A stretch of 64,000 bases of DNA from positions 62,001-126,000 of the forward strand of contig WFMF01000207.1 in assembly GCA_011033025.1 (NCBI GenBank). Reading direction: 5' to 3'. The translations under genes were made by a program, and so were the position numbers. Positions 1 to 64,000 of this stretch are shown here, piece after piece. The notes under the pieces are model-generated. The model ran no database searches and was not told where the DNA came from. It saw nothing but the letters and a program-made list of their open reading frames with translations. This DNA is from Beroe forskalii. Its lineage: Eukaryota > Ctenophora > Nuda > Beroida > Beroidae. Every line of letters starts with the position of its first letter. The first letter of the stretch is position 1.

Positions 1-1743
1 GTTTCAACTTCAATCTTTTGAGCGTGATAAAGTTACCTGAGGAAGCGTGTGCAGGACACCAGCAACTCACCTACTGCCACTTCAGCCGGTTGGAAGGGCA
101 CGTACGGGTTACAAGCCAGGGCTGTCACTTCATCACTTTGGGCATTGAACAGATCCACAGGTCGTTCCTTGAACTTGATGCCATCACCATGGTCTGGAGT
201 GAGTTCGTCGCGTTGGAAGACCGTAACGTGGCCCTTGGTGTCCCCAGTGCACAGGAAGGTGGAAGTGGGGTCCCAGGATATGTGGGTTACTGAGCACCGG
301 GTCAGGTTGGGCACTTCCTGCACTTTCACCCACTTCGACTTCTGGGTTTAAGTGGGTGTTAGGGGGGAACAGGATGGGAAAAGTGCTGTATCAATCAGGA
401 ATCAGTCATTTAATTAACTTTGATATATGGCCATAGTTGATGGTGAAAGTGATGCAAAAACTATAAGGCACCTGCATCATTACGCGTCGATCAAATGAAC
501 TGATCAAATGAAAAATGCACACCATCGCACGCACTTGCTTTTTTGCGCGGATGTCTTCATCAAAGTGTATTGTGCGCGTTTTTCATTTGATCAATCCATT
601 TGATCGACGCGGAACGATGAAACCACCTAACAATAATAATAATAATAATAATAAACTACCAAATTATTTACTCTATTTTTCAAAGACAGTGTTTTGAAAG
701 TTTGAATGAGTCCACAATCTCTACTTTTTGATTTATAATGCTTTTATGAAGAAACCGTCTTTGTAAACGTACCTCATTGATTCGCCAGAGGAAGAGAGTT
801 CCTCCGACCCCGGCAGTAACGAGGAACCTGCCCGAACTGTCGAATGCACAGCAGTTCTGATACATTCCACTCGGTATAGGGATCTTCTCCTGGAACTTCC
901 ATTCAAATAGTTAAAATGCTATCGAAATTTGAAATTTGTCAGAATTAACAATTAATCGTGCGGAGTAAAAAGTTGTAGTTCGTTAACTGTTCGGAATATA
1001 GAATCTAGAAAGTATAGCTCTATGGTATGTACCGTGTACACTGTGCAGTGTGGGCCTGAATTTCCAAGAAACTTTGATAAAGCTCATGATAATAAAGTTT
1101 CATGATAATAACGGATTGAGAGGCCTTTATGTCATGAGGCGCCGATATAATGATGAATTATACAAGATCTTTGACACTGCGCAATGATGTTAAATGAGAA
1201 GAGAGATTACCTAGTTAGGCACTAGAATCTAGAACTTACATATATCAGAATGCCTCAAGTATCTTGATATTATCATTGTCTCACTGGACATATACTTACC
1301 TACTCACATAATATAAACTGACAAGACGCTACAACACTCACCATTTCAACTTTATAAGACACCGGGGGCTCCTCAGCACTCGAATCGGGTACTCCTATCA
1401 GCCGCAGCAAGTGGATGTGTTCCCATTTCCGTCCACAGAGCGCTGCCAGAGACCCATCAGGAGACCAAGATATGTCACTGACCTCGCAGCCTGGGGAAAC
1501 TAGGGGTCCTGTTTCATATCACAGTATATCAAAAACACGGGTTTGGGGATTCCCTAGGGGGTAAATACTAAATAGTGCTTAACAATTGATTACTATCCCC
1601 TAGAATAGTAGAATACCTGAGTCCCCAATATCAGGGATGTCAGCTTCCTCAACCAGACTCCATTCCGACTCTTTTTTGGTCCATTCCGACTCCGACTTGT
1701 TTTTGGACAGGAGTTTCACTTTGTGTCCCCCGACCAGCAACAT
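1..1743 (-). CDS. WD40-repeat protein, 5' part, runs off the left edge
   Basis: Four exons are visible: 1743-1617, 1490-1342, 889-773 and 341-71. Each has GT-AG borders, and the phases match (1, 0, 0, then 1 into the next exon outside the window). The start at 1743 (MLLVGGHKV) is the first Met of the exon, but an upstream exon cannot be excluded. WD40-like blades can be read in each exon: SDISWSPDGSLAALCG, CCAFDSSGRFLVTAGVGG followed by TLFLWRINE, and VTHISWDPTSTFLCTGD followed by GHVTVF. This predicts a beta-propeller scaffold. I do not recognise the family. The remaining blades and the C-terminus lie beyond position 1. Introns hold a fold-back element (483-611) and a short TAA microsatellite. 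Confidence 0.72.
483..611. mobile_element. Fold-back MITE-like palindrome in WD40 gene intron
   Basis: The ends are inverted copies: CGCGTCGATCAAATG at the left is matched by CATTTGATCGACGCG at the right, with a further GATCAAATGAAAAA repeat inside each arm. Total length is about 130 bp with no coding capacity. No clear target duplication was seen. A (TAA)n microsatellite follows at about 627-652. Confidence 0.6.
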
Positions 1744-2238
1744 CCTATTTCAAGTTTTGGATTGTTTGTTAACAAAAGAATCAGTACAGTATTTGTTTTC
1801 AAGAGTTTGCTAGCAAGTTAATAGTTTTGTCTACGTGCATCGCATAGTTGCAGTTACTGATAACTGTTTGAATGGGTGCCTGCGAATATTCTCTATTTCA
1901 GGGAGTAAAAATTGAATAAAGTAGCACAGTGGGTCATATGAAATTATACCAATGACACCCTACTGACCCCCTATTGAACCCCTGCTGACCCCCTGCTGAC
2001 CCCCTGGTGAACCCCTACTGGGATTTTATGTTAAGTAAGTTGTTCTGTATTCTAGAAATATTGGAGATTCATTCAATAAAACCAGAAAAGTTTCATAACA
2101 TATAAAATAAATTATTGACAAGTATATTATTAACGCCCAAACTGGTAATTATAACACCATAAAAGGTATTTCAATATATAAATGTAACATAAAATATCAT
2201 AAAATAAACATTGAACTTCTGTCTTTTGATGAATATCA
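1744..2238. other. Intergenic, no gene seen
   Basis: AT-rich spacer upstream of the WD40 gene. It contains a short array of about 12-bp units (TGACCCCCTGC-type, about 1955-2020) and no convincing reading frame. Confidence 0.5.
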
Positions 2239-2507
2239 TTTTACTTATAATTTCGCATTTTCTGTATGTTCTTTGTACGTCACGCCCCATGGCAACGCGC
2301 GCGCAATGGGGGAAATGCACGTGCAGATTAACTGCGCGCGCGTTCATTACTGTTTAATGCTGTTTTGATTTCGGAGCTTCATAACTTTTGATGTGGTTGG
2401 AATTTTTTGATGCGGTAAAAAGTATTTGGTTGATTTGAAATTTGCGAACGAGGTGCTGCGTAGCAGCGCCGAGTGAGTTGTATTTTGCAGGCCCAACGGC
2501 CTGCCTG
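2239..2507 (+). mobile_element. Short Helitron-like repeat, copy A
   Basis: This 269-bp copy belongs to the same family as the array at 37067-38386. It starts TTTTACTTATAATTTCGC after an A. It carries GC-rich inner blocks (CCCCATGGCAACGCGCGC, TGCACGTGCAGATTAA) and a hairpin GGTGCTGCGTAGCAGCGCC. It ends with a slightly decayed terminal hairpin (GCAGGCCCAACGGCCTGC) followed by CTG, where other copies have CTAG. It abuts the longer element at 2508 directly. Confidence 0.7.
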
Positions 2508-5500
2508 TCTTATATATAATTTCGTAAGAGCACGTGAATTATGTCTGTGCGGGCGCACAGTTTAAATTGAGCTTGCCAAGAAAATATCTATATCAAGAAG
2601 AAAACGAACGGGGAAAATGTGCTTATTGGTGCCGTTGTCATGGTTACTGGAAACTGCACGTGCATGTTATGATCAGTTGTATGCGAGTGCTTTCTGATAC
2701 GTTGCTAACTGCTGCGTCGTGCTTTTGTTAATTTTACGTCTTCTACATTTAAAATTGAAGATCTAAAGATAGAGAATGGGTATGGCTGGCATCGGGGAGG
2801 CTATAGGCGATATAATTCCCTTTATGAATCAGTGGCAATGGTCGGTCAATTTATTGAATCGATGACTAAATGGTTTCAACTAAATAATGTAAATCGAGCG
2901 ATTATTGAAAGAAATTTAAGATTAACCAAGGCAAAATCAAATTTCAGAGTGAATTCTTACTTTCTTAGTTATCTGAAAGCATTGAACGCATCTAAACCAA
3001 AATCACTTGAAATATATTCATTAATTGTCTCGCCAACCTTCACCCTAGTACCCCTAATACATCTTACACATGACTTTATGCATAAAAAAGAAAGTTTGCA
3101 TCGAAGCCAATTTAAAACGTCATCGTATTGTTCATTGTTTTTCTCCGCCAGCTTTTGACACAAAGATGTAATAAATGTATTACATTCCTTTCCTAATGTG
3201 CCAAAAACAGTAAAACGAGTGGCGTAAAAGTTCCATGTTCGTTTGTCATGACTCGGTGATTGTAGTTTCTCTTCTTTTCTTTTTCGTGTTGATCCAGAAC
3301 ACTTTTAACACTATTCTTCATTGCTGTGGCACAGAAAGGGTTTGTGACACGTACATCAAAGTATGACTGCTGGCCATGTCTCCAAAAGCCCCGTGCTCGA
3401 ATGTCCAGCCGTGCTGCGTCTGCTGTGTTTCCAGTTGTTTCTTCCACATCATGGACAACTCTAGAGAGGAGTTTAGCTAAAACATCTCGAATATTATCAT
3501 GACGCATGTGTACGAACCCTCCTTTTTTACAGTTGAGTGCGTGAGTGATATTGAATGTAGATCCACATGGACACTTTGATGGCAACCCTCGGATCTCCCG
3601 AAAGTAACGTAAATTCAAAGCATCGGAGAATTCTGTCTTGTTCAACACCAAACCCTGATCTTTTAAAGGAATTGCATTTAACCAGCTTGAAGCACCCTTA
3701 TCAGACAAAAGGTCAATTGCACGATTGAACTGAGGTGAAACATATTTCTTTATATCCTCTAAGACACTTTTGTGCTTCATCTCATTTTCACCCTTCAAAA
3801 GCTCAATAGACGATTTATTATCGCCAGGAATATTATCGGACTGAGATTTTATCACATCAACTAGTTTTCTTGTGATTTGAGTTGATGTTTCAAAATCCCG
3901 GCCGGCTCGCTCCTGAAGAATGTGAATGTTGAGACCCCCAAGTCGTGTTGGAAGTGAAATAAGTTTACGCTCAATGTCTGTAATAGGGCTCCCGAAAAGA
4001 GTTGGAATAAACACGAATGTTAAAAGATCATCAAGTGGTTTTAGGTATCGCTCGAAACCAGGGATTGTTCGGAGAAAATACGTATATTTGTGTTGATAAC
4101 CATGCACATAGCCACTATATGCAGAGTGAGGATGAAATTTAGCTATTTCAGACAACTTTTCAACCTCTTTGCCCATTTGACACTAAATCTTTGCAGTATT
4201 CGTCTTTGAACTCCTCAGAGCCGAGGCAGGCGCCTAGGTGTCGCTTTCCCTCGGTAGTGAATTTCACATTAGTGTCACTGAACACTGTCTCAGCTCGGCT
4301 GAGATCATGCACATGCTTCACTATGATCCAGCACTTTTCCTGATTAACGTGGTATCCATAGCGTTTACCCAGAAAAACAAGCTCATCAAACCATTGCTTG
4401 ATACCTTCCACTGTACCCACAGCAGTGCCGTCATCGGCAAGCCAAACTTGGCGACACTGTAACCTCCGCTCTCGTATAATGCTAGAGAGGGTGTGAACGA
4501 CAGGAAGAATACCATTACCAAGACAATAGAATATCATTCCCAAGTTATCACCCTGAGTAGTTCCTTCAAAGCTTTTTATCTCTTCCCCCTTGTTTTTATC
4601 CCCTTTGATGATAAGACGAGGTGGAATTCTGTATGTGTTGATTAAGTATTGTGCCACCTCAGGGCAAATGATTTGGATATTATGTAAAGCTACACTGCGG
4701 TTCATTGAATTGAAAGCATTTTCAGCATCGATTAAAATGACAGCTTCAGAACCGTCTTCACTGAACATTTCTCTCATTGCATGAATAGCTCCTTCAGCAC
4801 CACTGTTAATCCCTGCTGCCACTTGCAGGGGTCCGGCCGCTTCCATTGCATCCGTTTTAATTGCCCAACTGATGGTTTTCCCCACAACACGTCGCAGGAG
4901 CTCACCAACGCCAATCGGTCGTATTCCGAGTTCTTATCAAGGGGGATCAGCTTACAAGCCGTGAAACTATCCAGTGTATCTGGGTTTAATATTTCTGTGG
5001 CCATTTTCCTTGATAATCTGGCTATTGATTCCCTGAATAACTGTCCTTCGGTCTTAAAACTTTTATGACAAAAAGATTGAAAGAATTGTCCGCTCATATT
5101 GGATGGTCCAGCTGCACCTCGAGTCTGTTTGATCGCTTTTTCCACCATCCTCTCATCAATTTCATTGAAATATGAAACTGGCACATCATTGATCGGCCCA
5201 TGAAGAAGTGTTTCCTTCAGTGCTGATGCAGAATGTGGATGTTTCTCCTTCAACTTCTCTATGACAGACGGGGATAAAGGTAGTACACCTCCTTGGTTCT
5301 GGTTTTCAAGCAGTCTGTTGGCCGCTGTTATCTTACCTTGCAAGATGAAACGGACAAATAGCTGTGAAGCTGACACATCATTCCTCTTACATGCCATCAA
5401 CTTCTTCTGTATACCCCTACTTTCTCTCAATATGGCTTCAAACTGCCCTTCATCCCACAGCTTGAGACGCTTTTCAAGAGCCTTCGAGTTCAGATCTTTA

Positions 5501-6151
5501 CTGGTTTTTGATGGTTTCTGAAGCAATAGATTTGGAAGTGTCATAACAACTTTCATTGCAACATCACTGAATTCCGTATCATAGTTAAATTGCTCGAGCC
5601 AAAAATTCAGCAAATTGATGAACTTCTTCGAATTAGCTCCTGATGGCAACTGGAAAATGTTATTTGCCCAGTACTTCGTGGACTCGTATGAATCGTTGAT
5701 TAGCTTGGCAAATTTTGTGAATGGAACTCCGTTGTATGCAAGAGATGTAGTTCCATTGACTGCAGGCTGTTCGTAATCAGGCAAATTTGGTGAGTCAAAT
5801 AGATCTTTGAGATTAATTCGCAGAGTAGTCATGTTGTTGTCCTCATTATGTTCGATAGGAGCAATCAATCACGTCTATCAGCAAATAATAATAATCAAAC
5901 CTTCTGAATTGAATTTTCGAGTTCGGGGGAAAAGTTTACGACAAACGGATTAGTGTAAATTTTGCTCCTTCATAAACTTTTTCATATTTCAAAATTTGCA
6001 GCTGGCGTGAATGTATTAATTGTTTCCATTCTTCAATCTTCGATGCGGTAAGAATAGAAAAATTGCCTTGATAACTTGAATTGCAATTTTGGAATTCTGC
6101 GAGGGAGGCGCCGAGTGAGCTACGTTTTAGCAGGCCCAACGGGCCTGCTAG
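2508..6151 (-). mobile_element. Helitron-ended 3.6 kb element carrying a reverse-transcriptase gene
   Basis: The left end begins TCTTATATATAATTTCG, like the TC-starting short repeats. The right end is the same GAGTGAGCT segment and perfect hairpin GCAGGCCCAACGGGCCTGC, then CTAG before a host T. These A|TC...hairpin-CTAG|T borders follow Helitron rules, though the hairpin overlaps CTAG instead of sitting some bases before it. Inside is a minus-strand reverse-transcriptase gene (3193-5868) and a short unidentified plus-strand frame near 2776-3158. No Rep/helicase gene was found, so movement would need enzymes supplied from elsewhere. Confidence 0.6.
3193..5868 (-). pseudogene. Non-LTR-type reverse transcriptase with C-terminal zinc/nuclease-like region, broken
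   Basis: The gene reads on the minus strand in three overlapping frames, so it is interrupted about twice. In order, it has an N-terminal region of about 300 aa without a recognised motif, then polymerase motifs ILIDAENAFNSMNR (motif A), EGTTQGDNLGM (motif B) and VWLADDGTAVG (motif C, ADD). A C-terminal domain has a Cys-His cluster (CPCGSTFNITHALNC, then RHDNIRDVLAKLL) and a DARLDIRARGFWRHG...FDVRV block. The C-terminal part resembles restriction-like endonuclease domains of early-branching LINEs, which is an inference. No LTRs, gag or integrase were seen. The gene sits wholly inside the Helitron-ended element, as cargo. Confidence 0.75.
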
Positions 6152-6429
6152 TATTATAATATTTTTGACGAATTAAAAATTTCGGATATAGGAACTATTA
6201 TTTCATGATATAAAATACTACTACTCTAAATTAAACCATTTTTAATCTAATGGCAACTACAACATTTGCTGCTCCAGTTGTTTAGCGAAACATATTATAT
6301 CCTAAAAGCTTTATAATATTAACTTACAATAAAATTTTTCAAACAACTAAATATAGAAATTATTGTTAACCTGTGATATCGATCCGTTTCTTACTAATCG
6401 CGTGCAATGCAATGGTTATTAAGTAGTTT
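6152..6429. other. AT-rich spacer, nothing recognised
   Basis: No gene, repeat or palindrome that I can support in this AT-rich stretch. Confidence 0.4.
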
Positions 6430-6970
6430 CTGACGATCTAAGCGCAGTTGACGGGGTACCACAGGGATCAGTGCTAGGTCCACTGCTATTTCTACAATAT
6501 ATCAACAACGTAGTGTATAGTCAATGTCTTCGTAACTCAAATAAATGCGCATCAAATTGCACCAAATCTGCTTCTTTTTTACTTTAAACCGCCAAGGAAA
6601 ATAATTAAGCCTCCTAGTATTCCTATAACCTTCGGTGGGCAAATTAGGGACAACAATATATCATAATACTATCGTGAATTCCCAATTATTGTACGCAATT
6701 TCGGTGTGGGGAGGAAAACAAAGTGATCGAAATAGGTTATTTATTAGTTTATTCTCCGAAAACAGGCTCTACGTAACTTATTCAAAAAATTATCAAAGTT
6801 TGTGCTAGGACATACTAAACCAGATTTCCTAGATAAAGGAATCCTATCAGTACACAATATCTATAATCATGCTAGACAATACTAAGTTTTGCTAAGACCA
6901 TCAAGACTAAAGAACCAGAATACCTACGTAAACTTAATTCGTAGTAGTAAGATAAAGAGTGAGGGTGAAC
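6430..6970 (+). pseudogene. Decayed LINE reverse-transcriptase fragment
   Basis: The sequence reads GVPQGSVLGPLLFLQYINN (reverse-transcriptase motif B and flank of Jockey/CR1-type LINEs), and later NSQLLYAISVWGG, which matches the thumb-like segment after the polymerase in the same elements. The frames are broken and the catalytic ADD motif is not intact. This is an old, 5'-truncated copy. Confidence 0.65.
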
Positions 6971-7315
6971 TGTAAATTCAATAACATTCAAATTGTCTTT
7001 TTAAATTTATCAAGACATTTTAGCTACTATTTTAGCTATATTTTAGCAAATTGATTATAGAGCCACAATAAACAGGGTTACCCAGCATTACTCAACGTAA
7101 TCACATAATATCTTATGATCAATAAATTAGATAAACAATATAATTAACAAACATAACCAATAAAATGAACTACAAATCTCCAATCAAAATACATTCGCAC
7201 ATCTGAGGGAAATAAAACCCCTACTTTGTAAAATCATTTCCGCTCCCCAGTACTCTAATATATCATCCCGGTTAACATCCAATCCCATATCACGTGTAAT
7301 ATAACCTTAGCACAC

Positions 7316-7476
7316 TAAGAACTGCGTCACGTAATAGTGCGCACTTCAATAAGATATGCGCACTTTATTAGTGTGAGTTTTCAATTGAACAAAACTTTAG
7401 GAGAACACAATTTTAATCAGTGGGATCTTAATTAGTGCGAGTTTATCGAACGCACAGTAAGTGACGCAGTTCTTAA
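7316..7476. repeat. Small fold-back repeat
   Basis: AAGAACTGCGTCAC near 7318 is repeated inverted as GTGACGCAGTTCTT near 7462, with further inverted GTGCGCACTT-like blocks between. It lies just downstream of the Kelch gene stop. Confidence 0.5.
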
Positions 7477-7499
7477 AGGTGCTGTATAATATTAACGTG

Positions 7500-10304
7500 T
7501 TACGTGGGGCTGGCCATGTAGCAGTTCTGGAGGACGGCAATGCCCATGGCGCCGCGTTTACATGCCAGCGGTGCCAGCTGGGACCACTCCTTCCCATCGT
7601 ACATCTCCACAGTATCCAGGTAGTTCTCCCCACTGTGACCCCCTAGCGCGTAGAGTCTATTGCCTGCACTCACTGCCCCCAGTCCTGTTCTCTTAGTGGA
7701 CATGGGGGCAGAGAGCAAGGACCAGGAGTCGGAGGAGGGGGAGTAGAGGTGCACCACATCCAGACATTGCCTGCTGTCGAACCCTCCCACTGTAGCCAAA
7801 TACTCTCCCCAAACACTCAGTCCGTTAGCTCCGAAGGGGTGGGGAAGCGAGGCTACTGGAACCCACTTCCCGGCCCGCAAGTCGTACCTCTCGCAGGAGG
7901 ACAAGTAGTGAGTTCCGTCATTTCCACCCACCACGTACAGGCTGTTGTTGAGGTAGCACACGGAGCCGTACTTCCGAGGGGACCGCATTGTGGGCTTGTG
8001 GCACCGCCACACACCCTCCCTCGGATCGAAGGTTTCCAGAGTGTCTAGGGTTGTGCTGGAGTTCACCTGGCCTCCCACCGCGTATAGTCTGCTCTCATCA
8101 GCGCACACTGCCAGGTTCCTCCTGGGGACCTGCAGCTGGGGGATCCAAGTCCAACTTCCCTTCCCAAAGTCCAGACACTCGCCCACTTTGAGGGACTTAG
8201 TCCCGTCATGCCCTCCAGTAACATAGAGCACCTCGTCCATGACAGCACACCCGAGACCACTGCGGGGAAGACTCATGTCGGGCATATCGAAGCTCTGCTG
8301 CAGAGGCAGGTCGTACCGCTCCACTGTGTTGAGGAGGGACCGCTCCTTCACTGACAAGCCTCCCACTAGGAAGATGTAGCCTACAGTGCTCCGGCGTGGG
8401 GTCATTCTCTCTGTGGGGTGTACTGTGATGGGTGAGTGGGAGGAGGAGGGAAAAGAGGAGGGGAGGAGGAGGGGGAGGAGGGGAGGAGGAGGAGGGGGGA
8501 GGGGAGGATGAGGGGAAGAGGAGGAGGAGGGTGAGGAAGAGGGGAAGAGGGGGGAGGTGGAGGAGGGGGAGGGGGAGGAGGAGGATGAGGAGGGAGGAGG
8601 AAGAGGAGGAGGAGGAGGAAGGGGAGGAAAAGGAGGAAGGGGAGAAGGAGGAGGGGGAGGAGGAGGGAGGGAGGAAAAGGAGAAAGGGGAGAAGGAGGAG
8701 GAGGAGGAGAGGGAGGAGGGGAGAAGGAGGAGGGGGGAGGAGGGGTAGGAGTGGGAGGGGTAGGAGGAGGAGGGGTAGGAGGAGGAGGAGGGGGTGGAGG
8801 AGGAGGAGGAGGAGGAGGAGGGAGGAGGGAGGGGAGGAAGGGGAGCAGGGAGGAGGAGGGGGGATGGGGAGGAGGAGGAAAGGGAGGAAGAGGAGGAGGA
8901 GGATGAAGGGAGGAGGAGGGGGAGGAGGAAAGGGAGGAGGAGGGGGAGGAGGAAAGGGAGGAGGAGAGGGAGGAGGAGGGAGGGGAGGAGGAGGGGGAAG
9001 AGGAGGAGGGGGAGGAGGAGGATGGGGTGGGGGAGGAGGAGTTATTCGCCGAAAAGACTTTACTAGCTAGTTAATCAGTTAAGTAAATTTCAGAGGTCTC
9101 AACGACAAATTAATGGCCGATGACATTCACAAGTGAACTAATGAATTAAAAATAGCGGATGATGATAGAATATAGACTAGACTACCTTGATTTGATACAC
9201 TACTTCCATTTCAGAGAGTGTACCTGATAGGTAGCCATGAGTCCTGGTGGGCAGGAGGTGCCGGTTCTTGGCCTCATCCACCAGGTCCCTACACCGGAGG
9301 TCTCCTCTGACCATAGTGTTGGTCTCCACGACATCAACCAGGTAGCGGGGAGGAAGGAGGGGCAGTCTGACGTGCTCTAACAGAGCAGTGAAGTGAGGGG
9401 CACGGGAGGGTCTGTCTTCGTCAACCCACCTGAGGTGGGGTGTTTTAAACACGAACATAGAGGTTAGTAGCTATTGTACACAAGTACACTTTTACATTCA
9501 AAAACAGAGTAACGGGAACAAAGATTTGAGATAGACATGATATTACACAGATCAAAGTAAGAAGAGCGACAGTCGACAGTCAACGGTCAACCTACAATAC
9601 ACGATACTCAAACAGTGCTCAGCTTTTACCTGAATCACTAACCTAAGAACCATATTGAAGACTTCCTTCTCCTCCCTCACATCCAGGTCATCACTCTGTA
9701 GAACCTTTTGGAAGGTCATCATGCCCAGCCTCTCAAAGACCCCACTATTCAGGAACTCCTTTGAGTGACTAACCAGAACCCCCACCGTGATGTCTAGAAG
9801 CTGAGTCATTCCGAACTGTTCTGCTAGCAGCGAGTACTCCACAGCACTGGAAGCAGTTAGCGGTCCCAGGAGTACGGCACAGCAAGCCTCCTCCACCACA
9901 GGCAGACAGAGCAGGTTAGCAGCCCTCAGGACATCGGGCGCAACTTCAGGAGATATGTCCAGTTCTGTGGTGTAGAGGTATCTGAGAATGGTGTGGAGGG
10001 TGGCACAGGTCATGCCCTGCATCCGAACCTCCTTGCTGCTAGACTCCTTCATGGCACAGCTGAACATGCGCTTGAAGTAGGAGGATGTGGCTGCCAGGAT
10101 GACCCTGTGGGCTGGCACCGTGCCATCGTCACACACAATGTCTACGTCACACAGCCACCCCTCCTCCAGGAAGGAGAACAGGGCCAGGAAGCGCTCCTCG
10201 AAGCAGAACGCACCTTTTTCTGGGGTGTTTTTGGGCGTGTCATTCTGTATCATGGTCATGTTGAGTGGAGAGGAGTGGAGCAGCACGACACGACAAGGGG
10301 GCAC
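7500..10304 (-). CDS. Kelch-like protein (BTB-BACK-Kelch), likely CUL3 adaptor
   Basis: The exons are 10304-9643, 9429-9186 and 8408-7500. Phases match (2, then 0) and the model gives 604 aa, usual for KLHL proteins. A start at Met 10262 or 10256 is also possible. Exon 1 holds the BTB domain (CDVDIVCDDGTVPAHRVILA, then SYFKRMFSCAMKES) and the start of BACK. Exon 2 completes BACK. Exon 3 encodes about six Kelch blades with the paired Gly motif (LYVTGGHDGT, LYAVGGQVNS, LYVVGGNDGT, LYALGGHSGE). By family knowledge, BTB-Kelch proteins recruit substrates to cullin-3 ubiquitin ligases. The exact orthologue is not identified. The second intron is almost wholly a purine-rich tract on the plus strand. 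Confidence 0.9.
8432..9045. repeat. GGA-rich polypurine tract filling a Kelch intron
   Basis: About 600 bp of almost pure G/A on the plus strand (GGAGGAGGAGG-type), so pure pyrimidine on the coding strand. It ends about 25 bases upstream of the Kelch-exon acceptor at 8408/8409. The Arg/Gly/Glu-rich plus-strand reading frames over it are a product of the repeat. Confidence 0.9.
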
Positions 10305-10801
10305 ATCCTAGTTAATATGAGCTGCTAGAGTGGACTTTTTTGGACTTTATGCCGACCAGGGGCTTTTCAGAGTCGGCATGAAGTCTGGGGTTCGGTGGAA
10401 TGATAGAATATTGTGTGTTCAGTATATAACGACTGCAGCACAATGGTAACAAATACTGGCAGTTGAAAGTTTGTATTATTTTTCAATGTTTTAGAGAAGG
10501 TACATTTCGAATTTCACGTTTGTTGCTACAGTACAGCAACAACTATTTGCGGAAGAATGAATTTCTAGGCAGTCCATCTTACTTAGGCGATAATGTCGGT
10601 TGATGGGTGATAACTGGTTAAATGCAAAATTTGGATAACTCAGGGATCGTGTGTTATCGACAATCATCAAACTTGGATAATGCCTCATGGGGTAGTAATC
10701 GATGATAAACTCCCTTTCGTTATTTAATCGCTATTAGCCAATTTTGAGGGTACTTATAGGCGTGTAAATAAGTTGTATTATTGCACTCCTCACTTTGGCT
10801 A
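10305..10801. other. Kelch gene upstream region, no gene seen
   Basis: Contains the presumed promoter side of the Kelch gene, but no TATA or other element stands out. No supported gene. Confidence 0.4.
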
Positions 10802-10987
10802 ATACACTTAGAGCATGGCAAATGGTCATGACGCTAATAAAATTATTGCACTCGGCTTCGCCTCGTGCAATAATTTGGTATTGTCGCACTCGGCCTGCTC
10901 CTCGTGCGACAATACAAATTATTGCACTCGGCTACGCCTCGTGCAATAATTTCTATTAGCGCATTCCCAGCCATGCTCTAAGCGTAT
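10802..10987. mobile_element. Palindromic hairpin-in-hairpin element 1
   Basis: The outer arms are inverted copies: ATACACTTAGAGCATGGC at the left and GCCATGCTCTAAGCGTAT at the right, followed inside by CGCTAATA and its inverse. Between the arms are three small hairpins in a row, each an AT stem closed by CACTCGGCTTCGCCTCGTG-like sequence. No reading frame. Confidence 0.75.
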
Positions 10988-11102
10988 ATTATTTAATGAC
11001 GGTTATATAATTGTTGCTCCGATAATTTTTGTTATATAACGGCTTCAAAAATGGAGTTTAGGGGTCAATAAATAATTTTCATAAGATTTTAAAATTTTCG
11101 AA

Positions 11103-11207
11103 ATTTTGGGGTGTGATAATTTTTCCAGGTGTGTGATAACTGTACAGTTATCACACCCCTCAAAGAACAGTTATCACACCTTTGAAAAATTATCACACCC
11201 CAAAAAT
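11103..11207. repeat. Palindrome with GTGTGATAA arms
   Basis: ATTTTGGGGTGTGATAATTT at the left is inverted as AAATTATCACACCCCAAAAAT at the right. An inner GTGTGATAACTGT / ACAGTTATCACAC palindrome is present. It can form a cruciform or a long RNA hairpin. Confidence 0.65.
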
Positions 11208-11277
11208 CAAAACTTTAGAATTTTGTGATTCGTATTTATTTACTATATAAAATCATTTTAATCTGACTTTTAGTCAA

Positions 11278-11760
11278 TTCTCTCACTCCATTACGATACA
11301 CCAGTGTATACATCTTATGTTATCTTGTTTAAGCATTCACCGTTCACGTTAGTCATTATATGAGCCGCGCACGCACGTGCCAGTAAGACCACTTGCTTTC
11401 ACTCCATTACGATACATCAGTGTATACGTATTACGTTATCTTGTTTTGGTTTCATGAGTTTATGTATACCTTGTTTGTCATCATATGAGCCGCGCACCCA
11501 CGTGCCAGTAAGACCACTTGCTCTCACTCCATTACGATACATCAGTGTATACGTATTATATTATCTTGTTTTGGTTTCATGAGTTTTTGTATACTTGTTG
11601 GTCATTATATGAGCCGCGCACCCACGTGCCAGTAAGACCACTTGCTCTCACTCCATTAGGATACATCGGTGTAGCAGTGTATACATTTGTTATCTTGTTT
11701 TGGTTTCATGAGTTTATGTATACCCGGTAGTCGATCTATGAGTCGTGCACCTACTTAACC
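11278..11760 (+). repeat. Tandem array of about 120-bp units, four copies
   Basis: CTCACTCCATTACGATACA recurs at about 11280, 11398, 11524 and 11648. Each unit continues through CAGTGTATAC, TTATCTTGTTT, GAGCCGCGCAC and GTGCCAGTAAGACCACTTGC. Copies are very similar, so expansion was recent. No coding role is evident. Confidence 0.85.
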
Positions 11761-12178
11761 TCACTACTAGTCTACAATTTGGCTTGATACAACTTTTGCC
11801 TATAAATGTGCACCGTTACGGCGTTACACACTTACACAGAAATGATCTTTCAATTTTGTTTTGATGTTGCTACACATTTCAATCGACAATCACTTTATAG
11901 TACCTAGTTGAATCAAAAGATATGAGCAAAGTTTATAAAAATTCCGTACTTACGTTTTATACTTTTATTCATACTTTGAAGGCAAATTTTAATATACCTA
12001 TAATACATAGCCACTCTTCACCAACTAATCTAAGATTCTTGGCCTATCTCGATATTTTCCTAAGTCAATTTCAGGCCCTCTACTCTCTAGCTCAAACGGT
12101 TTTTATATTTAAAAGCTTCTAAATTTGCTTTTTATTGGAAAAACCATTGTAGATCTCCGTCCATTTCTCACGTTATAT
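11761..12178. other. AT-rich spacer, nothing recognised
   Basis: One short open frame (11922-12122) lacks similarity or codon signal. Nothing else can be supported. Confidence 0.4.
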
Positions 12179-12360
12179 AATAGATTAATCAAACACCCTA
12201 AGGATACGTTTATATCAATTATCACACTCGCCTTCGGCTCGAGTGATAATTGGAATTATTGCACTCGCCTTCGGCTCGAGCAATAATTCGAATTATCACA
12301 CTCGCTTCGCTCGTGTGATAATTCATATAAACGTATCCTTAGGGTGTTTGATTATCCTAT
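12179..12360. mobile_element. Palindromic hairpin-in-hairpin element 2
   Basis: The outer arms AATCAAACACCCTAAGGATA and TATCCTTAGGGTGTTTGATT are perfect inverted copies that continue for about 30 bp. Inside are three consecutive hairpins with TTATCACACTCG, ATTGCACTCGCC and TTATCACACTCGC stems around TTCGG/TTCG loops. Architecture matches the elements at 10802 and 49296, with different arm sequence. Confidence 0.8.
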
Positions 12361-12612
12361 ATTCAATAACACATTGAAAATGTGGCACATGTATAATATT
12401 ACAGCAACCTATTAGATCAAAACATAATATAATCACGAATTATAACATAAATCCATCGAATTATAACCATTATATAACATTATTATCACGAATTATAACA
12501 TAAATTCACTGAATTTAATTTGAACAACTGAATTAAAGAAATGAAAAACGAAGCTCAACATTCAAAAAAAAATGTTAAAAGTTAATCAAAGATTTATGAT
12601 TGGTATAAAAAT

Positions 12613-13931
12613 TGATGATTGAAGTAAATTCTAATTTTCCTCTAATTGCGACGTACAAGGGAAACGAAAGGTTAATGGTCTTCAATTAAAATTCGATGTT
12701 CAACATCATCTTCAGTGCTGAAATTTTACAATACAAATACTTAAATTTTAATAAATTATGAAATGCAAATCACTAAAATAAATAAAATAAAATGAGTAAA
12801 ATAAAAGTTGAACTAAAAGCTACGTTAAAATTATAAAACTGTAAACATACAACCGTACAATGGTTGAAAATAAACGACACACAAATTACTAGAAACGATT
12901 ACAAATTGTCTTGTATATACAATGGTACATTACACATGATACTTCACACACATGTCAAAATCATTATGTGTCAAGGTATGGTACTGTTTACTTACACCTA
13001 AACAACAGGGAGGGAAACACAGAATATACAACCTAAGTATATATACGCCCCAGTGTAAACATTTACACCAGGAATTTCCTCAGTGACTGTAACTCTGTCC
13101 GGTCGTTAATTGAAGGCTTACGAGAGAAGATTGTGGCGGCCTCAGATATTTTCCGTTTAACAGTACTATGTTGGATATCCATGATGTCATATGATAGGTC
13201 AGGTGACTCACCGGTGTGCTGGAAAAGATAGTGTTTTCCAACGGCGTTATCAGGATATGATGGAGGATTAGCTGCCGCTCGCTGATGCTCCATCATCCTG
13301 TCGTGTAACGGCCGGTAAGTCTCGCCTACATATTCTTCATGGCAGAGCCCACGTAACTACATAAATAGAACCCATCTGAGCACAACCCGCCTTGTGCATC
13401 TTTGGACAGATCTTACACAAATTACCGACCGGACAGCGCACAGTGTCATGAGGCCTAGACCTAGTGAAAATATCTCTTAACTTTCTACCCGGGGTGAATA
13501 TGACTCTGATGGGAAGTTTCTCTTTACGAATATAGTTCATGATACTAGTACTGTGTCTGTCAGAAATGAAAGGAAGAGACAAAATCACATTATTGTTCTT
13601 GTGTCTCCTAGCCTTTCTTCTGATACTAGATGGTCTACTAGTAGGTGTCTGATTAAACTTGATAGGATTGTGGTATCCATTCCTGGATAAAAGGTCAGTT
13701 ATGATACTGACTGAATGCTCTTCATTCTCGGAGTCACTCGATGTTAAGACAGCATTACGGTAGAAATTCCGAGCCACTTCCTCCTTAGTTTATTAAAATT
13801 TAAGTATTTGTATTGTAAAATTTCAGCACTGAAGATGATGTTGAACATCGAATTTTAATTGAAGACCATTAACCTTTCGTTTCCCTTGTACGTCGCAATT
13901 AGAGGAAAATTAGAATTTACTTCAATCATCA
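12613..13931 (-). mobile_element. Penelope-like element fragment with inverted terminal copies
   Basis: About 135 bp at 12613-12750 is repeated almost perfectly in inverted orientation at about 13795-13931 (TGATGATTGAAGTAAATTCT at each outer edge). Inverted pseudo-LTR copies around a 5'-truncated body are a known Penelope-like arrangement. The body holds the C-terminal part only; the reverse transcriptase domain is absent. The near-identity of the arms suggests a young insertion. Confidence 0.8.
13063..13777 (-). pseudogene. Penelope-like element C-terminus with GIY-YIG endonuclease, broken
   Basis: The upstream part reads LPIRVIFTPGRKLRDIFTRS and then a Cys cluster (CPVGNLCKICPKMHKAGC). The downstream part reads EYVGETYRPLHDRMMEH, the GIY-YIG nuclease core with its Arg and Glu-His residues, and an AVGKHYLFQHTGE segment. 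This linker-nuclease order is typical of Poseidon/Neptune-type Penelope elements. The copy is 5'-truncated and not intact. Confidence 0.85.
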
Positions 13932-14252
13932 GTTGAAACAATGCGACTTATGAACATCAGACCGCTAGAATATCTGGTATTAAAATTATGAAAATTATAA
14001 ATTGAACTATGAATTATGGCTGAAAGTAATCTCCAATACATATTAAAATGTAGGTATAAATGTCAATCACAACAACTTTATTTCAACCTTTCGTAACACT
14101 AGAACAACAAAGGTAATGAAAACTTAAAAAGGAGAGGAATTTAATGCGTTGACCACGCATGAAGGCGGCTCTTCATCGTAAGCTACTTTGGTTAAAAATT
14201 ATCTGGAATCAACAATCAACTCTGAAAAATAAAACATTAAATCCAAGTCATG

Positions 14253-15486
14253 TCACAGTATAATGCAGCAAGTTTTCTTTTTCTTCTTTGATTCCCTGTT
14301 GATTTTGATGGTTCCTTTGTACTGCTCTGAGTTCTGATTGCCCCTCGATTTTTCCTCGCGTTCCTTGACCATCTGGAGAATAATGGAGAACCCTTTATCA
14401 ACCTGCGAGGTAAAGTTGGGGTAGGAAGGTATTTCGAGAGCTAGAAACCGGGCAAAACCTTATTTCTTCCCCAAACTCAAATATCACAAATTGATGATTG
14501 AATGTAGTTTGCGACTGAATGTATTCTAATGATTGAGATTTTTCTATCAATGCCGAGATAATTTTCTAATAGTTCATCAAGAGTATGACACGGAGCTTTT
14601 CGGAGCCGATTCGAAGAAAATCCAACATTTGCATATTTACATTGATGTTGAGTTTAGCTGAAGTTTCTATGTAGGGAATATCCTTGTTAGCCTTGCACCA
14701 GTCATATATCTCAAGGTTTCCCACTGCTCTGCTCTCGAGGTCGGCTTTGTTACCTATCAGCAAGAAAGGGGCATCGCCTCCTTCCAAACTGTACTTCCGA
14801 AACTCTTCCAGCCAATAATCCAACTCCATGAAACTTTCTTCATCGGTTAGATCGAAAACCTGCGGATTGGTTTACTACGATGTTTTATGGATATCATTTT
14901 CAGAACACACTCTCTTTCAATTCAATATCACAACAGATTTGATTGTCGTCTGACAGCTTGAAAATTGTTAACTCACCAGAATGCATACGTCAGATCCTTT
15001 GTAGAAAGGAGTTCGGAGACTTTTGAACCTTTCCTGACCTCCTGTATCCCAAATCTGAAAATGAAAGGTAGGTGCGTTCAATGAAACATGTAAAATGCAT
15101 TGTACCTGCCATGAATGTAGAACATCTTTTGAAATTATGATCCAAGATAAACGGCAATTTGCAATTCGGTAGTTATTTGAATTTTTTAACAAATGATACC
15201 TATATTAATTAATGAATACTTATATTTTATCTATTATAACGTAACCCACAAACCAATTTAATGAGCAAAGAATAATTACTTACTAAAATACTCCCCCAAA
15301 GCCCACCTGAAGAGAGAAAGTAACCCCATCGATAACCACGCTCTTGGTTAGGAACTCCACCCCGATGGTATGCAGGGTCCTCTCCTCGAACACATTGTTC
15401 ACGTAGCGTGCCATCAAAGAGGACTTCCCAACCCCTCCATTTCCCAGGAGGATCACCTTCAGAACTTCCTTCTTTCCATCACTCAT
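14253..15486 (-). CDS. Rab9-like small GTPase
   Basis: Four exons (15486-15307, 15054-14977, 14859-14641, 14402-14253), all phase 0, give a complete 208-aa protein. The motifs are P-loop GNGGVGKSS, switch I TIGVEF, switch [16 protein letters not shown] for guanine and ETSAK. The tail is Lys-rich and ends TCCIIL, a prenylation-type Cys pair. Overall it is closest in my reading to Rab9, which acts in late endosome-to-Golgi transport. Switch II has Gly where nearly all Rabs have Ala (DTAGQE). The P-loop has Asn where Rab9 has Asp. Other late-endosomal Rabs remain possible. Confidence 0.9.
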
Positions 15487-16238
15487 GTAGGGAGTCAGTC
15501 AGCAGTGACGAGTGTGTTAGGAATCTTCAACTAGATGCGTTTTGTTACATCGATCTGAAGGGTTGGTGACTTGTCGTTATCAAAGTACATGCTATCAACT
15601 TTCATTATCATAGTGTTAAATCAATTGACAATCATTAACATATTCTTATTGAGTTTAGAGAGTTCAATTTGCTAAGAGTAAGATGACAGTTGCAATATCT
15701 TATAATATAGTGTCATTAATATGAAAAACTTATATAATGAAATCATGGAAACAAAATGATTTATATCAATGTTTAACTGTAGCATTACATTTCTATTTTC
15801 TAATTTATCACGTTTTTAAGATGTTTGAGCTAGCAAAATTTGCATTAGGTAAAATGTATATTTCATGTTAGAATGTTGATAAGAACCTCTGTGGCATGTT
15901 CAAAATATTGAAGGGATAAAATCTTCACAGGAAACAGTCCAAGAGAGTTATTTGAGAGATGATTTCTAATGGTCATGTGCACCAAGTTTACTATTTTCGT
16001 AGGTAACACAAATTATCCAATATTCACAATTGATAACAACAAACTTAAGTTAAAAGGAATCTTATATGGTGCAAATCATATATCACATTATCAGTTTTAC
16101 TTTCATGTCATTAATTCGAGAATAACAATACCAGTAATAGTATACCAATCCAAATATTATGTTTATTTGAATTGGATAATGGATGTGATAACGATCATAT
16201 TCACAAATAATAACAGTCAACACTGAAAACAAGTCAAA
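15487..16238. other. Spacer between Rab and PSMD4 genes
   Basis: AT-rich, about 750 bp. It should contain the Rab promoter and the PSMD4 3' end. A short open frame at 15969-16226 has no recognisable content. Confidence 0.4.
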
Positions 16239-17312
16239 TCAATCGTCTTTTCTCGGCTTTTTGGGAGCACTTTCCCCATCTCCATCATCATCTTCGTCCT
16301 TTTTGTTCTTGTTTCCTTTCTGAATATTCCCCATAACACTCTTGACAGCTTCACTGCTTGGGTCAACACCAGGTAGGTCAGTCAAAACTTGTTGCAGAAA
16401 CTCTGGGTCTGCCATCACATCAGCGAGCACATCTGGGTCAGCCAAATCATCGTCAGGCAAGTCTGTGATGCCCTCAGAGGTCTCTCCGACATCATCCTCT
16501 ACACCAGCAAGACTCATTTGCATGGCAAGGGCTATCTGTTCTTCTTCAGACAGCTGAGACAAATCCACGTTATCACCCATTGCTGGTGTTTCAGTAGCAC
16601 TAGCAGTAGTACTCCCTTTGTTTTCTTCCTCTTGTCGCTGCCTTTGTTCCTCTAGAGAAACCCTCAAAGCAAGAGCCAGCTCTGGATCTTGGTTTGCATC
16701 AATGAAATCAAAACCACCCCCACCAACTCCTCCCATATCCTCACCAGCAAGAATAGGCGATTTCATTAGAGCATCTGATAATGATGGTCCAATACTAACT
16801 GTTATAATGTGAGAACTTGTTCCCTCTTTCCCATTCAAAGTGTTAACAAAATTAGTTAACTTTTCTGTGTTTACATCTGATTCACCAAAATTCACTATGT
16901 CAACGTTAACTTTTTCTTTCTTGAGCTTCTTTGCAAGACGTTGCAAGTCTTTCTCATCTGATTGGATGGGAGAACCAACAAAAACTACAATTCGAGTTTT
17001 GTGATTCTTGCTTTGCCGATGCTTCAAAGCCAGCTGAGCTATTTTTATTCCTGTCATGAAATTAACTTCACCTTCTGGCTCGATGGCATGTAGGCATGAC
17101 ATCACTTTTCCAACTTCCGTTGTGAGTGTAGAGAGAACTTTCAATGAAGACAGGGTTAAAAGTCCTACTGTATTTTCAGGGTTAGCCCTTGTTTTGGAAG
17201 TACACACCATGTTGACAGCATCTTGTTGGGCCAAGAGTCGAGTAGGTACAAAGTCACCATTTCTCATGAACTCACTGTTGTCAACACATATAACAGTACT
17301 CTCAAGAACCAT
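16239..17312 (-). CDS. PSMD4: 26S proteasome non-ATPase subunit 4 (Rpn10/S5a), ubiquitin receptor
   Basis: A single exon encodes 357 aa, close to the human protein (377 aa). Residues 1 to about 190 form the VWA domain, starting [20 protein letters not shown], which docks the subunit in the 19S regulatory particle. Two ubiquitin-interacting motifs follow, with cores [14 protein letters not shown] (about 210) and [14 protein letters not shown] (about 260). The tail is acidic and then Lys-rich (KKPRKDD). Both Leu-Ala-x-x-x-Ser cores that bind polyubiquitin are intact. The absence of introns contrasts with neighbouring genes, but the frame is clean, so this is probably the working gene. Confidence 0.97.
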
Positions 17313-18510
17313 CTCTCAAAAAATGTAAGTGTGATGAATGATAAATAGATTAAATAGTTGAAAAATTTCAATTTAGCAACAGTGAAGGAATATTAGAATC
17401 AATAACAATTTATGTCCCACCAAAATGCATCCAAGGATAAACCAGGATACTGGATTGCAATAAACATTTTCAATACTTTTGTTCAAATCTCTCTCATTCC
17501 CTGCCCTGGCCTTGCCTATTCCTAGTTCCAGTTGATCCTTGAATACATATTACTAAAACTTGGGCATATTAATGTCAACCATCATTATACCTGGCCTGCT
17601 AATGAGGCAATAGCTTATTTCTATTTAGCGGCAATGACTGAATACATAATAATGAAACTCATTTATCATACAACTTATTTTATATTTTATTTCACTCCAA
17701 GGAACAATATTTTATCAATTGTCTACTGCCAGCATATTATATTTTTTTGTAAAAATACTCAGCAACTAATGCAATTTAATTAATAATAATCAAAATATAC
17801 TTTGAATTTCTATAGAAAGGCACTTGAATCAAATTGATAGTTCATCATACATACAATATATTGAGAAACATACTAATTTACCAATAATCTACAACTGCAG
17901 TCTGAAGAATGTCAATCAAGACAAACAAATTAAACTCCACAGATTTGAAACATGCCAATTGTTCCTTGGAACATGATACATATGGGTGTCATTACTTTTG
18001 AAGGGATTGAGCAAGAGATATGATCTTGATTGGAAAATGACAAACACAATGGTGGCATTCAGAATAAAACACTGTGGTGTATATATTAAATCAGTAATGA
18101 AATCAAAAAAGAGGATCATTGATTTGGGCGAAAAATTTGCCAACTTTGTGTGGCAAAAAGGTGTGTCAGTGTGCTCAGGGGCACAGATCCAAATGTCAGA
18201 TGACCCAGTTCCACTCAACACACATTATGATAAGAAGGGTCAACTTGGCAGCACATTCTAAATCTGTGATGTTTAATCATATTAATTAACTATGGAAAGC
18301 AAAAAAAGATAACAAGAAAATGATAAATTAGTTTGTTTATTGTTAACAAAACCATGCTCTTTATAGGTCATTTTGTGAAAGGATAATATCAAAATTATTC
18401 ATAATACAAATATACAATACAGTTTTTGATCTATTTACATAATTTAAATCTTCATTTCAACATAATACAATATAATATTTTATGAAGTGATCTGTGAGTC
18501 AAACAGTAGA
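17313..18510. other. Spacer between PSMD4 and CFAP97-like genes
   Basis: AT-rich 1.2 kb. A 91-aa open frame at 17986-18261 on plus shows no known motif. Nothing else can be supported. Confidence 0.4.
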
Positions 18511-19990
18511 TTATCCCTTTTCCCATTTGGTTGGGTCTACATCTTTGGATCTCTGTGCAGGAAGACTCACAGCACTTCCTCCAGACTTCTTGTTCTGAGG
18601 CTTGGCAACCTTTGGCTTTGTAGGTCGAGTATTGAGGGTGCTCTTGGCCGTAAGCAGTCGATTGAGCATTTGCTGAATTTTTAGTTTATATTACAAACAA
18701 GACATAAATCATAAATTTATCGAGGAAACAAAATAAAAATCGTTTGTAAATGATAGCAATCATCATTCATCAGGTACATGCTTTAGGAAACAATTTTCAA
18801 AAGTTTACTCTAGCTAAGAAAAATGTAGATTTCATTGTTTAATGTTGAATTAAATGTTGTTTACAAACTATCTTACATAATTCTCATGCTCTATTTTCTC
18901 ATTTTGCCTTCTTCTGTTAATAGCAGCATGATGAGGGCGAAGCGGCGGGGGTTTTGTAGGTTTGAACTTTGGCTCTCTTACCTGAAAAAATAGTTCAAAT
19001 ATTTAGGGAATCTCACTGTCCCAATTTTCCCTGTCCCAAATAATTTAATAAACCCTGGCCTGATTCAAACACAAATTTGATCATATATTTTTGACTTGAA
19101 GTTTGGCGGTTTGCAGCATTTAATTAGCAATTAATAAAAAGGGAATTTAACTTCCTTCTACAACACTAAGTACATATTTTGGTTGTGTTTGTTTGTGATG
19201 GTAAAGTGTTCTCTATCTCAGGACCTATGATAGGAAAATGCAGAGGCAGTTGCGATACAGCAGCTGCCACTATGTCACTACACTGCAACGTTTGCTTAAA
19301 GACAGATATGAAGTTATATGTTAACATTGATGCAGTTGCTGCATTGAAACTGTCTTGTTCTTTCTCATATCTTAGGTTTTGAGATAAAAAGTACTAAACT
19401 GTCACTTACAAACGAAAAATTTGAGCTCCAGTTGTCTCTACCACTTTTGTCCAAATTGTCTCAAATTTCCCTATGTCACGAATGTACTTATGACCCATTT
19501 TCCCTGTGCCAATTCAAATTTTGAGTCCCATTTTTATTTGTCTCCCTTTGTCCTTATTTTACCAGTTTGAATTCACTATTCTAGTCCCAGTTGCTCTATT
19601 TTCACTGTCCCATTTGTCCCCAACTTTAAATTTGTCCCAAATGTCCCATTAGTTCCAATTATATCTGTCCCATTCCACTTTTCCCACTTTTTCTTGAGTT
19701 TGGAACAATGACACCCCCCCCCCAATTATCAAGATGAATGCCACATTAAAAAAATGAAAAGTGGTTAACCACGATCTTGCAGAACTATCCTATTGCACAA
19801 ACATCAATAAAATGATGCCACGAGAGGCAGTACTGCTTCAAAAGACAAGTTTAATTTCACCTGAATATCAATCAGGTTCTTCAGAATCTTCTCATTGTCC
19901 TTCTGCATTTTATCAATTTCAAACTGATTAAAAGAGAGGTTTCTTCCAGAAACAGGTACTTGCTTGTCTCTCTTATCTTTCACAACCAGC
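18511..19990 (-). CDS. CFAP97-domain protein (cilia/flagella associated), 3' exons
   Basis: Three exons (19990-19861, 18981-18877, 18672-18511) join in matching phases (2 in, then 0, 0) and end at TAA. The protein reads GRNLSFNQFEIDKMQKDNEK, then HHAAINRRRQNEKIEHENY and QMLNRLLTAKSTLNTRP, and a Lys/Pro-rich tail. The pattern NLSF...I-x-x-x-N...LL followed by INRRRQ...I-x-x-EN is that of the CFAP97/KIAA1430/Hemingway family, linked to ciliary and sperm axonemes. The first exon or exons, ending in phase 2, were not found upstream; a MITE (20250-20677) and a SINE lie there. Confidence 0.75.
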
Positions 19991-20249
19991 CTGAAAAACA
20001 ATTCAATTACAGTTCCAGTTGGATATAATGGAGTATCTTAGTTGTGCTAAGTTGAAGCACCTACCCAATCATACATACTGTTTACAAGGCATTCCAAAGT
20101 AAAGTAACACAGATACAGCTTGACTTTAGTAACTTGCCAAAGTCGAACTGCATTTAATTATGAACATTTTAGTGGTGCCACTGAACTGAGCTCATTGATG
20201 AATCTTCCCAGCCAGTGACCATAGCCATTGTTAAACATTAATTTCACTA

Positions 20250-20677
20250 CTGTAAAGCCATATATTTCCGCGGGTGCTATTTTTGGCGTTTCTTTAAAAC
20301 AGACTAATTTCATGGTTTTAATTTTCACGCATTTCAATATTCCTTAAAAATAAACCAGTGCTTGTACGTGGCCATTCATCATTTTCGCTAATTGCTGTAC
20401 ACCTTGATAGCCGGTGATTGTATGAAGGCAAAAGCCCAGTAATGAAGTGTCTTGTTCGTCTATGTTTACTTAAGTGTGTTTCTGTTTGTCAGACATTACA
20501 GCATGTCATTTGTAAACGATACTGCGATCTAAGTTGAGGGCTTAATGTTTCTAATGAGACACTCCAAAATTTATCTCCAAAATTGAAAATTAACTTCACG
20601 TCTGATATTTTCGCGGATTTTCTTTTCCAAATAAATTCATGAAAATTAATGTCTCGCAAAAATTAATGGCTTTACAG
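20250..20677. mobile_element. MITE with CTGTAAAGCCAT inverted ends and TA duplication
   Basis: The left end CTGTAAAGCCATATATTT and right end AATTAATGGCTTTACAG are inverted copies flanked on both sides by TA. Length is about 430 bp with no coding capacity. TA duplication points to a Tc1/mariner-type source. Confidence 0.75.
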
Positions 20678-21279
20678 TATTTGTAACTGATATGATTTGT
20701 GTGAAATGCAATCATTTATAAAATGAGAATTTTGAAGAATCCCCTGATTGCAATCTTCACTCACATTCTTTCTCTTCCAAGCATTTCAGGTGTTATTTCT
20801 GTCTCATCAGAAACAACCTCAGTTTCATACACCTCCATCCTCAAATCAATAAGCTATTTAACCTTCTAAAGAGTTTCATCAGGCAGCTCAGCAAAAGCAT
20901 GGTTCCTTTTGACAGTAGTAAACATAACAAACATTCCACAAAAGGCATGAAAATGCAAATTAATACCTGATAACAATCAGTCTAGAGTTTGATAAGTCAC
21001 AAAAGCTTGAGCCAATAAATATCAGTACATCAGTACAGCATTACAATTATATAATGAAAAGAACTGTGCTCAAGAGGGGGGAGGTCTGATTCAGACTTGA
21101 TTAAATAGGAAAACACAATTTTGGGGTATGAATTTGCCAGGATAGTAAGGATGTGTTCTAACATTTTGGTGGAGGTTTTAGTCCATAGGCTAAACATTGC
21201 CCACATGAATCTTGGGAGCAATAATGGTTGTGAGCTTCAAACATGTTTTGGTGATGAACAAAACAAGTTTGAACCTCAT

Positions 21280-21575
21280 ATGGGTCAGTGGTGCACTGGT
21301 ATTGATTTGGGCACAGGATTGAAAGATCCTGAGATCGAATCCAGACCAGTTCCATTGAGCTAGGGGTGAGAGATTTATCTCAAGCCTAGGCAGCCCAACA
21401 GTTCACACAGCAGAGTGTACAGGAAACTATGCCAGAGGGGTAAATGAGGAGGAGCTGTCCATTGCAGCAAAGTCTCAGATGAGTAAAGTATGGATAACAC
21501 TTCCTTAGCCATCACTGGCTTGATTATGTGGATCCTTCAATTCCTGTTATTGGCTGTAAAGCTATTGAAATAAAA
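21280..21575 (+). mobile_element. tRNA-derived SINE, copy 1
   Basis: The head has an A-box-like GGGTCAGTGGTGCACTGG and a B-box-like GAGATCGAATCC about 40 bases later, as in tRNA-derived SINEs. The body (ATTGCAGCAAAGTCTC, TTCCTGTTATTGGCTGTA) is shared with the copy at 55770-55965. Pol III transcription of its parent is implied; no intact tRNA fold is present. Confidence 0.75.
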
Positions 21576-21714
21576 GTAAAACTTCGAGATAAAAATATTG
21601 AAAATAGGGCCAAAAAGGCCGTTTTTTGGACAAAATATACACTACCAGCGCCACTCTGGTACACTTAACAAGAACTAAGTGAAAAAAGTGCATATGGGAT
21701 TATTCATATATTAC

Positions 21715-21765
21715 GTTTTCAAAATAAGACTCGCCAGTCTTATTTTGAAAAATATGGCCATACAT
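21715..21765. repeat. Perfect short palindrome
   Basis: TTTTCAAAATAAGACT and its inverse AGTCTTATTTTGAAAA are separated by only a few bases. A stable hairpin or cruciform is possible. Confidence 0.6.
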
Positions 21766-21903
21766 GAGTCAACGTCTGGGCTCTGGAAATGTTATAAGGT
21801 TATCTTTCACGTGTTCAGCTTCCTAAGCCCGCATCGGTGTGTGTATGTGTTTAGCGCAAGCTCTAGCTTGTTCAGCAAGCGCACGTCCAGATTCAAGATT
21901 CAG

Positions 21904-22171
21904 TTGCCACATGCCATGTGTCCCTGTTTGTTCGCACGCGCCTTTCGCCCTTTTGCCTTTCCTTCGAAAAGTCACAAATTCAAAATTTTGCGTGTTGTCT
22001 GAACACGCGCTCGAGAGTCTGATTCAAAATACGGCAACAATGCAACATTTGTCGGCGGGGAAAAGTTGTCCTAAGTTGTAATTGTAGGACCTATTTTGCG
22101 CGCGCAAGCGCCCGTGTTCAGAATAGTAAAGGCGCGCGCGCGAACAAACAGGGACACAAAGCATGTGGCAA
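21904..22171. mobile_element. Fold-back element with TTGCCACATGC ends
   Basis: TTGCCACATGCCATGTGTCC and CTGTTTGTTCGC at the left are inverted at the right (GCGAACAAACAG, GCATGTGGCAA). Directly repeated flanks TTCCTAAGCC...GGTGTGTGTA occur on both sides (about 21822 and 22174), suggesting a duplicated or nested insertion. GC-rich core; no gene. Confidence 0.6.
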
Positions 22172-22485
22172 GGTTCCTAAGCCTGCAAAGGTGTGTGTAC
22201 GCGCGCGGCGCTTCCCTACGGGACGACGAAGCGCGGCGTGCCGCGCAACGCAAACACTAAACAGGGGTCTGGGACTCTGGGGTATACGTGTTTAGGAAGT
22301 GGCCTGTGGCAAGGTAAAAGTGAAATCTAATTTTCTATATGAAGCTTAATTAAAAAAGAGTTTGGACTCGGTTAAATTAAAATGCATAATTCAAAATGTA
22401 TAACTATTACTGTAATTACACTTACAATTACATGTTACAAATCACAAATCCATCAAAATAATTACAAATTAAAATGATAAAACGG

Positions 22486-22663
22486 ATGTGTGCAGACCGC
22501 GCACCGCTCGATTGCTAGAGGACTAGGCTTCAAGTTGAAAAATACAAACATCAAGAAAAATTGTATTTGGATCCTTTTGGATCCAAATGTTGGACAGTAA
22601 AACCGCGCGTCTTTGTGATTTTCGAGCTCTCCTGTAGTGGACTATGGGGCGGTCTGCACACAT
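22486..22663. mobile_element. Small MITE with ATGTGTGCAGACCGC ends
   Basis: A perfect 15-bp inverted repeat bounds 178 bp. Inside is a TTTGGATCC-TTTTGGATCCAAA palindrome. No reading frame. Confidence 0.6.
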
Positions 22664-23602
22664 ATGGCGATGCATTAATCAATAATCATGATTATCAAAG
22701 ATAAATCCCTATTAGGGTAGGGATTATGTATTTTAATTGAAAATGCATTTTCCCCAATAATTATAGTTTAGGGAGTTTATAACGTTTGATTACCGTTACG
22801 GGGAGGGGGTTTTAGAATTGGTGTTTGATTATGTATTTTAACTCAAAATATGCATTTTTCCCCAATCCTCGGTAGTTTTTGGCAAAATTTCCAGAAAAAC
22901 GACTCAAAAGTAACACTTTTCAACGAAATTTTTCAAAATTTCCCAAAGTTAAAACATAATCAATTTTCGAGTAACACTGTCAATTTAACACTGTCAATTT
23001 TCATCATTGTCTACTCAAGTGGGAGGGGGCATGATTACGTAATAATCTCCTCAAAAAGGGGTTGGGATTTTTACGTTTTTAAAACGTGAAAACGGAAACG
23101 GTCAATTTTTGGTTGGAAAAATTCAAAATTCTTGCAAATTTTCATGTAAATTAAGATAGTTTGATTACGTAATCATTCGCCAACCCCCCCATAATCACAC
23201 GAAATCATTTGAAAACCCCCCCTTCTGCTGATTACGTAATATGTGAACGATCCCTTATGACCAGGGGTAGGGAGAGGGGGGTTTAAAAATAGGTAACAAT
23301 TGACATAATATGTGATTGTGAAAAATCCCTTAAAAGAAACGACAATGAGTGAAATAAGATTAAGAATGTGATGGGCAAATAAGAAACGAAGTTGAACTCC
23401 GAAGCTCAGAAGCTAATTATATACTGAAAAACTGAAGGTGAGTTTATGGAAATGGAGTTATTATATGAAACTATTATGTTGCCAAATAAAAAGAACTTCC
23501 ATTCAAATCATATTACAATCAATTCAAACAAAAATCAATAAAAACACACATTAAGTCTCCCAAATCGGAGAGGTAGAAGGAAGTTTAAATTAAATTTTAA
23601 AA
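22664..23602. other. Repeat-like spacer with G/C runs and GATTACGTAAT palindromes
   Basis: Several GGGAGGGGG and CCCCCC runs alternate with GATTACGTAAT palindromes (for example near 23163 and 23230) and repeated GATTATGTATTTTAA. It looks like a decayed repeat, but I cannot define ends or a family. Confidence 0.35.
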
Positions 23603-26600
23603 TCAGGTCCCCTGAGCTGAGATGAATTTGTCGATTGAGAAGGTAGCACTTTGGAGTTGGGCGACCAGGTCAGCCAGTTGGGCGGGGTTGCAGTAGAAGT
23701 GAAGAGGGGTGGGAGTGTCGGTAATTAACGTGATGGAGTAGCGAGGTCCTCCTTCCCTGCCCCCGTCTCCTGAAACATGCAGGAGTAAAACGAGTGCGTT
23801 TGTGTACTTGAGTGCTGAGTGCTCGTAGGTCGAGAGCAGAAGTGGGTGAAGTGGACAGGTAGAACTTATCTCGGTATAATGAACTCCACCTGCATGATAG
23901 CGCATGTTTCTGTGATTCCGCCCTTATTTTTCAAAAATTGATTTCGAGTTCAACTTACCTTATTGGCCTCAATTTAGCCGGCCTTTTTTTAACCGGCCCT
24001 TTTTATCAACGAAAAACTGGTTTTTCATACCATATTCCCGTTAATTAAAATATCAAATTTTGATGTATTTATGAGCTCCAGAAGCTGAGAAAATGAGGTC
24101 TTTCCTTGATAAATTGACCATATTTGTGAGATGGAAACTTCAAATTTTTGACACAAACTTGTAACGTTTATTTCAAAATTAGAAACTCCAAATATAACTT
24201 TGATCCACGGTTATCGTTGGTAAAATGTACATTCAATGTGGCTTGATTGATGCTCAAAAAACAGTACGTTTCAGCCAAGAGCTTACCTAGCAGTACACTT
24301 AAAGAACTGCAGTTGAGATCCATTGGTTAATGCCACAGACGCCTGCACCCCAGTAGAACCGACAATACCCAATACCCATCCTCCCCCAATTCCGCGCCCC
24401 ACGAATTCTTCATGATCCACTATCCAGTACATCGTGCTCTAACACACGTGCTTCTCCACCCCATAACCCAAAACTGTCAGAGCATGGTCGATAACATCTG
24501 TTGGAAATTCAAAAGAGCTTAAGAGCTTGGGTGCGCCAACCCACCCGTATACCACTGCTCCCAGAAACTGGAAAACAGAAAAACACAAAACATTCCCCTA
24601 CAAAGGTGCAGATAAAATTTTTCCAATTCTTGGGCAATTTCTCGCAGTTTGAGTTTACCATAGCTACAACTATATACCTTGTTTGCAAATTGCTTGGAAC
24701 CATTATTTCTACCACAAACCAAAGACACCAGAAATGTCGAATTTTTACAATTGTTCAATAAATAATTCTTAACCATTCAGTTTCTTGCACGATTTCGTCT
24801 TTCAAACGACACAAAACAATATTTGCTGTTAATGGAGCAGCAGATACAAAATGAAGTCATACAGGAAACCATTGCGTGCCTAATATCCCGACACCGAAGG
24901 GAGTAAATAAGTCCGTTGAAACACACTGAACTATAAAGTAAACAGTACAGCACGCCCGACCTTACGGAGTTGATTTCTGGGTAACAGCCAATAATTTGCA
25001 GGAGTTGGTTGACACAGTGAGGCAGCCAGGAGAGACAATTAAAAACCATAACCGCCAACAGTGACACAGCAACCCGGAACTGCTTGCGGGCTTCAATTTG
25101 CCTAACAAGACCAATGCTGTTTTGACGAGAACGGAGCCTGGGTAGGAAGCTGGAGTATCGGTGTTTCTGAAGATCAATTACACCAAAATTAATATTGCTT
25201 CTACGTTTCATGTATTCTAAGAACGGTTTGTCTCTGTTATATTTTGCATCGTTACTATTGGCTTCCCTAACCAGGAATGTCGTGCAGTCCGGGTGCGGAA
25301 ACCAGGGTCAGGGCGGCTATTGGATGAGCTTCTGTGACGGTGGCTTTGCTTCCTATCACCCTCTTGCATCCTGATTTGTTCCTGAACTTGATCATTAACG
25401 TTGCTATTAAGTGTCAGACCCACCGTCCTTCTCAATAACTCGCGATGAACAGGATGTCGGATTACATTCCTGTGTTCTAGGAAGATGTGAACGTAGCAAT
25501 ACGCCACCATTCCAAGAAGTGGCAGAGGGAAGACGATGGATAAGATTCCTATGATCCTCGCTTGGAGTTGATCGCTGGGTCTCTCCAATTCACACATCCC
25601 CACTTCTTCATTCCAACTTGCAACTTCCAACTCCTCGCCCAGACCCCATGACAAAAGAGCACCGAACAAAAGGAACGGTCCCAGGATCACAGCCACCAGG
25701 GTCCACTGCATTCGGGACAGCGTGTGTGGATACCTCAAGGGGTACCTCAAGGCTCTGTATCGGTCCCATGATATGACAGTGAAGATAGCGAAGCTGAGCC
25801 GGCGCAGGAGTCTCAGCAGGAAGATGGCAGAGGTACAGGATTGGATGGAGTAAAAGGTGAAGAAGACAGCAGCGGTGACGGTGTCAACACAGGTCAGCGC
25901 TAGCATGTAGCTGTGCGATTTGAACTTCTTCGTTTGTACAACAAAGTAGATAAGGGAGGCGTTAACGACTGAAATTATAGTCAGAAGTAGTGTGACAGGT
26001 GGTTGATACGAATGATGAGGCCTTATATCCCAATTAAATGAGCCTAGATCGGAAGGTTAAGTGTTTTTTTTAGTTTTGCCAAATTAAATAATATTCATGT
26101 CACAATTTGATTCATTCGTTCGGTCTGCTCTCACGCGCGCGCGTTTTGCGCAAATTATATCAGCAGAAAGTAGCAGCGCGTTACAGCTATGTAATTCCTG
26201 AAATGACTCTTGTAGACTTTACGATGGTTGCCACACTGGCACACTGCCACAGAGTCATCAGGAAACAACTGGAAAACCATCTGGAATCTGACAACCTGCT
26301 CTCCAGGAATCAACATGGATTCAGAAAAGGACGGAGCTGTCTCACACACCTCCTAAAACACATCGACAGAGTGATCCAGACCATCCTTGACGGCAATGAA
26401 CATGATGTGGTATATCTTGACTTCGCCAAGGCGTTCGACAAAGTCGACCATGAGATCCTTGTTCACAAGCTCCAGAAGTTTGGCGAAAAGGGGAAGCTCC
26501 TTGCTTGGATTCAACAGTTCTTGAACAATCGACAACAAGTCGTCTTTGTAAATGGGGTACATTCCATCTCTTCGCTTATTCTTAGTGGTGTCCCACAAGG

Positions 26601-29600
26601 CTCTGTACTCGGTCCTATTCTCTTCCCTCTCTTCCTTATCTACATCGATGACCTTAAAAACTGTCTGGATGGGTCAACTTCCGGAAGCTTTTCTGACGAC
26701 ACACGTCTCAGTAAATCCAGTCTAAGTCTGTGAAGACCAGACTATCCTCCAACAAGACCTCCTGAAAGTCATCGATTGGTCCGTAGCAAATAACATGCTA
26801 CTTCACGAAAACAAGTTCGAGCTCCTCACCTACAGAACGCCTAAAAGCCACCTTCTCCAGCAGCTTCCATTCACATCCCAGTGGACCAAGTACATCACTA
26901 CTTCTGGTCAAGAAATCCTCACGTCACCAAATCTTGGCATGATGCTCACCCCTGACTTGAAGTGGTCGACTCAGGTTAAGACTGCTGTCGAAAGTGCGAA
27001 CAAAATGGCAAACTGGGTGCTCAGCGTCTTCTCAGACAGATCCCAAAACACTATGCTCACCCTTTTCAAGTCCACTGTTCAAAGAAGACTGGAATACTCC
27101 TGTTCATTATGGAACCCCACAATAACGAGTGATATTCAAGGGCTAGAATCACCACAAAGAGCCTTCACCCGTCAAATATCCGGCTGCAAAAGTCTCAGTT
27201 ATTGGAAACGCCTAAAAAAGTTAGATCTGATGTCAATCAAGAGACGCCGAGAAAGATACATCATCATCCAGGTTTGGAAGATTGTCGAAAGTATTACTCC
27301 CAATGACTTCCCAACTGAAGTCCGACGAACACATCCGACTAGGAACTCGAAGCTCCGTTCCACCTCTACCTAAGAAAGCCCCATCCTTCGCCAAGTCACT
27401 GTTTGATGAATCATTCGCACTGACTGGCCAAAACTGCCACATTCCATGATCAAGTAAAGACCCGCATAGATAATTACAACGTGACAAAAATACCACAACT
27501 CCTTATCTGAAAAATATCTAAATATCCTGAGGAATTTTTATCAATTTTGTCAAAAATTTAGAGATAGAAATTTTGACCACGAATGTAACAGATTCGAAAT
27601 TTGTTTCAATTGAAAACACTTAACTTTCTTCGACCTCCATCATTTAAGAATTTTATTACTCCTAAATAAACTGAAGGAGTCAAATAAAATTTCATGACAT
27701 GGAATAAGACTCTAGTTTAATTGCTGGAAAAGTTACCAAATGATTAAACGGCAACATTGAACATTGAATAATATATCATGATCATGGTTTAGACATAGTT
27801 TTATCATTATCTTAACCATCGCATGCCTGCTCTGTTGAATGCCACTTACTGATAGCGAGAAAGGAAATCGAAGTGATGACAATACTGAAGATAACGTCTG
27901 TTCTCATCATCTAGATGTCAATAGATTAAAGCATGAATGAAAGATTCAGCGGCAGATGAACTGAAACTCGAAATATTGATATTTCAATAACGAACATGGG
28001 CATAATCCTAAAGTCCACGTGGATACTAACCGAATTCACGGCTAATTCACGTGAAAGCCATTTTTCAGTCCACTAAAAATATTTTTAGAGGATTTCGGTG
28101 CATTCTGAAGGATTTCGCGGAAAGTCGCGTGGTTTTATGGGTCCAGGATTGTATGAACAAGTGAACATCCCTTGCACCAATCCTAGGCCATCCCTAAACC
28201 TAACCCAACCCTAGTTATTCCATCGCTATAATCCAGCCCTAACGAGTTCACTCTGGCCTCTGGAGATCAGAATTTACAGGAGTTCACTTTAAGAATTGTC
28301 TTGGTGAACAACCGTGCTTTTGAGTTTACCCAGGTGAACAAGTTTACGAGGTGAACTAAAAAGAAATTAGCGAACGAGTTCACCTGAATGTACCTGAATT
28401 ATGGCGAAATTTAGCGAAGTCCGCCAGAATTTTTAAGTGGACTAAAGATGGATTCACGTGAATGCACGCGAATTCACCGTGACTTTGCGGCAAATATACG
28501 CAGACTAGGTGGACTTGAAGACAATACCGAACTTGGAATATTGATCGAGACGAAAGCATCAATAACATCAATATTATTGAGTTGTTATTCATTATTGACA
28601 ATAATGAATAACAACTCAACAATATTAATTTATCATCAGTGAAATCCCTAATTCTTAAAAAAACTTGAAACTAAAAGTCACTTTACAAGTTATGATAAGG
28701 ATTATTTTAAGAGTAAATGGCGAATAAAAGCTAATGCTAAGAGGTCACGGTTTTATATTCTGAGCAAATTAGACATGAAAACCACGTTTGTCGCGGAGCT
28801 AATGAAGCAATTTTCCTCGGGAGCGAAAAGTTTGAAAATGAAGAATTGAGAATTCACAGCGTATTATAACAGTATTTAAAATTACCTTACCAGACATATT
28901 TAAAAGGTACGAATTTTGGCATAGCTGCTAAATCTTGGAAAACCTGATGCAGGGCACAATTTTAAGGCCAAAAGAAGGGCAAAAGAAGGGCAAAAGAAGG
29001 GCAAATATAGGTATCTTTTTTGTTATTATGAGTAACATAGGTACCATTTCGGTAATTAAAAGTCTCCATTTACTCGAGTCCCATATAGTAACGTTTTTTA
29101 AAAACCTCAATTTTGCAATTTCGCAATAAATAATATAATATGCTGTTTAATAGCCTTTTAAAATCATTTTTTACACCAAAATCTTAAAATTTAGATACCT
29201 TTTTCTGGATTTGCCTTGCAAAAGCAGAGCCTGCTCTGCAAAGCAGGGCATTGTCCCACGTTATTTCATCTTTTAAGGTAGATTTGAGATGATTAAAGCA
29301 ATATATACAGAAGGGCTATTCTGTAAAATTCTTGTTATGAAAAATGAACCATCTTAAAATTAGCCGGTGAGCTATAAACAGGACTGCGGGCGTTATATTA
29401 GGAGACGTAAAGCAAGAAGTCGTACCAATCACCATGTGAAGAGGCTTGCTACATTGCCAACAACTGGAAACATCATACGGCTCTGTTTACAGGACCAGAT
29501 TGGATATATTATGATTACAAAATACAAAACTATTAAACATTAGGTGGAAAGCGGGGTAGCAGTATAAAAGTAGAAACTTCAGGCGAACATTCAACTACAA

Positions 29601-32600
29601 AATGAAGGAACAAAAGCTTAAAAGCTTAAAAGTCGAATCAATGTGGAAAAGCGATAGTATCAACAATCGTATCAAGTGAAACAAAAGCTTAATAAGAGGA
29701 CCAGAAGAGTTCTTTCGAGAACAGTGATTGATTGAAAATCCCAAATAAAGGATTCCAAAAACGAAATTAGGGTCTCAAAAAAGCACTTATCCGACCTTCT
29801 GCTCGTAGAAAAGTGAGGCTCTGACATTAATAGTGGTCTTCGTACCTATTTTTATATTATATATAATATTCATCAACGTATTCTATATTAATATCTTACG
29901 CCAGGAGTGGGAGCACTAGAACTCAGATCACACGGCTTAGTAGCATTAATAACAGCAGGGGCGTTTAAATGCAAAACATGTGATGAATATAAGTATTTTT
30001 CGTATATAAGGTGCTTCAAGTGGTTTGCTGGTAAAGTAGCAGTAAGGCACTGAGTGAGTGAGAGGAGTTAATGAGCGGAGCGCGTAGTTCCGTGAAAATT
30101 AATAATCTGCATTTTTATCATGCCGCTTCCTCGATCAATTATACAAGAACCAAATAGTTGAATTCATCAAACTACATCATTTCCTAGCGAAATACTAAAA
30201 TATATAAAAACGAGAAAACCCGTTGGGTTTTCTCTTTAATTGGACGTTTAGTCAGTTGTACGTACAATTAATTTAACGAAGTCATTGATGCAATTTTTCG
30301 TTACTGGGGGTAGGGGTACAACGTAACGAATTTAAAAGATATTTTCATAGGATTTGAATATGAATAAAAGATATTACAGATTTTGCGATTGTAAAATTTT
30401 GTCGAGGGCACATAACAGTAAATAAGAAGAACTCAAGAGCAATGGTTTTCTGATACAAATTTCAGATTCGGAGAAAAGATTTGAATCCAAGCTCATTGAA
30501 ATCAAAATTGTCCGCATTTTGATTTGTTTAGAACGCACTTCTAACAGGAGTAATTGAAAATTCCTACTTCTGTCGAATCCTCACAGCAAACCATCAAAAC
30601 TACAAATATCTTGATGCTAAAGGATTATCGCTGATTTTCACAATGAAACAAAATGCTGAAGTCTTACCTTTTCTCCTACAATAGTGATTAGAGTTGATAG
30701 TCTTCTGTCGTAATCTCTTTACCAAACTCGAAAATTCCATTGAGAACGTAAATCATGACTTAAAACAGTTGAAACGTTTCCAAAGTACACAGTAATGAAA
30801 TGGCAGATTCTTCGTTAAAATGCAGTGTGCAGTTTTTGCGCGCAATCACCAATCACCATAGCAACGCGCACAACTGGTGAATCAATCCTTAAACTCGATA
30901 TTGTTTTTCGCGATTCCTCCTCCAACTTTGAGCATTAATTACGGAAAATCTAAAGCCTAAATTCAAATAAAAATAATGCTTCTCTAGAGGGAATTTATTT
31001 TTCTACTACCCTGCAAAAAATCGCGGGATTTCAACTCCGTTTTTAGCCGGCGTTTGGGTTGCGCTAAGCACGGTGCTTCAACTGCCTTAATCCTTTATAA
31101 TAATGATATTGCCGCGAAATGCGCATAGAATAGTAATAGCTATTAGCGGATAGCGAAGGCAAGTTTTTTTTTGTTTTTTTTCGGTAAATTCACCTTATTA
31201 AGTCTTAATGCGGGCCTCGGAATATATCAAGGTTATCATTCGATTAAACACACAAAAATATCACAGTATCATCCTAACACGAATATTACGGTATTCTTTA
31301 GAAATAGAGCAAACTTCTGAGAGGTTCCCATTTTTCGGAGGGTGGCTGCAGCCCCCACGACGCTCCCACCTGGCTATGGGCCTGCCACGAACGGAGATAA
31401 GTGCACTCAAGAAATACTTATGATCGATTCTAAGGGTGCTTCTAAATATTCTGTTCACGAAACTTGAGTAAAGGAAATATTTCGCACATCGCAATATTTC
31501 GCAAATCGCAATTATCTTTTTCTTCTTAGGAACTTCCTAAATATTTAAGAAGACTGACGCAGGTGTCGCAACCTCAAGAATTGAAAATCATTCTGAAATT
31601 TCCGATCGTGCGGCGCCATGAACACATGTACGCACGTGGTTATACTATTAAAATCAGTATCACGCACGTACAAACTGCCCTCAAAATACCCCCCATTGGC
31701 AATTTTTTATATCCACCCGGGGTTGAATCCCCCCAAAAAAATTAAACCCCCCCCATCGACACCAAAATGAGTCTAGATCGGTCTAGTCGATGCTTAGATG
31801 CGCACATGGGCAAATTTCATGGTACAGTCTGAAAGAAAGACCAGAAAAGGTAATGTGGGAAATGCACAAAAAATTATTAACAGGATTTGTACCAGTTGCT
31901 GATCATGACTAATAAAAAAGGTACCACTGCCATTTCAGAAAAAAAATGAAAAATCATAAACTTAAAAGGTACTCTGAAAGCCTGAAAAGGTAATTTGCCG
32001 TCGCCGTGGTGGATTAACCACGCTGTTACTTTTTAAATCCACGTCCTATGATGCCTCTGTAATCCTACCGTAATCCTAACGTTATCCTCCGATATAAGTA
32101 TAATTATCCTACCATCGAAACCATAGCTTACCCTAGCTCATTTTCAGAAATATGCGTAAGACCACCGAATGTAATCACTTAAATCTTTCACATCTTAAAA
32201 CCTATGATATTCAGTAAAATAATCCCAAAAAGCGGTAAATTTAATTTCCGATTCACTACTGATTATAGCTGCTTAACGCTTCTAACCTCTGCAGTACTCG
32301 AGTTTCCACTTGACGTCCAGGACGCTGCCTAGCGATGGCTTGGTAGCGGATAGCACGGACTTCAGGGTCAGGTGCTTCACCTTGTGGGACGCCAGGAACC
32401 TGGTGACTTTGTCAGAGGGCACCTGGAGATCTTCCAGCAACTCCTTGATAGTTCCTGTGTTGACGTTCCTCCGGCAGGCCTCCGGGATTCAACTGTTAAC
32501 TCACCCGATTAACTGCGGGATTCAGCTGTTAACTCACCCGATTAACTGCAGGATTCAGCTGTTAACTCACTCGATTAACTGCCTACAACTGCATATTGTA

Positions 32601-33115
32601 GTACTTCTTTTTGCTATTTCGGATGGGGACTTGATTTAATTCTAGCTTTCTACTTTTCTAGGAACAAAGATCAAGAATTGTATGAAATTCTCGCAGATTT
32701 ACCTCCGCAACGAATAGCAGGAGGCTGTCCACTATCTCTTCTTTTCCAGGGATTTCAATTCGGGACAGTAAAGCCTGAAAATTGAGTTTTGCTAAAGAGG
32801 AGCTAAAAGAACCACTAAGGTAAGATACGGAATGAGTTTTAAATAATTTAGCAGTGCGCACTAACAAATCATTGAGCCATAACCAGGTTTGAAACTATGA
32901 TCATCATTCATCATTGGCTTCGAAAACAAATTATAGTTAGTTATGAAAAGTGTAAAACAGAGAAGAGATGCCTCATCAAGAAATCAAAAAATAACCTGGG
33001 TTTCCATCTTGCTGGACAGGACATCGTACACTCCGTCCACAAGGCTGCCAAAGCTCGCACCGTCCACTTCGCCTAAACGACACAGACCATCCAGAGCTGC
33101 ACTAGGGATGTCCAT
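23603..33115 (-). CDS. COMM-domain protein, COMMD3-like
   Basis: Four exons (33115-32996, 32774-32703, 32479-32287, 23769-23603) have matching phases (0, 0, 1) and give 183 aa; human COMMD3 is 195 aa. The N-terminal helical part starts MDIPSAALDGL. The COMM domain begins with SVLDVKWKLEY (the conserved Trp) and ends with the Leu-rich helix AQLADLVAQLQSATFSID. COMMD proteins form the Commander complex with CCDC22/CCDC93 in endosomal recycling. The last intron is about 8.5 kb and holds a same-strand receptor gene, a decayed cathepsin and a LINE. The assignment of the distant last exon rests on domain completion and phase match. Confidence 0.82.
24317..24600 (-). pseudogene. Decayed papain-family cysteine peptidase (cathepsin), C-terminal part
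   Basis: The minus strand reads VIDHALTVLGYGVEK (catalytic His region), then YWIV, KNSWGAELGEDGYW (catalytic Asn and the typical GE-x-GY) and GVCGINQWISTAVL followed by stop, exactly the order in cathepsins L/F. The pieces lie in different frames, with at least two frameshifts and one in-frame stop after VEKHVC. The catalytic Cys region was not found. It lies inside the large COMMD intron, just downstream of the receptor gene. Confidence 0.8.
24777..26043 (-). CDS. Rhodopsin-class G protein-coupled receptor, nested in COMMD intron
   Basis: Seven membrane segments can be followed. TM1 is around PPVTLLLTIISVVNASLIY. TM2 begins SYMLALTCVDTVTAAVFF. TM3 ends with SWDRYRALRYPLRYP (DRY box). TM4 and TM5 follow, then a long basic third loop. 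TM6 contains FNCLSWLPH and TM7 contains GLIYSLR (a variant of NPxxY). The frame changes once inside the third loop, between about 25317 and 25217. A short intron or a frameshift would both explain it. A possible acceptor (GATCTAG) at 26044 suggests an upstream first exon that I did not find. The ligand is unknown. Confidence 0.72.
26150..27480 (+). pseudogene. Jockey/CR1-type LINE reverse transcriptase, 5'-truncated and frameshifted
   Basis: The first frame (to 26733) reads QHGFRKGRSCLTHLL, then VVYLDFAKAFDKVDHEIL (motif A), SGVPQGSVLGPILF (motif B) and SFSDDTRL in place of the usual FADDTKL. The frame then shifts and the C-terminal part continues at 26795-27373 (LGMMLTPDLKWSTQV, LEYSCSLWNP). 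There is no endonuclease domain, so the copy is 5'-truncated. It lies in the COMMD intron, opposite to the gene. Similarity to consensus is high, so it is not very old. Confidence 0.88.
28011..28516. mobile_element. MITE with long imperfect inverted ends (AAGTCCACGTGG)
   Basis: The left arm (AAGTCCACGTGG, ATTCACGTGAA, CAGTCCACTAAAAAT) is mirrored at the right (ATTTTTAAGTGGACTAAAG, TTCACGTGAATGCAC, AGGTGGACTT). The arms are about 85-100 bp and diverged. About 500 bp in all, no gene. Confidence 0.65.
28567..28629. repeat. Near-perfect 63-bp palindrome
   Basis: GAGTTGTTATTCATTATTG is followed after one or two bases by CAATAATGAATAACAACTC, and the match extends outward to ATCAATATT/AATATTAAT. 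Strong cruciform potential. Confidence 0.75.
28630..32286. other. Rest of COMMD last intron, no gene seen
   Basis: AT-rich. It contains a three-copy AAAAGAAGGGC array (28970-29002) and poly-C stretches around 31690-31755. No exon or transposon protein can be supported. Short open frames here lack motifs. Confidence 0.45.
32480..32585 (-). repeat. Three-copy 37-bp repeat at a COMMD 3' splice site
   Basis: GGGATTCAGCTGTTAACTCACCCGATTAACTGC recurs three times, starting at the acceptor of the COMMD exon ending at 32479. On the coding strand each unit contains a GTGAGT donor-like and a CGCAG acceptor-like string. Confidence 0.75.
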
Positions 33116-33770
33116 TTTGAGGTTTCCTGAGCAGTACCTCTTCAGGGGGGTTAATTCTAGCGTGACTGTGAGGCTGGGAAGCGAGGACTTTGACAGACTT
33201 TCCTTCTTTAGGACCGTGGAGTGGTGGGTTGGTAGTAGCTAGTTCAGCACAGTAAAGTCCTAACTCGACATCACGTACGCCATCTGCATGCTGTAACCAT
33301 GACCTATTACAGGAGAAGATTGAGTTCATATGTATCATGCCAGGAAATCTAGAAAAATAACTTGAGAAAGATAACTTTGATTTTCTTGATTACGGTACTT
33401 TTGTTTGATACGACAATGCAACGCCACACAATGCCGTGCTCAATTCATCATTTACCTTATCTAATTGCTTCTAAGACAAAGTAAATGGATTGGTTACCAA
33501 CAAATTTTACGAATGATGGCGACCAGATTAATTGTGTTTCTTTACTTCCTTTCTTTTCTTTAGTGCGCTTTCGAGGCATTCTTGTGTAAGCGGAAGCGTG
33601 TGGTCACGAAAAATGCAATCTTTTTCTGTCGGTAATTTTTTCCTTTCAGGGGCACAGAAATCGTGCTATAGAGACTATAGAGTCACAGATTACCGAAATC
33701 GAATATTCAAAGGGAACAATCAATGACGTAAAGAAACCAATTGGAAGTTTTTCCGAATATCTGACATACA
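33116..33770. other. Divergent intergenic region between COMMD and LDLa receptor genes
   Basis: About 650 bp between two divergent genes, so it should hold both promoters. No TATA box or other clear signal was recognised. Confidence 0.4.
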
Positions 33771-36158
33771 ATGTCCTTAATTTACAAAACAAAAACATGT
33801 TCAATAATCATCATGATTAAAAGTCTCAGTGAACCGGCGCTCCAGAACCAATTCCAATTCTCGGAGTTAGCCATGATTTTGTTGTCGATGATCATAATTT
33901 CCGGATTCATTGCCGCCGCTGACTCCACAGAAGGTCCTAAAATTTTCGTGAACCTCAGCAGGCTTTCCGAGGCAAACACAGACTCCGTAAGTTCCTACCA
34001 CTCCATCATGCAGAAGAAGTTGTACCAACGACCCACATGCCTGGACGTGATGCACGACTCTCCCAGCCCATGGATCAGGGACGAAATGCTGGTCTTCACC
34101 CCCTTCTTCCCGAATAGGGAGCTCTACAACGCCCTCAACACGATGGGGCGGGAGCCCCGGTCAGGCCGGCAGGTGTGTCTGGACCAGCAGCTCTCCCCCA
34201 ACGCCTTCACCTCCTGCTTCGTGGAGAGGTACGCCCTGTGTGACGGCTTCTCCGACTGTCTGAACGACGAGTGTGGGTGTGGTAATGCCACCTACCGGTG
34301 TGCGGACGGCAGGGGCTGCGTCACTATCGAGCAGGTTTGTGATTCCCGGGTAGATTGCACTGACGCCAGTGACGAGTGTTTGTGCTCCAGGTTCCAGGAT
34401 TGTGCCAGTGACTTTGATGGCAGTTCGACATATTGTGCGTTTCGGAAGAAAGAGTGCAAGTATAGCGACTCGTCGCAGCATAAGATGGTCCTGGACTTGC
34501 AACGAATCACTGATAATGGTACCATTTTCCTGAATGCTTCCGAGATGTACAAGGTTCAAGGGGAGCACCCTGAGTATGCTTTCCATTTCGAAAAAATTAA
34601 ACCACAAAGCTTGAATTTACACAACATGATAAGTACAGAGTTACCAGTTTACCAATGCACTAGCACACAGAGCATTGAAATGTTCCATTTGAAAAGGGGC
34701 GATACAACCTTTCAACCAAGCCAGGTGTTCTGCAACGGAGAAAACAACTGTCTGAACAGGGTTGATGAGCAGCATTGCCCGGGATACTTCTACTGCAACT
34801 CCGACCAGGAACCCATTCCTCAAGAGTTGGTATGTGACAGGGTACCTCACTGCACGGACTCGTCTGATGAATGCAATGACTCTTGCTCAAGGAACGGGAT
34901 TTCCTCTAAAGATAACCTCATTGACAGCATCTTCCTCCGGATATGCATTCTGGTCCAAATCCTGCTGATTCTAACCCTCAACGGTTACGCCTGCTTCTTC
35001 CAGTATAACCGTGAGTCACTCAGCACCAAAGGGCAAATTGATAGGGTCCAGTGCTGCACGCTAATATACTACGATGTGCTGATGGCTGTGTATCTGTTGA
35101 TTATTATCTGTCATCAGTACCAGTTCAGTGGCACCTTCTGCACTGAGGAAACCCGCTGGAGGTCCTCTTCAATCTGTCAGATCAGCGGATTTCTCTTTTT
35201 CTTTGCCTCGTATGGCTCCCTCCAAGTTGTGCTGTCAACGACCACAACACGGTTCATAGCCATCATAAACACATTCCTTGAGGACAGCAGTCTCATACGA
35301 ATCTTCATACTCTTCCATGTTCCATTGAACTTGATAAACATCGCTGTGTCTTTGCTTCCTATCATGTGCATCTTTCTGAAAACGTCACTCACAGATATGT
35401 TCCTCTACGAACACTTCTTTGACCTCAATCCCATCATCGCAAAAGGAAGCAAGTCGGACTTGCTGTTCCTAATCGCAACCTACCAGAACACTTCGGTTCC
35501 GGATTTTGAAGAAGGCCAAGGAATGTCAACAATCCAGATATTTGAGGGGCTACAACGCATGTTTGACAACAGCACGGTGTTTTCCCCAGAAAATGTTAAA
35601 TCCATAGGATTCTACGGCAAGTCAGCAATCTGCGTACCGGACCTGTTCTCTAACTACGAAGAGTCACGGCCATTTCGATGGTTACTGATAGCAGTTCTAA
35701 CACTGAGCATATCCCTTATAGGAATCATGTACTTCTTCATGCTGAGAGTCATAAAGAAAAGAAGTGGGGATGCTGGGGTGCAGAATGATCAGAATCTAGA
35801 AAACCTCTTCTTTCTCTCTGCCAAGGTTTACATCATGATCGGCAGTCAGATGTTCTCTTGGCTGCCCATGGTGTCCGCAATGGTTTACAGCCTGCTGGGT
35901 GGTACAGTTCCTAGCATCTTCGATGAGCTACTCATAGCCATCATTTCACCAGTCTACTCAGTGCTCAACCCGTGTCTACACACTGACATCATCAAACGGG
36001 TGGTGACCCTGGTTACAGCTAGCAGAGGGAAGATTCTACCGCTAAAGATGGATTTCTTCAGCAAGGAGGACCAGGGACTTGGTGACATGGAAATGGGAGG
36101 AGTTGAGCACAGTGCAGCGGATACTGAGGCTGAGATTCGGAGCAAGACCACTTTTTAG
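33771..36158 (+). CDS. LDLa-module seven-transmembrane receptor 1, intronless
   Basis: A single 795-aa frame. A signal peptide is clearest if translation starts at the internal Met near 33873 (MILLSMIIISGFIAAA). The ectodomain has Cys-rich LDLa modules near residues 150-210 (CDGFSDCLNDECGC, CDSRVDCTDASDEC) and 318-372 (VCDRVPHCTDSSDEC), with calcium-binding D-x-SDE acids present. Seven membrane spans follow from about 385 to 740. TM7 carries PVYSVLNPCLHT. The loop between TM4 and TM5 is unusually long (about 90 residues) and ends GFYGKSAIC. LDLa-bearing rhodopsin-like receptors include relaxin receptors and snail GRL101. No leucine-rich repeats are seen. The ligand is unknown. Confidence 0.88.
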   Translation: MSLIYKTKTCSIIIMIKSLSEPALQNQFQFSELAMILLSMIIISGFIAAADSTEGPKIFVNLSRLSEANTDSVSSYHSIMQKKLYQRPTCLDVMHDSPSPWIRDEMLVFTPFFPNRELYNALNTMGREPRSGRQVCLDQQLSPNAFTSCFVERYALCDGFSDCLNDECGCGNATYRCADGRGCVTIEQVCDSRVDCTDASDECLCSRFQDCASDFDGSSTYCAFRKKECKYSDSSQHKMVLDLQRITDNGTIFLNASEMYKVQGEHPEYAFHFEKIKPQSLNLHNMISTELPVYQCTSTQSIEMFHLKRGDTTFQPSQVFCNGENNCLNRVDEQHCPGYFYCNSDQEPIPQELVCDRVPHCTDSSDECNDSCSRNGISSKDNLIDSIFLRICILVQILLILTLNGYACFFQYNRESLSTKGQIDRVQCCTLIYYDVLMAVYLLIIICHQYQFSGTFCTEETRWRSSSICQISGFLFFFASYGSLQVVLSTTTTRFIAIINTFLEDSSLIRIFILFHVPLNLINIAVSLLPIMCIFLKTSLTDMFLYEHFFDLNPIIAKGSKSDLLFLIATYQNTSVPDFEEGQGMSTIQIFEGLQRMFDNSTVFSPENVKSIGFYGKSAICVPDLFSNYEESRPFRWLLIAVLTLSISLIGIMYFFMLRVIKKRSGDAGVQNDQNLENLFFLSAKVYIMIGSQMFSWLPMVSAMVYSLLGGTVPSIFDELLIAIISPVYSVLNPCLHTDIIKRVVTLVTASRGKILPLKMDFFSKEDQGLGDMEMGGVEHSAADTEAEIRSKTTF

Positions 36159-37066
36159 TCTTCCCCAGACATTGCATACGTATACAATAAGGTATAAATT
36201 CATTCCAAAGTTTTCACCAAGTCCTAAAAATGTAAGGATCGATTGAAAAGGATTGTCTATGAACTTGCTAAGTTGATGCATAAATTGTTCAGCATTCGGT
36301 GCTTAATAAGTCCATCACTTGAAGGAGATGCCCTCGCATGACTCAAACCTGTTCCACGACGCATCAAACCTAGTATCGAGTCATTAGTATCTCAGAAGCT
36401 CAGAGGTCTTTTGCCGAATTTGAAAAAAAGAAATCTTCCATATCAATTCGAGTTCCACGTCTTTAGTCGAAAATGTCAAAGAAAGAAAAAACACCCGAAA
36501 AATCATTAAGAGACAGGGTACTAATTGAGTCACTGATAATGAACTAATGACACTGCGCTTTTATTTATAGCTGTTTCTGAGACGCAATACTTCAGCAGAC
36601 ACTGTAACAATATCATATCATCTTATCATAGCTGGCTATGGTTGGATGGCAGTAGCAATTTTAGATTGCACTTATAATAAACATCAATACGAAAGGGTGT
36701 AATTTGAATAAATAATTGACAGATTATACAATGAACATTTAGTAAAGTAGTAATACTGTTTAAAATTAACATAGATTAAAATGAATTGCGGCAATAACCC
36801 TGACACTCTGAAAGAATTGATTTTAATAAATGACCGACTAAGATTTAGCATTCTTTATCAAAAAGTTTTAAAAGTTGCTTTTAGTTGCTAAGAAGATTCT
36901 ATTCAGTATTTTCCCATAATGTGGCCGTAGTAAAAGTAAACACTTCTGAATTTTGTCAGTGGATGAAACATATTTTAAAGTAAATTTAATGTCAATATAG
37001 AACTTTTCAAAGTTCGTTAAGATATTTTACAAAAGAAGATGTGATGTAAAAACAGAACTTTTATAA
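36159..37066. other. Spacer downstream of LDLa receptor 1
   Basis: AT-rich 0.9 kb, likely receptor 3' UTR at its start; no other feature seen. Confidence 0.4.
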
Positions 37067-38386
37067 TCTTACTTATAAAATCGCAAATCGTGTATGTTCT
37101 CCGTGCGTCACGCCCCATGGCAACGCGCGCGCAATGGGGAAAAATGCACGTGCAGATTAATCGCGCGCGCGTTCATTTATGTTTAATGCTGTTTTGATTT
37201 CGGAGCTTCATAACTTTTGATGTGGTTGGAATTTTTTGATACGGCAAATTTTAATGGTGGGGTTTGAAATTTGCGGACGAGGTGCTGCGTACCAGCGCCG
37301 AGTGAGCTGTGTATTTGCAGGCCCAACGGGCCTGCTAGTCTTACTTATAAAGTCGCAGATTGTGTATGTTTTAAGTCACACCCCATGGCAACGCGCGCGC
37401 AATGGAGGAAATTGCACGTGCAGATTAACTGCGCGCGCGTTCATTTCTGTTTAATGCTGTTTTGATTTCGGAGCTTCATAACTTTTGATCGGTTTGGAAT
37501 TATTTGATGCGGTAAAAAGTATTAAGTTGATTTGAATTGTGGGGTTTGAAACTTGCAGAACGAGGTGCTATGTAGCAGCGCCGAGTGAAAGAATATTTGC
37601 AGGCCCAACGGGCCTGCTAGTCTTACTTATAATTTCGCATTTCGTGTTTTTTCTCCGTACGTCACGCCCCATGGCAACGCGCGCGCAATGGGGAAAGTTG
37701 CACGTGCAGATTAACTGCGCGCGTGTGTTCATTGCTGTTAAATACTGTTTTGATTTTAGTGCTATATAACTTTTGATCTGATTGGAATATTTTGATACGG
37801 TAAAAAGTATTAATTTGATTTGAAATTTGCGAACTTACTTATAAAGTCGCAGATTGTGTATGTTCTCCGTACGTCACGCCCCATGGCAACGCGCGCGAAA
37901 TGGGGGAAATTGCACGTGCACATTAATTCCGCGCGCGTTCATTTCTGTTTAATGCTGTTTTGATTTTAGTGCTATATAACTTTTGATCTGATTGGAATAT
38001 TTTGATACGGTAAAAAGTATTAATTTGATTTGAAATTTGCGAACGAGGTGCTGCGTAGCAGCGCCGAGTGAGCTGTGTATTTGCAGGCCCAACGGGCCTG
38101 CTAGTCTCTTATATAAAATCGCAGATTGTGTTTCTTTGTACGTCACGCCCCATGGCAACGCGCGCGAAATGGGGAAATTGCACGTGCAGATTAACTGCGC
38201 GCGCGATCATTTCTGTTTAATGCGGTTTTGATTTCGGAGCTCTGTAACTTTTTATCTGATTGCAATTTTTTGATGCGGTTAAAAATATTAAGCTGATTTG
38301 AATTGTGTGGTTTGAAATTTGCGAACGAGGTGCTGCGTAGCAGCGCCGAGTGAGCTGTGTTTTTGCAGGCCCAACGGGCCTGCTAG
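37067..38386 (+). mobile_element. Head-to-tail array of five short Helitron-like elements
   Basis: The units are 37067-37338, 37339-37620, 37621-37834 (lacks its 3' end), 37835-38104 and 38105-38386. Each begins TCTTACTTATAAA-TCGC or close to it (the fourth lacks the TC) and has a CATGGCAACGCGCGC block and a GTGCTGCGTAGCAGCGCC hairpin. Each complete unit ends in a GCAGGCCCAACGGGCCTGC hairpin overlapping CTAG. Junctions read CTAG|TC with no spacer. The array is preceded by A and followed by T, the Helitron target signature. No coding capacity. Confidence 0.78.
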
Positions 38387-39010
38387 TATTAATATAAAAT
38401 GATGAGCTGATGATGTTGTCTGATTTTCATAAAACTGATGCACGTGATACAAATAATGAATAGCGAAAATCATTTATATCATCAATAATCTGATAACGAA
38501 TCAATACTAAAATAAACCAAACATAATTCTGTCCTCTGTAGTCTGTATCAAAATCTGAATTCAGGAAATGAGCTATTGGGGAAGCAAAATTTTCACTGGG
38601 CTAACATGTTAAATAATGATTCTTAACGAACCTCTAAATTATGATGAAGGGTATCTATCAAATGAAGCCGAGAAATCAAAGGCTGTAAATTATTTTGCAC
38701 TTTTGTAGAAAATGTGAAATAAAACTAGAAAATAAAAAATGCAACAGTCTGTTGGACCTACAAGAGCTTGTTTAATAAGATGAATTCTGAAAGGCGTTTT
38801 CATTATAATAAAGCATCGTAACTAAATCTTTTAAATCTTTAAACATCATTAAGTAAACCCAATAAATTCTTTGTCAAAGCTATCTGTTTATCTGAATTTC
38901 TGAATAACACAAAAGTTTTAAAAACCTCCCGCACTATTGTAAAAAAATCACGTGCCTATTTGAGGCACGAGGACGCGCAACAAAATGAGCAACTATATCA
39001 CGTGACTGCG
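38387..39010. other. Spacer downstream of the cadherin gene
   Basis: AT-rich; nothing supported apart from its position 3' of the cadherin stop codon. Confidence 0.35.
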
Positions 39011-39029
39011 ACCGGGCATCTTATCATCT

Positions 39030-39130
39030 GACAATGTCACGTGACCAGCAATCTCAACATGTGACAATGTCACGTGACCAGCAATCTAATCACGTGACAA
39101 TGTCACGTGACCAGCAATCTAGTCACGTGA
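39030..39130 (+). repeat. Tandem 32-bp units rich in CACGTG palindromes
   Basis: GACAATGTCACGTGACCAGCAATCT recurs three times, with a second CACGTG or CATGTG in each spacer. This gives about six CACGTG E-box-like sites in 130 bp, counting the flanking copies. It lies just past the cadherin stop at 39139, so probably in its 3' UTR. Confidence 0.75.
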
Positions 39131-39138
39131 CTCCAGCA

Positions 39139-42100
39139 TTACAAGTGCGTCGTACTCCCCGTGCTATGCACACTGGCTCCAGTGCTAATGTACGAGCTGA
39201 GGACGACATCCCCGCTCCCGACGGAGCCGGGCGCTGCAGTTCTCTGATTGGCTGGCAGTCCGAGGGGTTCTACATTTCGATTGGCAGGGAGTTCTACGCT
39301 CCTATTGGCTGGTGATCTGCTCGAAGATGGTAATACTGTACTGTGATTGGATGTTGAGATGTTGTCACTGGAGGTGTGTCGAGAGGAGGGGCTGTGACTG
39401 GATCCGTAGGCGAATTGTTTGTTACGTAACATTCCTTCGCAAACTGAACCAACGCTCTGCAATCAAGAAAAAGTGAACGAAAATAGAAGTTACCAATTGA
39501 ACGACTTACCGACTCAGAAGCCCGAACAGTTGAATACAGACTAACAACAAATACATATTATATGTGCGCATGCACCCTTCGATGAAAGGATTGATAAAGA
39601 CGCGCATTTCACAATATTATGTGCAATTCACGTTTCATAGAATTTCCTGTCGAAAGTACAGTCTTTTTTACGCCTTTTCATCCATCGATCCATGTGTACA
39701 CATGAGGTTACAAAGTCTCTATTACCTCGAACGCTGGTTTCCAGTTCTGAAGGTACTCGGAGTGGTAGGGCGTGGTCGCTTCACCAGTGCTCGATCCCAG
39801 GGAGCTGAACGCGCTGTCTTGGTCGCCTGGTCATGGGGATATATTCAGACTTCTATGGTCATGGAGATATTCAGAGTCTTAATTTGGTGCATTTCTTGGG
39901 GGCATTTCCTCCACCCACCATTCTGCCCCCATATCTTGGGGGACGGGGACAAAATGTCAAAGTGGGTCGAAAAAGCTTGAAAATGCTTTAAAAACGAGGA
40001 AAAAGCGAAAGAAAACGTCAAAAAGGGCCAATTGCACATAATAATGGTATGTTTTGAAACATTTTGCATGCAAGTCATTGCATAAGGCATGTAACTTATT
40101 TATTTTGAAAAGGTGTCGGATCATAAATCCGAATTGAGAAATTTGGGATAGACGAATTGCAGTTGCCTAGCTTACTCTCCGGAGTAGGGTGAGTATAATA
40201 GGCTTGTTTGCAGTGTCTATTCATCAATAGTATTCTAATTACACTTAAATATTATTGTAAAACCCACCGAGAATGTGGCCAGCTTTGGTAGGGTCTCCCA
40301 CCACGTCATTCTCCTGCAGATCAGCTAACTTCTTGAAGAGAGCGGGAGTATCCACTGCAGCGTCCCCCTCGCCTCCACCTGGCGAAACGAGTGGGTTAAA
40401 CACGGTCACGAGTGGGTTTAATGCGGTCACGAGTGGTATGAAGAGGACATTGAGTTGGTTTAATACGGTTACGAGTGGTTTAATACGGTCACGAGTGGTA
40501 TGAAGAGGGCATTGAGTGGGTTTAATACGGTTACGAGTGGTTTAATACGGTCACGAGTGGTATGAAGAGGGCATTGAGTGGGTTTAATACACGAGTGGTT
40601 TAATACGGTCACGAGTGGTATGAAGAGGGCATTGAGTGGGTTTAATACGGTTACGAGTGGTTTAATACGGTCACGAGTGGTATGAAGAGGGCATTGAGTG
40701 GGTTTAATACGGTTACGAGTGGTTTAATACGGTCACGAGTGGTATGAAGAGGGCATTGAGTGGGTTTAATACGGTTACGAGTGGTTTAATACGGTCACGA
40801 GTGGTATGAAGAGGGCATTGAGTGGGTTTGATGCGGTCACGAGTGTTATGAAGAGGGGATCGAGAGAGTCTAGAGGATAATATACAATTGCTTTCAAAAG
40901 TCATGGACCATGGGGTTTTCAGTGCATACAGTGAGTTTTTATCCAAATGAAACTTAGTGGAGTGGTACTCGATTTCGTTGAGTGCGTGGGATCTGAGCAA
41001 AAGAATCATGTCATTAGTCAGTCATTAGTCTGTCATCCATAATATCATGAAGCACCGTTCAACTCCGTAACACCGAAAACCAATTTCAGGTTTATTCAGC
41101 CGTTATAAGCTCGGTGAAAGGCAATATGATCTCTGTCGAAATTTCATTAACATTGTCTTCAAGTTCGCACAAAGTGCCACCTAATGTCCACATGATAGGT
41201 GTTTATTTTCTGCAAGAAGTCGGAATTATTCAAATGTAGTGGGTGTCATGGAGGAGAAGGCGGTTATAACAGTAGCGTCATTTTCATGGGCTAAAGAGTT
41301 CACAACTGATGACGCGCAACTTTCCAATCGTCGAGGGTGACGTTTAATAATGCACTGTACCGTACCTTGATTCAATTACCCATTGAATGTACACGATATT
41401 GAGTTGAATTGGTTCAATCCTAGACAGAGAATAGAATCAGGGCATCCACGGTTATGGCGCTAACTCTTTCATTCTTAATGAAATTGTGAATCGAAACGAA
41501 TTCATCTGCGATCACAAATTAACTTAAGTACACGGCTGCATTGATAATTATGTCGTCAGTTGAGCACGATCAAGGATATATACACCATGAAAATAACACG
41601 ATGACGAACATAAAAACAGTGCGATCGGAAGTTGAGTGGATGCGGTTGTGAAACAGTCCCAGTTCACAGACGGTATTTGTTTAATAAGGTTCACGGTCTG
41701 ATGCTTCGAACGGTTTACACAGGACCCCAGTGTCTAATACTACAGTGCGCAGCAATTCGGTATGGAATGATATGCGGATATTTGAATGGTTTCTTGATGC
41801 TATGATGCTGCAGACATCAATCGAGTACGACACTGTGATAAACAAGAATCTTCCTTTACGTTTGATGAAATAATTGATAATCAAAATATGTACCCGGTAT
41901 CAATTTATCAAATCCCATGCAATATTGAAACTTATGGCTTTTATGGGATACCTACTTAAGACCCAATTCTGTCCAATTTTTTTAAGAAGGGTAAAAATCT
42001 GAAAATACGATCCGCATTTTATGCTTTTATGGCAGACACTGCCGTACTACTATTTCTTCGTCTTCAATTTTAAAATGTCATTTAAATTTTCAATCAGCCG

Positions 42101-45100
42101 TAGTATCGCGTATTTTTTCACGTATCTTCACGTATTTTTTCGCTTGTTTAACAATCCCAATCGAAATATTTTTGTTTTCATGTTAAACTTAAGTTTGTAT
42201 TTTTTAGAAAATACCACAATGCAAAATCGCCAATTTAGCGGCGCTGATTGAGGCCGACCAAAAATGGACCAATTATTATGGGCGGTCGTGGGCGCTGATC
42301 AGCGCCGATGACCGATCAACCACTGATCAACGCTGATGGCCACCGATCAATCGCTCAAAATTAACTGCAAATTCATTGCTAATTCATTGCAGGGTGATTG
42401 ACGTAGCAATCAAAATGTTACTGTTGGTATGGTAGCATCAGCTCGTCCTATACTCCTATGAGTGGCTGCCCTACCACAGCGGTCTGGCTTCAAAAAACAC
42501 AATAAACTAATTTGTTGCGGTTAAAATGAAACAATGGACATATTAAGATTTCGCAACATTACGCTATAAAAGGCCTTTTCAAAGTCTATTTGTAATAGAG
42601 GGCATTATTCGTTCGGGTTTTTATTATCATTTTCGAGTGTGAGGTACATCAGCAATCGATTATCGCAAGAACTTTCACCTGCGTGAAAACCCGACTGTGC
42701 ATGACTCACGAAAAAGGCAGAGAATTTAGGATTCTGTTTTTGATCACAATATTAATACTCATATTACTCAATGTTAAGTACAGTAATGTTATTCTGCTTC
42801 TTCCTGCCCCTCTGCCTCGTGCAGTTTGTCTCTAACATCTATTTGCAGATAAGCTGCAAAAATCATCAAGAACAATGTAGACACTAACATGATGTGTAAC
42901 AACTCCAACCCTATTGCTTAGTATCTAAATTTATCTGCTAAATGGGACGTTTAGCAACTGCAAGAGATTTCAAAGCTCAGGGCCTCTTGATTGGCTGGAA
43001 TATACTAGATATAATACAAAATCAAATTGATGGATAAAAACAGCTCTTGAGCAGTGAGAAGCAGAGTTTTAATAACAAAATAGTGAATTAATTTCTTTAA
43101 TCATCAGCACTTTTATTACTTGTCATAGCTATTTCATAATCTACGAAGTGAATTGGTCAGAAAAAATAATACAAAATCCGCATTGAACAGTAATTAAAAA
43201 ATCAATGTCCGCGTTGTTTTACTGGAGAAGCTAGCGCCATGGTAATAATAACCCTTTCTCAACCCATTCCTGCTCCTTACCTCCCTGAATTCCCTCTTTT
43301 TTCTGACCCTCTAGTTATTCTTGTGTCGTCCAGGTGCAGCAAAATCAGACATGGTGATGAGCTTTCTGCAGATCAGGTGATATAATAACTTAAACAACAA
43401 GAAAACAAAAAATGAGAAAACACAAAAATAAGATTTATGTAATAAGAAAAGATAAAGTGAGCAAGAAATTGAAGTTACATAAAAGAAAAAGAAACAAAAA
43501 GGTCTCGCATGATATTTTTAAAGTTATCTCACTGTGTGAGATAATGTTGTCAGGCGTTGCCTGCCCTCTCGTGCGCGCCATGACTCACAGAGTATTTTAG
43601 ATAAAATCTAAAATTTAAAATTTGACATAAAATTCAAAATTATATAATTTAAATTCAAAATTTAAAATTTGAACTAATGGGTCTGACGACGTCAGACAAA
43701 GATAATGCGTCTTTTGTTTAGTCTGTACCACAACAAAGTTGTTTACTTGTTTATTGTGTTTTTAAAGCCATGACGCTGTGGTAGGGCAGCCACTCACAGA
43801 GCGAGCTAGTGCTATCATACCAACAGTGACCAATAGTAACGCGTTACTGGGGCAACACAACATGAGGAAGAGCTCGAGGGACAGCAAGGTCAGTGCACCT
43901 TAGTAACTCCAGTAATGAAGCTTGTGGTTATATCCATCATTTTCACAACAGCAGTGGGCACCGGGAGTCCTGGAACAGAAGAATACGGAGGAGAAGGAGG
44001 AGTCTTTCCCTGCTCTTTCGACAGCGAAGGTAACCCAGAACCACCACACATCTACAAACCATTCTACATTTACTTAAACAATTCTACATATTATTATACA
44101 TCTACAAAACATCCCACATCTACATATTTTCTGTATCTTCTTCTTTACGAAACTGATTTTCAAAACTGATATTATACAGGAGCATTCTAGAAATTGCAAC
44201 ATCAAGATGTATTGGCGCGAGTGATATTATAAAGGAGCAGTTGAATGAATAAAAATGATCGAAAAAGTAACGTACAAACGTTCAGCGAGCGTGGAAGGTG
44301 ACTGACCTTGATCTTAATATGGTCGATCACACAGACTCTGATAACTTATTACTATAATTTTTATTTATTTATTTACTTTTTAGTATTTTGTATCAGATTT
44401 GTCTCAGTTTTTGTTTGTAGTAAAACAATTTGTAAATATTTTGTACATAGCCGTGTAAATAGTTTGTAGATATTCTTTTAGTATGAATTTTGTAATTAAA
44501 TGCGATATAAGACGCTTTCTTTTATTAATTTCATTAAATTTCTTTTAATATCTCATATTTGTTGGTTGTTGATATTTTCTGTAGACCTACTAAATCATGT
44601 GAGTTTTGTTCCTTCTATGTTATACAAACGTACGTGCATACCAACGAATAAATTTGGTCGCGTGCAGCACCTCCACCTTTTTCAGATGTAACAGTACGCG
44701 TTAAGGTAGTATACAAACAACGCCCACAAAACACGATCTCTGCTAACCATTTCTCAATGCCTTTGTGTAAATACAAAAGAGCGATTAGTCGTGATTGTAG
44801 TCGTGATTATACGGTTACATAAATCCTTTTTCCAGACAACTGCACAATTCGTGAACACAACGGTTTCATGAAGATGGTCTGCTACAATGGAACAACTGGT
44901 GAGAAATATCTGAGATGCTTCGACTCGGATACCAATTACACTATCATGACATTTCCAGTTCATCGAACCAAACAACTTGCAGTTACAAACATTTGCCCCG
45001 GTGATGTCACGATCTACCAGGCTTGTGGCATGGAAGACAAGACAATATTTGAGGAAACAAAAACACCTTGCGGCAACATTTGTCCTGCCAAGATAGGAAA

Positions 45101-48100
45101 TGGGTACTCCCGGAACTACTTGATTAGTGAACCTCTTCGTAAAATTTGCTATGAGGCAAAAAACGCTTGGTCTTCTGAACTTATTAAGTTCTCAGAAAGC
45201 TGTCTGGAAGGCATGACATCTGAATGTGAAGAAGATCTATATCTCTGTGATGGTATTACCAGTGAAACGTTTGGTAGAAAAAGTGATCTTGAAGAGTTTT
45301 GCAACGGGTACTACTACGGGATACATTGTGCAACAGAATTCGTCCCTGCACTTTTCATTCGCTGCACTGAATATTATTGTGATGTGGACGAGAAGCTCTG
45401 CAAAAGCGACCAGATCACGGGCTACTGTCAAAGCTTTAATTGGGATACTATTACTCTGCCCCTGTTTAACTTTTCTCGGTGTGGCCCCATCGGTTCGATC
45501 AACACATGGGGTCATAACCAACCGGTAAACTATGGATCCCTCTGTGTTGGCTACAAGGATCAGACAAATTGTAGTGACGCTGCTCGAATTGGACTGTTTT
45601 GTGAGATAGATGGATATGTTTCTTCAGTTGCCGATCAGATCGTCTGTAATCCTAATGTGAGAGATAGGGAGAGTTTGTGCGATGATGAACTGGACACTGC
45701 TTGTTTGGAACTGTCCTTCAGTTGTTACATTCACAAACACAGGCTTTGTGATGGGGTTCAGGACTGTTCTGATGGCATGGATGAATATGCATGCCCAGAG
45801 ATGACTTTCAAGAATTGTACCAGAATGTTACATAAATTGACCCTCAGCAGAAGCGGATTGCCTACAAAGTGGATACAGGATGGCTCAAAAGATTGTATAG
45901 ATGGGGAAGATGAAAATGGAGTTTGGCCCACATGTGGATTTGGAATTAACCAGCGTTTTGCCTCCACGGAGTCCTGTTCAGAAGTTTATCTTTGTCAATC
46001 CCATGGTTTCATACAGTTTAATGATCTGTGTGATGGGATCGATTCCTGCGGAAATGAGAACGAAGTATGCACAAAGTCACGCAACTTTTATAGTATATAT
46101 GATACCCCGGAGCATTCAAATGGGGAATGGAACCTCCTTCACTGTCTGAAAGGTCTAGAAAAACTTGACACTCAATTCATTAAAGGAGGCTGTGCAAGAG
46201 CCAAATTCTCCCATAGTGGCAATCAAGTCTTCGGAAAGACATCATTCATCCAACTCTCGATGCCACAAAGTCCAAGTTGGGATGCCGATTGTCAGCATAT
46301 CTACGGAGCTATATACGTCTACCTGAGCTGCATGAAGTTGTGCAGATCCTCAGTGCCCTGCATCAGTGAACTTGTCCACATAGACTCCTGTCTACATCAG
46401 TTCAGTGACAGAGTTTACAGTATTGCAAGCAATAAACAACTCACATTCCTTGTACATAACAGAGTTGATGGGACTTATCATAACGACATTTTTTCCTGTG
46501 ACAATGGTGCTTGTGTGGATTTCACCAAAGTCTGCAACCTTATTGACGATTGCGGGGATGGAACAGACGAAAGAAGTTGTACCAATCACTTCCGTTGTCA
46601 TGAGAATAACGAAATCATTCCTTTACCCAAGGTTTGTGACGGTTCAATCGATTGTTTTGACTTTTCCGATGAATGCAATGATCAATGCATAACAAACAAA
46701 AGACTAGTATCGAGCATGCTGGTTACTTTGTCAGGATGGGTGCTAGGGGTACTGGCGGTAGTGCTTAACATTACCATCATCCCTGAATCACTGAAATCCA
46801 TTAGAAGCAGCAAGACCAATGAGTCCCTAACCAACAACAGCCTTCTGACCCTCATAAACATTGGTGACTTGTTGGTTGGCATTTTCATCATCAAAATCTC
46901 ACTCTACAATTTTTACTATGGGCACCATTACTGTAAGATACAACTGGAATGGTTGACAAGCATCACATGTTCCTTAGCAGGGATTCTCAATTCTGTGGGC
47001 ATCATGATATCCGTTCTATCGATGACAGCACTCAGTTTATTCAGATTTTCCAGCATCTCCATTAACTTCGCAATCCCTACTCCAACCTCCAGGAAACACA
47101 AGCTTAAGTTAATGTTTGTTATAATAGCTATTGTATCATCTACACTTTTAATTGCACTCATCCCCTTAGTCAGGTCATTTGAAGATTATTTTGTCAACGG
47201 ACTCTACCATGGTTCAAAAATTCCATTATTTTTGGGAGCCCCTGATAAGAAAAATCATATTGGTATTTTAGAAGCGTATTACGGGCGGCTAAGGTCTGAC
47301 AATCTGTTGAGCTGGGAGCTGATTAGGCAACTCCTAGAACACATGTTTTCTCAGGATTACTCACCCCTTCCCAACAAGAAAGTGCAGTTCTATGGCAATG
47401 ATCCGGTCTGTACTTTCAAGTACCTGGTAAGGAAAGAAGACCCACAGTACCTGTTTGTGTGGATCATCCATACTATACAGATTGTCTGCTTCATGATCAT
47501 GACCGTTGCATACACCAGCATTGCTAGGAAATCGTCCCGGAATTCGGTGAAAGTGGCCGACAAAGCAACAGCCAGATCTTTAGATAAGCGTTCGCTAAAG
47601 GTACAAGGAGTTGCAACCCTCATTATTCTTACAGATTTCATAAGTTGGATCCCATTCATTGTGATTTGCATTTTACACTCCACTGAGGTTTTAGACGCAA
47701 CTAAGTGGTACTCGATATTCTCTCTGATCCTCAATCCATTGAATTCAGTAATCAATCCAATCTTACTGAATCCAAGGATGATGGAATCCATTAAGAAGAT
47801 GATAGATAAGATATCAATAAGGGCCCCGGTAAGCAATCAAGAGATCATATCGATACCACTAAATAGAATGGCTCCAAGGAGAATTACTGAGGATCCAGCG
47901 GTTGTCGTTAACGTTATGCATGGCGAGGAACGAGCTAGTTTCGAATTAGGTGACTTTGGACAAAAATGAAGTATTATTAAAGTATAACGAAAATATCATA
48001 AATTTGAGGATCAGACACCATCGTGCACAAGACTCACCTTCACTCCCAAAGACGTGCACACTTTCGTAGCTGCCACTGTGAGCCAGCGAGCCACCACCAG

Positions 48101-51100
48101 TGATCTGGGAGCCACCATTCAGCCGCCGAGGGACCGCCGACAACTGGTGTACGTCATTACGCATATCTGAGGAATTATAATATTATGGCAATTGAAAATT
48201 ATCTGAGGAATATGACAGTTATTTTGTTGAAATTTTGTGAATTTCAGTCTCTTGATTGTCTACTCTACACTTCTACAAATCAAAATGTCATGATTTATCA
48301 ATTATTTATAAATCCACTAACTGCGGAAAGGATAATTACATAATCGCATCTTCAAAGGAAATAATAGCCCAAAATATCGAAATAATTTGAAAAACTAATT
48401 AGCATAAGCTTTTTTTCAACTTCTCGTTCCTTACTAACTTCTTAAACCGTAGCATGAACTTTATATTATTTAACTCACAGCCCGTTCGCCGAGTTTAAAA
48501 TCCAGATTACGGAGCGGCCTCGTACTTTTTTCGGATCGTTAAATAATAATGTTACTACACACGGATATCGGTGTGGATTTCCCATATTCCACTCGGCTTC
48601 GCCTCGAGGAATATTCACCAATCCACACCTCAATAGTGTGTAGTAACATCATATTATTTAACTCACAGCCCGTTCGCCGAGTTTGAAATCCAGTTTACGG
48701 AGCAACCGCGTACTTCTTTCGGATCGTTAAATAATAATGTTACTACACACGGATATCGGTGTGGATTTCCCATATTCCACTCGGCTTCGCCTCGAGGAAT
48801 ATTCACCAATCCACACCTCTATAGTGTGTAGTAACATGATATTATTTACCGCGTGGCCGGATATAGCGGTTAAGTAAGATGTGTTATTTTTGAGTTTTTT
48901 TTCATACTTTTGATATTATTTTCACACTTTTGATATTATTTTCACACTTTTGATATTATTTTCACACTTTCGGTATTATTTTCATAGTTTTTGGTATTAT
49001 TTTCATAGTTTTTTGTATTATTTTCATAGTTTTGCTATTATTTTCATAGTTTTGCTATTATTTTCATAGTATTTGATATTATTTTCATAGTTTTTCTATT
49101 ATTTTCACAGTATTCAATATTATATTCACACTTCTTGTCAAGAGTTGCTAAAGGAACTCCGAGACGGAGCCTCACATCAAAGCTTTGATAAACAAGTCGT
49201 ATTGCTCACCACGTAAAGCCTACCGTTTAAAGACAAAAGTTATATTTATATGCTGAGAGTGAAGAAAATGTTTTCTTGCGTTTGAAAAACTTGGTAAATA
49301 ATATCGTTACATAACTCCCAACAGCGAAGTAACAAATTGTTTTCAACTCGGGCTGCGCCCTCGATGAAAACAAATCATTATTCAACTCAGCCTTCGGCTT
49401 CGGTGAATAATGCAATTTATGCCACTCGCTTCGCTCGAGGCATAAATCATGTTACTTCACTGTTGCTCGTTATGTAACTCTATATTATTTAACTCACCTT
49501 ATTGACAGGGCTGAACAGTCTACAGCAATTCTGTACTGTAGTTTTTAGATAAAAATAATAATGGGAATAACCTGAGAGCACGGTGCTGACGCTGAGTTTG
49601 TGGGGCACCATCTTATCACTGACATTGAGGAACTGGTTAGGTGATGAGGTCACGTGGTAACCGTTACTAGGCGTGTCTTCGTAGTGGGGAGGTGGGAGGG
49701 GGTTCTTGTACTGCGGACCCAGCTGAGGTGGCGAGTGTGTTAGGGATGGGGAGTGTAAGGGGGGTGTAAGAGCGAGGTAAGGTAGTGTTAGGGATGGGGG
49801 AGGGAGTGTCAGAGCGGGGCGAAGGGGTGTAAGAGCTGGAGTTTTAGGGATGGGGGAGGGAGTGTTAAAGAGGGAGTGTTAGGGATGGGGAGTGAAAGGG
49901 GGGTGTAAGAGCGGGGTAAGGTAGTGTTAGGGATGGGGGACGGAGTGTTAGAGAGGGGGTGTTAGGGAGGGAGTGTTAGGGATGGAGGGGAGTGTTAGAG
50001 CGGGGGAAGGGGTGTAAGAGCTGGAGTTTTAGGGATGGGGGAGGGAGTGTTAGAGATGAAGTGTTAGGGATGGAGTGTTAGGGATGGGGGAGGGAGTGTT
50101 AGGGATGGAGTGTTAGAGATGAAGTGTTAGGGAGGGAGTGTTAGGGATGGGGGAGGGAGTGTTAGAGATGAAGTGTTAGGGAGGGAGTGTTAGGGATGGG
50201 GGTGCTAGGGAGGGAGTGTTAGGGAGGGAGAGGGAGTGTTAGGGAGGGAGTGTTAGGGAGGGAGTGTTAGGGAGGGAGTGTTAGGGAGGGAGTGTTAGGG
50301 AGGGAGGGGAGTGTTAGAGCGGGGGAAGGGGTGTAAGAGCTGGAGTTTTAGGGATGGGGAGGGAGTGTTAGGGATGGGGGAGGGAGTTTTAGGGATGGGG
50401 GAGGGAGTGTTAGGGATGGGGGAGGGAGTGTTAGGGATGGGGGAGGGAGTGTTAGAGAGGGGGTGTTAGGAATGGGGGAGGGAGTGTTAGGGAGGGGGTG
50501 TAAGGGAGGGAGTGTTAGGGATGGGGGAGGGAGTGTTAGAGAGGGGGTGTTAGGAATGGGGGAGGGAGTGTTAGGGATGGGGGTGTTAGGGAGGGAGTGT
50601 TAGGGATGGAGGGGAGTGTTAGGGAGGGAGTGTAAGGGATGGAGTGTATGGGAGGGAGTGTTAGGGATAAGGGGAGTGTTAGGGATGGAGTGTTAGGGAT
50701 GGAGTATTAGGGATAGGGTGTTATGGAGAGGGTGATAGCGAGGGGCAATAGGGATAGGGAATTATGGTGAAAGGTACAGCAAAGAGTAAAAACTGGGCAA
50801 AGAGAGAGGTTATTAGCTCCCAGCCATTATGTGTACGGTGATGCAACCATCCCCCCACCCAAAGCTGGATACACTTGGGAAGTTAGTCACTCTAAACCGG
50901 TGCAGATTAATACAGCCTTACTTATGCTCTTATGACACCATTGACTATTCTCGGAATACTCGCGACAGCAACGGTACATTTGATGAATGTACCATTATTA
51001 TGAATTATCACAGACTTGTGTAAAATGATCTAATTCATAATCCCGGTCTCTCGCATCAATCATATTATAGATTCCGACACAGCCTTGCAAATATTTCTCT

Positions 51101-54100
51101 AGATAGAATTGCATTAATATTTAGACAATAACTTGCGTCAAGATTTTTTCGATGAGATTATTTATCAATTGCATTATGGGAATACAATTTGATATTTTAT
51201 GATCTAAAATTATACCCGCTGAGCTGGCATTCGCATGAAGAAAGCTGTCTCATGACAGACGGTATAATATCATTGGTGTGGTATAATATATGCGCGGATG
51301 TCACGTGATATTATACAAAAATAGGAAGCAGACATTTATTTTTTAAGTTGGTTATCACATTTTCTTATCAATACATCAGATAAAATATTACTGACTTCCG
51401 TACACAGTTCAAGTAGTAAGGCGCGTTGCGGCGTTTGTAATGTTAACCATGACAACGAAGGAGTGATAAGCGGGAGTTTTGTTACAGAAATGGCGAAAAA
51501 GGCGGCGTTTTCACTTCATCAACAGCCCGTGTTACTCCATGATGTTGACGACACTCGACGGCGCTTATAATACCAGAGCAGTATTCTACACAGCTGCCAA
51601 TCACGCCCCAAGGAGAAAAAGTGCTGTATTTTTAGCAAAAAGTGTTATATGTTTAGCACTGTTTTATCGGGCGTAGTGAATTGATTCACGTTAAAATTGT
51701 CGATAAAAAGCATTGTTACAACGCAAACGGCATGAGAGTGAAATGTAACCGACTGCACCTAACAAACTGACGACGACTAGGACATGCTATTCAAATGCTA
51801 CTGTATTTCAAACTTTCTCGTATCATTACACGTCCACAACTTCCTTCCTAAGCCACGACGAAGTGGCTAGTGGCGACCTCCTTATCACCTCGTGAGCGGA
51901 ATAAGTGGGTCCTCCATTGTCGCTGCTGTGGTGTGGGTACCTACTCCTCAAATGACAGGTTGCCACCTAATTCTAATTCTCAAACAGCTACCTACTGCTC
52001 TATTGGCACTTGGCAGGTTGCCACCTTCTTCTCACCTCGTGAGCGGAATAAGTGGGTCCTCCATTGTCGCTGCTGTGGTGTGGGTACCGGTCCATCTCCG
52101 TCAGCTGGATATCGTTAGTGTACAGGTTGTTATCTCCGCTGTGGTAACCCTTATCTGCCGTTATTTCCTGGGATAAACCAGAGTTATCTCCTGAGATAAA
52201 CCAGAGTTATTTCCTGTTTCTCTACACCACCCCAGACTATTTTAACATCTTTACCGTATAAGCGTACCTGTAGGACCCCAAAATCGTCGCGACATTGGCC
52301 AATCAGTGCACAAGTTAACGGTTAGTGCGCGCGCTGATTGGTCGATGTTGGGTGGACTTGTGGGTAATACGGCAATACGCCGCCAACTCACGGTAACAAC
52401 TTAACAAGACTTTCAGCGGACTAAAATCAACCGTGCACTTCAATACAGGCCATTGTCTTCCGACTTAGTGTCTGCCGAGAACAAAAGTGGTGCAGACACT
52501 CACACTTCCGTCCGACACCTTGATAATTTATGCGAAATATTGTTGTATGGATTCACATTTACATTTTCTATGTAAATGAGTGAATCGTATGTACCAAAAC
52601 CGTGTTTCAATCCATGGAATCGAATGGGCGGCAATTTTTTTGTGTTATTAAAGACGATCTACTGAACTGAGTCTACACTCTACAGTCTTTGAAAAACATT
52701 AATTCAATCGACATCGACAAGGATGTGCTGATGTACTCGAAAACTGTCGATTATTATATTAAAGTTTATGATAATGGACAAAAATTAAATCAAATATACG
52801 AACGAAATACATATTTCGTTCGTATTTAATTTGATTTTTGAATGAAGTTTATTTTTTCAGAACTGAAGAAGATGTATAATTTTTACATCGAAAAGTTTTG
52901 ATACTCCCATAAAGAGCAGTTCATCTTGTCGCAAAAGTGTCAATTTAAATTTCAAGAAACATCGGTTTAAAATACATGTTCAATAGTTCAATATAGATCG
53001 GTGAATAAAATCTATTACACTCTTAAGTCTCACAAAAATAAATTTTCTACCATCTCTAACTATCTCAGTGTGAACCAATCGAAATTATTTTCAGAGCACT
53101 TAAAATACTTGCCTTCATTGAAAGTAATAATTATCAAATACATAGACTCGCGCCTATCGGGTCCATTTTGGGATACTTCCAGAGGGCGTAAGCCCGAGGG
53201 ATGTATCCGGTTTTGGCCCGAGCCCGTAGGGCGAGGGTTTAAACCAATATGGACCCGATCAGGCAAGTGTCTATATATTATAGACCCGCATGAAAACGTC
53301 AGAGGGTTCTATAATAAGTCACTCATATAAGGCTATGTTTTTTGGATGTTTTTATGCATACTATCTTGATGACAGCATTTTCTAAGTTAATTTCATGTAA
53401 CTGCTTTTTTTGATAAGTTTATTATTCCAATGTCAATATTCTATGTTTTTATGCCTTCAGGAACCAGTAAGTCTAAGAAGATCCTGACGTCAATGGGTGA
53501 AATGTTATTTCATTACCTAATGTCGGCCTTAGTACTGACTGCATTGACTTTGTGTTTCATTCAACTCTGGTGTAAGAAAATAAGATCACCAAAAATATAA
53601 AAGTTTGGACAAGATGTAAAACGTTGATAGTGAATTTTTTGGCAAACTGTAGCAAATAAAATGCAGTCTGAATATTTTCTAGCAGTACGAACCCACAATG
53701 GGATAAAAATCAACTTGAAATGAAAAATAAATTTATTGAATTCTTCTTCAAAAGTATTTGCATAACAGAGCCACATATTGAGTTTCTCATTTCTGTTTGA
53801 TTATCCCAAAATAGTAAGGGTCTGACTGTAACCCCCTGTGAACTAAATAGTATAGTAGGTTTGAGAACGTTTTTCGGTAGTTCATAGGCCATAGATGCAC
53901 CAGAAAAAAACTAACCAACTTCTGAGTTGGGCAACCCCCTTTTTTGGACCCCTTTTCTTTCAAAATGGGGCAAAAACCTTTGAATGACAATATCTCAGCT
54001 TCTGATTGAGATACGAAGCCAATAAATACACCAAACTATGCAGGATGGGCACATTATGGGGGTAGAGCATAGTTTCAATGTCTTAACCCCTTTAGTTTTC

Positions 54101-57100
54101 GAGTTATGGACGAAAAACCCCTTTTTAGCCCCTACGCATATGACCAAAATTGCCCTTTTCAATAAATGAGATCAGAAGATCGTGAAAACCCCTTTTAGCC
54201 CTATGCAGATGACGAAAATTGTCCCTTTTCAATAAATGAGAACAGAGATTGTAGAGAACTCAACAAGTACGCTGTGTTATGCAGAATGAGCTCATTATTG
54301 GGGGATAGAGCGTAGTCTTAAGCTTCTAACTTTCTAAGGTCGGAAACCCTTCCGTTTTCGAGCTACGGAAGAAAAACTACTACCCTATATGTATGACAAA
54401 TGAGAAATTAAGATCGTACAGAACCACACGACTATACTTATCTATGCAGAAAAATCGGGAAAAATAAGCACATGATCTCATTAATAATGGGAATAAAGAA
54501 TGGTTCCAATGACCTTACCCATTTTGTGTTTTCGGAGTTATTTCTGAAACTGAAAGCCCCTTTTTATTGAATCATGGAGGATTTAAAAAGGTAGGTATAT
54601 ACACAATAGTTTGATTATTATTAAAATTGAAACTGCTGAAAAAGATAAACGGCGATTATTGCATAGGTTTGAATATCTTGAACGTAGTACATACCCCTAT
54701 AAACAAAATAACATACCCCTATCAACTCGTAGCATACTATGAACTTGTAACGTACCCCAATGAGCCAATGAACGTATCACAGAACCCTATAAACTAATGA
54801 ACTTCTATGAACTTGCAACATACCCTATGAACTTGTAACCTGGATTTTTGTTGAACTGTGTTGAGACAGATGCCTATGAACGGCTTCACATAAGTTAATA
54901 ACCCTGATCCTATTCCAATGCTTCTTCAGCTTCCGGCTCGTGCATGTCTATGGCCATGAACAGGGCCATGGATAAAACCACTAGGTTGAAACACTAACCG
55001 TACCAATTACAGAGTGACTTGCTTGCAGAGCAACTTCATCCATCACCATCTGTCATGTTAATATACACAACTTTGCCAGGGACAGGAAAAGGGGAGAGGT
55101 GCTCTGGAATTTGCCCATAACGTCCACATCCCCACCGCTACATTCAAGTGCTTGAAAGCTTGAAGTTGAGTTATGGGAACGGTTTTGTTCCTGCATAAAT
55201 CTTTGTATCCAAATAATAATGCATCCCTCATCTCTACTATATACCTACACTATACAGATGAGAAGATGACTGAGTTGCCCACAGGCCAGGTCTCAGTGGA
55301 ACTATGTAAAATAAGAACCACCAGGGGGTTTCTTCTCGTCAAAGTAAAGATCACACCCGGAGAAACATTGCACGTAACATACCCAAGCCCCCATAGACCG
55401 CAGAAATATGGACGGTAGGTTATGAAGAGCAATTTAATCCACGTACTCTCCATGGGTGATGCCCAGGTCACTGTGTTGCGGCATATCCAGATGAAATGGG
55501 AACGCACCACATTGTTAGCCTTGAGAATCTTTCTGACAGCTGGTTTCCATCCTGATAAGACAGCCCAAGCTTCCTATAGAAATAGTTTGTCCGTTTTGCC
55601 ACATATCCTCTGGTCCAAACTTCTACGGTAAGTATGTCATTGGCTTTCATGTGCCAGCCTCATGAATATTTTCCGCTAGCTTCTCGTACTTAGTTTTTTG
55701 ATGGCGATGCTCCGTCATTTTTCTCCGCTTTCTTCTGCTTTTCCATCTTGAAGGTTTTACTTAATTACTTCTATTCCAACTGCTGTACAGCCAATGACAG
55801 GAATCGAAGGTCAAAGTAATCAAGCAAGTGACGGTTAAGGAAGTGAAATCCATACTTTATTTGCTCGAGACTTCGCTGCAATGAGCTCCTCATTTCGAAC
55901 TCAGGATCTTTCAATCCCGTGCAAAAATCTATACCACCACCACTGACCCCAACTGGCGAAGTTAGTTCAATCTTGACGATATTCCTGGTGCTGTTGAAAT
56001 AAAGGACCAGGTCCAATTTGTATGAAGTTTTACAATCTTCGGTTCTCATTTATTGAAAAGGACAATTTTGGTCATACATAGGGCTTAAAAGGTGTTTTTC
56101 GTCTATAAGTCGAAAACGAAAGGGGTAACGACATTGAAACTATGCTCTACCCCCACAATGTGCTCATTCTGCGTACTCAAGTGTACTTGTTGTGGTCTCT
56201 ACGAACTTCTGTTCTCATTCATTGAAAAGGTGCAATTATGGTCATATGCCTTGGGCTAAAAAGGGTTTTTCGTCCATAACTCGAAAACGAAAGGGGTTAC
56301 GACTCAGAAACTATGCTCTACCCCCCATAATGTGCTCATTCTGCATACCCTAGTGTACTTGTTGGAGGTCTCTACGATCTTCTGTTCATTTATTGAAAAG
56401 GTGCAATTATGGCCATACGCATTGGGCTAAAAGGGTTTTTCGTCCATAACTCGGAAAACGAAAGGGTTTCGACTTAGAAACTATGCTCTACCCCAATAAT
56501 GTGCTCATTCTGCATGCCCTAGTGTACTTGTTGAGGTCTCTACGATCTTCTGTTCTCATTTATTGAAAGAAAGGGCATTTTTGGTCATGCAGCGTAGGGC
56601 TAAAAGGGGTTTTTCGTCCATAACTCGAAAACGAAAGGGGTTACGACTTAGAAACTATGCTCTACCCCCATAATGTGCTCTCATTCTGCATACCCTAGTG
56701 TACTTGTTGAGGTCTCTACGATCTTCTGTTCTCATTTATTGAAAAGGGGCAATTTTGGTCATACGGCGTAGAGGGCTAAAAAGGGGTTTTTCGTCCATAA
56801 CTCGAAAAACTAAGGGGGTTATGACATTGGCACTATGCTCTACCCCCATAATGTGCCCATCCTGCATAGTTTGATGTTTTATTGGCGTCGTATCTCAATC
56901 AGAAGCTGAGATATTGCCATTCAAAGTTTTGCCCCATTTTGAAAGAAAAGGGGTCCAAAAAGGGGTTGCCCAACTCAGAAGTTGGTTAGTTTTTCTGGTG
57001 CATCTATGGCCTATGAACTGTCGAAAAACGTTCTCAAACCTACTATACTATTTAGTTCACAGTTGGTTACAGTTCTGGGCACATACGACCCTTACTAAAA

Positions 57101-60100
57101 ATAGAGGGACACGAAAAGATTTGTAATAACTAATAACTTCTGATTTCATTTTTTTTCAAAATTCAAGCTCAATAATATTTAGTCTTAGAATCTCCATACC
57201 ATCTTATTCAGATAGGAAATAAAAGAAAATGTAGCAACTATTTTACAAAGGTGTGCAGTCTGATGTAAATATGGAGTCTGATGTGTAATTATGCTAAAAA
57301 TTTATGATTTATCGGATGTATAATATTATTCACTAAGCGATTTTTAATTCCAAATACTAAACACCTGCAGTTTGGAGGAGGGGGAGAAAAAAGGCGCCAG
57401 TCTTTCTATGAAGTGGGGTCATGAGTGCCAATAACATGTAATAGAATAATGTTCAAACCGGCATGTTTTCTCCGGTTCCTAATCTCACATGATGCTATCA
57501 GTTATATTGGGGCAGCTGTATTTGATAAAGTTGACTACTAGACATAGGTCATGTGAGGTCTGAGGGACACATATAGAATTTAATGTGTGAATCGAGTCTC
57601 ATATAATCGATTGGAAGATTGGAAAACAGAATTTAGATTGACAAGGATTTACATGTCATCAGAAAGGCTTCGCATAATGTTTTTTGATGTTCCTTGCCGG
57701 TCCTTGGGTGCTTGGGTAAGTAATTTGTAAAGCTTTCTTTGAGCAAAGCGTGTGCTAATGTGAGTTTTTTAATCTTATTTTTAAAGACCCGGAGTTATTT
57801 TTATGGCTACCAACGCGTGCTGAGGTGACATGCACTGAAAACAATGTTACTTATCCGCATATCCTTGAATATCTTTCAGAATATTTGAATATTTAGAATT
57901 TATAACGGTTGCAAGTTGATATTTAAACGCGTAATTAAGGTAGTTAGTAGACAATTCATACACTTACACTCGTAGATACATTCATCATCAACTCTGAGGT
58001 ACATGAAGATGAAGTCGCGCAAAACTCGAAAAATCTCTCTAGTATAAAGTCCTCCCAGAAAAAATAAACTAACAAAGTAGCCATAAAGAAAAACCAAATG
58101 TCTCTTACCCGTCCATCTTTGTCTTTGACAGTGGTTGGGTTGACGTACACGAGTTCCTTGGAGCCGGAGGATGCTTTCCTCCTCCGGTAGACGAGGATAA
58201 TCATGAGGAGGAGGATGATGAGGAAGAGGAATACTCCTCCTGCTACTCCTCCGATCAGGAGCGTCTGAAGAGGGAAGGAAGGTGAGATCTAGAGTCTGAA
58301 GAGGGAAGGGGGTGAGTTCTAGTGGAGAAGTGGGAAGGGGGTGAGTTCTAGCGTCTGAAGAGGGAAGGGTGAGTTCTAGCGTCTGAAGAGGGAAGGGGGG
58401 GTCAATTCTTGTGTCTGAAGAGGGAAGGGGGTGAGTTCTAGTGGAAAAGTGGACCTAAATCTGATTAAAGCGTCTAAAGAGGGCAGGGGGCTGAATTCTG
58501 TGGGGGTGTGGGATCTAAATAGTTAAAATAAATTCAGTAAAATGTGATTCCATCGTGGGATTCAATCATGAATCTTGATAATTGAGACCTTTGTCTTCAA
58601 ATGAGACGTGCCTGAATAGCGTTTCTTACAAGCTAATCCTTTATAACTTTATAATATTCGTTGAATGCGACGATTAGTTACTTAGTTAGAACAGAAAACG
58701 TGTCAGTTACCGCCAGTGCACCCAATACACCGTTCCGTTAACATTCGAAGTATCAAATTATATTGCTCAAATTATTATTCAATCGTAAGTGTCACGGAAC
58801 AGCAAGAATATTAATAAGTCTGGTTACCGAAATTATGATAATATATATTTCGTCACATGTTATTCAAGTAGGTGAACGTGCATGGCGTGAGCTGAAGTGT
58901 TTCACGATTATTGATGATGAATTTTACATTTAATAATGCACCCGAGAGGAATTATCACCGTTTCTAGCCAATAGCAATTGGCTGGATTTCAAATTACGAG
59001 CGGAATATCCAGGCTATTTATCCTTCACACGTGTGAATCTAGACAGTTAGGAATCATTGCACTGGACTGTTCTGGAAAGAGCCAGAAGGAAATAACATTT
59101 CCACAGCGTGCTAACTGCTAAGATCTGTTAAAATACTCAAACCCAAACAAAGGCATTCCACAATGTAAAACCCAGCACCATTGACAAGGCACCATCCTAA
59201 CAACACAAGATGACGTTGTGAAAAAACTGACGGCAATTCCGATTAGAGCTAAATAGATTCGTGTTTTGGTGATAAGACGTCATGTGGAATTGGGTTCACG
59301 TGGAATTAGAAATTGACTCAAAGACTCCGTGAGAAGCGCAAATTTACACCGAATTTCCACTTTAAAACAGTTCTATATTTCTGATAACCACTATATACAG
59401 ATGTAACTTACATAAATGCATTCTGTTGTTCGATATAAAATATGCTACTTAACGTCAATTAACATTCATTTATCGTTAGCCAAAGCATAATTAGATACCA
59501 TATTAAGGAATACACATACTCACATCCAAATAATTTGAATTGCTAGGTAGCTAATAAGGCAAACATTCTAATGATAAATTATCAAAGACACAAAGACACT
59601 CAAAATATGCCCGTAGAACATGCACGGCGCAACCAATCGAGCAATTCGATCCAATGAAATCCACCATTTTAATCCATAATGGTGGCGTCACTTTCCGTGG
59701 CCTATAATTTGTATACAGATAAAGGACTAAAGGACTAGAGGAGCTGTCTACTCATTCGATTAATGAACTCATAACCTCGGTTTTATCCCGTTTAAAAGAC
59801 ATGAAATATCAGATCACATTTATTAAGCATGATAATGATAATGACATGAGGAGCTCTTTGAAGCGTTCTGCCGCGGCAGAGTAGGATCAGGAGTTTCGAT
59901 AATGAGCAGATCTGAGCGGTTAATAATACCGCTAAAACACTGGATTAATTTGAAAAATAGTTATGAATATTAGTTGACAAAGGAGATTCGTCTTAAGGAC
60001 TTATATCAAGGATACGATCGACATAGTTCCGTTAATCAGGTATAATGACCAGTGGGACTAGGGACACGATATTTACTTTGATCTTCAAATTTTTGTGCTG

Positions 60101-63100
60101 TTAGAATTTTGAATCAGGATTCAGTAATGGGATCATTGCTGAAATCAAGAATCAAGGATCCGCACTTTAATCGCTACCATAACACATTATAAATCCACCA
60201 AATAATCCATAAAACAAGTAATTTTCAAACATTTAGCGAAACTTTGTACCTGACTGTTATCAGGTCCTATGATGGCAGACTCCACAGCTACAGTAACATT
60301 AGCTCGAGCTGACTTCTGTGAGGATCTGTCAGCCGGACTATCCCGTACTTCCACCACAAACTCAACCTCGTGGTAGCTTTCTGAGGTGGGTTAAAGTGAG
60401 GGGTAGCTTTCTGTGGGGGAAAATGTGTGTTAAAGTGAGGGGTAGCTTTCTGTGGGGGAAATATGGGTTAAAGTGAGGGGTAGCTTTCTGTGGGGGAAAA
60501 TGTGTTTTAAAGTGAGGGGTAGCTTTCTGTGGGGGAAATGTGTGTTAAAGTGAGGGGTAGCTTTCTGTGGGGGAAAATGTGTGTTAAAGTGAGGGGTAGC
60601 TTTCTGTGGGGGAAATATGGGTTAAAGTGAGGGGTAGCTTTCTGTGGGGGAAATATGGGTTAAAGTGAGGGGTAGCTTTCTGTGGTGCAAATGTGGGTTA
60701 AAGTGAGGGGTAGCTTTCTGTGGGGGATTGATGTTTGTAAAGGGTAGCAGACCACCAGGTTCAGAAAAGGAAGAAGAAAATCAAGACTTATTGTTTGTGA
60801 TTACCTTTTGGTCTGCAGATCAAAAGGACCCCTGAATGAAATTGAGTAAATAATATGAACATACGAGTAGATCTCTTTCTTCTGTTATTGGTAGAAGTGA
60901 AGTCCTCCTGTACATCGTCTTGCTGGGTATTATCAGGGGTGTTGGAAGGAGAGACTTTGAGTTGCAGTACCTCTCCCGTGCCACTCTTCACATCCCACCC
61001 TGGAAATGGAAGGGTTACCAAGGGTTACATTCAAATTACATTTAAAAAACCGGCGGAGTTAGCAAGGGTTACATCCGCCAGGGTACTAAATTATCAGCCT
61101 GAGCAATGATAACGATATTATTGAGGCTGATACCGAGATATTGCTCATTTATGTTGAAGCATGTTGTCATATATTGACGTAGACTTAAAGGTATTTCGAT
61201 CATGCCATTTCACCACTTCCCGCCTTGTTCTAATGAAGCTTGCTGTCAAGCGTTCTTAAAATAGAGCTTTATAGCGCTTACCTTTGCCATCCGACACATT
61301 TTGATTTTGACCATCAACGATCAACTTCTGATGGGACCATCTCTCAAGTCTGACTTAGCTATAATAACACTACGGTTGACATTGCAACGCAAATATCAAC
61401 CGCACAAACAGTCAAATATTTTCATAAACATGTACATTCAACGCACAATGTATACATGTCAAAAGTACTGGTCACACTCAGTATCGTGAAATATTTTAGA
61501 TGCACTTTGGCCTTTTGGCCCTCTGGAGTTTCAAAACAAGCTCAGTCAAGGAACAAACAACTAGTGCCAAAATCTGTAACAATATGGCTTTAAATCTATG
61601 CCTGGTCCCTTTAAATTTTGACGTTTTTTTTTGTTTTAATTTTACATTGGAGTGCCACAAAACATGTATTGTGGCACAGCACTGTTCCTGTACCTGCGTT
61701 TCTTAAACGTTTCATGGACCGTGGATCTTGTTTAATATTCTTACTGGAAACTGGGGAAGCCTACATGGAGACATATATTGCAGCACTTCGGCACTGTGTT
61801 ATTTAGATGAAAATACACATGTACGAGTAGTGCTTGGAGCAGAATATAACATGGCTTATTACGTCATCATAGAAACTAGACCGTTATAAATCTTTCATAG
61901 ACGCATAAAACAAATCATTGTCATATTTGTCATATCTGTCTATTACGAATTAACATAATATTGATTTGGAAAAATTTTAAAGTGTACTCTACATGCTTTG
62001 ATCTTCAATCTTTCAATGAATATTTTAAGTTTGGTAAGACGAAAATTGCCGGGAAAGAAAATACAGTATGTGTGAATTATTCATTCTGTTCTTTGAACCA
62101 ACAATTTGGATAAAATTTGGAAAAAATCTTTTAAAATTAGTCGGGACGATATTTCTGAATCAGGGGTGGCAGGTACCTTTTCACCACCACAAAAATAGCA
62201 TTATGTTCGCAGTATTGCTCTGAAATTAAATAAATTCGATACAAAATATTATGTTACATAATTCCAGTCAATCGTTATAATTCTGAATAGATTCATTTTC
62301 CAGAAAATTAATAGCGCAGCCCGGCGTAGCAAGGAACAATTTAATAACAGATTTATTTAATGTTCTGTAAGTCGCATAATATTTTCTCATGTTACATCAA
62401 GCATGAAATAATCACAGGAAGTCGGGGTAGGAATAAGAAATGGTGAAAACTTAGTTGGATGTAACTGCCTTATAGTCGGGGACGTTATAGCGGTTTTTGT
62501 TCTCAAGAAAATGGTGGATTCATGACATCTAGACCAATCTATGGCGCTGGCATACTATTTACTACATCTTTGTTAGGCCATCATAATTCATATTGGGTTT
62601 CAGTTAGTTCAGTAAATCAGTAAGAATAGATAAGTTAGTAGTGTAGCCCTAATTGTAGGAATAAGGAATTATCTTCTTATCTATAGAGTTTATAGAGATT
62701 CAAGATTCAAGGCTGCTCAGAATCAATTATTATTTTTAGCTTCTACGTGATTATCTTAATTTCTCAGTTATTTATTTTAAGTTGAATCATTTTAAAGCTT
62801 ATAATCACTTATCCACTTAAACATTTTAAATTTTGTTGAAACTAGATTAAGCTATAGCGAACACCTTACACTCAAATCTGATGTTATGCATTAAATTCAA
62901 TAGTATGTTATTTAATAACTAACAAGTTCATTGACTAAATCATCACACCGTGTAAGTTGAGGAGTATACTTAATACTACTTGAATATATACTAACTTGAT
63001 GTTATTAACAATGTAGATCTACACTGCATATGGTTAGCGTGACCAGGTGGTGGCTGTGTTATACAAGTGGAATACCAGCCAAATGCCGCACCGGGATTAT

Positions 63101-64000
63101 AAGGTAATCCAGTGAGTGTGACATCATTATCATGGCTCAAAGTGGCATAGAGAGGACGCTTCAGTGCCTTTCACTTGCACGTGGTTTAATATGGTATTAT
63201 AGGGTAGGTAGAAGTGTAGAAGTTTTCTAGAATATTCCTGAGTAGCCGTTTTACATCGTATATGATCATGATAACGTCTTATCTTCTTACCTTAGACCAC
63301 CTCCTTTGTTTTTCTCCACATGGGACTGCTAGGGTACTCACCCTCTATTGGTGTGACCATGTGGTACTGTAGAATGCCATCGTTGCCTCTGTCTCTGTCA
63401 GTAGCGACCACCTGACCAACTACCCTGAGAGAAAAGGCATTGAGAAAACAACAAACATTATGGCAGGACTTGGTAGGTCCTTCACGGAGAGAATTCTGTG
63501 AGTTGTGACAGGCGGAATTCTGAAGAAGAGGAACCCCTAGTTCAATATTTCGGCACTATTTAGGTATTTACAACTCATTGTATCATTGACACTTGAACAC
63601 AATATTTCACCTCTCATTCTCGACATCATCAGACGCTGTAAAGAAGAAAACAGCCCTCTCAAACTCGGGTTCGAACTCATTTACACCGGAGACAGGAACA
63701 TTGATTGCAGCCCGTGCAGTGTGTCCGTGGATGTTGGTAACGATACATGTTAACCTGGAATATTGAAGATTATCAATGAGATTGTCGAGTATAAATCCTG
63801 CGGCTCATTGATTAAATACTATAGTTGTCAAAAAACACTGATGACTGATCTGTAAGTCAGTAATTATCACAAATCATAAAACAAAAGCGTGTTAACTTGT
63901 AATTTTCGTGAGCTTCGAAATCGAGTTGCCCAGAGGTTGCGATTGCGCCTGTGTTGGAATCAATGACAAACAGTCCTTTGTAATCGCTCGAAGTAGCATC
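39139..64000 (-). CDS. Cadherin-repeat transmembrane protein, 3' part, runs off the right edge
   Basis: The exons from 5' are >64000-63897, 63754-63611, 63424-63342, 61349-61282 (weak), 60999-60865, 60380-60250, 58264-58109, 49722-49572, 48166-48038, 40378-40268, 39826-39726 and 39456-39139. Phases agree at every join checked. At least one exon between 63342 and 61349 is missing from my model. Cadherin signatures are FVIDSNTGAI, LDFEAHENYKL, VNEFEPEF and VVATDRDRGNDGILQY (calcium-binding D-x-D). A RRKRS proprotein-convertase-like site precedes the last ectodomain segment (EVEFVVEVRDS). The membrane helix is VAGGVFLFLIILLLMIILVY. The cytoplasmic tail of about 280 aa is Ser/Gly/Pro-rich, with NWKPAFE. 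Likely a protocadherin-type adhesion molecule; subtype unknown. Confidence 0.85.
40381..40880 (-). repeat. 62-bp minisatellite abutting a cadherin 3' splice site
   Basis: About seven copies of GAGTGGTTTAATACGGTCAC plus GAGTGGTATGAAGAGGGCAT and GAGTGGGTTTAATACGGTTAC, one copy shortened. The array begins within ten bases of the acceptor of the exon ending at 40378. Copies are nearly identical. Confidence 0.9.
40881..42418. other. Cadherin intron, no gene seen
   Basis: AT-rich intronic sequence. Around 42275-42360 there is a cluster of GATCAGCGC/GCGCTGATC and CCGATCA palindromic words, possibly a decayed fold-back repeat. Confidence 0.4.
42419..43828. mobile_element. 1.4 kb element with about 90-bp terminal inverted repeats
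   Basis: The left end (TACTGTTGGTATGGTAGCAT, GAGTGGCTGCCCTACCACAGCG, AAAACACAATAAAC) is mirrored at 43740-43828 (GTTTATTGTGTTTTTAAAGCC, CGCTGTGGTAGGGCAGCCACTC, CATACCAACAGTG). No transposase was found. A LINE fragment lies inside. It sits in a cadherin intron just upstream of LDLa receptor 2. Confidence 0.7.
42541..42725 (-). pseudogene. LINE reverse-transcriptase fragment inside the inverted-repeat element
   Basis: The minus strand reads QSGFHAGESSCDNRLLM and then QIDFEKAFYSV, matching the GFR-x-G-x-S region and motif A of LINE reverse transcriptases. Only about 60 codons remain, with at least one stop between them. Confidence 0.65.
43915..47969 (+). CDS. LDLa-module seven-transmembrane receptor 2, nested in a cadherin intron
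   Basis: Exon 1 (43915-44029) encodes a signal peptide (MKLVVISIIFTTAVGTG). Exon 2 (44836-47969) starts after TTTTCCAG and completes a 1082-aa protein; the join reads SFDSEDNCTIREHNG. The long Cys-rich ectodomain holds LDLa modules near residue 335 (CDGVQDCSDGMDEYAC) and 590-655 (CNLIDDCGDGTDERSC, CDGSIDCFDFSDEC), plus more degenerate Cys modules. Seven membrane spans run from about 660 to 1010. TM7 ends SVINPILLNP. As in receptor 1, the TM4-TM5 loop is very long and ends QFYGNDPVC. The gene lies on the opposite strand inside a cadherin intron. Confidence 0.9.
48463..48850 (+). repeat. Two tandem 188-bp units with large hairpins
   Basis: ATATTATTTAACTCACAGCC starts units at 48463 and 48651. 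Each contains GTTACTACACACGG...GTGTGTAGTAAC arms around GATTTCCCATATTCCACTCG and a CTCGGCTTCGCCTCGAG hairpin. A third unit begins at 48839 and stops. Related in plan to the hairpin-in-hairpin elements. Confidence 0.8.
48895..49130 (+). repeat. About 20-bp AT-rich minisatellite
   Basis: About eleven units of TTTTCACACTTTTGATATTA or the variant TTTTCATAGTTTTGCTATTA in a row, in a cadherin intron. Confidence 0.85.
49296..49490. mobile_element. Palindromic hairpin-in-hairpin element 3
   Basis: The outer arms AATAATATCGTTACATAAC and GTTATGTAACTCTATATTATT enclose a second pair (GAAGTAAC/GTTACTTC). Inside are three hairpins with loops of the CTCGGGCTGCGCCCTCG, GCCTTCGGCTTCGG and CTCGCTTCGCTCGAG type. 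Confidence 0.75.
49723..50760 (-). repeat. 1 kb G-rich minisatellite abutting a cadherin 3' splice site
   Basis: Units of 12-20 bp built from GGGAGTGTTAGGGATGGGG repeat for about 1 kb. On the coding strand this is CCATCCCTAACACTCCC, strongly pyrimidine-rich, ending at the acceptor of the exon ending at 49722. TTAGGG occurs many times but never in pure tandem, so this is not a telomere track. Runs of G suggest quadruplex potential. Confidence 0.9.
50830..53141. other. Cadherin intron with small repeats, no gene seen
   Basis: There is a direct duplication of about 70 bp (CACCTCGTGAGCGGAATAAG...GTGGTGTGGGTAC) at 51887 and 52035. A short palindrome with inverted CCAAT words is at 52296-52352 (GGCCAATCAG/CTGATTGGTC). 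A clean palindrome is at 52787-52837 (TACGAACGAAATA/TATTTCGTTCGTA). No coding exon was recognised. Confidence 0.5.
53142..53274. mobile_element. Palindromic hairpin-in-hairpin element 4
   Basis: The outer arms ATAGACTCGCGCCTATCGGG and CCCGATCAGGCAAGTGTCTAT surround two inner hairpins, GGATACTTCC...GGATGTATCC and GGTTTTGGCCC...GGGTTTAAACC, each closed by GGGCGTAAGCCC/GCCCGTAGGGC. Same plan as the others with GC-rich inner stems. Confidence 0.7.
53805..57095. mobile_element. 3.3 kb element with long inverted ends holding about 175-bp tandem units
   Basis: The left end (53805-54570) and right end (56050-57095) are inverted copies. The shared order is AGTAAGGGTCTGACTGTAAC at the outer edge, then AACCAACTTCTGAGTTGGGC, TATCTCAGCTTCTGATTGAG, and repeated units with CGTCCATAACTCGAAAACGAAAGG and ACTATGCTCTACCCCCATAA. 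The right arm has about five units and the left about three. The middle has only broken frames that I cannot assign, and a nested SINE. Unit-level divergence suggests moderate age. It lies in the large cadherin intron between the membrane exon and the tail. Confidence 0.75.
55770..55965 (-). mobile_element. tRNA-derived SINE, copy 2, nested
   Basis: Reverse-complement copy of the SINE at 21280: CACGGGATTGAAAGATCCTG, GAGTTCGAA (B box), CATTGCAGCGAAGTCTCGAG and TTCCTGTCATTGGCTGTA. It lacks about 95 bp of the middle of copy 1. It is inserted in the large inverted-repeat element. Confidence 0.75.
57096..58108. other. Cadherin intron, nothing recognised
   Basis: AT-rich; no supported exon or repeat. 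Confidence 0.35.
58265..58510 (-). repeat. Minisatellite copying the membrane-exon splice acceptor
   Basis: Five to six units of AGCGTCTGAAGAGGGAAGGG plus GGTGAGTTCT. On the coding strand each full unit reads CCCTCTTCAG|ACGCT, identical to the true acceptor and first exon bases at 58264/58265. The array starts at the acceptor itself. Confidence 0.85.
58511..60249. other. Cadherin intron, nothing recognised
   Basis: AT-rich 1.7 kb, no supported exon, repeat array or transposon. Confidence 0.4.
60381..60740 (-). repeat. 38-bp minisatellite copying a cadherin splice acceptor, about nine units
   Basis: GTGAGGGGTAGCTTTCTGTG plus GGGGAAATATGGGTTAAA repeats about nine times. On the coding strand each unit ends CCCCCACAG|AAAGCTACC. 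The true junction at 60380/60381 reads CACCTCAG|AAAGCTACC. The array therefore offers a row of acceptor-like copies. Confidence 0.9.
61350..63341. other. Cadherin intron(s); at least one exon probably hidden here
   Basis: The exon ending at 63342 leaves in phase 1 and the weak exon at 61349 enters in phase 2, so another exon should lie between. I could not find it. An open minus-strand block at about 63165-63030 is described in the findings. Confidence 0.4.

Follow-up and report, generated by a model that had tools for sequence, protein, structure and literature searches.

Minisatellites that span exon-intron boundaries have been described in amphioxus as 'mirage' minisatellites and are known there from Adh, the globin genes BflGb6 and BflGb9, troponin C and PGBD5 (PMC3087553, PMC3902484). 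As far as these reports describe them, they are located at 5' or 3' ends and contain copied splice signals, their copy number varies by haplotype, and regular splicing is reportedly undisturbed according to RT-PCR. In polyubiquitin, dual-specific (AGGT) splice sites have been reported to form tandem arrays whose units are coding and variably included (PMC10809524). Furthermore, intron gain via tandem genomic duplication across AG/GT sites has been proposed (PMC4974935; model figure legend in PMC3087553).

Here, a stretch of 64,000 nucleotides, in the following referred to as the window, was analyzed, for which a first-pass annotation had proposed six tandem arrays pressed against acceptors on the intron side. 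All six arrays were detected by TRF near the proposed positions (8439-9041, 32483-32582, 40389-40845, 49737-50727, 58260-58488 and 60386-60727), at distances of 16, 3, 10, 14, -5 and 5 bases, respectively, from the proposed acceptors. The gene models consist of predicted exons, mostly from an in-house HMM. While the proximity to the proposed acceptors was thus confirmed, support was obtained for only four of the six exon models. The possibility that exon models are wrong, which the annotation itself had raised, may apply to the two at 40378 and 49722, boundaries that were placed by eye (40378 was also predicted in one HMM run). The coding-strand pyrimidine fractions of the arrays, in coordinate order, are 0.98, 0.45, 0.61, 0.78, 0.71 and 0.64, and the description of three of them as strongly pyrimidine-rich is therefore upheld. 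None of the 35 predicted donors in the window lies within 25 bp of an array, as had been noted, but this is not general, as random stretches of the genome do contain donor arrays. An Rfam search of the window gave no match.

Two of the arrays have units that span the exon-intron boundary, i.e. that contain the splice site together with exon bases, and in the window such mirage-type arrays are found at acceptors only. The array at 60386-60727 (minus strand) consists of units of about 38 bp with CACAG|AAAGCTACC and carries nine decoy acceptors about equal in strength to the real one. The adjoining exon (60250-60380, minus strand) begins with AAAGCTACCACGAGG, and each of the nine listed units repeats its first 9 bases. 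Use of any of the nine decoys would lead to an in-frame stop after six codons, and the upstream exon (60865-60999, minus strand) is in phase with the array's last acceptor but with none of the nine decoys. In the array at 58260-58488 (minus strand) the units contain the acceptor (CCCTCTTCAG), in some copies followed by the first 5 exon bases, ACGCT; the decoy acceptors at 58296, 58355, 58383 and 58415 score 7.2-8.5 as compared to 8.9 for the real site. This array precedes a transmembrane exon (TLLIGGVAGG..., 58109-58264, minus strand), and the gene at 58-61 kb is well supported by the union of this exon with two upstream exons in a single open frame, although a Pfam search gave no convincing family. 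The main decoys of both arrays read AG|AAAG, AG|ACGC, AG|ACAC and AG|ACTC, and none of these main decoys shows AGGT.

The 58-61 kb region is present a second time on contig C731, with exons that are 93-95% and a main intron that is 90% identical to the window copy on C256. Both array-bearing junctions carry an array there as well; these align with 84-89 gapped columns, and the arrays carry many more gaps between the two copies than the flanking intron. The array lengths are 342 bp on C256 versus 282 bp on C731 and 229 versus 139 bp, in two copies that may be either alleles or paralogues. In one array unit on C731, 36 bases match the exon start.

The remaining four arrays are less clear. The array at 32483-32582 (minus strand, 3 x 33 bp) lies flush with the acceptor of a COMMD3-like exon (32287-32479, minus strand, HMM), which is GAG instead of CAG. 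Support for this gene is fair: the alignment to 8f2r_C is gap-free over the junction but weak (E=0.0044), and the Pfam COMM_HN match (E=0.0073) falls short of the family cut-off. The array unit matches the last 12 intron bases at 11/12 and the first 12 exon bases at 4/12 positions, which makes it borderline. The array at 8439-9041 (minus strand) is (TCC)n-like, of the pyrimidine-tract type, and fills most of an 801-base intron before the Kelch exon (7515-8422, minus strand; acceptor boundary 8422 by HMM; Kelch_1 E=1.2e-60 on 7503-8435) of a KLHL-like gene, whose model is well supported by Kelch, BTB and BACK matches. At 18/24 matching it contains no copy of the exon start. Units of 62 bp form the array at 40389-40845, whose assignment to the minus strand follows that of the proposed exon at 40268-40378 (minus strand); this weakly supported exon was predicted in one HMM run, was absent from the other and gave no Pfam match. 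The array at 49737-50727 (listed on the minus strand) consists of CTAACAC and pyrimidine-rich units. Its weakly supported neighboring exon (49572-49722, minus strand) was proposed from an open frame and predicted in neither HMM run, and the HMM places 49737-50727 in a plus-strand intron. Thus, three of the six arrays lack exon bases, in addition to the borderline case at 32483; those at 8.4, 40.4 and 49.7 kb may either be intronic arrays of the ordinary kind or be old and have lost the junction copy.

Furthermore, 250 kb of randomly drawn stretches of the same genome were analyzed, and among the homologue-checked cases both donors and acceptors carry boundary-spanning repeats. An acceptor-only pattern was therefore rejected. 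In the methionine synthase gene (L020), the donor is present in two copies of 31 exon plus 12 intron bases, and acceptor and donor joins are gap-free against 4ccz. In the TRRAP gene (L031), an acceptor is copied in an array, donor 1854 has 62 copies at ≥18/24 and is joined without gaps to the exon that follows, and donor 8138, as judged from the exon end, is duplicated with 24 exon bases. The donor repeats of these two genes span the junction, with 24 to about 45 bases. In CSTF3 and NSF, repeats also start at the stop codon; the predicted 'donors' L026 1628 and L032 7214 were rejected, being stop codons by homology. A 5.5-kb TRRAP intron (L031 1855-7327) is preceded and closed by the same 20 exon bases; both of its ends read AG|GT, and the sequence between them holds this exon end dozens of times. 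In a few introns of the sample, the last bases repeat exactly the end of the upstream exon. A dispersed element as the source of the two TRRAP introns with 20-base end copies was rejected on the basis of a search with the short one (L031 7768-7945), which matched only itself.

We consider it probable that the arrays are boundary-anchored, mirage-type minisatellites of a tandem-repeat-rich genome, in which duplication occurs near anywhere and survives where the copies fall outside coding sequence. Tandem duplications would arise locally and almost everywhere. If a duplication crosses an exon-intron junction, the gene would still work provided that splicing takes the copy beside the intact exon, i.e. 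the last acceptor or the first donor; the surplus junction copies would then lie in the intron, free to expand, and copies that would extend the exon would be removed by selection. The outcome would be arrays that are clipped at the junction and bear decoy splice sites, and the same logic would apply beyond a stop codon. Both the succession of duplication and selective filter and the exclusive use of the exon-proximal site are what we infer from these arrangements.

The first-pass annotation had instead suggested that the acceptor region with its pyrimidine tract is itself a hotspot of repeat expansion, or that the arrays are kept because they strengthen or tune splicing. In the random sample, 9/102 acceptors and 11/105 donors have an array no more than 25 bp away; two of these donors are stop codons by homology. 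As compared to uniform placement, array edges within 5 bp are in excess at acceptors (8 vs 2.4; 11 vs 2.7 under uniform intron placement with the window included), in line with a hotspot, but also at donors (7 vs 2.4, where at least two of the 7 are masking artefacts with the true junction inside the array). The acceptor to donor split reaches 19:8 within 25 bp with the window included (P=0.052), whereas the random sample alone gives 14:8 for the 25-bp distance (P=0.29) and 8:7 for 5 bp (P=1). Among full introns, 15 are covered by an array at the point 15 bp inside the acceptor, as compared to 19.8 in circular shifts, and 7 at the corresponding point for the donor, as compared to 19.9. As circular shifts wrap arrays round the intron ends, the placement null was added, and the truth is bracketed by both. 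Local copies of 24-base segments, centred on the junction in the case of splice sites (threshold 20/24, of which the two clear arrays of the window fall short), were found at 4/136 acceptors, 5/141 donors and 460/2725 intron interior points, and at 9/1206 exon interior points versus 9/277 junctions, two of these nine being stop codons. Thus, repetition is rarer at junctions than in the interior of introns, which argues against a hotspot. The masked gene model used hides exon bases within arrays. The unmasked one invents exons in arrays (e.g. L020 5831-7486), and its counts are therefore given only beside the masked ones: here no difference is seen between acceptors and exon interiors (7/141 vs 52/1250, P=0.66). 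The 8.4 kb array is nearly pure pyrimidine, as a hotspot would predict, and the mean pyrimidine fraction is 0.62 for arrays near acceptors (n=17), 0.39 near donors (n=5, one of them really at a stop codon) and 0.52 elsewhere in introns (n=34, including the 49737 array on the wrong strand; P=0.044 versus acceptors). Higher pyrimidine content near acceptors is, however, what local splice-site copying would give. With flush arrays at donors and stop codons as well, a hotspot specific to acceptors appears unlikely. The excess of edges at junctions over uniform expectation leaves room for a junction-linked cause; clipping and the masked model also push in that direction.

Retention of the arrays as a reservoir of branch points, pyrimidine tracts and acceptors that would strengthen or tune splicing is quite unlikely. 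The 49737 array contains 43 CTRAY motifs and the acceptor array of NDUFS7 contains 12, the scores of decoy acceptors are similar to those of real ones, and the same junctions keep arrays in two gene copies. However, each of the nine decoys in the 60386 array would cut the protein short, and the strong gapping of the arrays between the gene copies also argues against retention. A clear branch-point motif was sought and not found; CTAAY shows only a mild excess upstream of acceptors that lack an array, and its role as a branch point is therefore unproven here. A branch-point role of the CTAACAC units at 49737 is a guess. Neither an acceptor-specific hotspot nor splice tuning is needed to explain the arrays. 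Dispersed mobile or introner-like elements carrying splice sites are a highly improbable source. Genome searches with three of the six window arrays gave at least four matches for 60386, at least two for 58260 (itself and the homologous copy on C731) and at least one for 40389 (itself); in these lower-bound counts the many dispersed similar intron copies typical of introner-like elements were not seen. Weaker look-alikes of the 60386 unit (69-71%) on C737 and C553 would be in favor of such an element, and the exon was not found on these contigs, its one other genomic copy found being that on C731, but the units hold bases of the neighboring exon. The arrays hence look local in origin. An artefact of assembly or gene prediction is very hard to reconcile with the gap-free alignment of solved homologues across array junctions and with arrays at the same two junctions on two contigs, even though most exon models are HMM predictions, two window exons are unsupported and two donors were shifted to array edges by the masked model.

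The mirage-type arrays thus resemble those reported from amphioxus in their boundary-spanning repeats, copied splice signals and occurrence at both junction types. Their units of about 30-65 bp are shorter than those given for amphioxus globin (150-160 bp) and within the range of Adh3 (10-72 bp). Differences are the probably different phylum, the random sampling of one genome and the presence of repeats at stop codons, and splicing of the amphioxus genes was assayed, whereas here frame arguments are drawn from sequence. As in the polyubiquitin arrays described, units are bounded by splice sites, and the 5.5-kb TRRAP intron has AG|GT at both ends; unlike them, the window decoys are AG|AA or AG|AC, and with most of these the protein would be truncated or shifted. 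The introns whose last bases repeat the end of the upstream exon are reminiscent of the intron-gain model, here as seen within one genome. It is conceivable, though doubtful, that in a probably ctenophore lineage tandem duplication feeds exon ends into introns at every type of coding boundary, that splicing strictly takes the site nearest to the exon, i.e. the last acceptor or the first donor, beyond what sequence strength explains, and that the same process makes introns such as the 5.5-kb one of TRRAP.

While the sources cited report mirage minisatellites from a handful of lancelet genes, they are scattered here through a random sample of a probable ctenophore genome. Such minisatellites may therefore arise in any genome with rampant tandem duplication, many of the duplications being rendered harmless by splicing. 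Exons with a row of equally strong splice sites would allow the choice made by the spliceosome to be tested directly. For annotation, exon ends beside repeats are easily mis-called, as at the donors L020 7980 and L031 8115, which the masked model placed at array edges and which moved to 8010 and 8138, respectively, in the unmasked model, in agreement with the homologues.

Each of the six tandem arrays of the window was recovered by TRF. They are best read as mirage-type minisatellites, a known kind of repeat, described from amphioxus (PMC3087553, PMC3902484), that spans an exon-intron boundary and copies the splice site, and such minisatellites are scattered through our sample of the genome. 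The phylum is probably new for them; among the open-licence papers listed, none was recognised that describes mirages from a ctenophore or from stop codons. The clearest pair is formed by the arrays at 58260-58488 and 60386-60727 in a transmembrane gene, whose units copy the acceptor itself. In 60386-60727, nine units carry CACAG followed directly by AAAGCTACC, and the true exon likewise begins with AAAGCTACC. Scored with an acceptor matrix trained on sites away from arrays, the nine decoys reach 5.5-7.5 as compared to 6.4 for the real site. When joined to the upstream exon, all nine run into a stop after six codons, and the frame is kept by the last acceptor. In 58260-58488, the four main decoys score 7.2-8.5 and the real site 8.9; upon splicing, a stop follows after 11 codons in one and after 12 in another, and the other two shift the frame with no stop within the stretch read. 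Such arrays pose a testable question, namely by what means the spliceosome passes over copies of equal strength. The array at 32483 ends 3 bases from an exon of a COMMD3-like gene, and the exon join aligns with solved COMMD3 without gaps yet weakly. A check for junction copies found no exon bases in the arrays at 8439, 40389 and 49737, and support for the exons proposed at 40378 and 49722 is weak.

The contig of the window, C256, belongs to a 216-Mb animal genome. From a frame of 102 contigs with 33.2 Mb of known extents, namely those matched in prior searches and not the whole genome, 160 bins of 10 kb were picked at random, of which 25 were obtained and all analysed (250 kb). TRF repeats with a score of at least 50 cover 15.6% of this sample; for the ctenophore Hormiphora, PMC8527503 gives a repeat coverage of 13%. 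A self-trained gene-finding HMM was applied to the sample and the window and retrieved genuine genes (methionine synthase, TRRAP, NSF, NDUFS7 and CSTF3). Junctions were counted at exons scoring at least 8, at least 45 bases long and with little repeat. In these counts, which are approximate because the HMM also yields false exons and fuses adjacent genes, an array lies within 25 bp of 13 among 135 acceptors (random sample 9/102, window 4/33) and of 11 among 140 donors (random sample 11/105, window 0/35), two of the 11 being in truth stop codons. In the random sample the acceptor and donor rates do not differ (P=0.82). What the first-pass annotation had observed was largely right, including the absence of arrays adjoining donors inside the window, which does not extend to the random sample; its acceptor-specific reading is not supported. 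Donors and stop codons also bear arrays.

Several junctions were fixed by PDB homologues; the other array-bearing ones, in the sampled stretches L009, L011, L012, L025, L027 and L033, are HMM predictions. Methionine synthase (L020) has a 2.06-kb array, built of 24-bp units, whose edge is 2 bases from the acceptor, and on the donor side 31 exon bases plus GTGAGTTGAGAA are present in two copies. TRRAP (L031) has acceptor 753 duplicated together with 5 exon bases and donor 8138 together with 24, and NDUFS7 (L032) has an array of CTAATTCCC-type units that stops 17 bases upstream of the acceptor. In CSTF3 (L026 1418-1650) and NSF (L032 7198-7271), tandem repeats start within the last codons and carry the stop codon on into the flank; the homologue alignment extends to residue 715 of 717 in CSTF3 and ends about 20 residues short of the protein end in NSF. 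At L027 548-701, the 25-bp unit TGCCTTCCCTTGGGTCAGGTAAAAG (plus strand) bears back-to-back acceptor and donor motifs; the predicted gene at this place runs along the minus strand.

The first-pass annotation had proposed, as one of two readings, that the acceptor region is a hotspot of repeat expansion. Local copies were defined as 24-base windows matched at 20 or more of 24 positions within 600 bp. With repeats masked for gene prediction, they were found at 4/136 acceptors and 5/141 donors (two of the five being stop codons), and in 9/1206 exon-interior, 460/2725 intron-interior and 299/2260 intergenic windows. The unmasked model gave 7/141 acceptors, 12/147 donors, and 52/1250 exon-interior, 394/2616 intron-interior and 305/2279 intergenic windows; here acceptors show no difference from exons (P=0.66) and donors show one (P=0.04), with both below introns. 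Junctions are therefore poorer in repeats than introns. When arrays were placed uniformly within the 56 array-bearing introns, 2.7 array edges were expected within 5 bp of acceptors and 2.6 within 5 bp of donors, as compared to 11 and 7 found, an excess that is partly a masking artefact. Both the repeat-poor junctions and the edge excess are compatible with arrays that may begin across the exon-intron junction and would then be clipped on the exon side.

The gene region of the two clearest arrays (58-61 kb) is also present on contig C731, which may be an allele or a paralogue; compared with C256, its exons show 93-95% identity and its main intron 90%. Arrays occupy the same two junctions there; they share 80-85% identity, and their alignments contain 84-89 gapped columns. 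One C731 unit holds 36 bases matching the exon start with its own CACAG ahead of them, which, judged from the sequence, we read as the trace of a junction-spanning duplication. In a genome search, the exon next to the 60386 array was found on C256 and C731 only, and not on C737 or C553; weaker look-alikes of that array (69-71%) lie at G000:C737:49950-50210 and C553:77808-77998.

When TRRAP position 1854 of L031 is joined to 7328, the protein aligns there without a gap to human TRRAP (E=2.1e-21). The upstream exon and the intron 1855-7327 share identical final 20 bases, with AG/GT at both junctions, and about 5 kb of the intron, within a repeat stretch at 1809-7103, consists of repeats of the exon end and donor (62 copies at 18/24 or better). 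The acceptor-side copy could have been placed by homogenisation from the growing array instead of by intron gain. The next TRRAP intron, L031 7768-7945 (178 bases), has no array, and its end exactly copies the last 20 bases of its upstream exon. Exact sharing of at least 9 bases occurs in 3 of 166 predicted introns, among which 1855-7327 is not counted: L031 7768-7945 (20 bases), L033 2331-2474 on the minus strand (15 bases) and a predicted 130-base intron in L030 (9 bases); the shuffled expectation for at least 8 bases is about 0.035. In genome searches with two of their interiors, one matched itself alone and the other had a single additional match, on its own contig. These three introns are possibly recent gains, and the end copies, that of 1855-7327 included, show the pattern expected of introns arising by duplication or by staggered-break repair. 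Mirages as creators of introns are proposed in PMC3087553.

A 13.3-kb contig, C1134 (G000:C1134), bears mitochondrial genes at a GC content of 17%. Its COX1 is diverged and phenylalanine-rich with a frame passing through four TGA codons, all open frames of at least 80 residues lie on a single strand, and ARAGORN with bacterial settings detected no tRNA. Against the background of animal mitochondria in general, these traits point to a ctenophore, and we infer the identification from them. Within the window, 464-600 is a dispersed element that recurs elsewhere 39 times (91-99% identity) among the 40 candidates scored, and its ends have shorter matches in inverted orientation. A long predicted intron contains short arrays at 10840-10953 and 12217-12324, whose units are near-palindromic (AATTATC-CACTCG...CGAGTGATAATT type). 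Two long single-exon frames, 33813-36158 and 44836-47933, encode LDL-receptor A repeats and a seven-transmembrane domain, which in the former scores below the cut-off.
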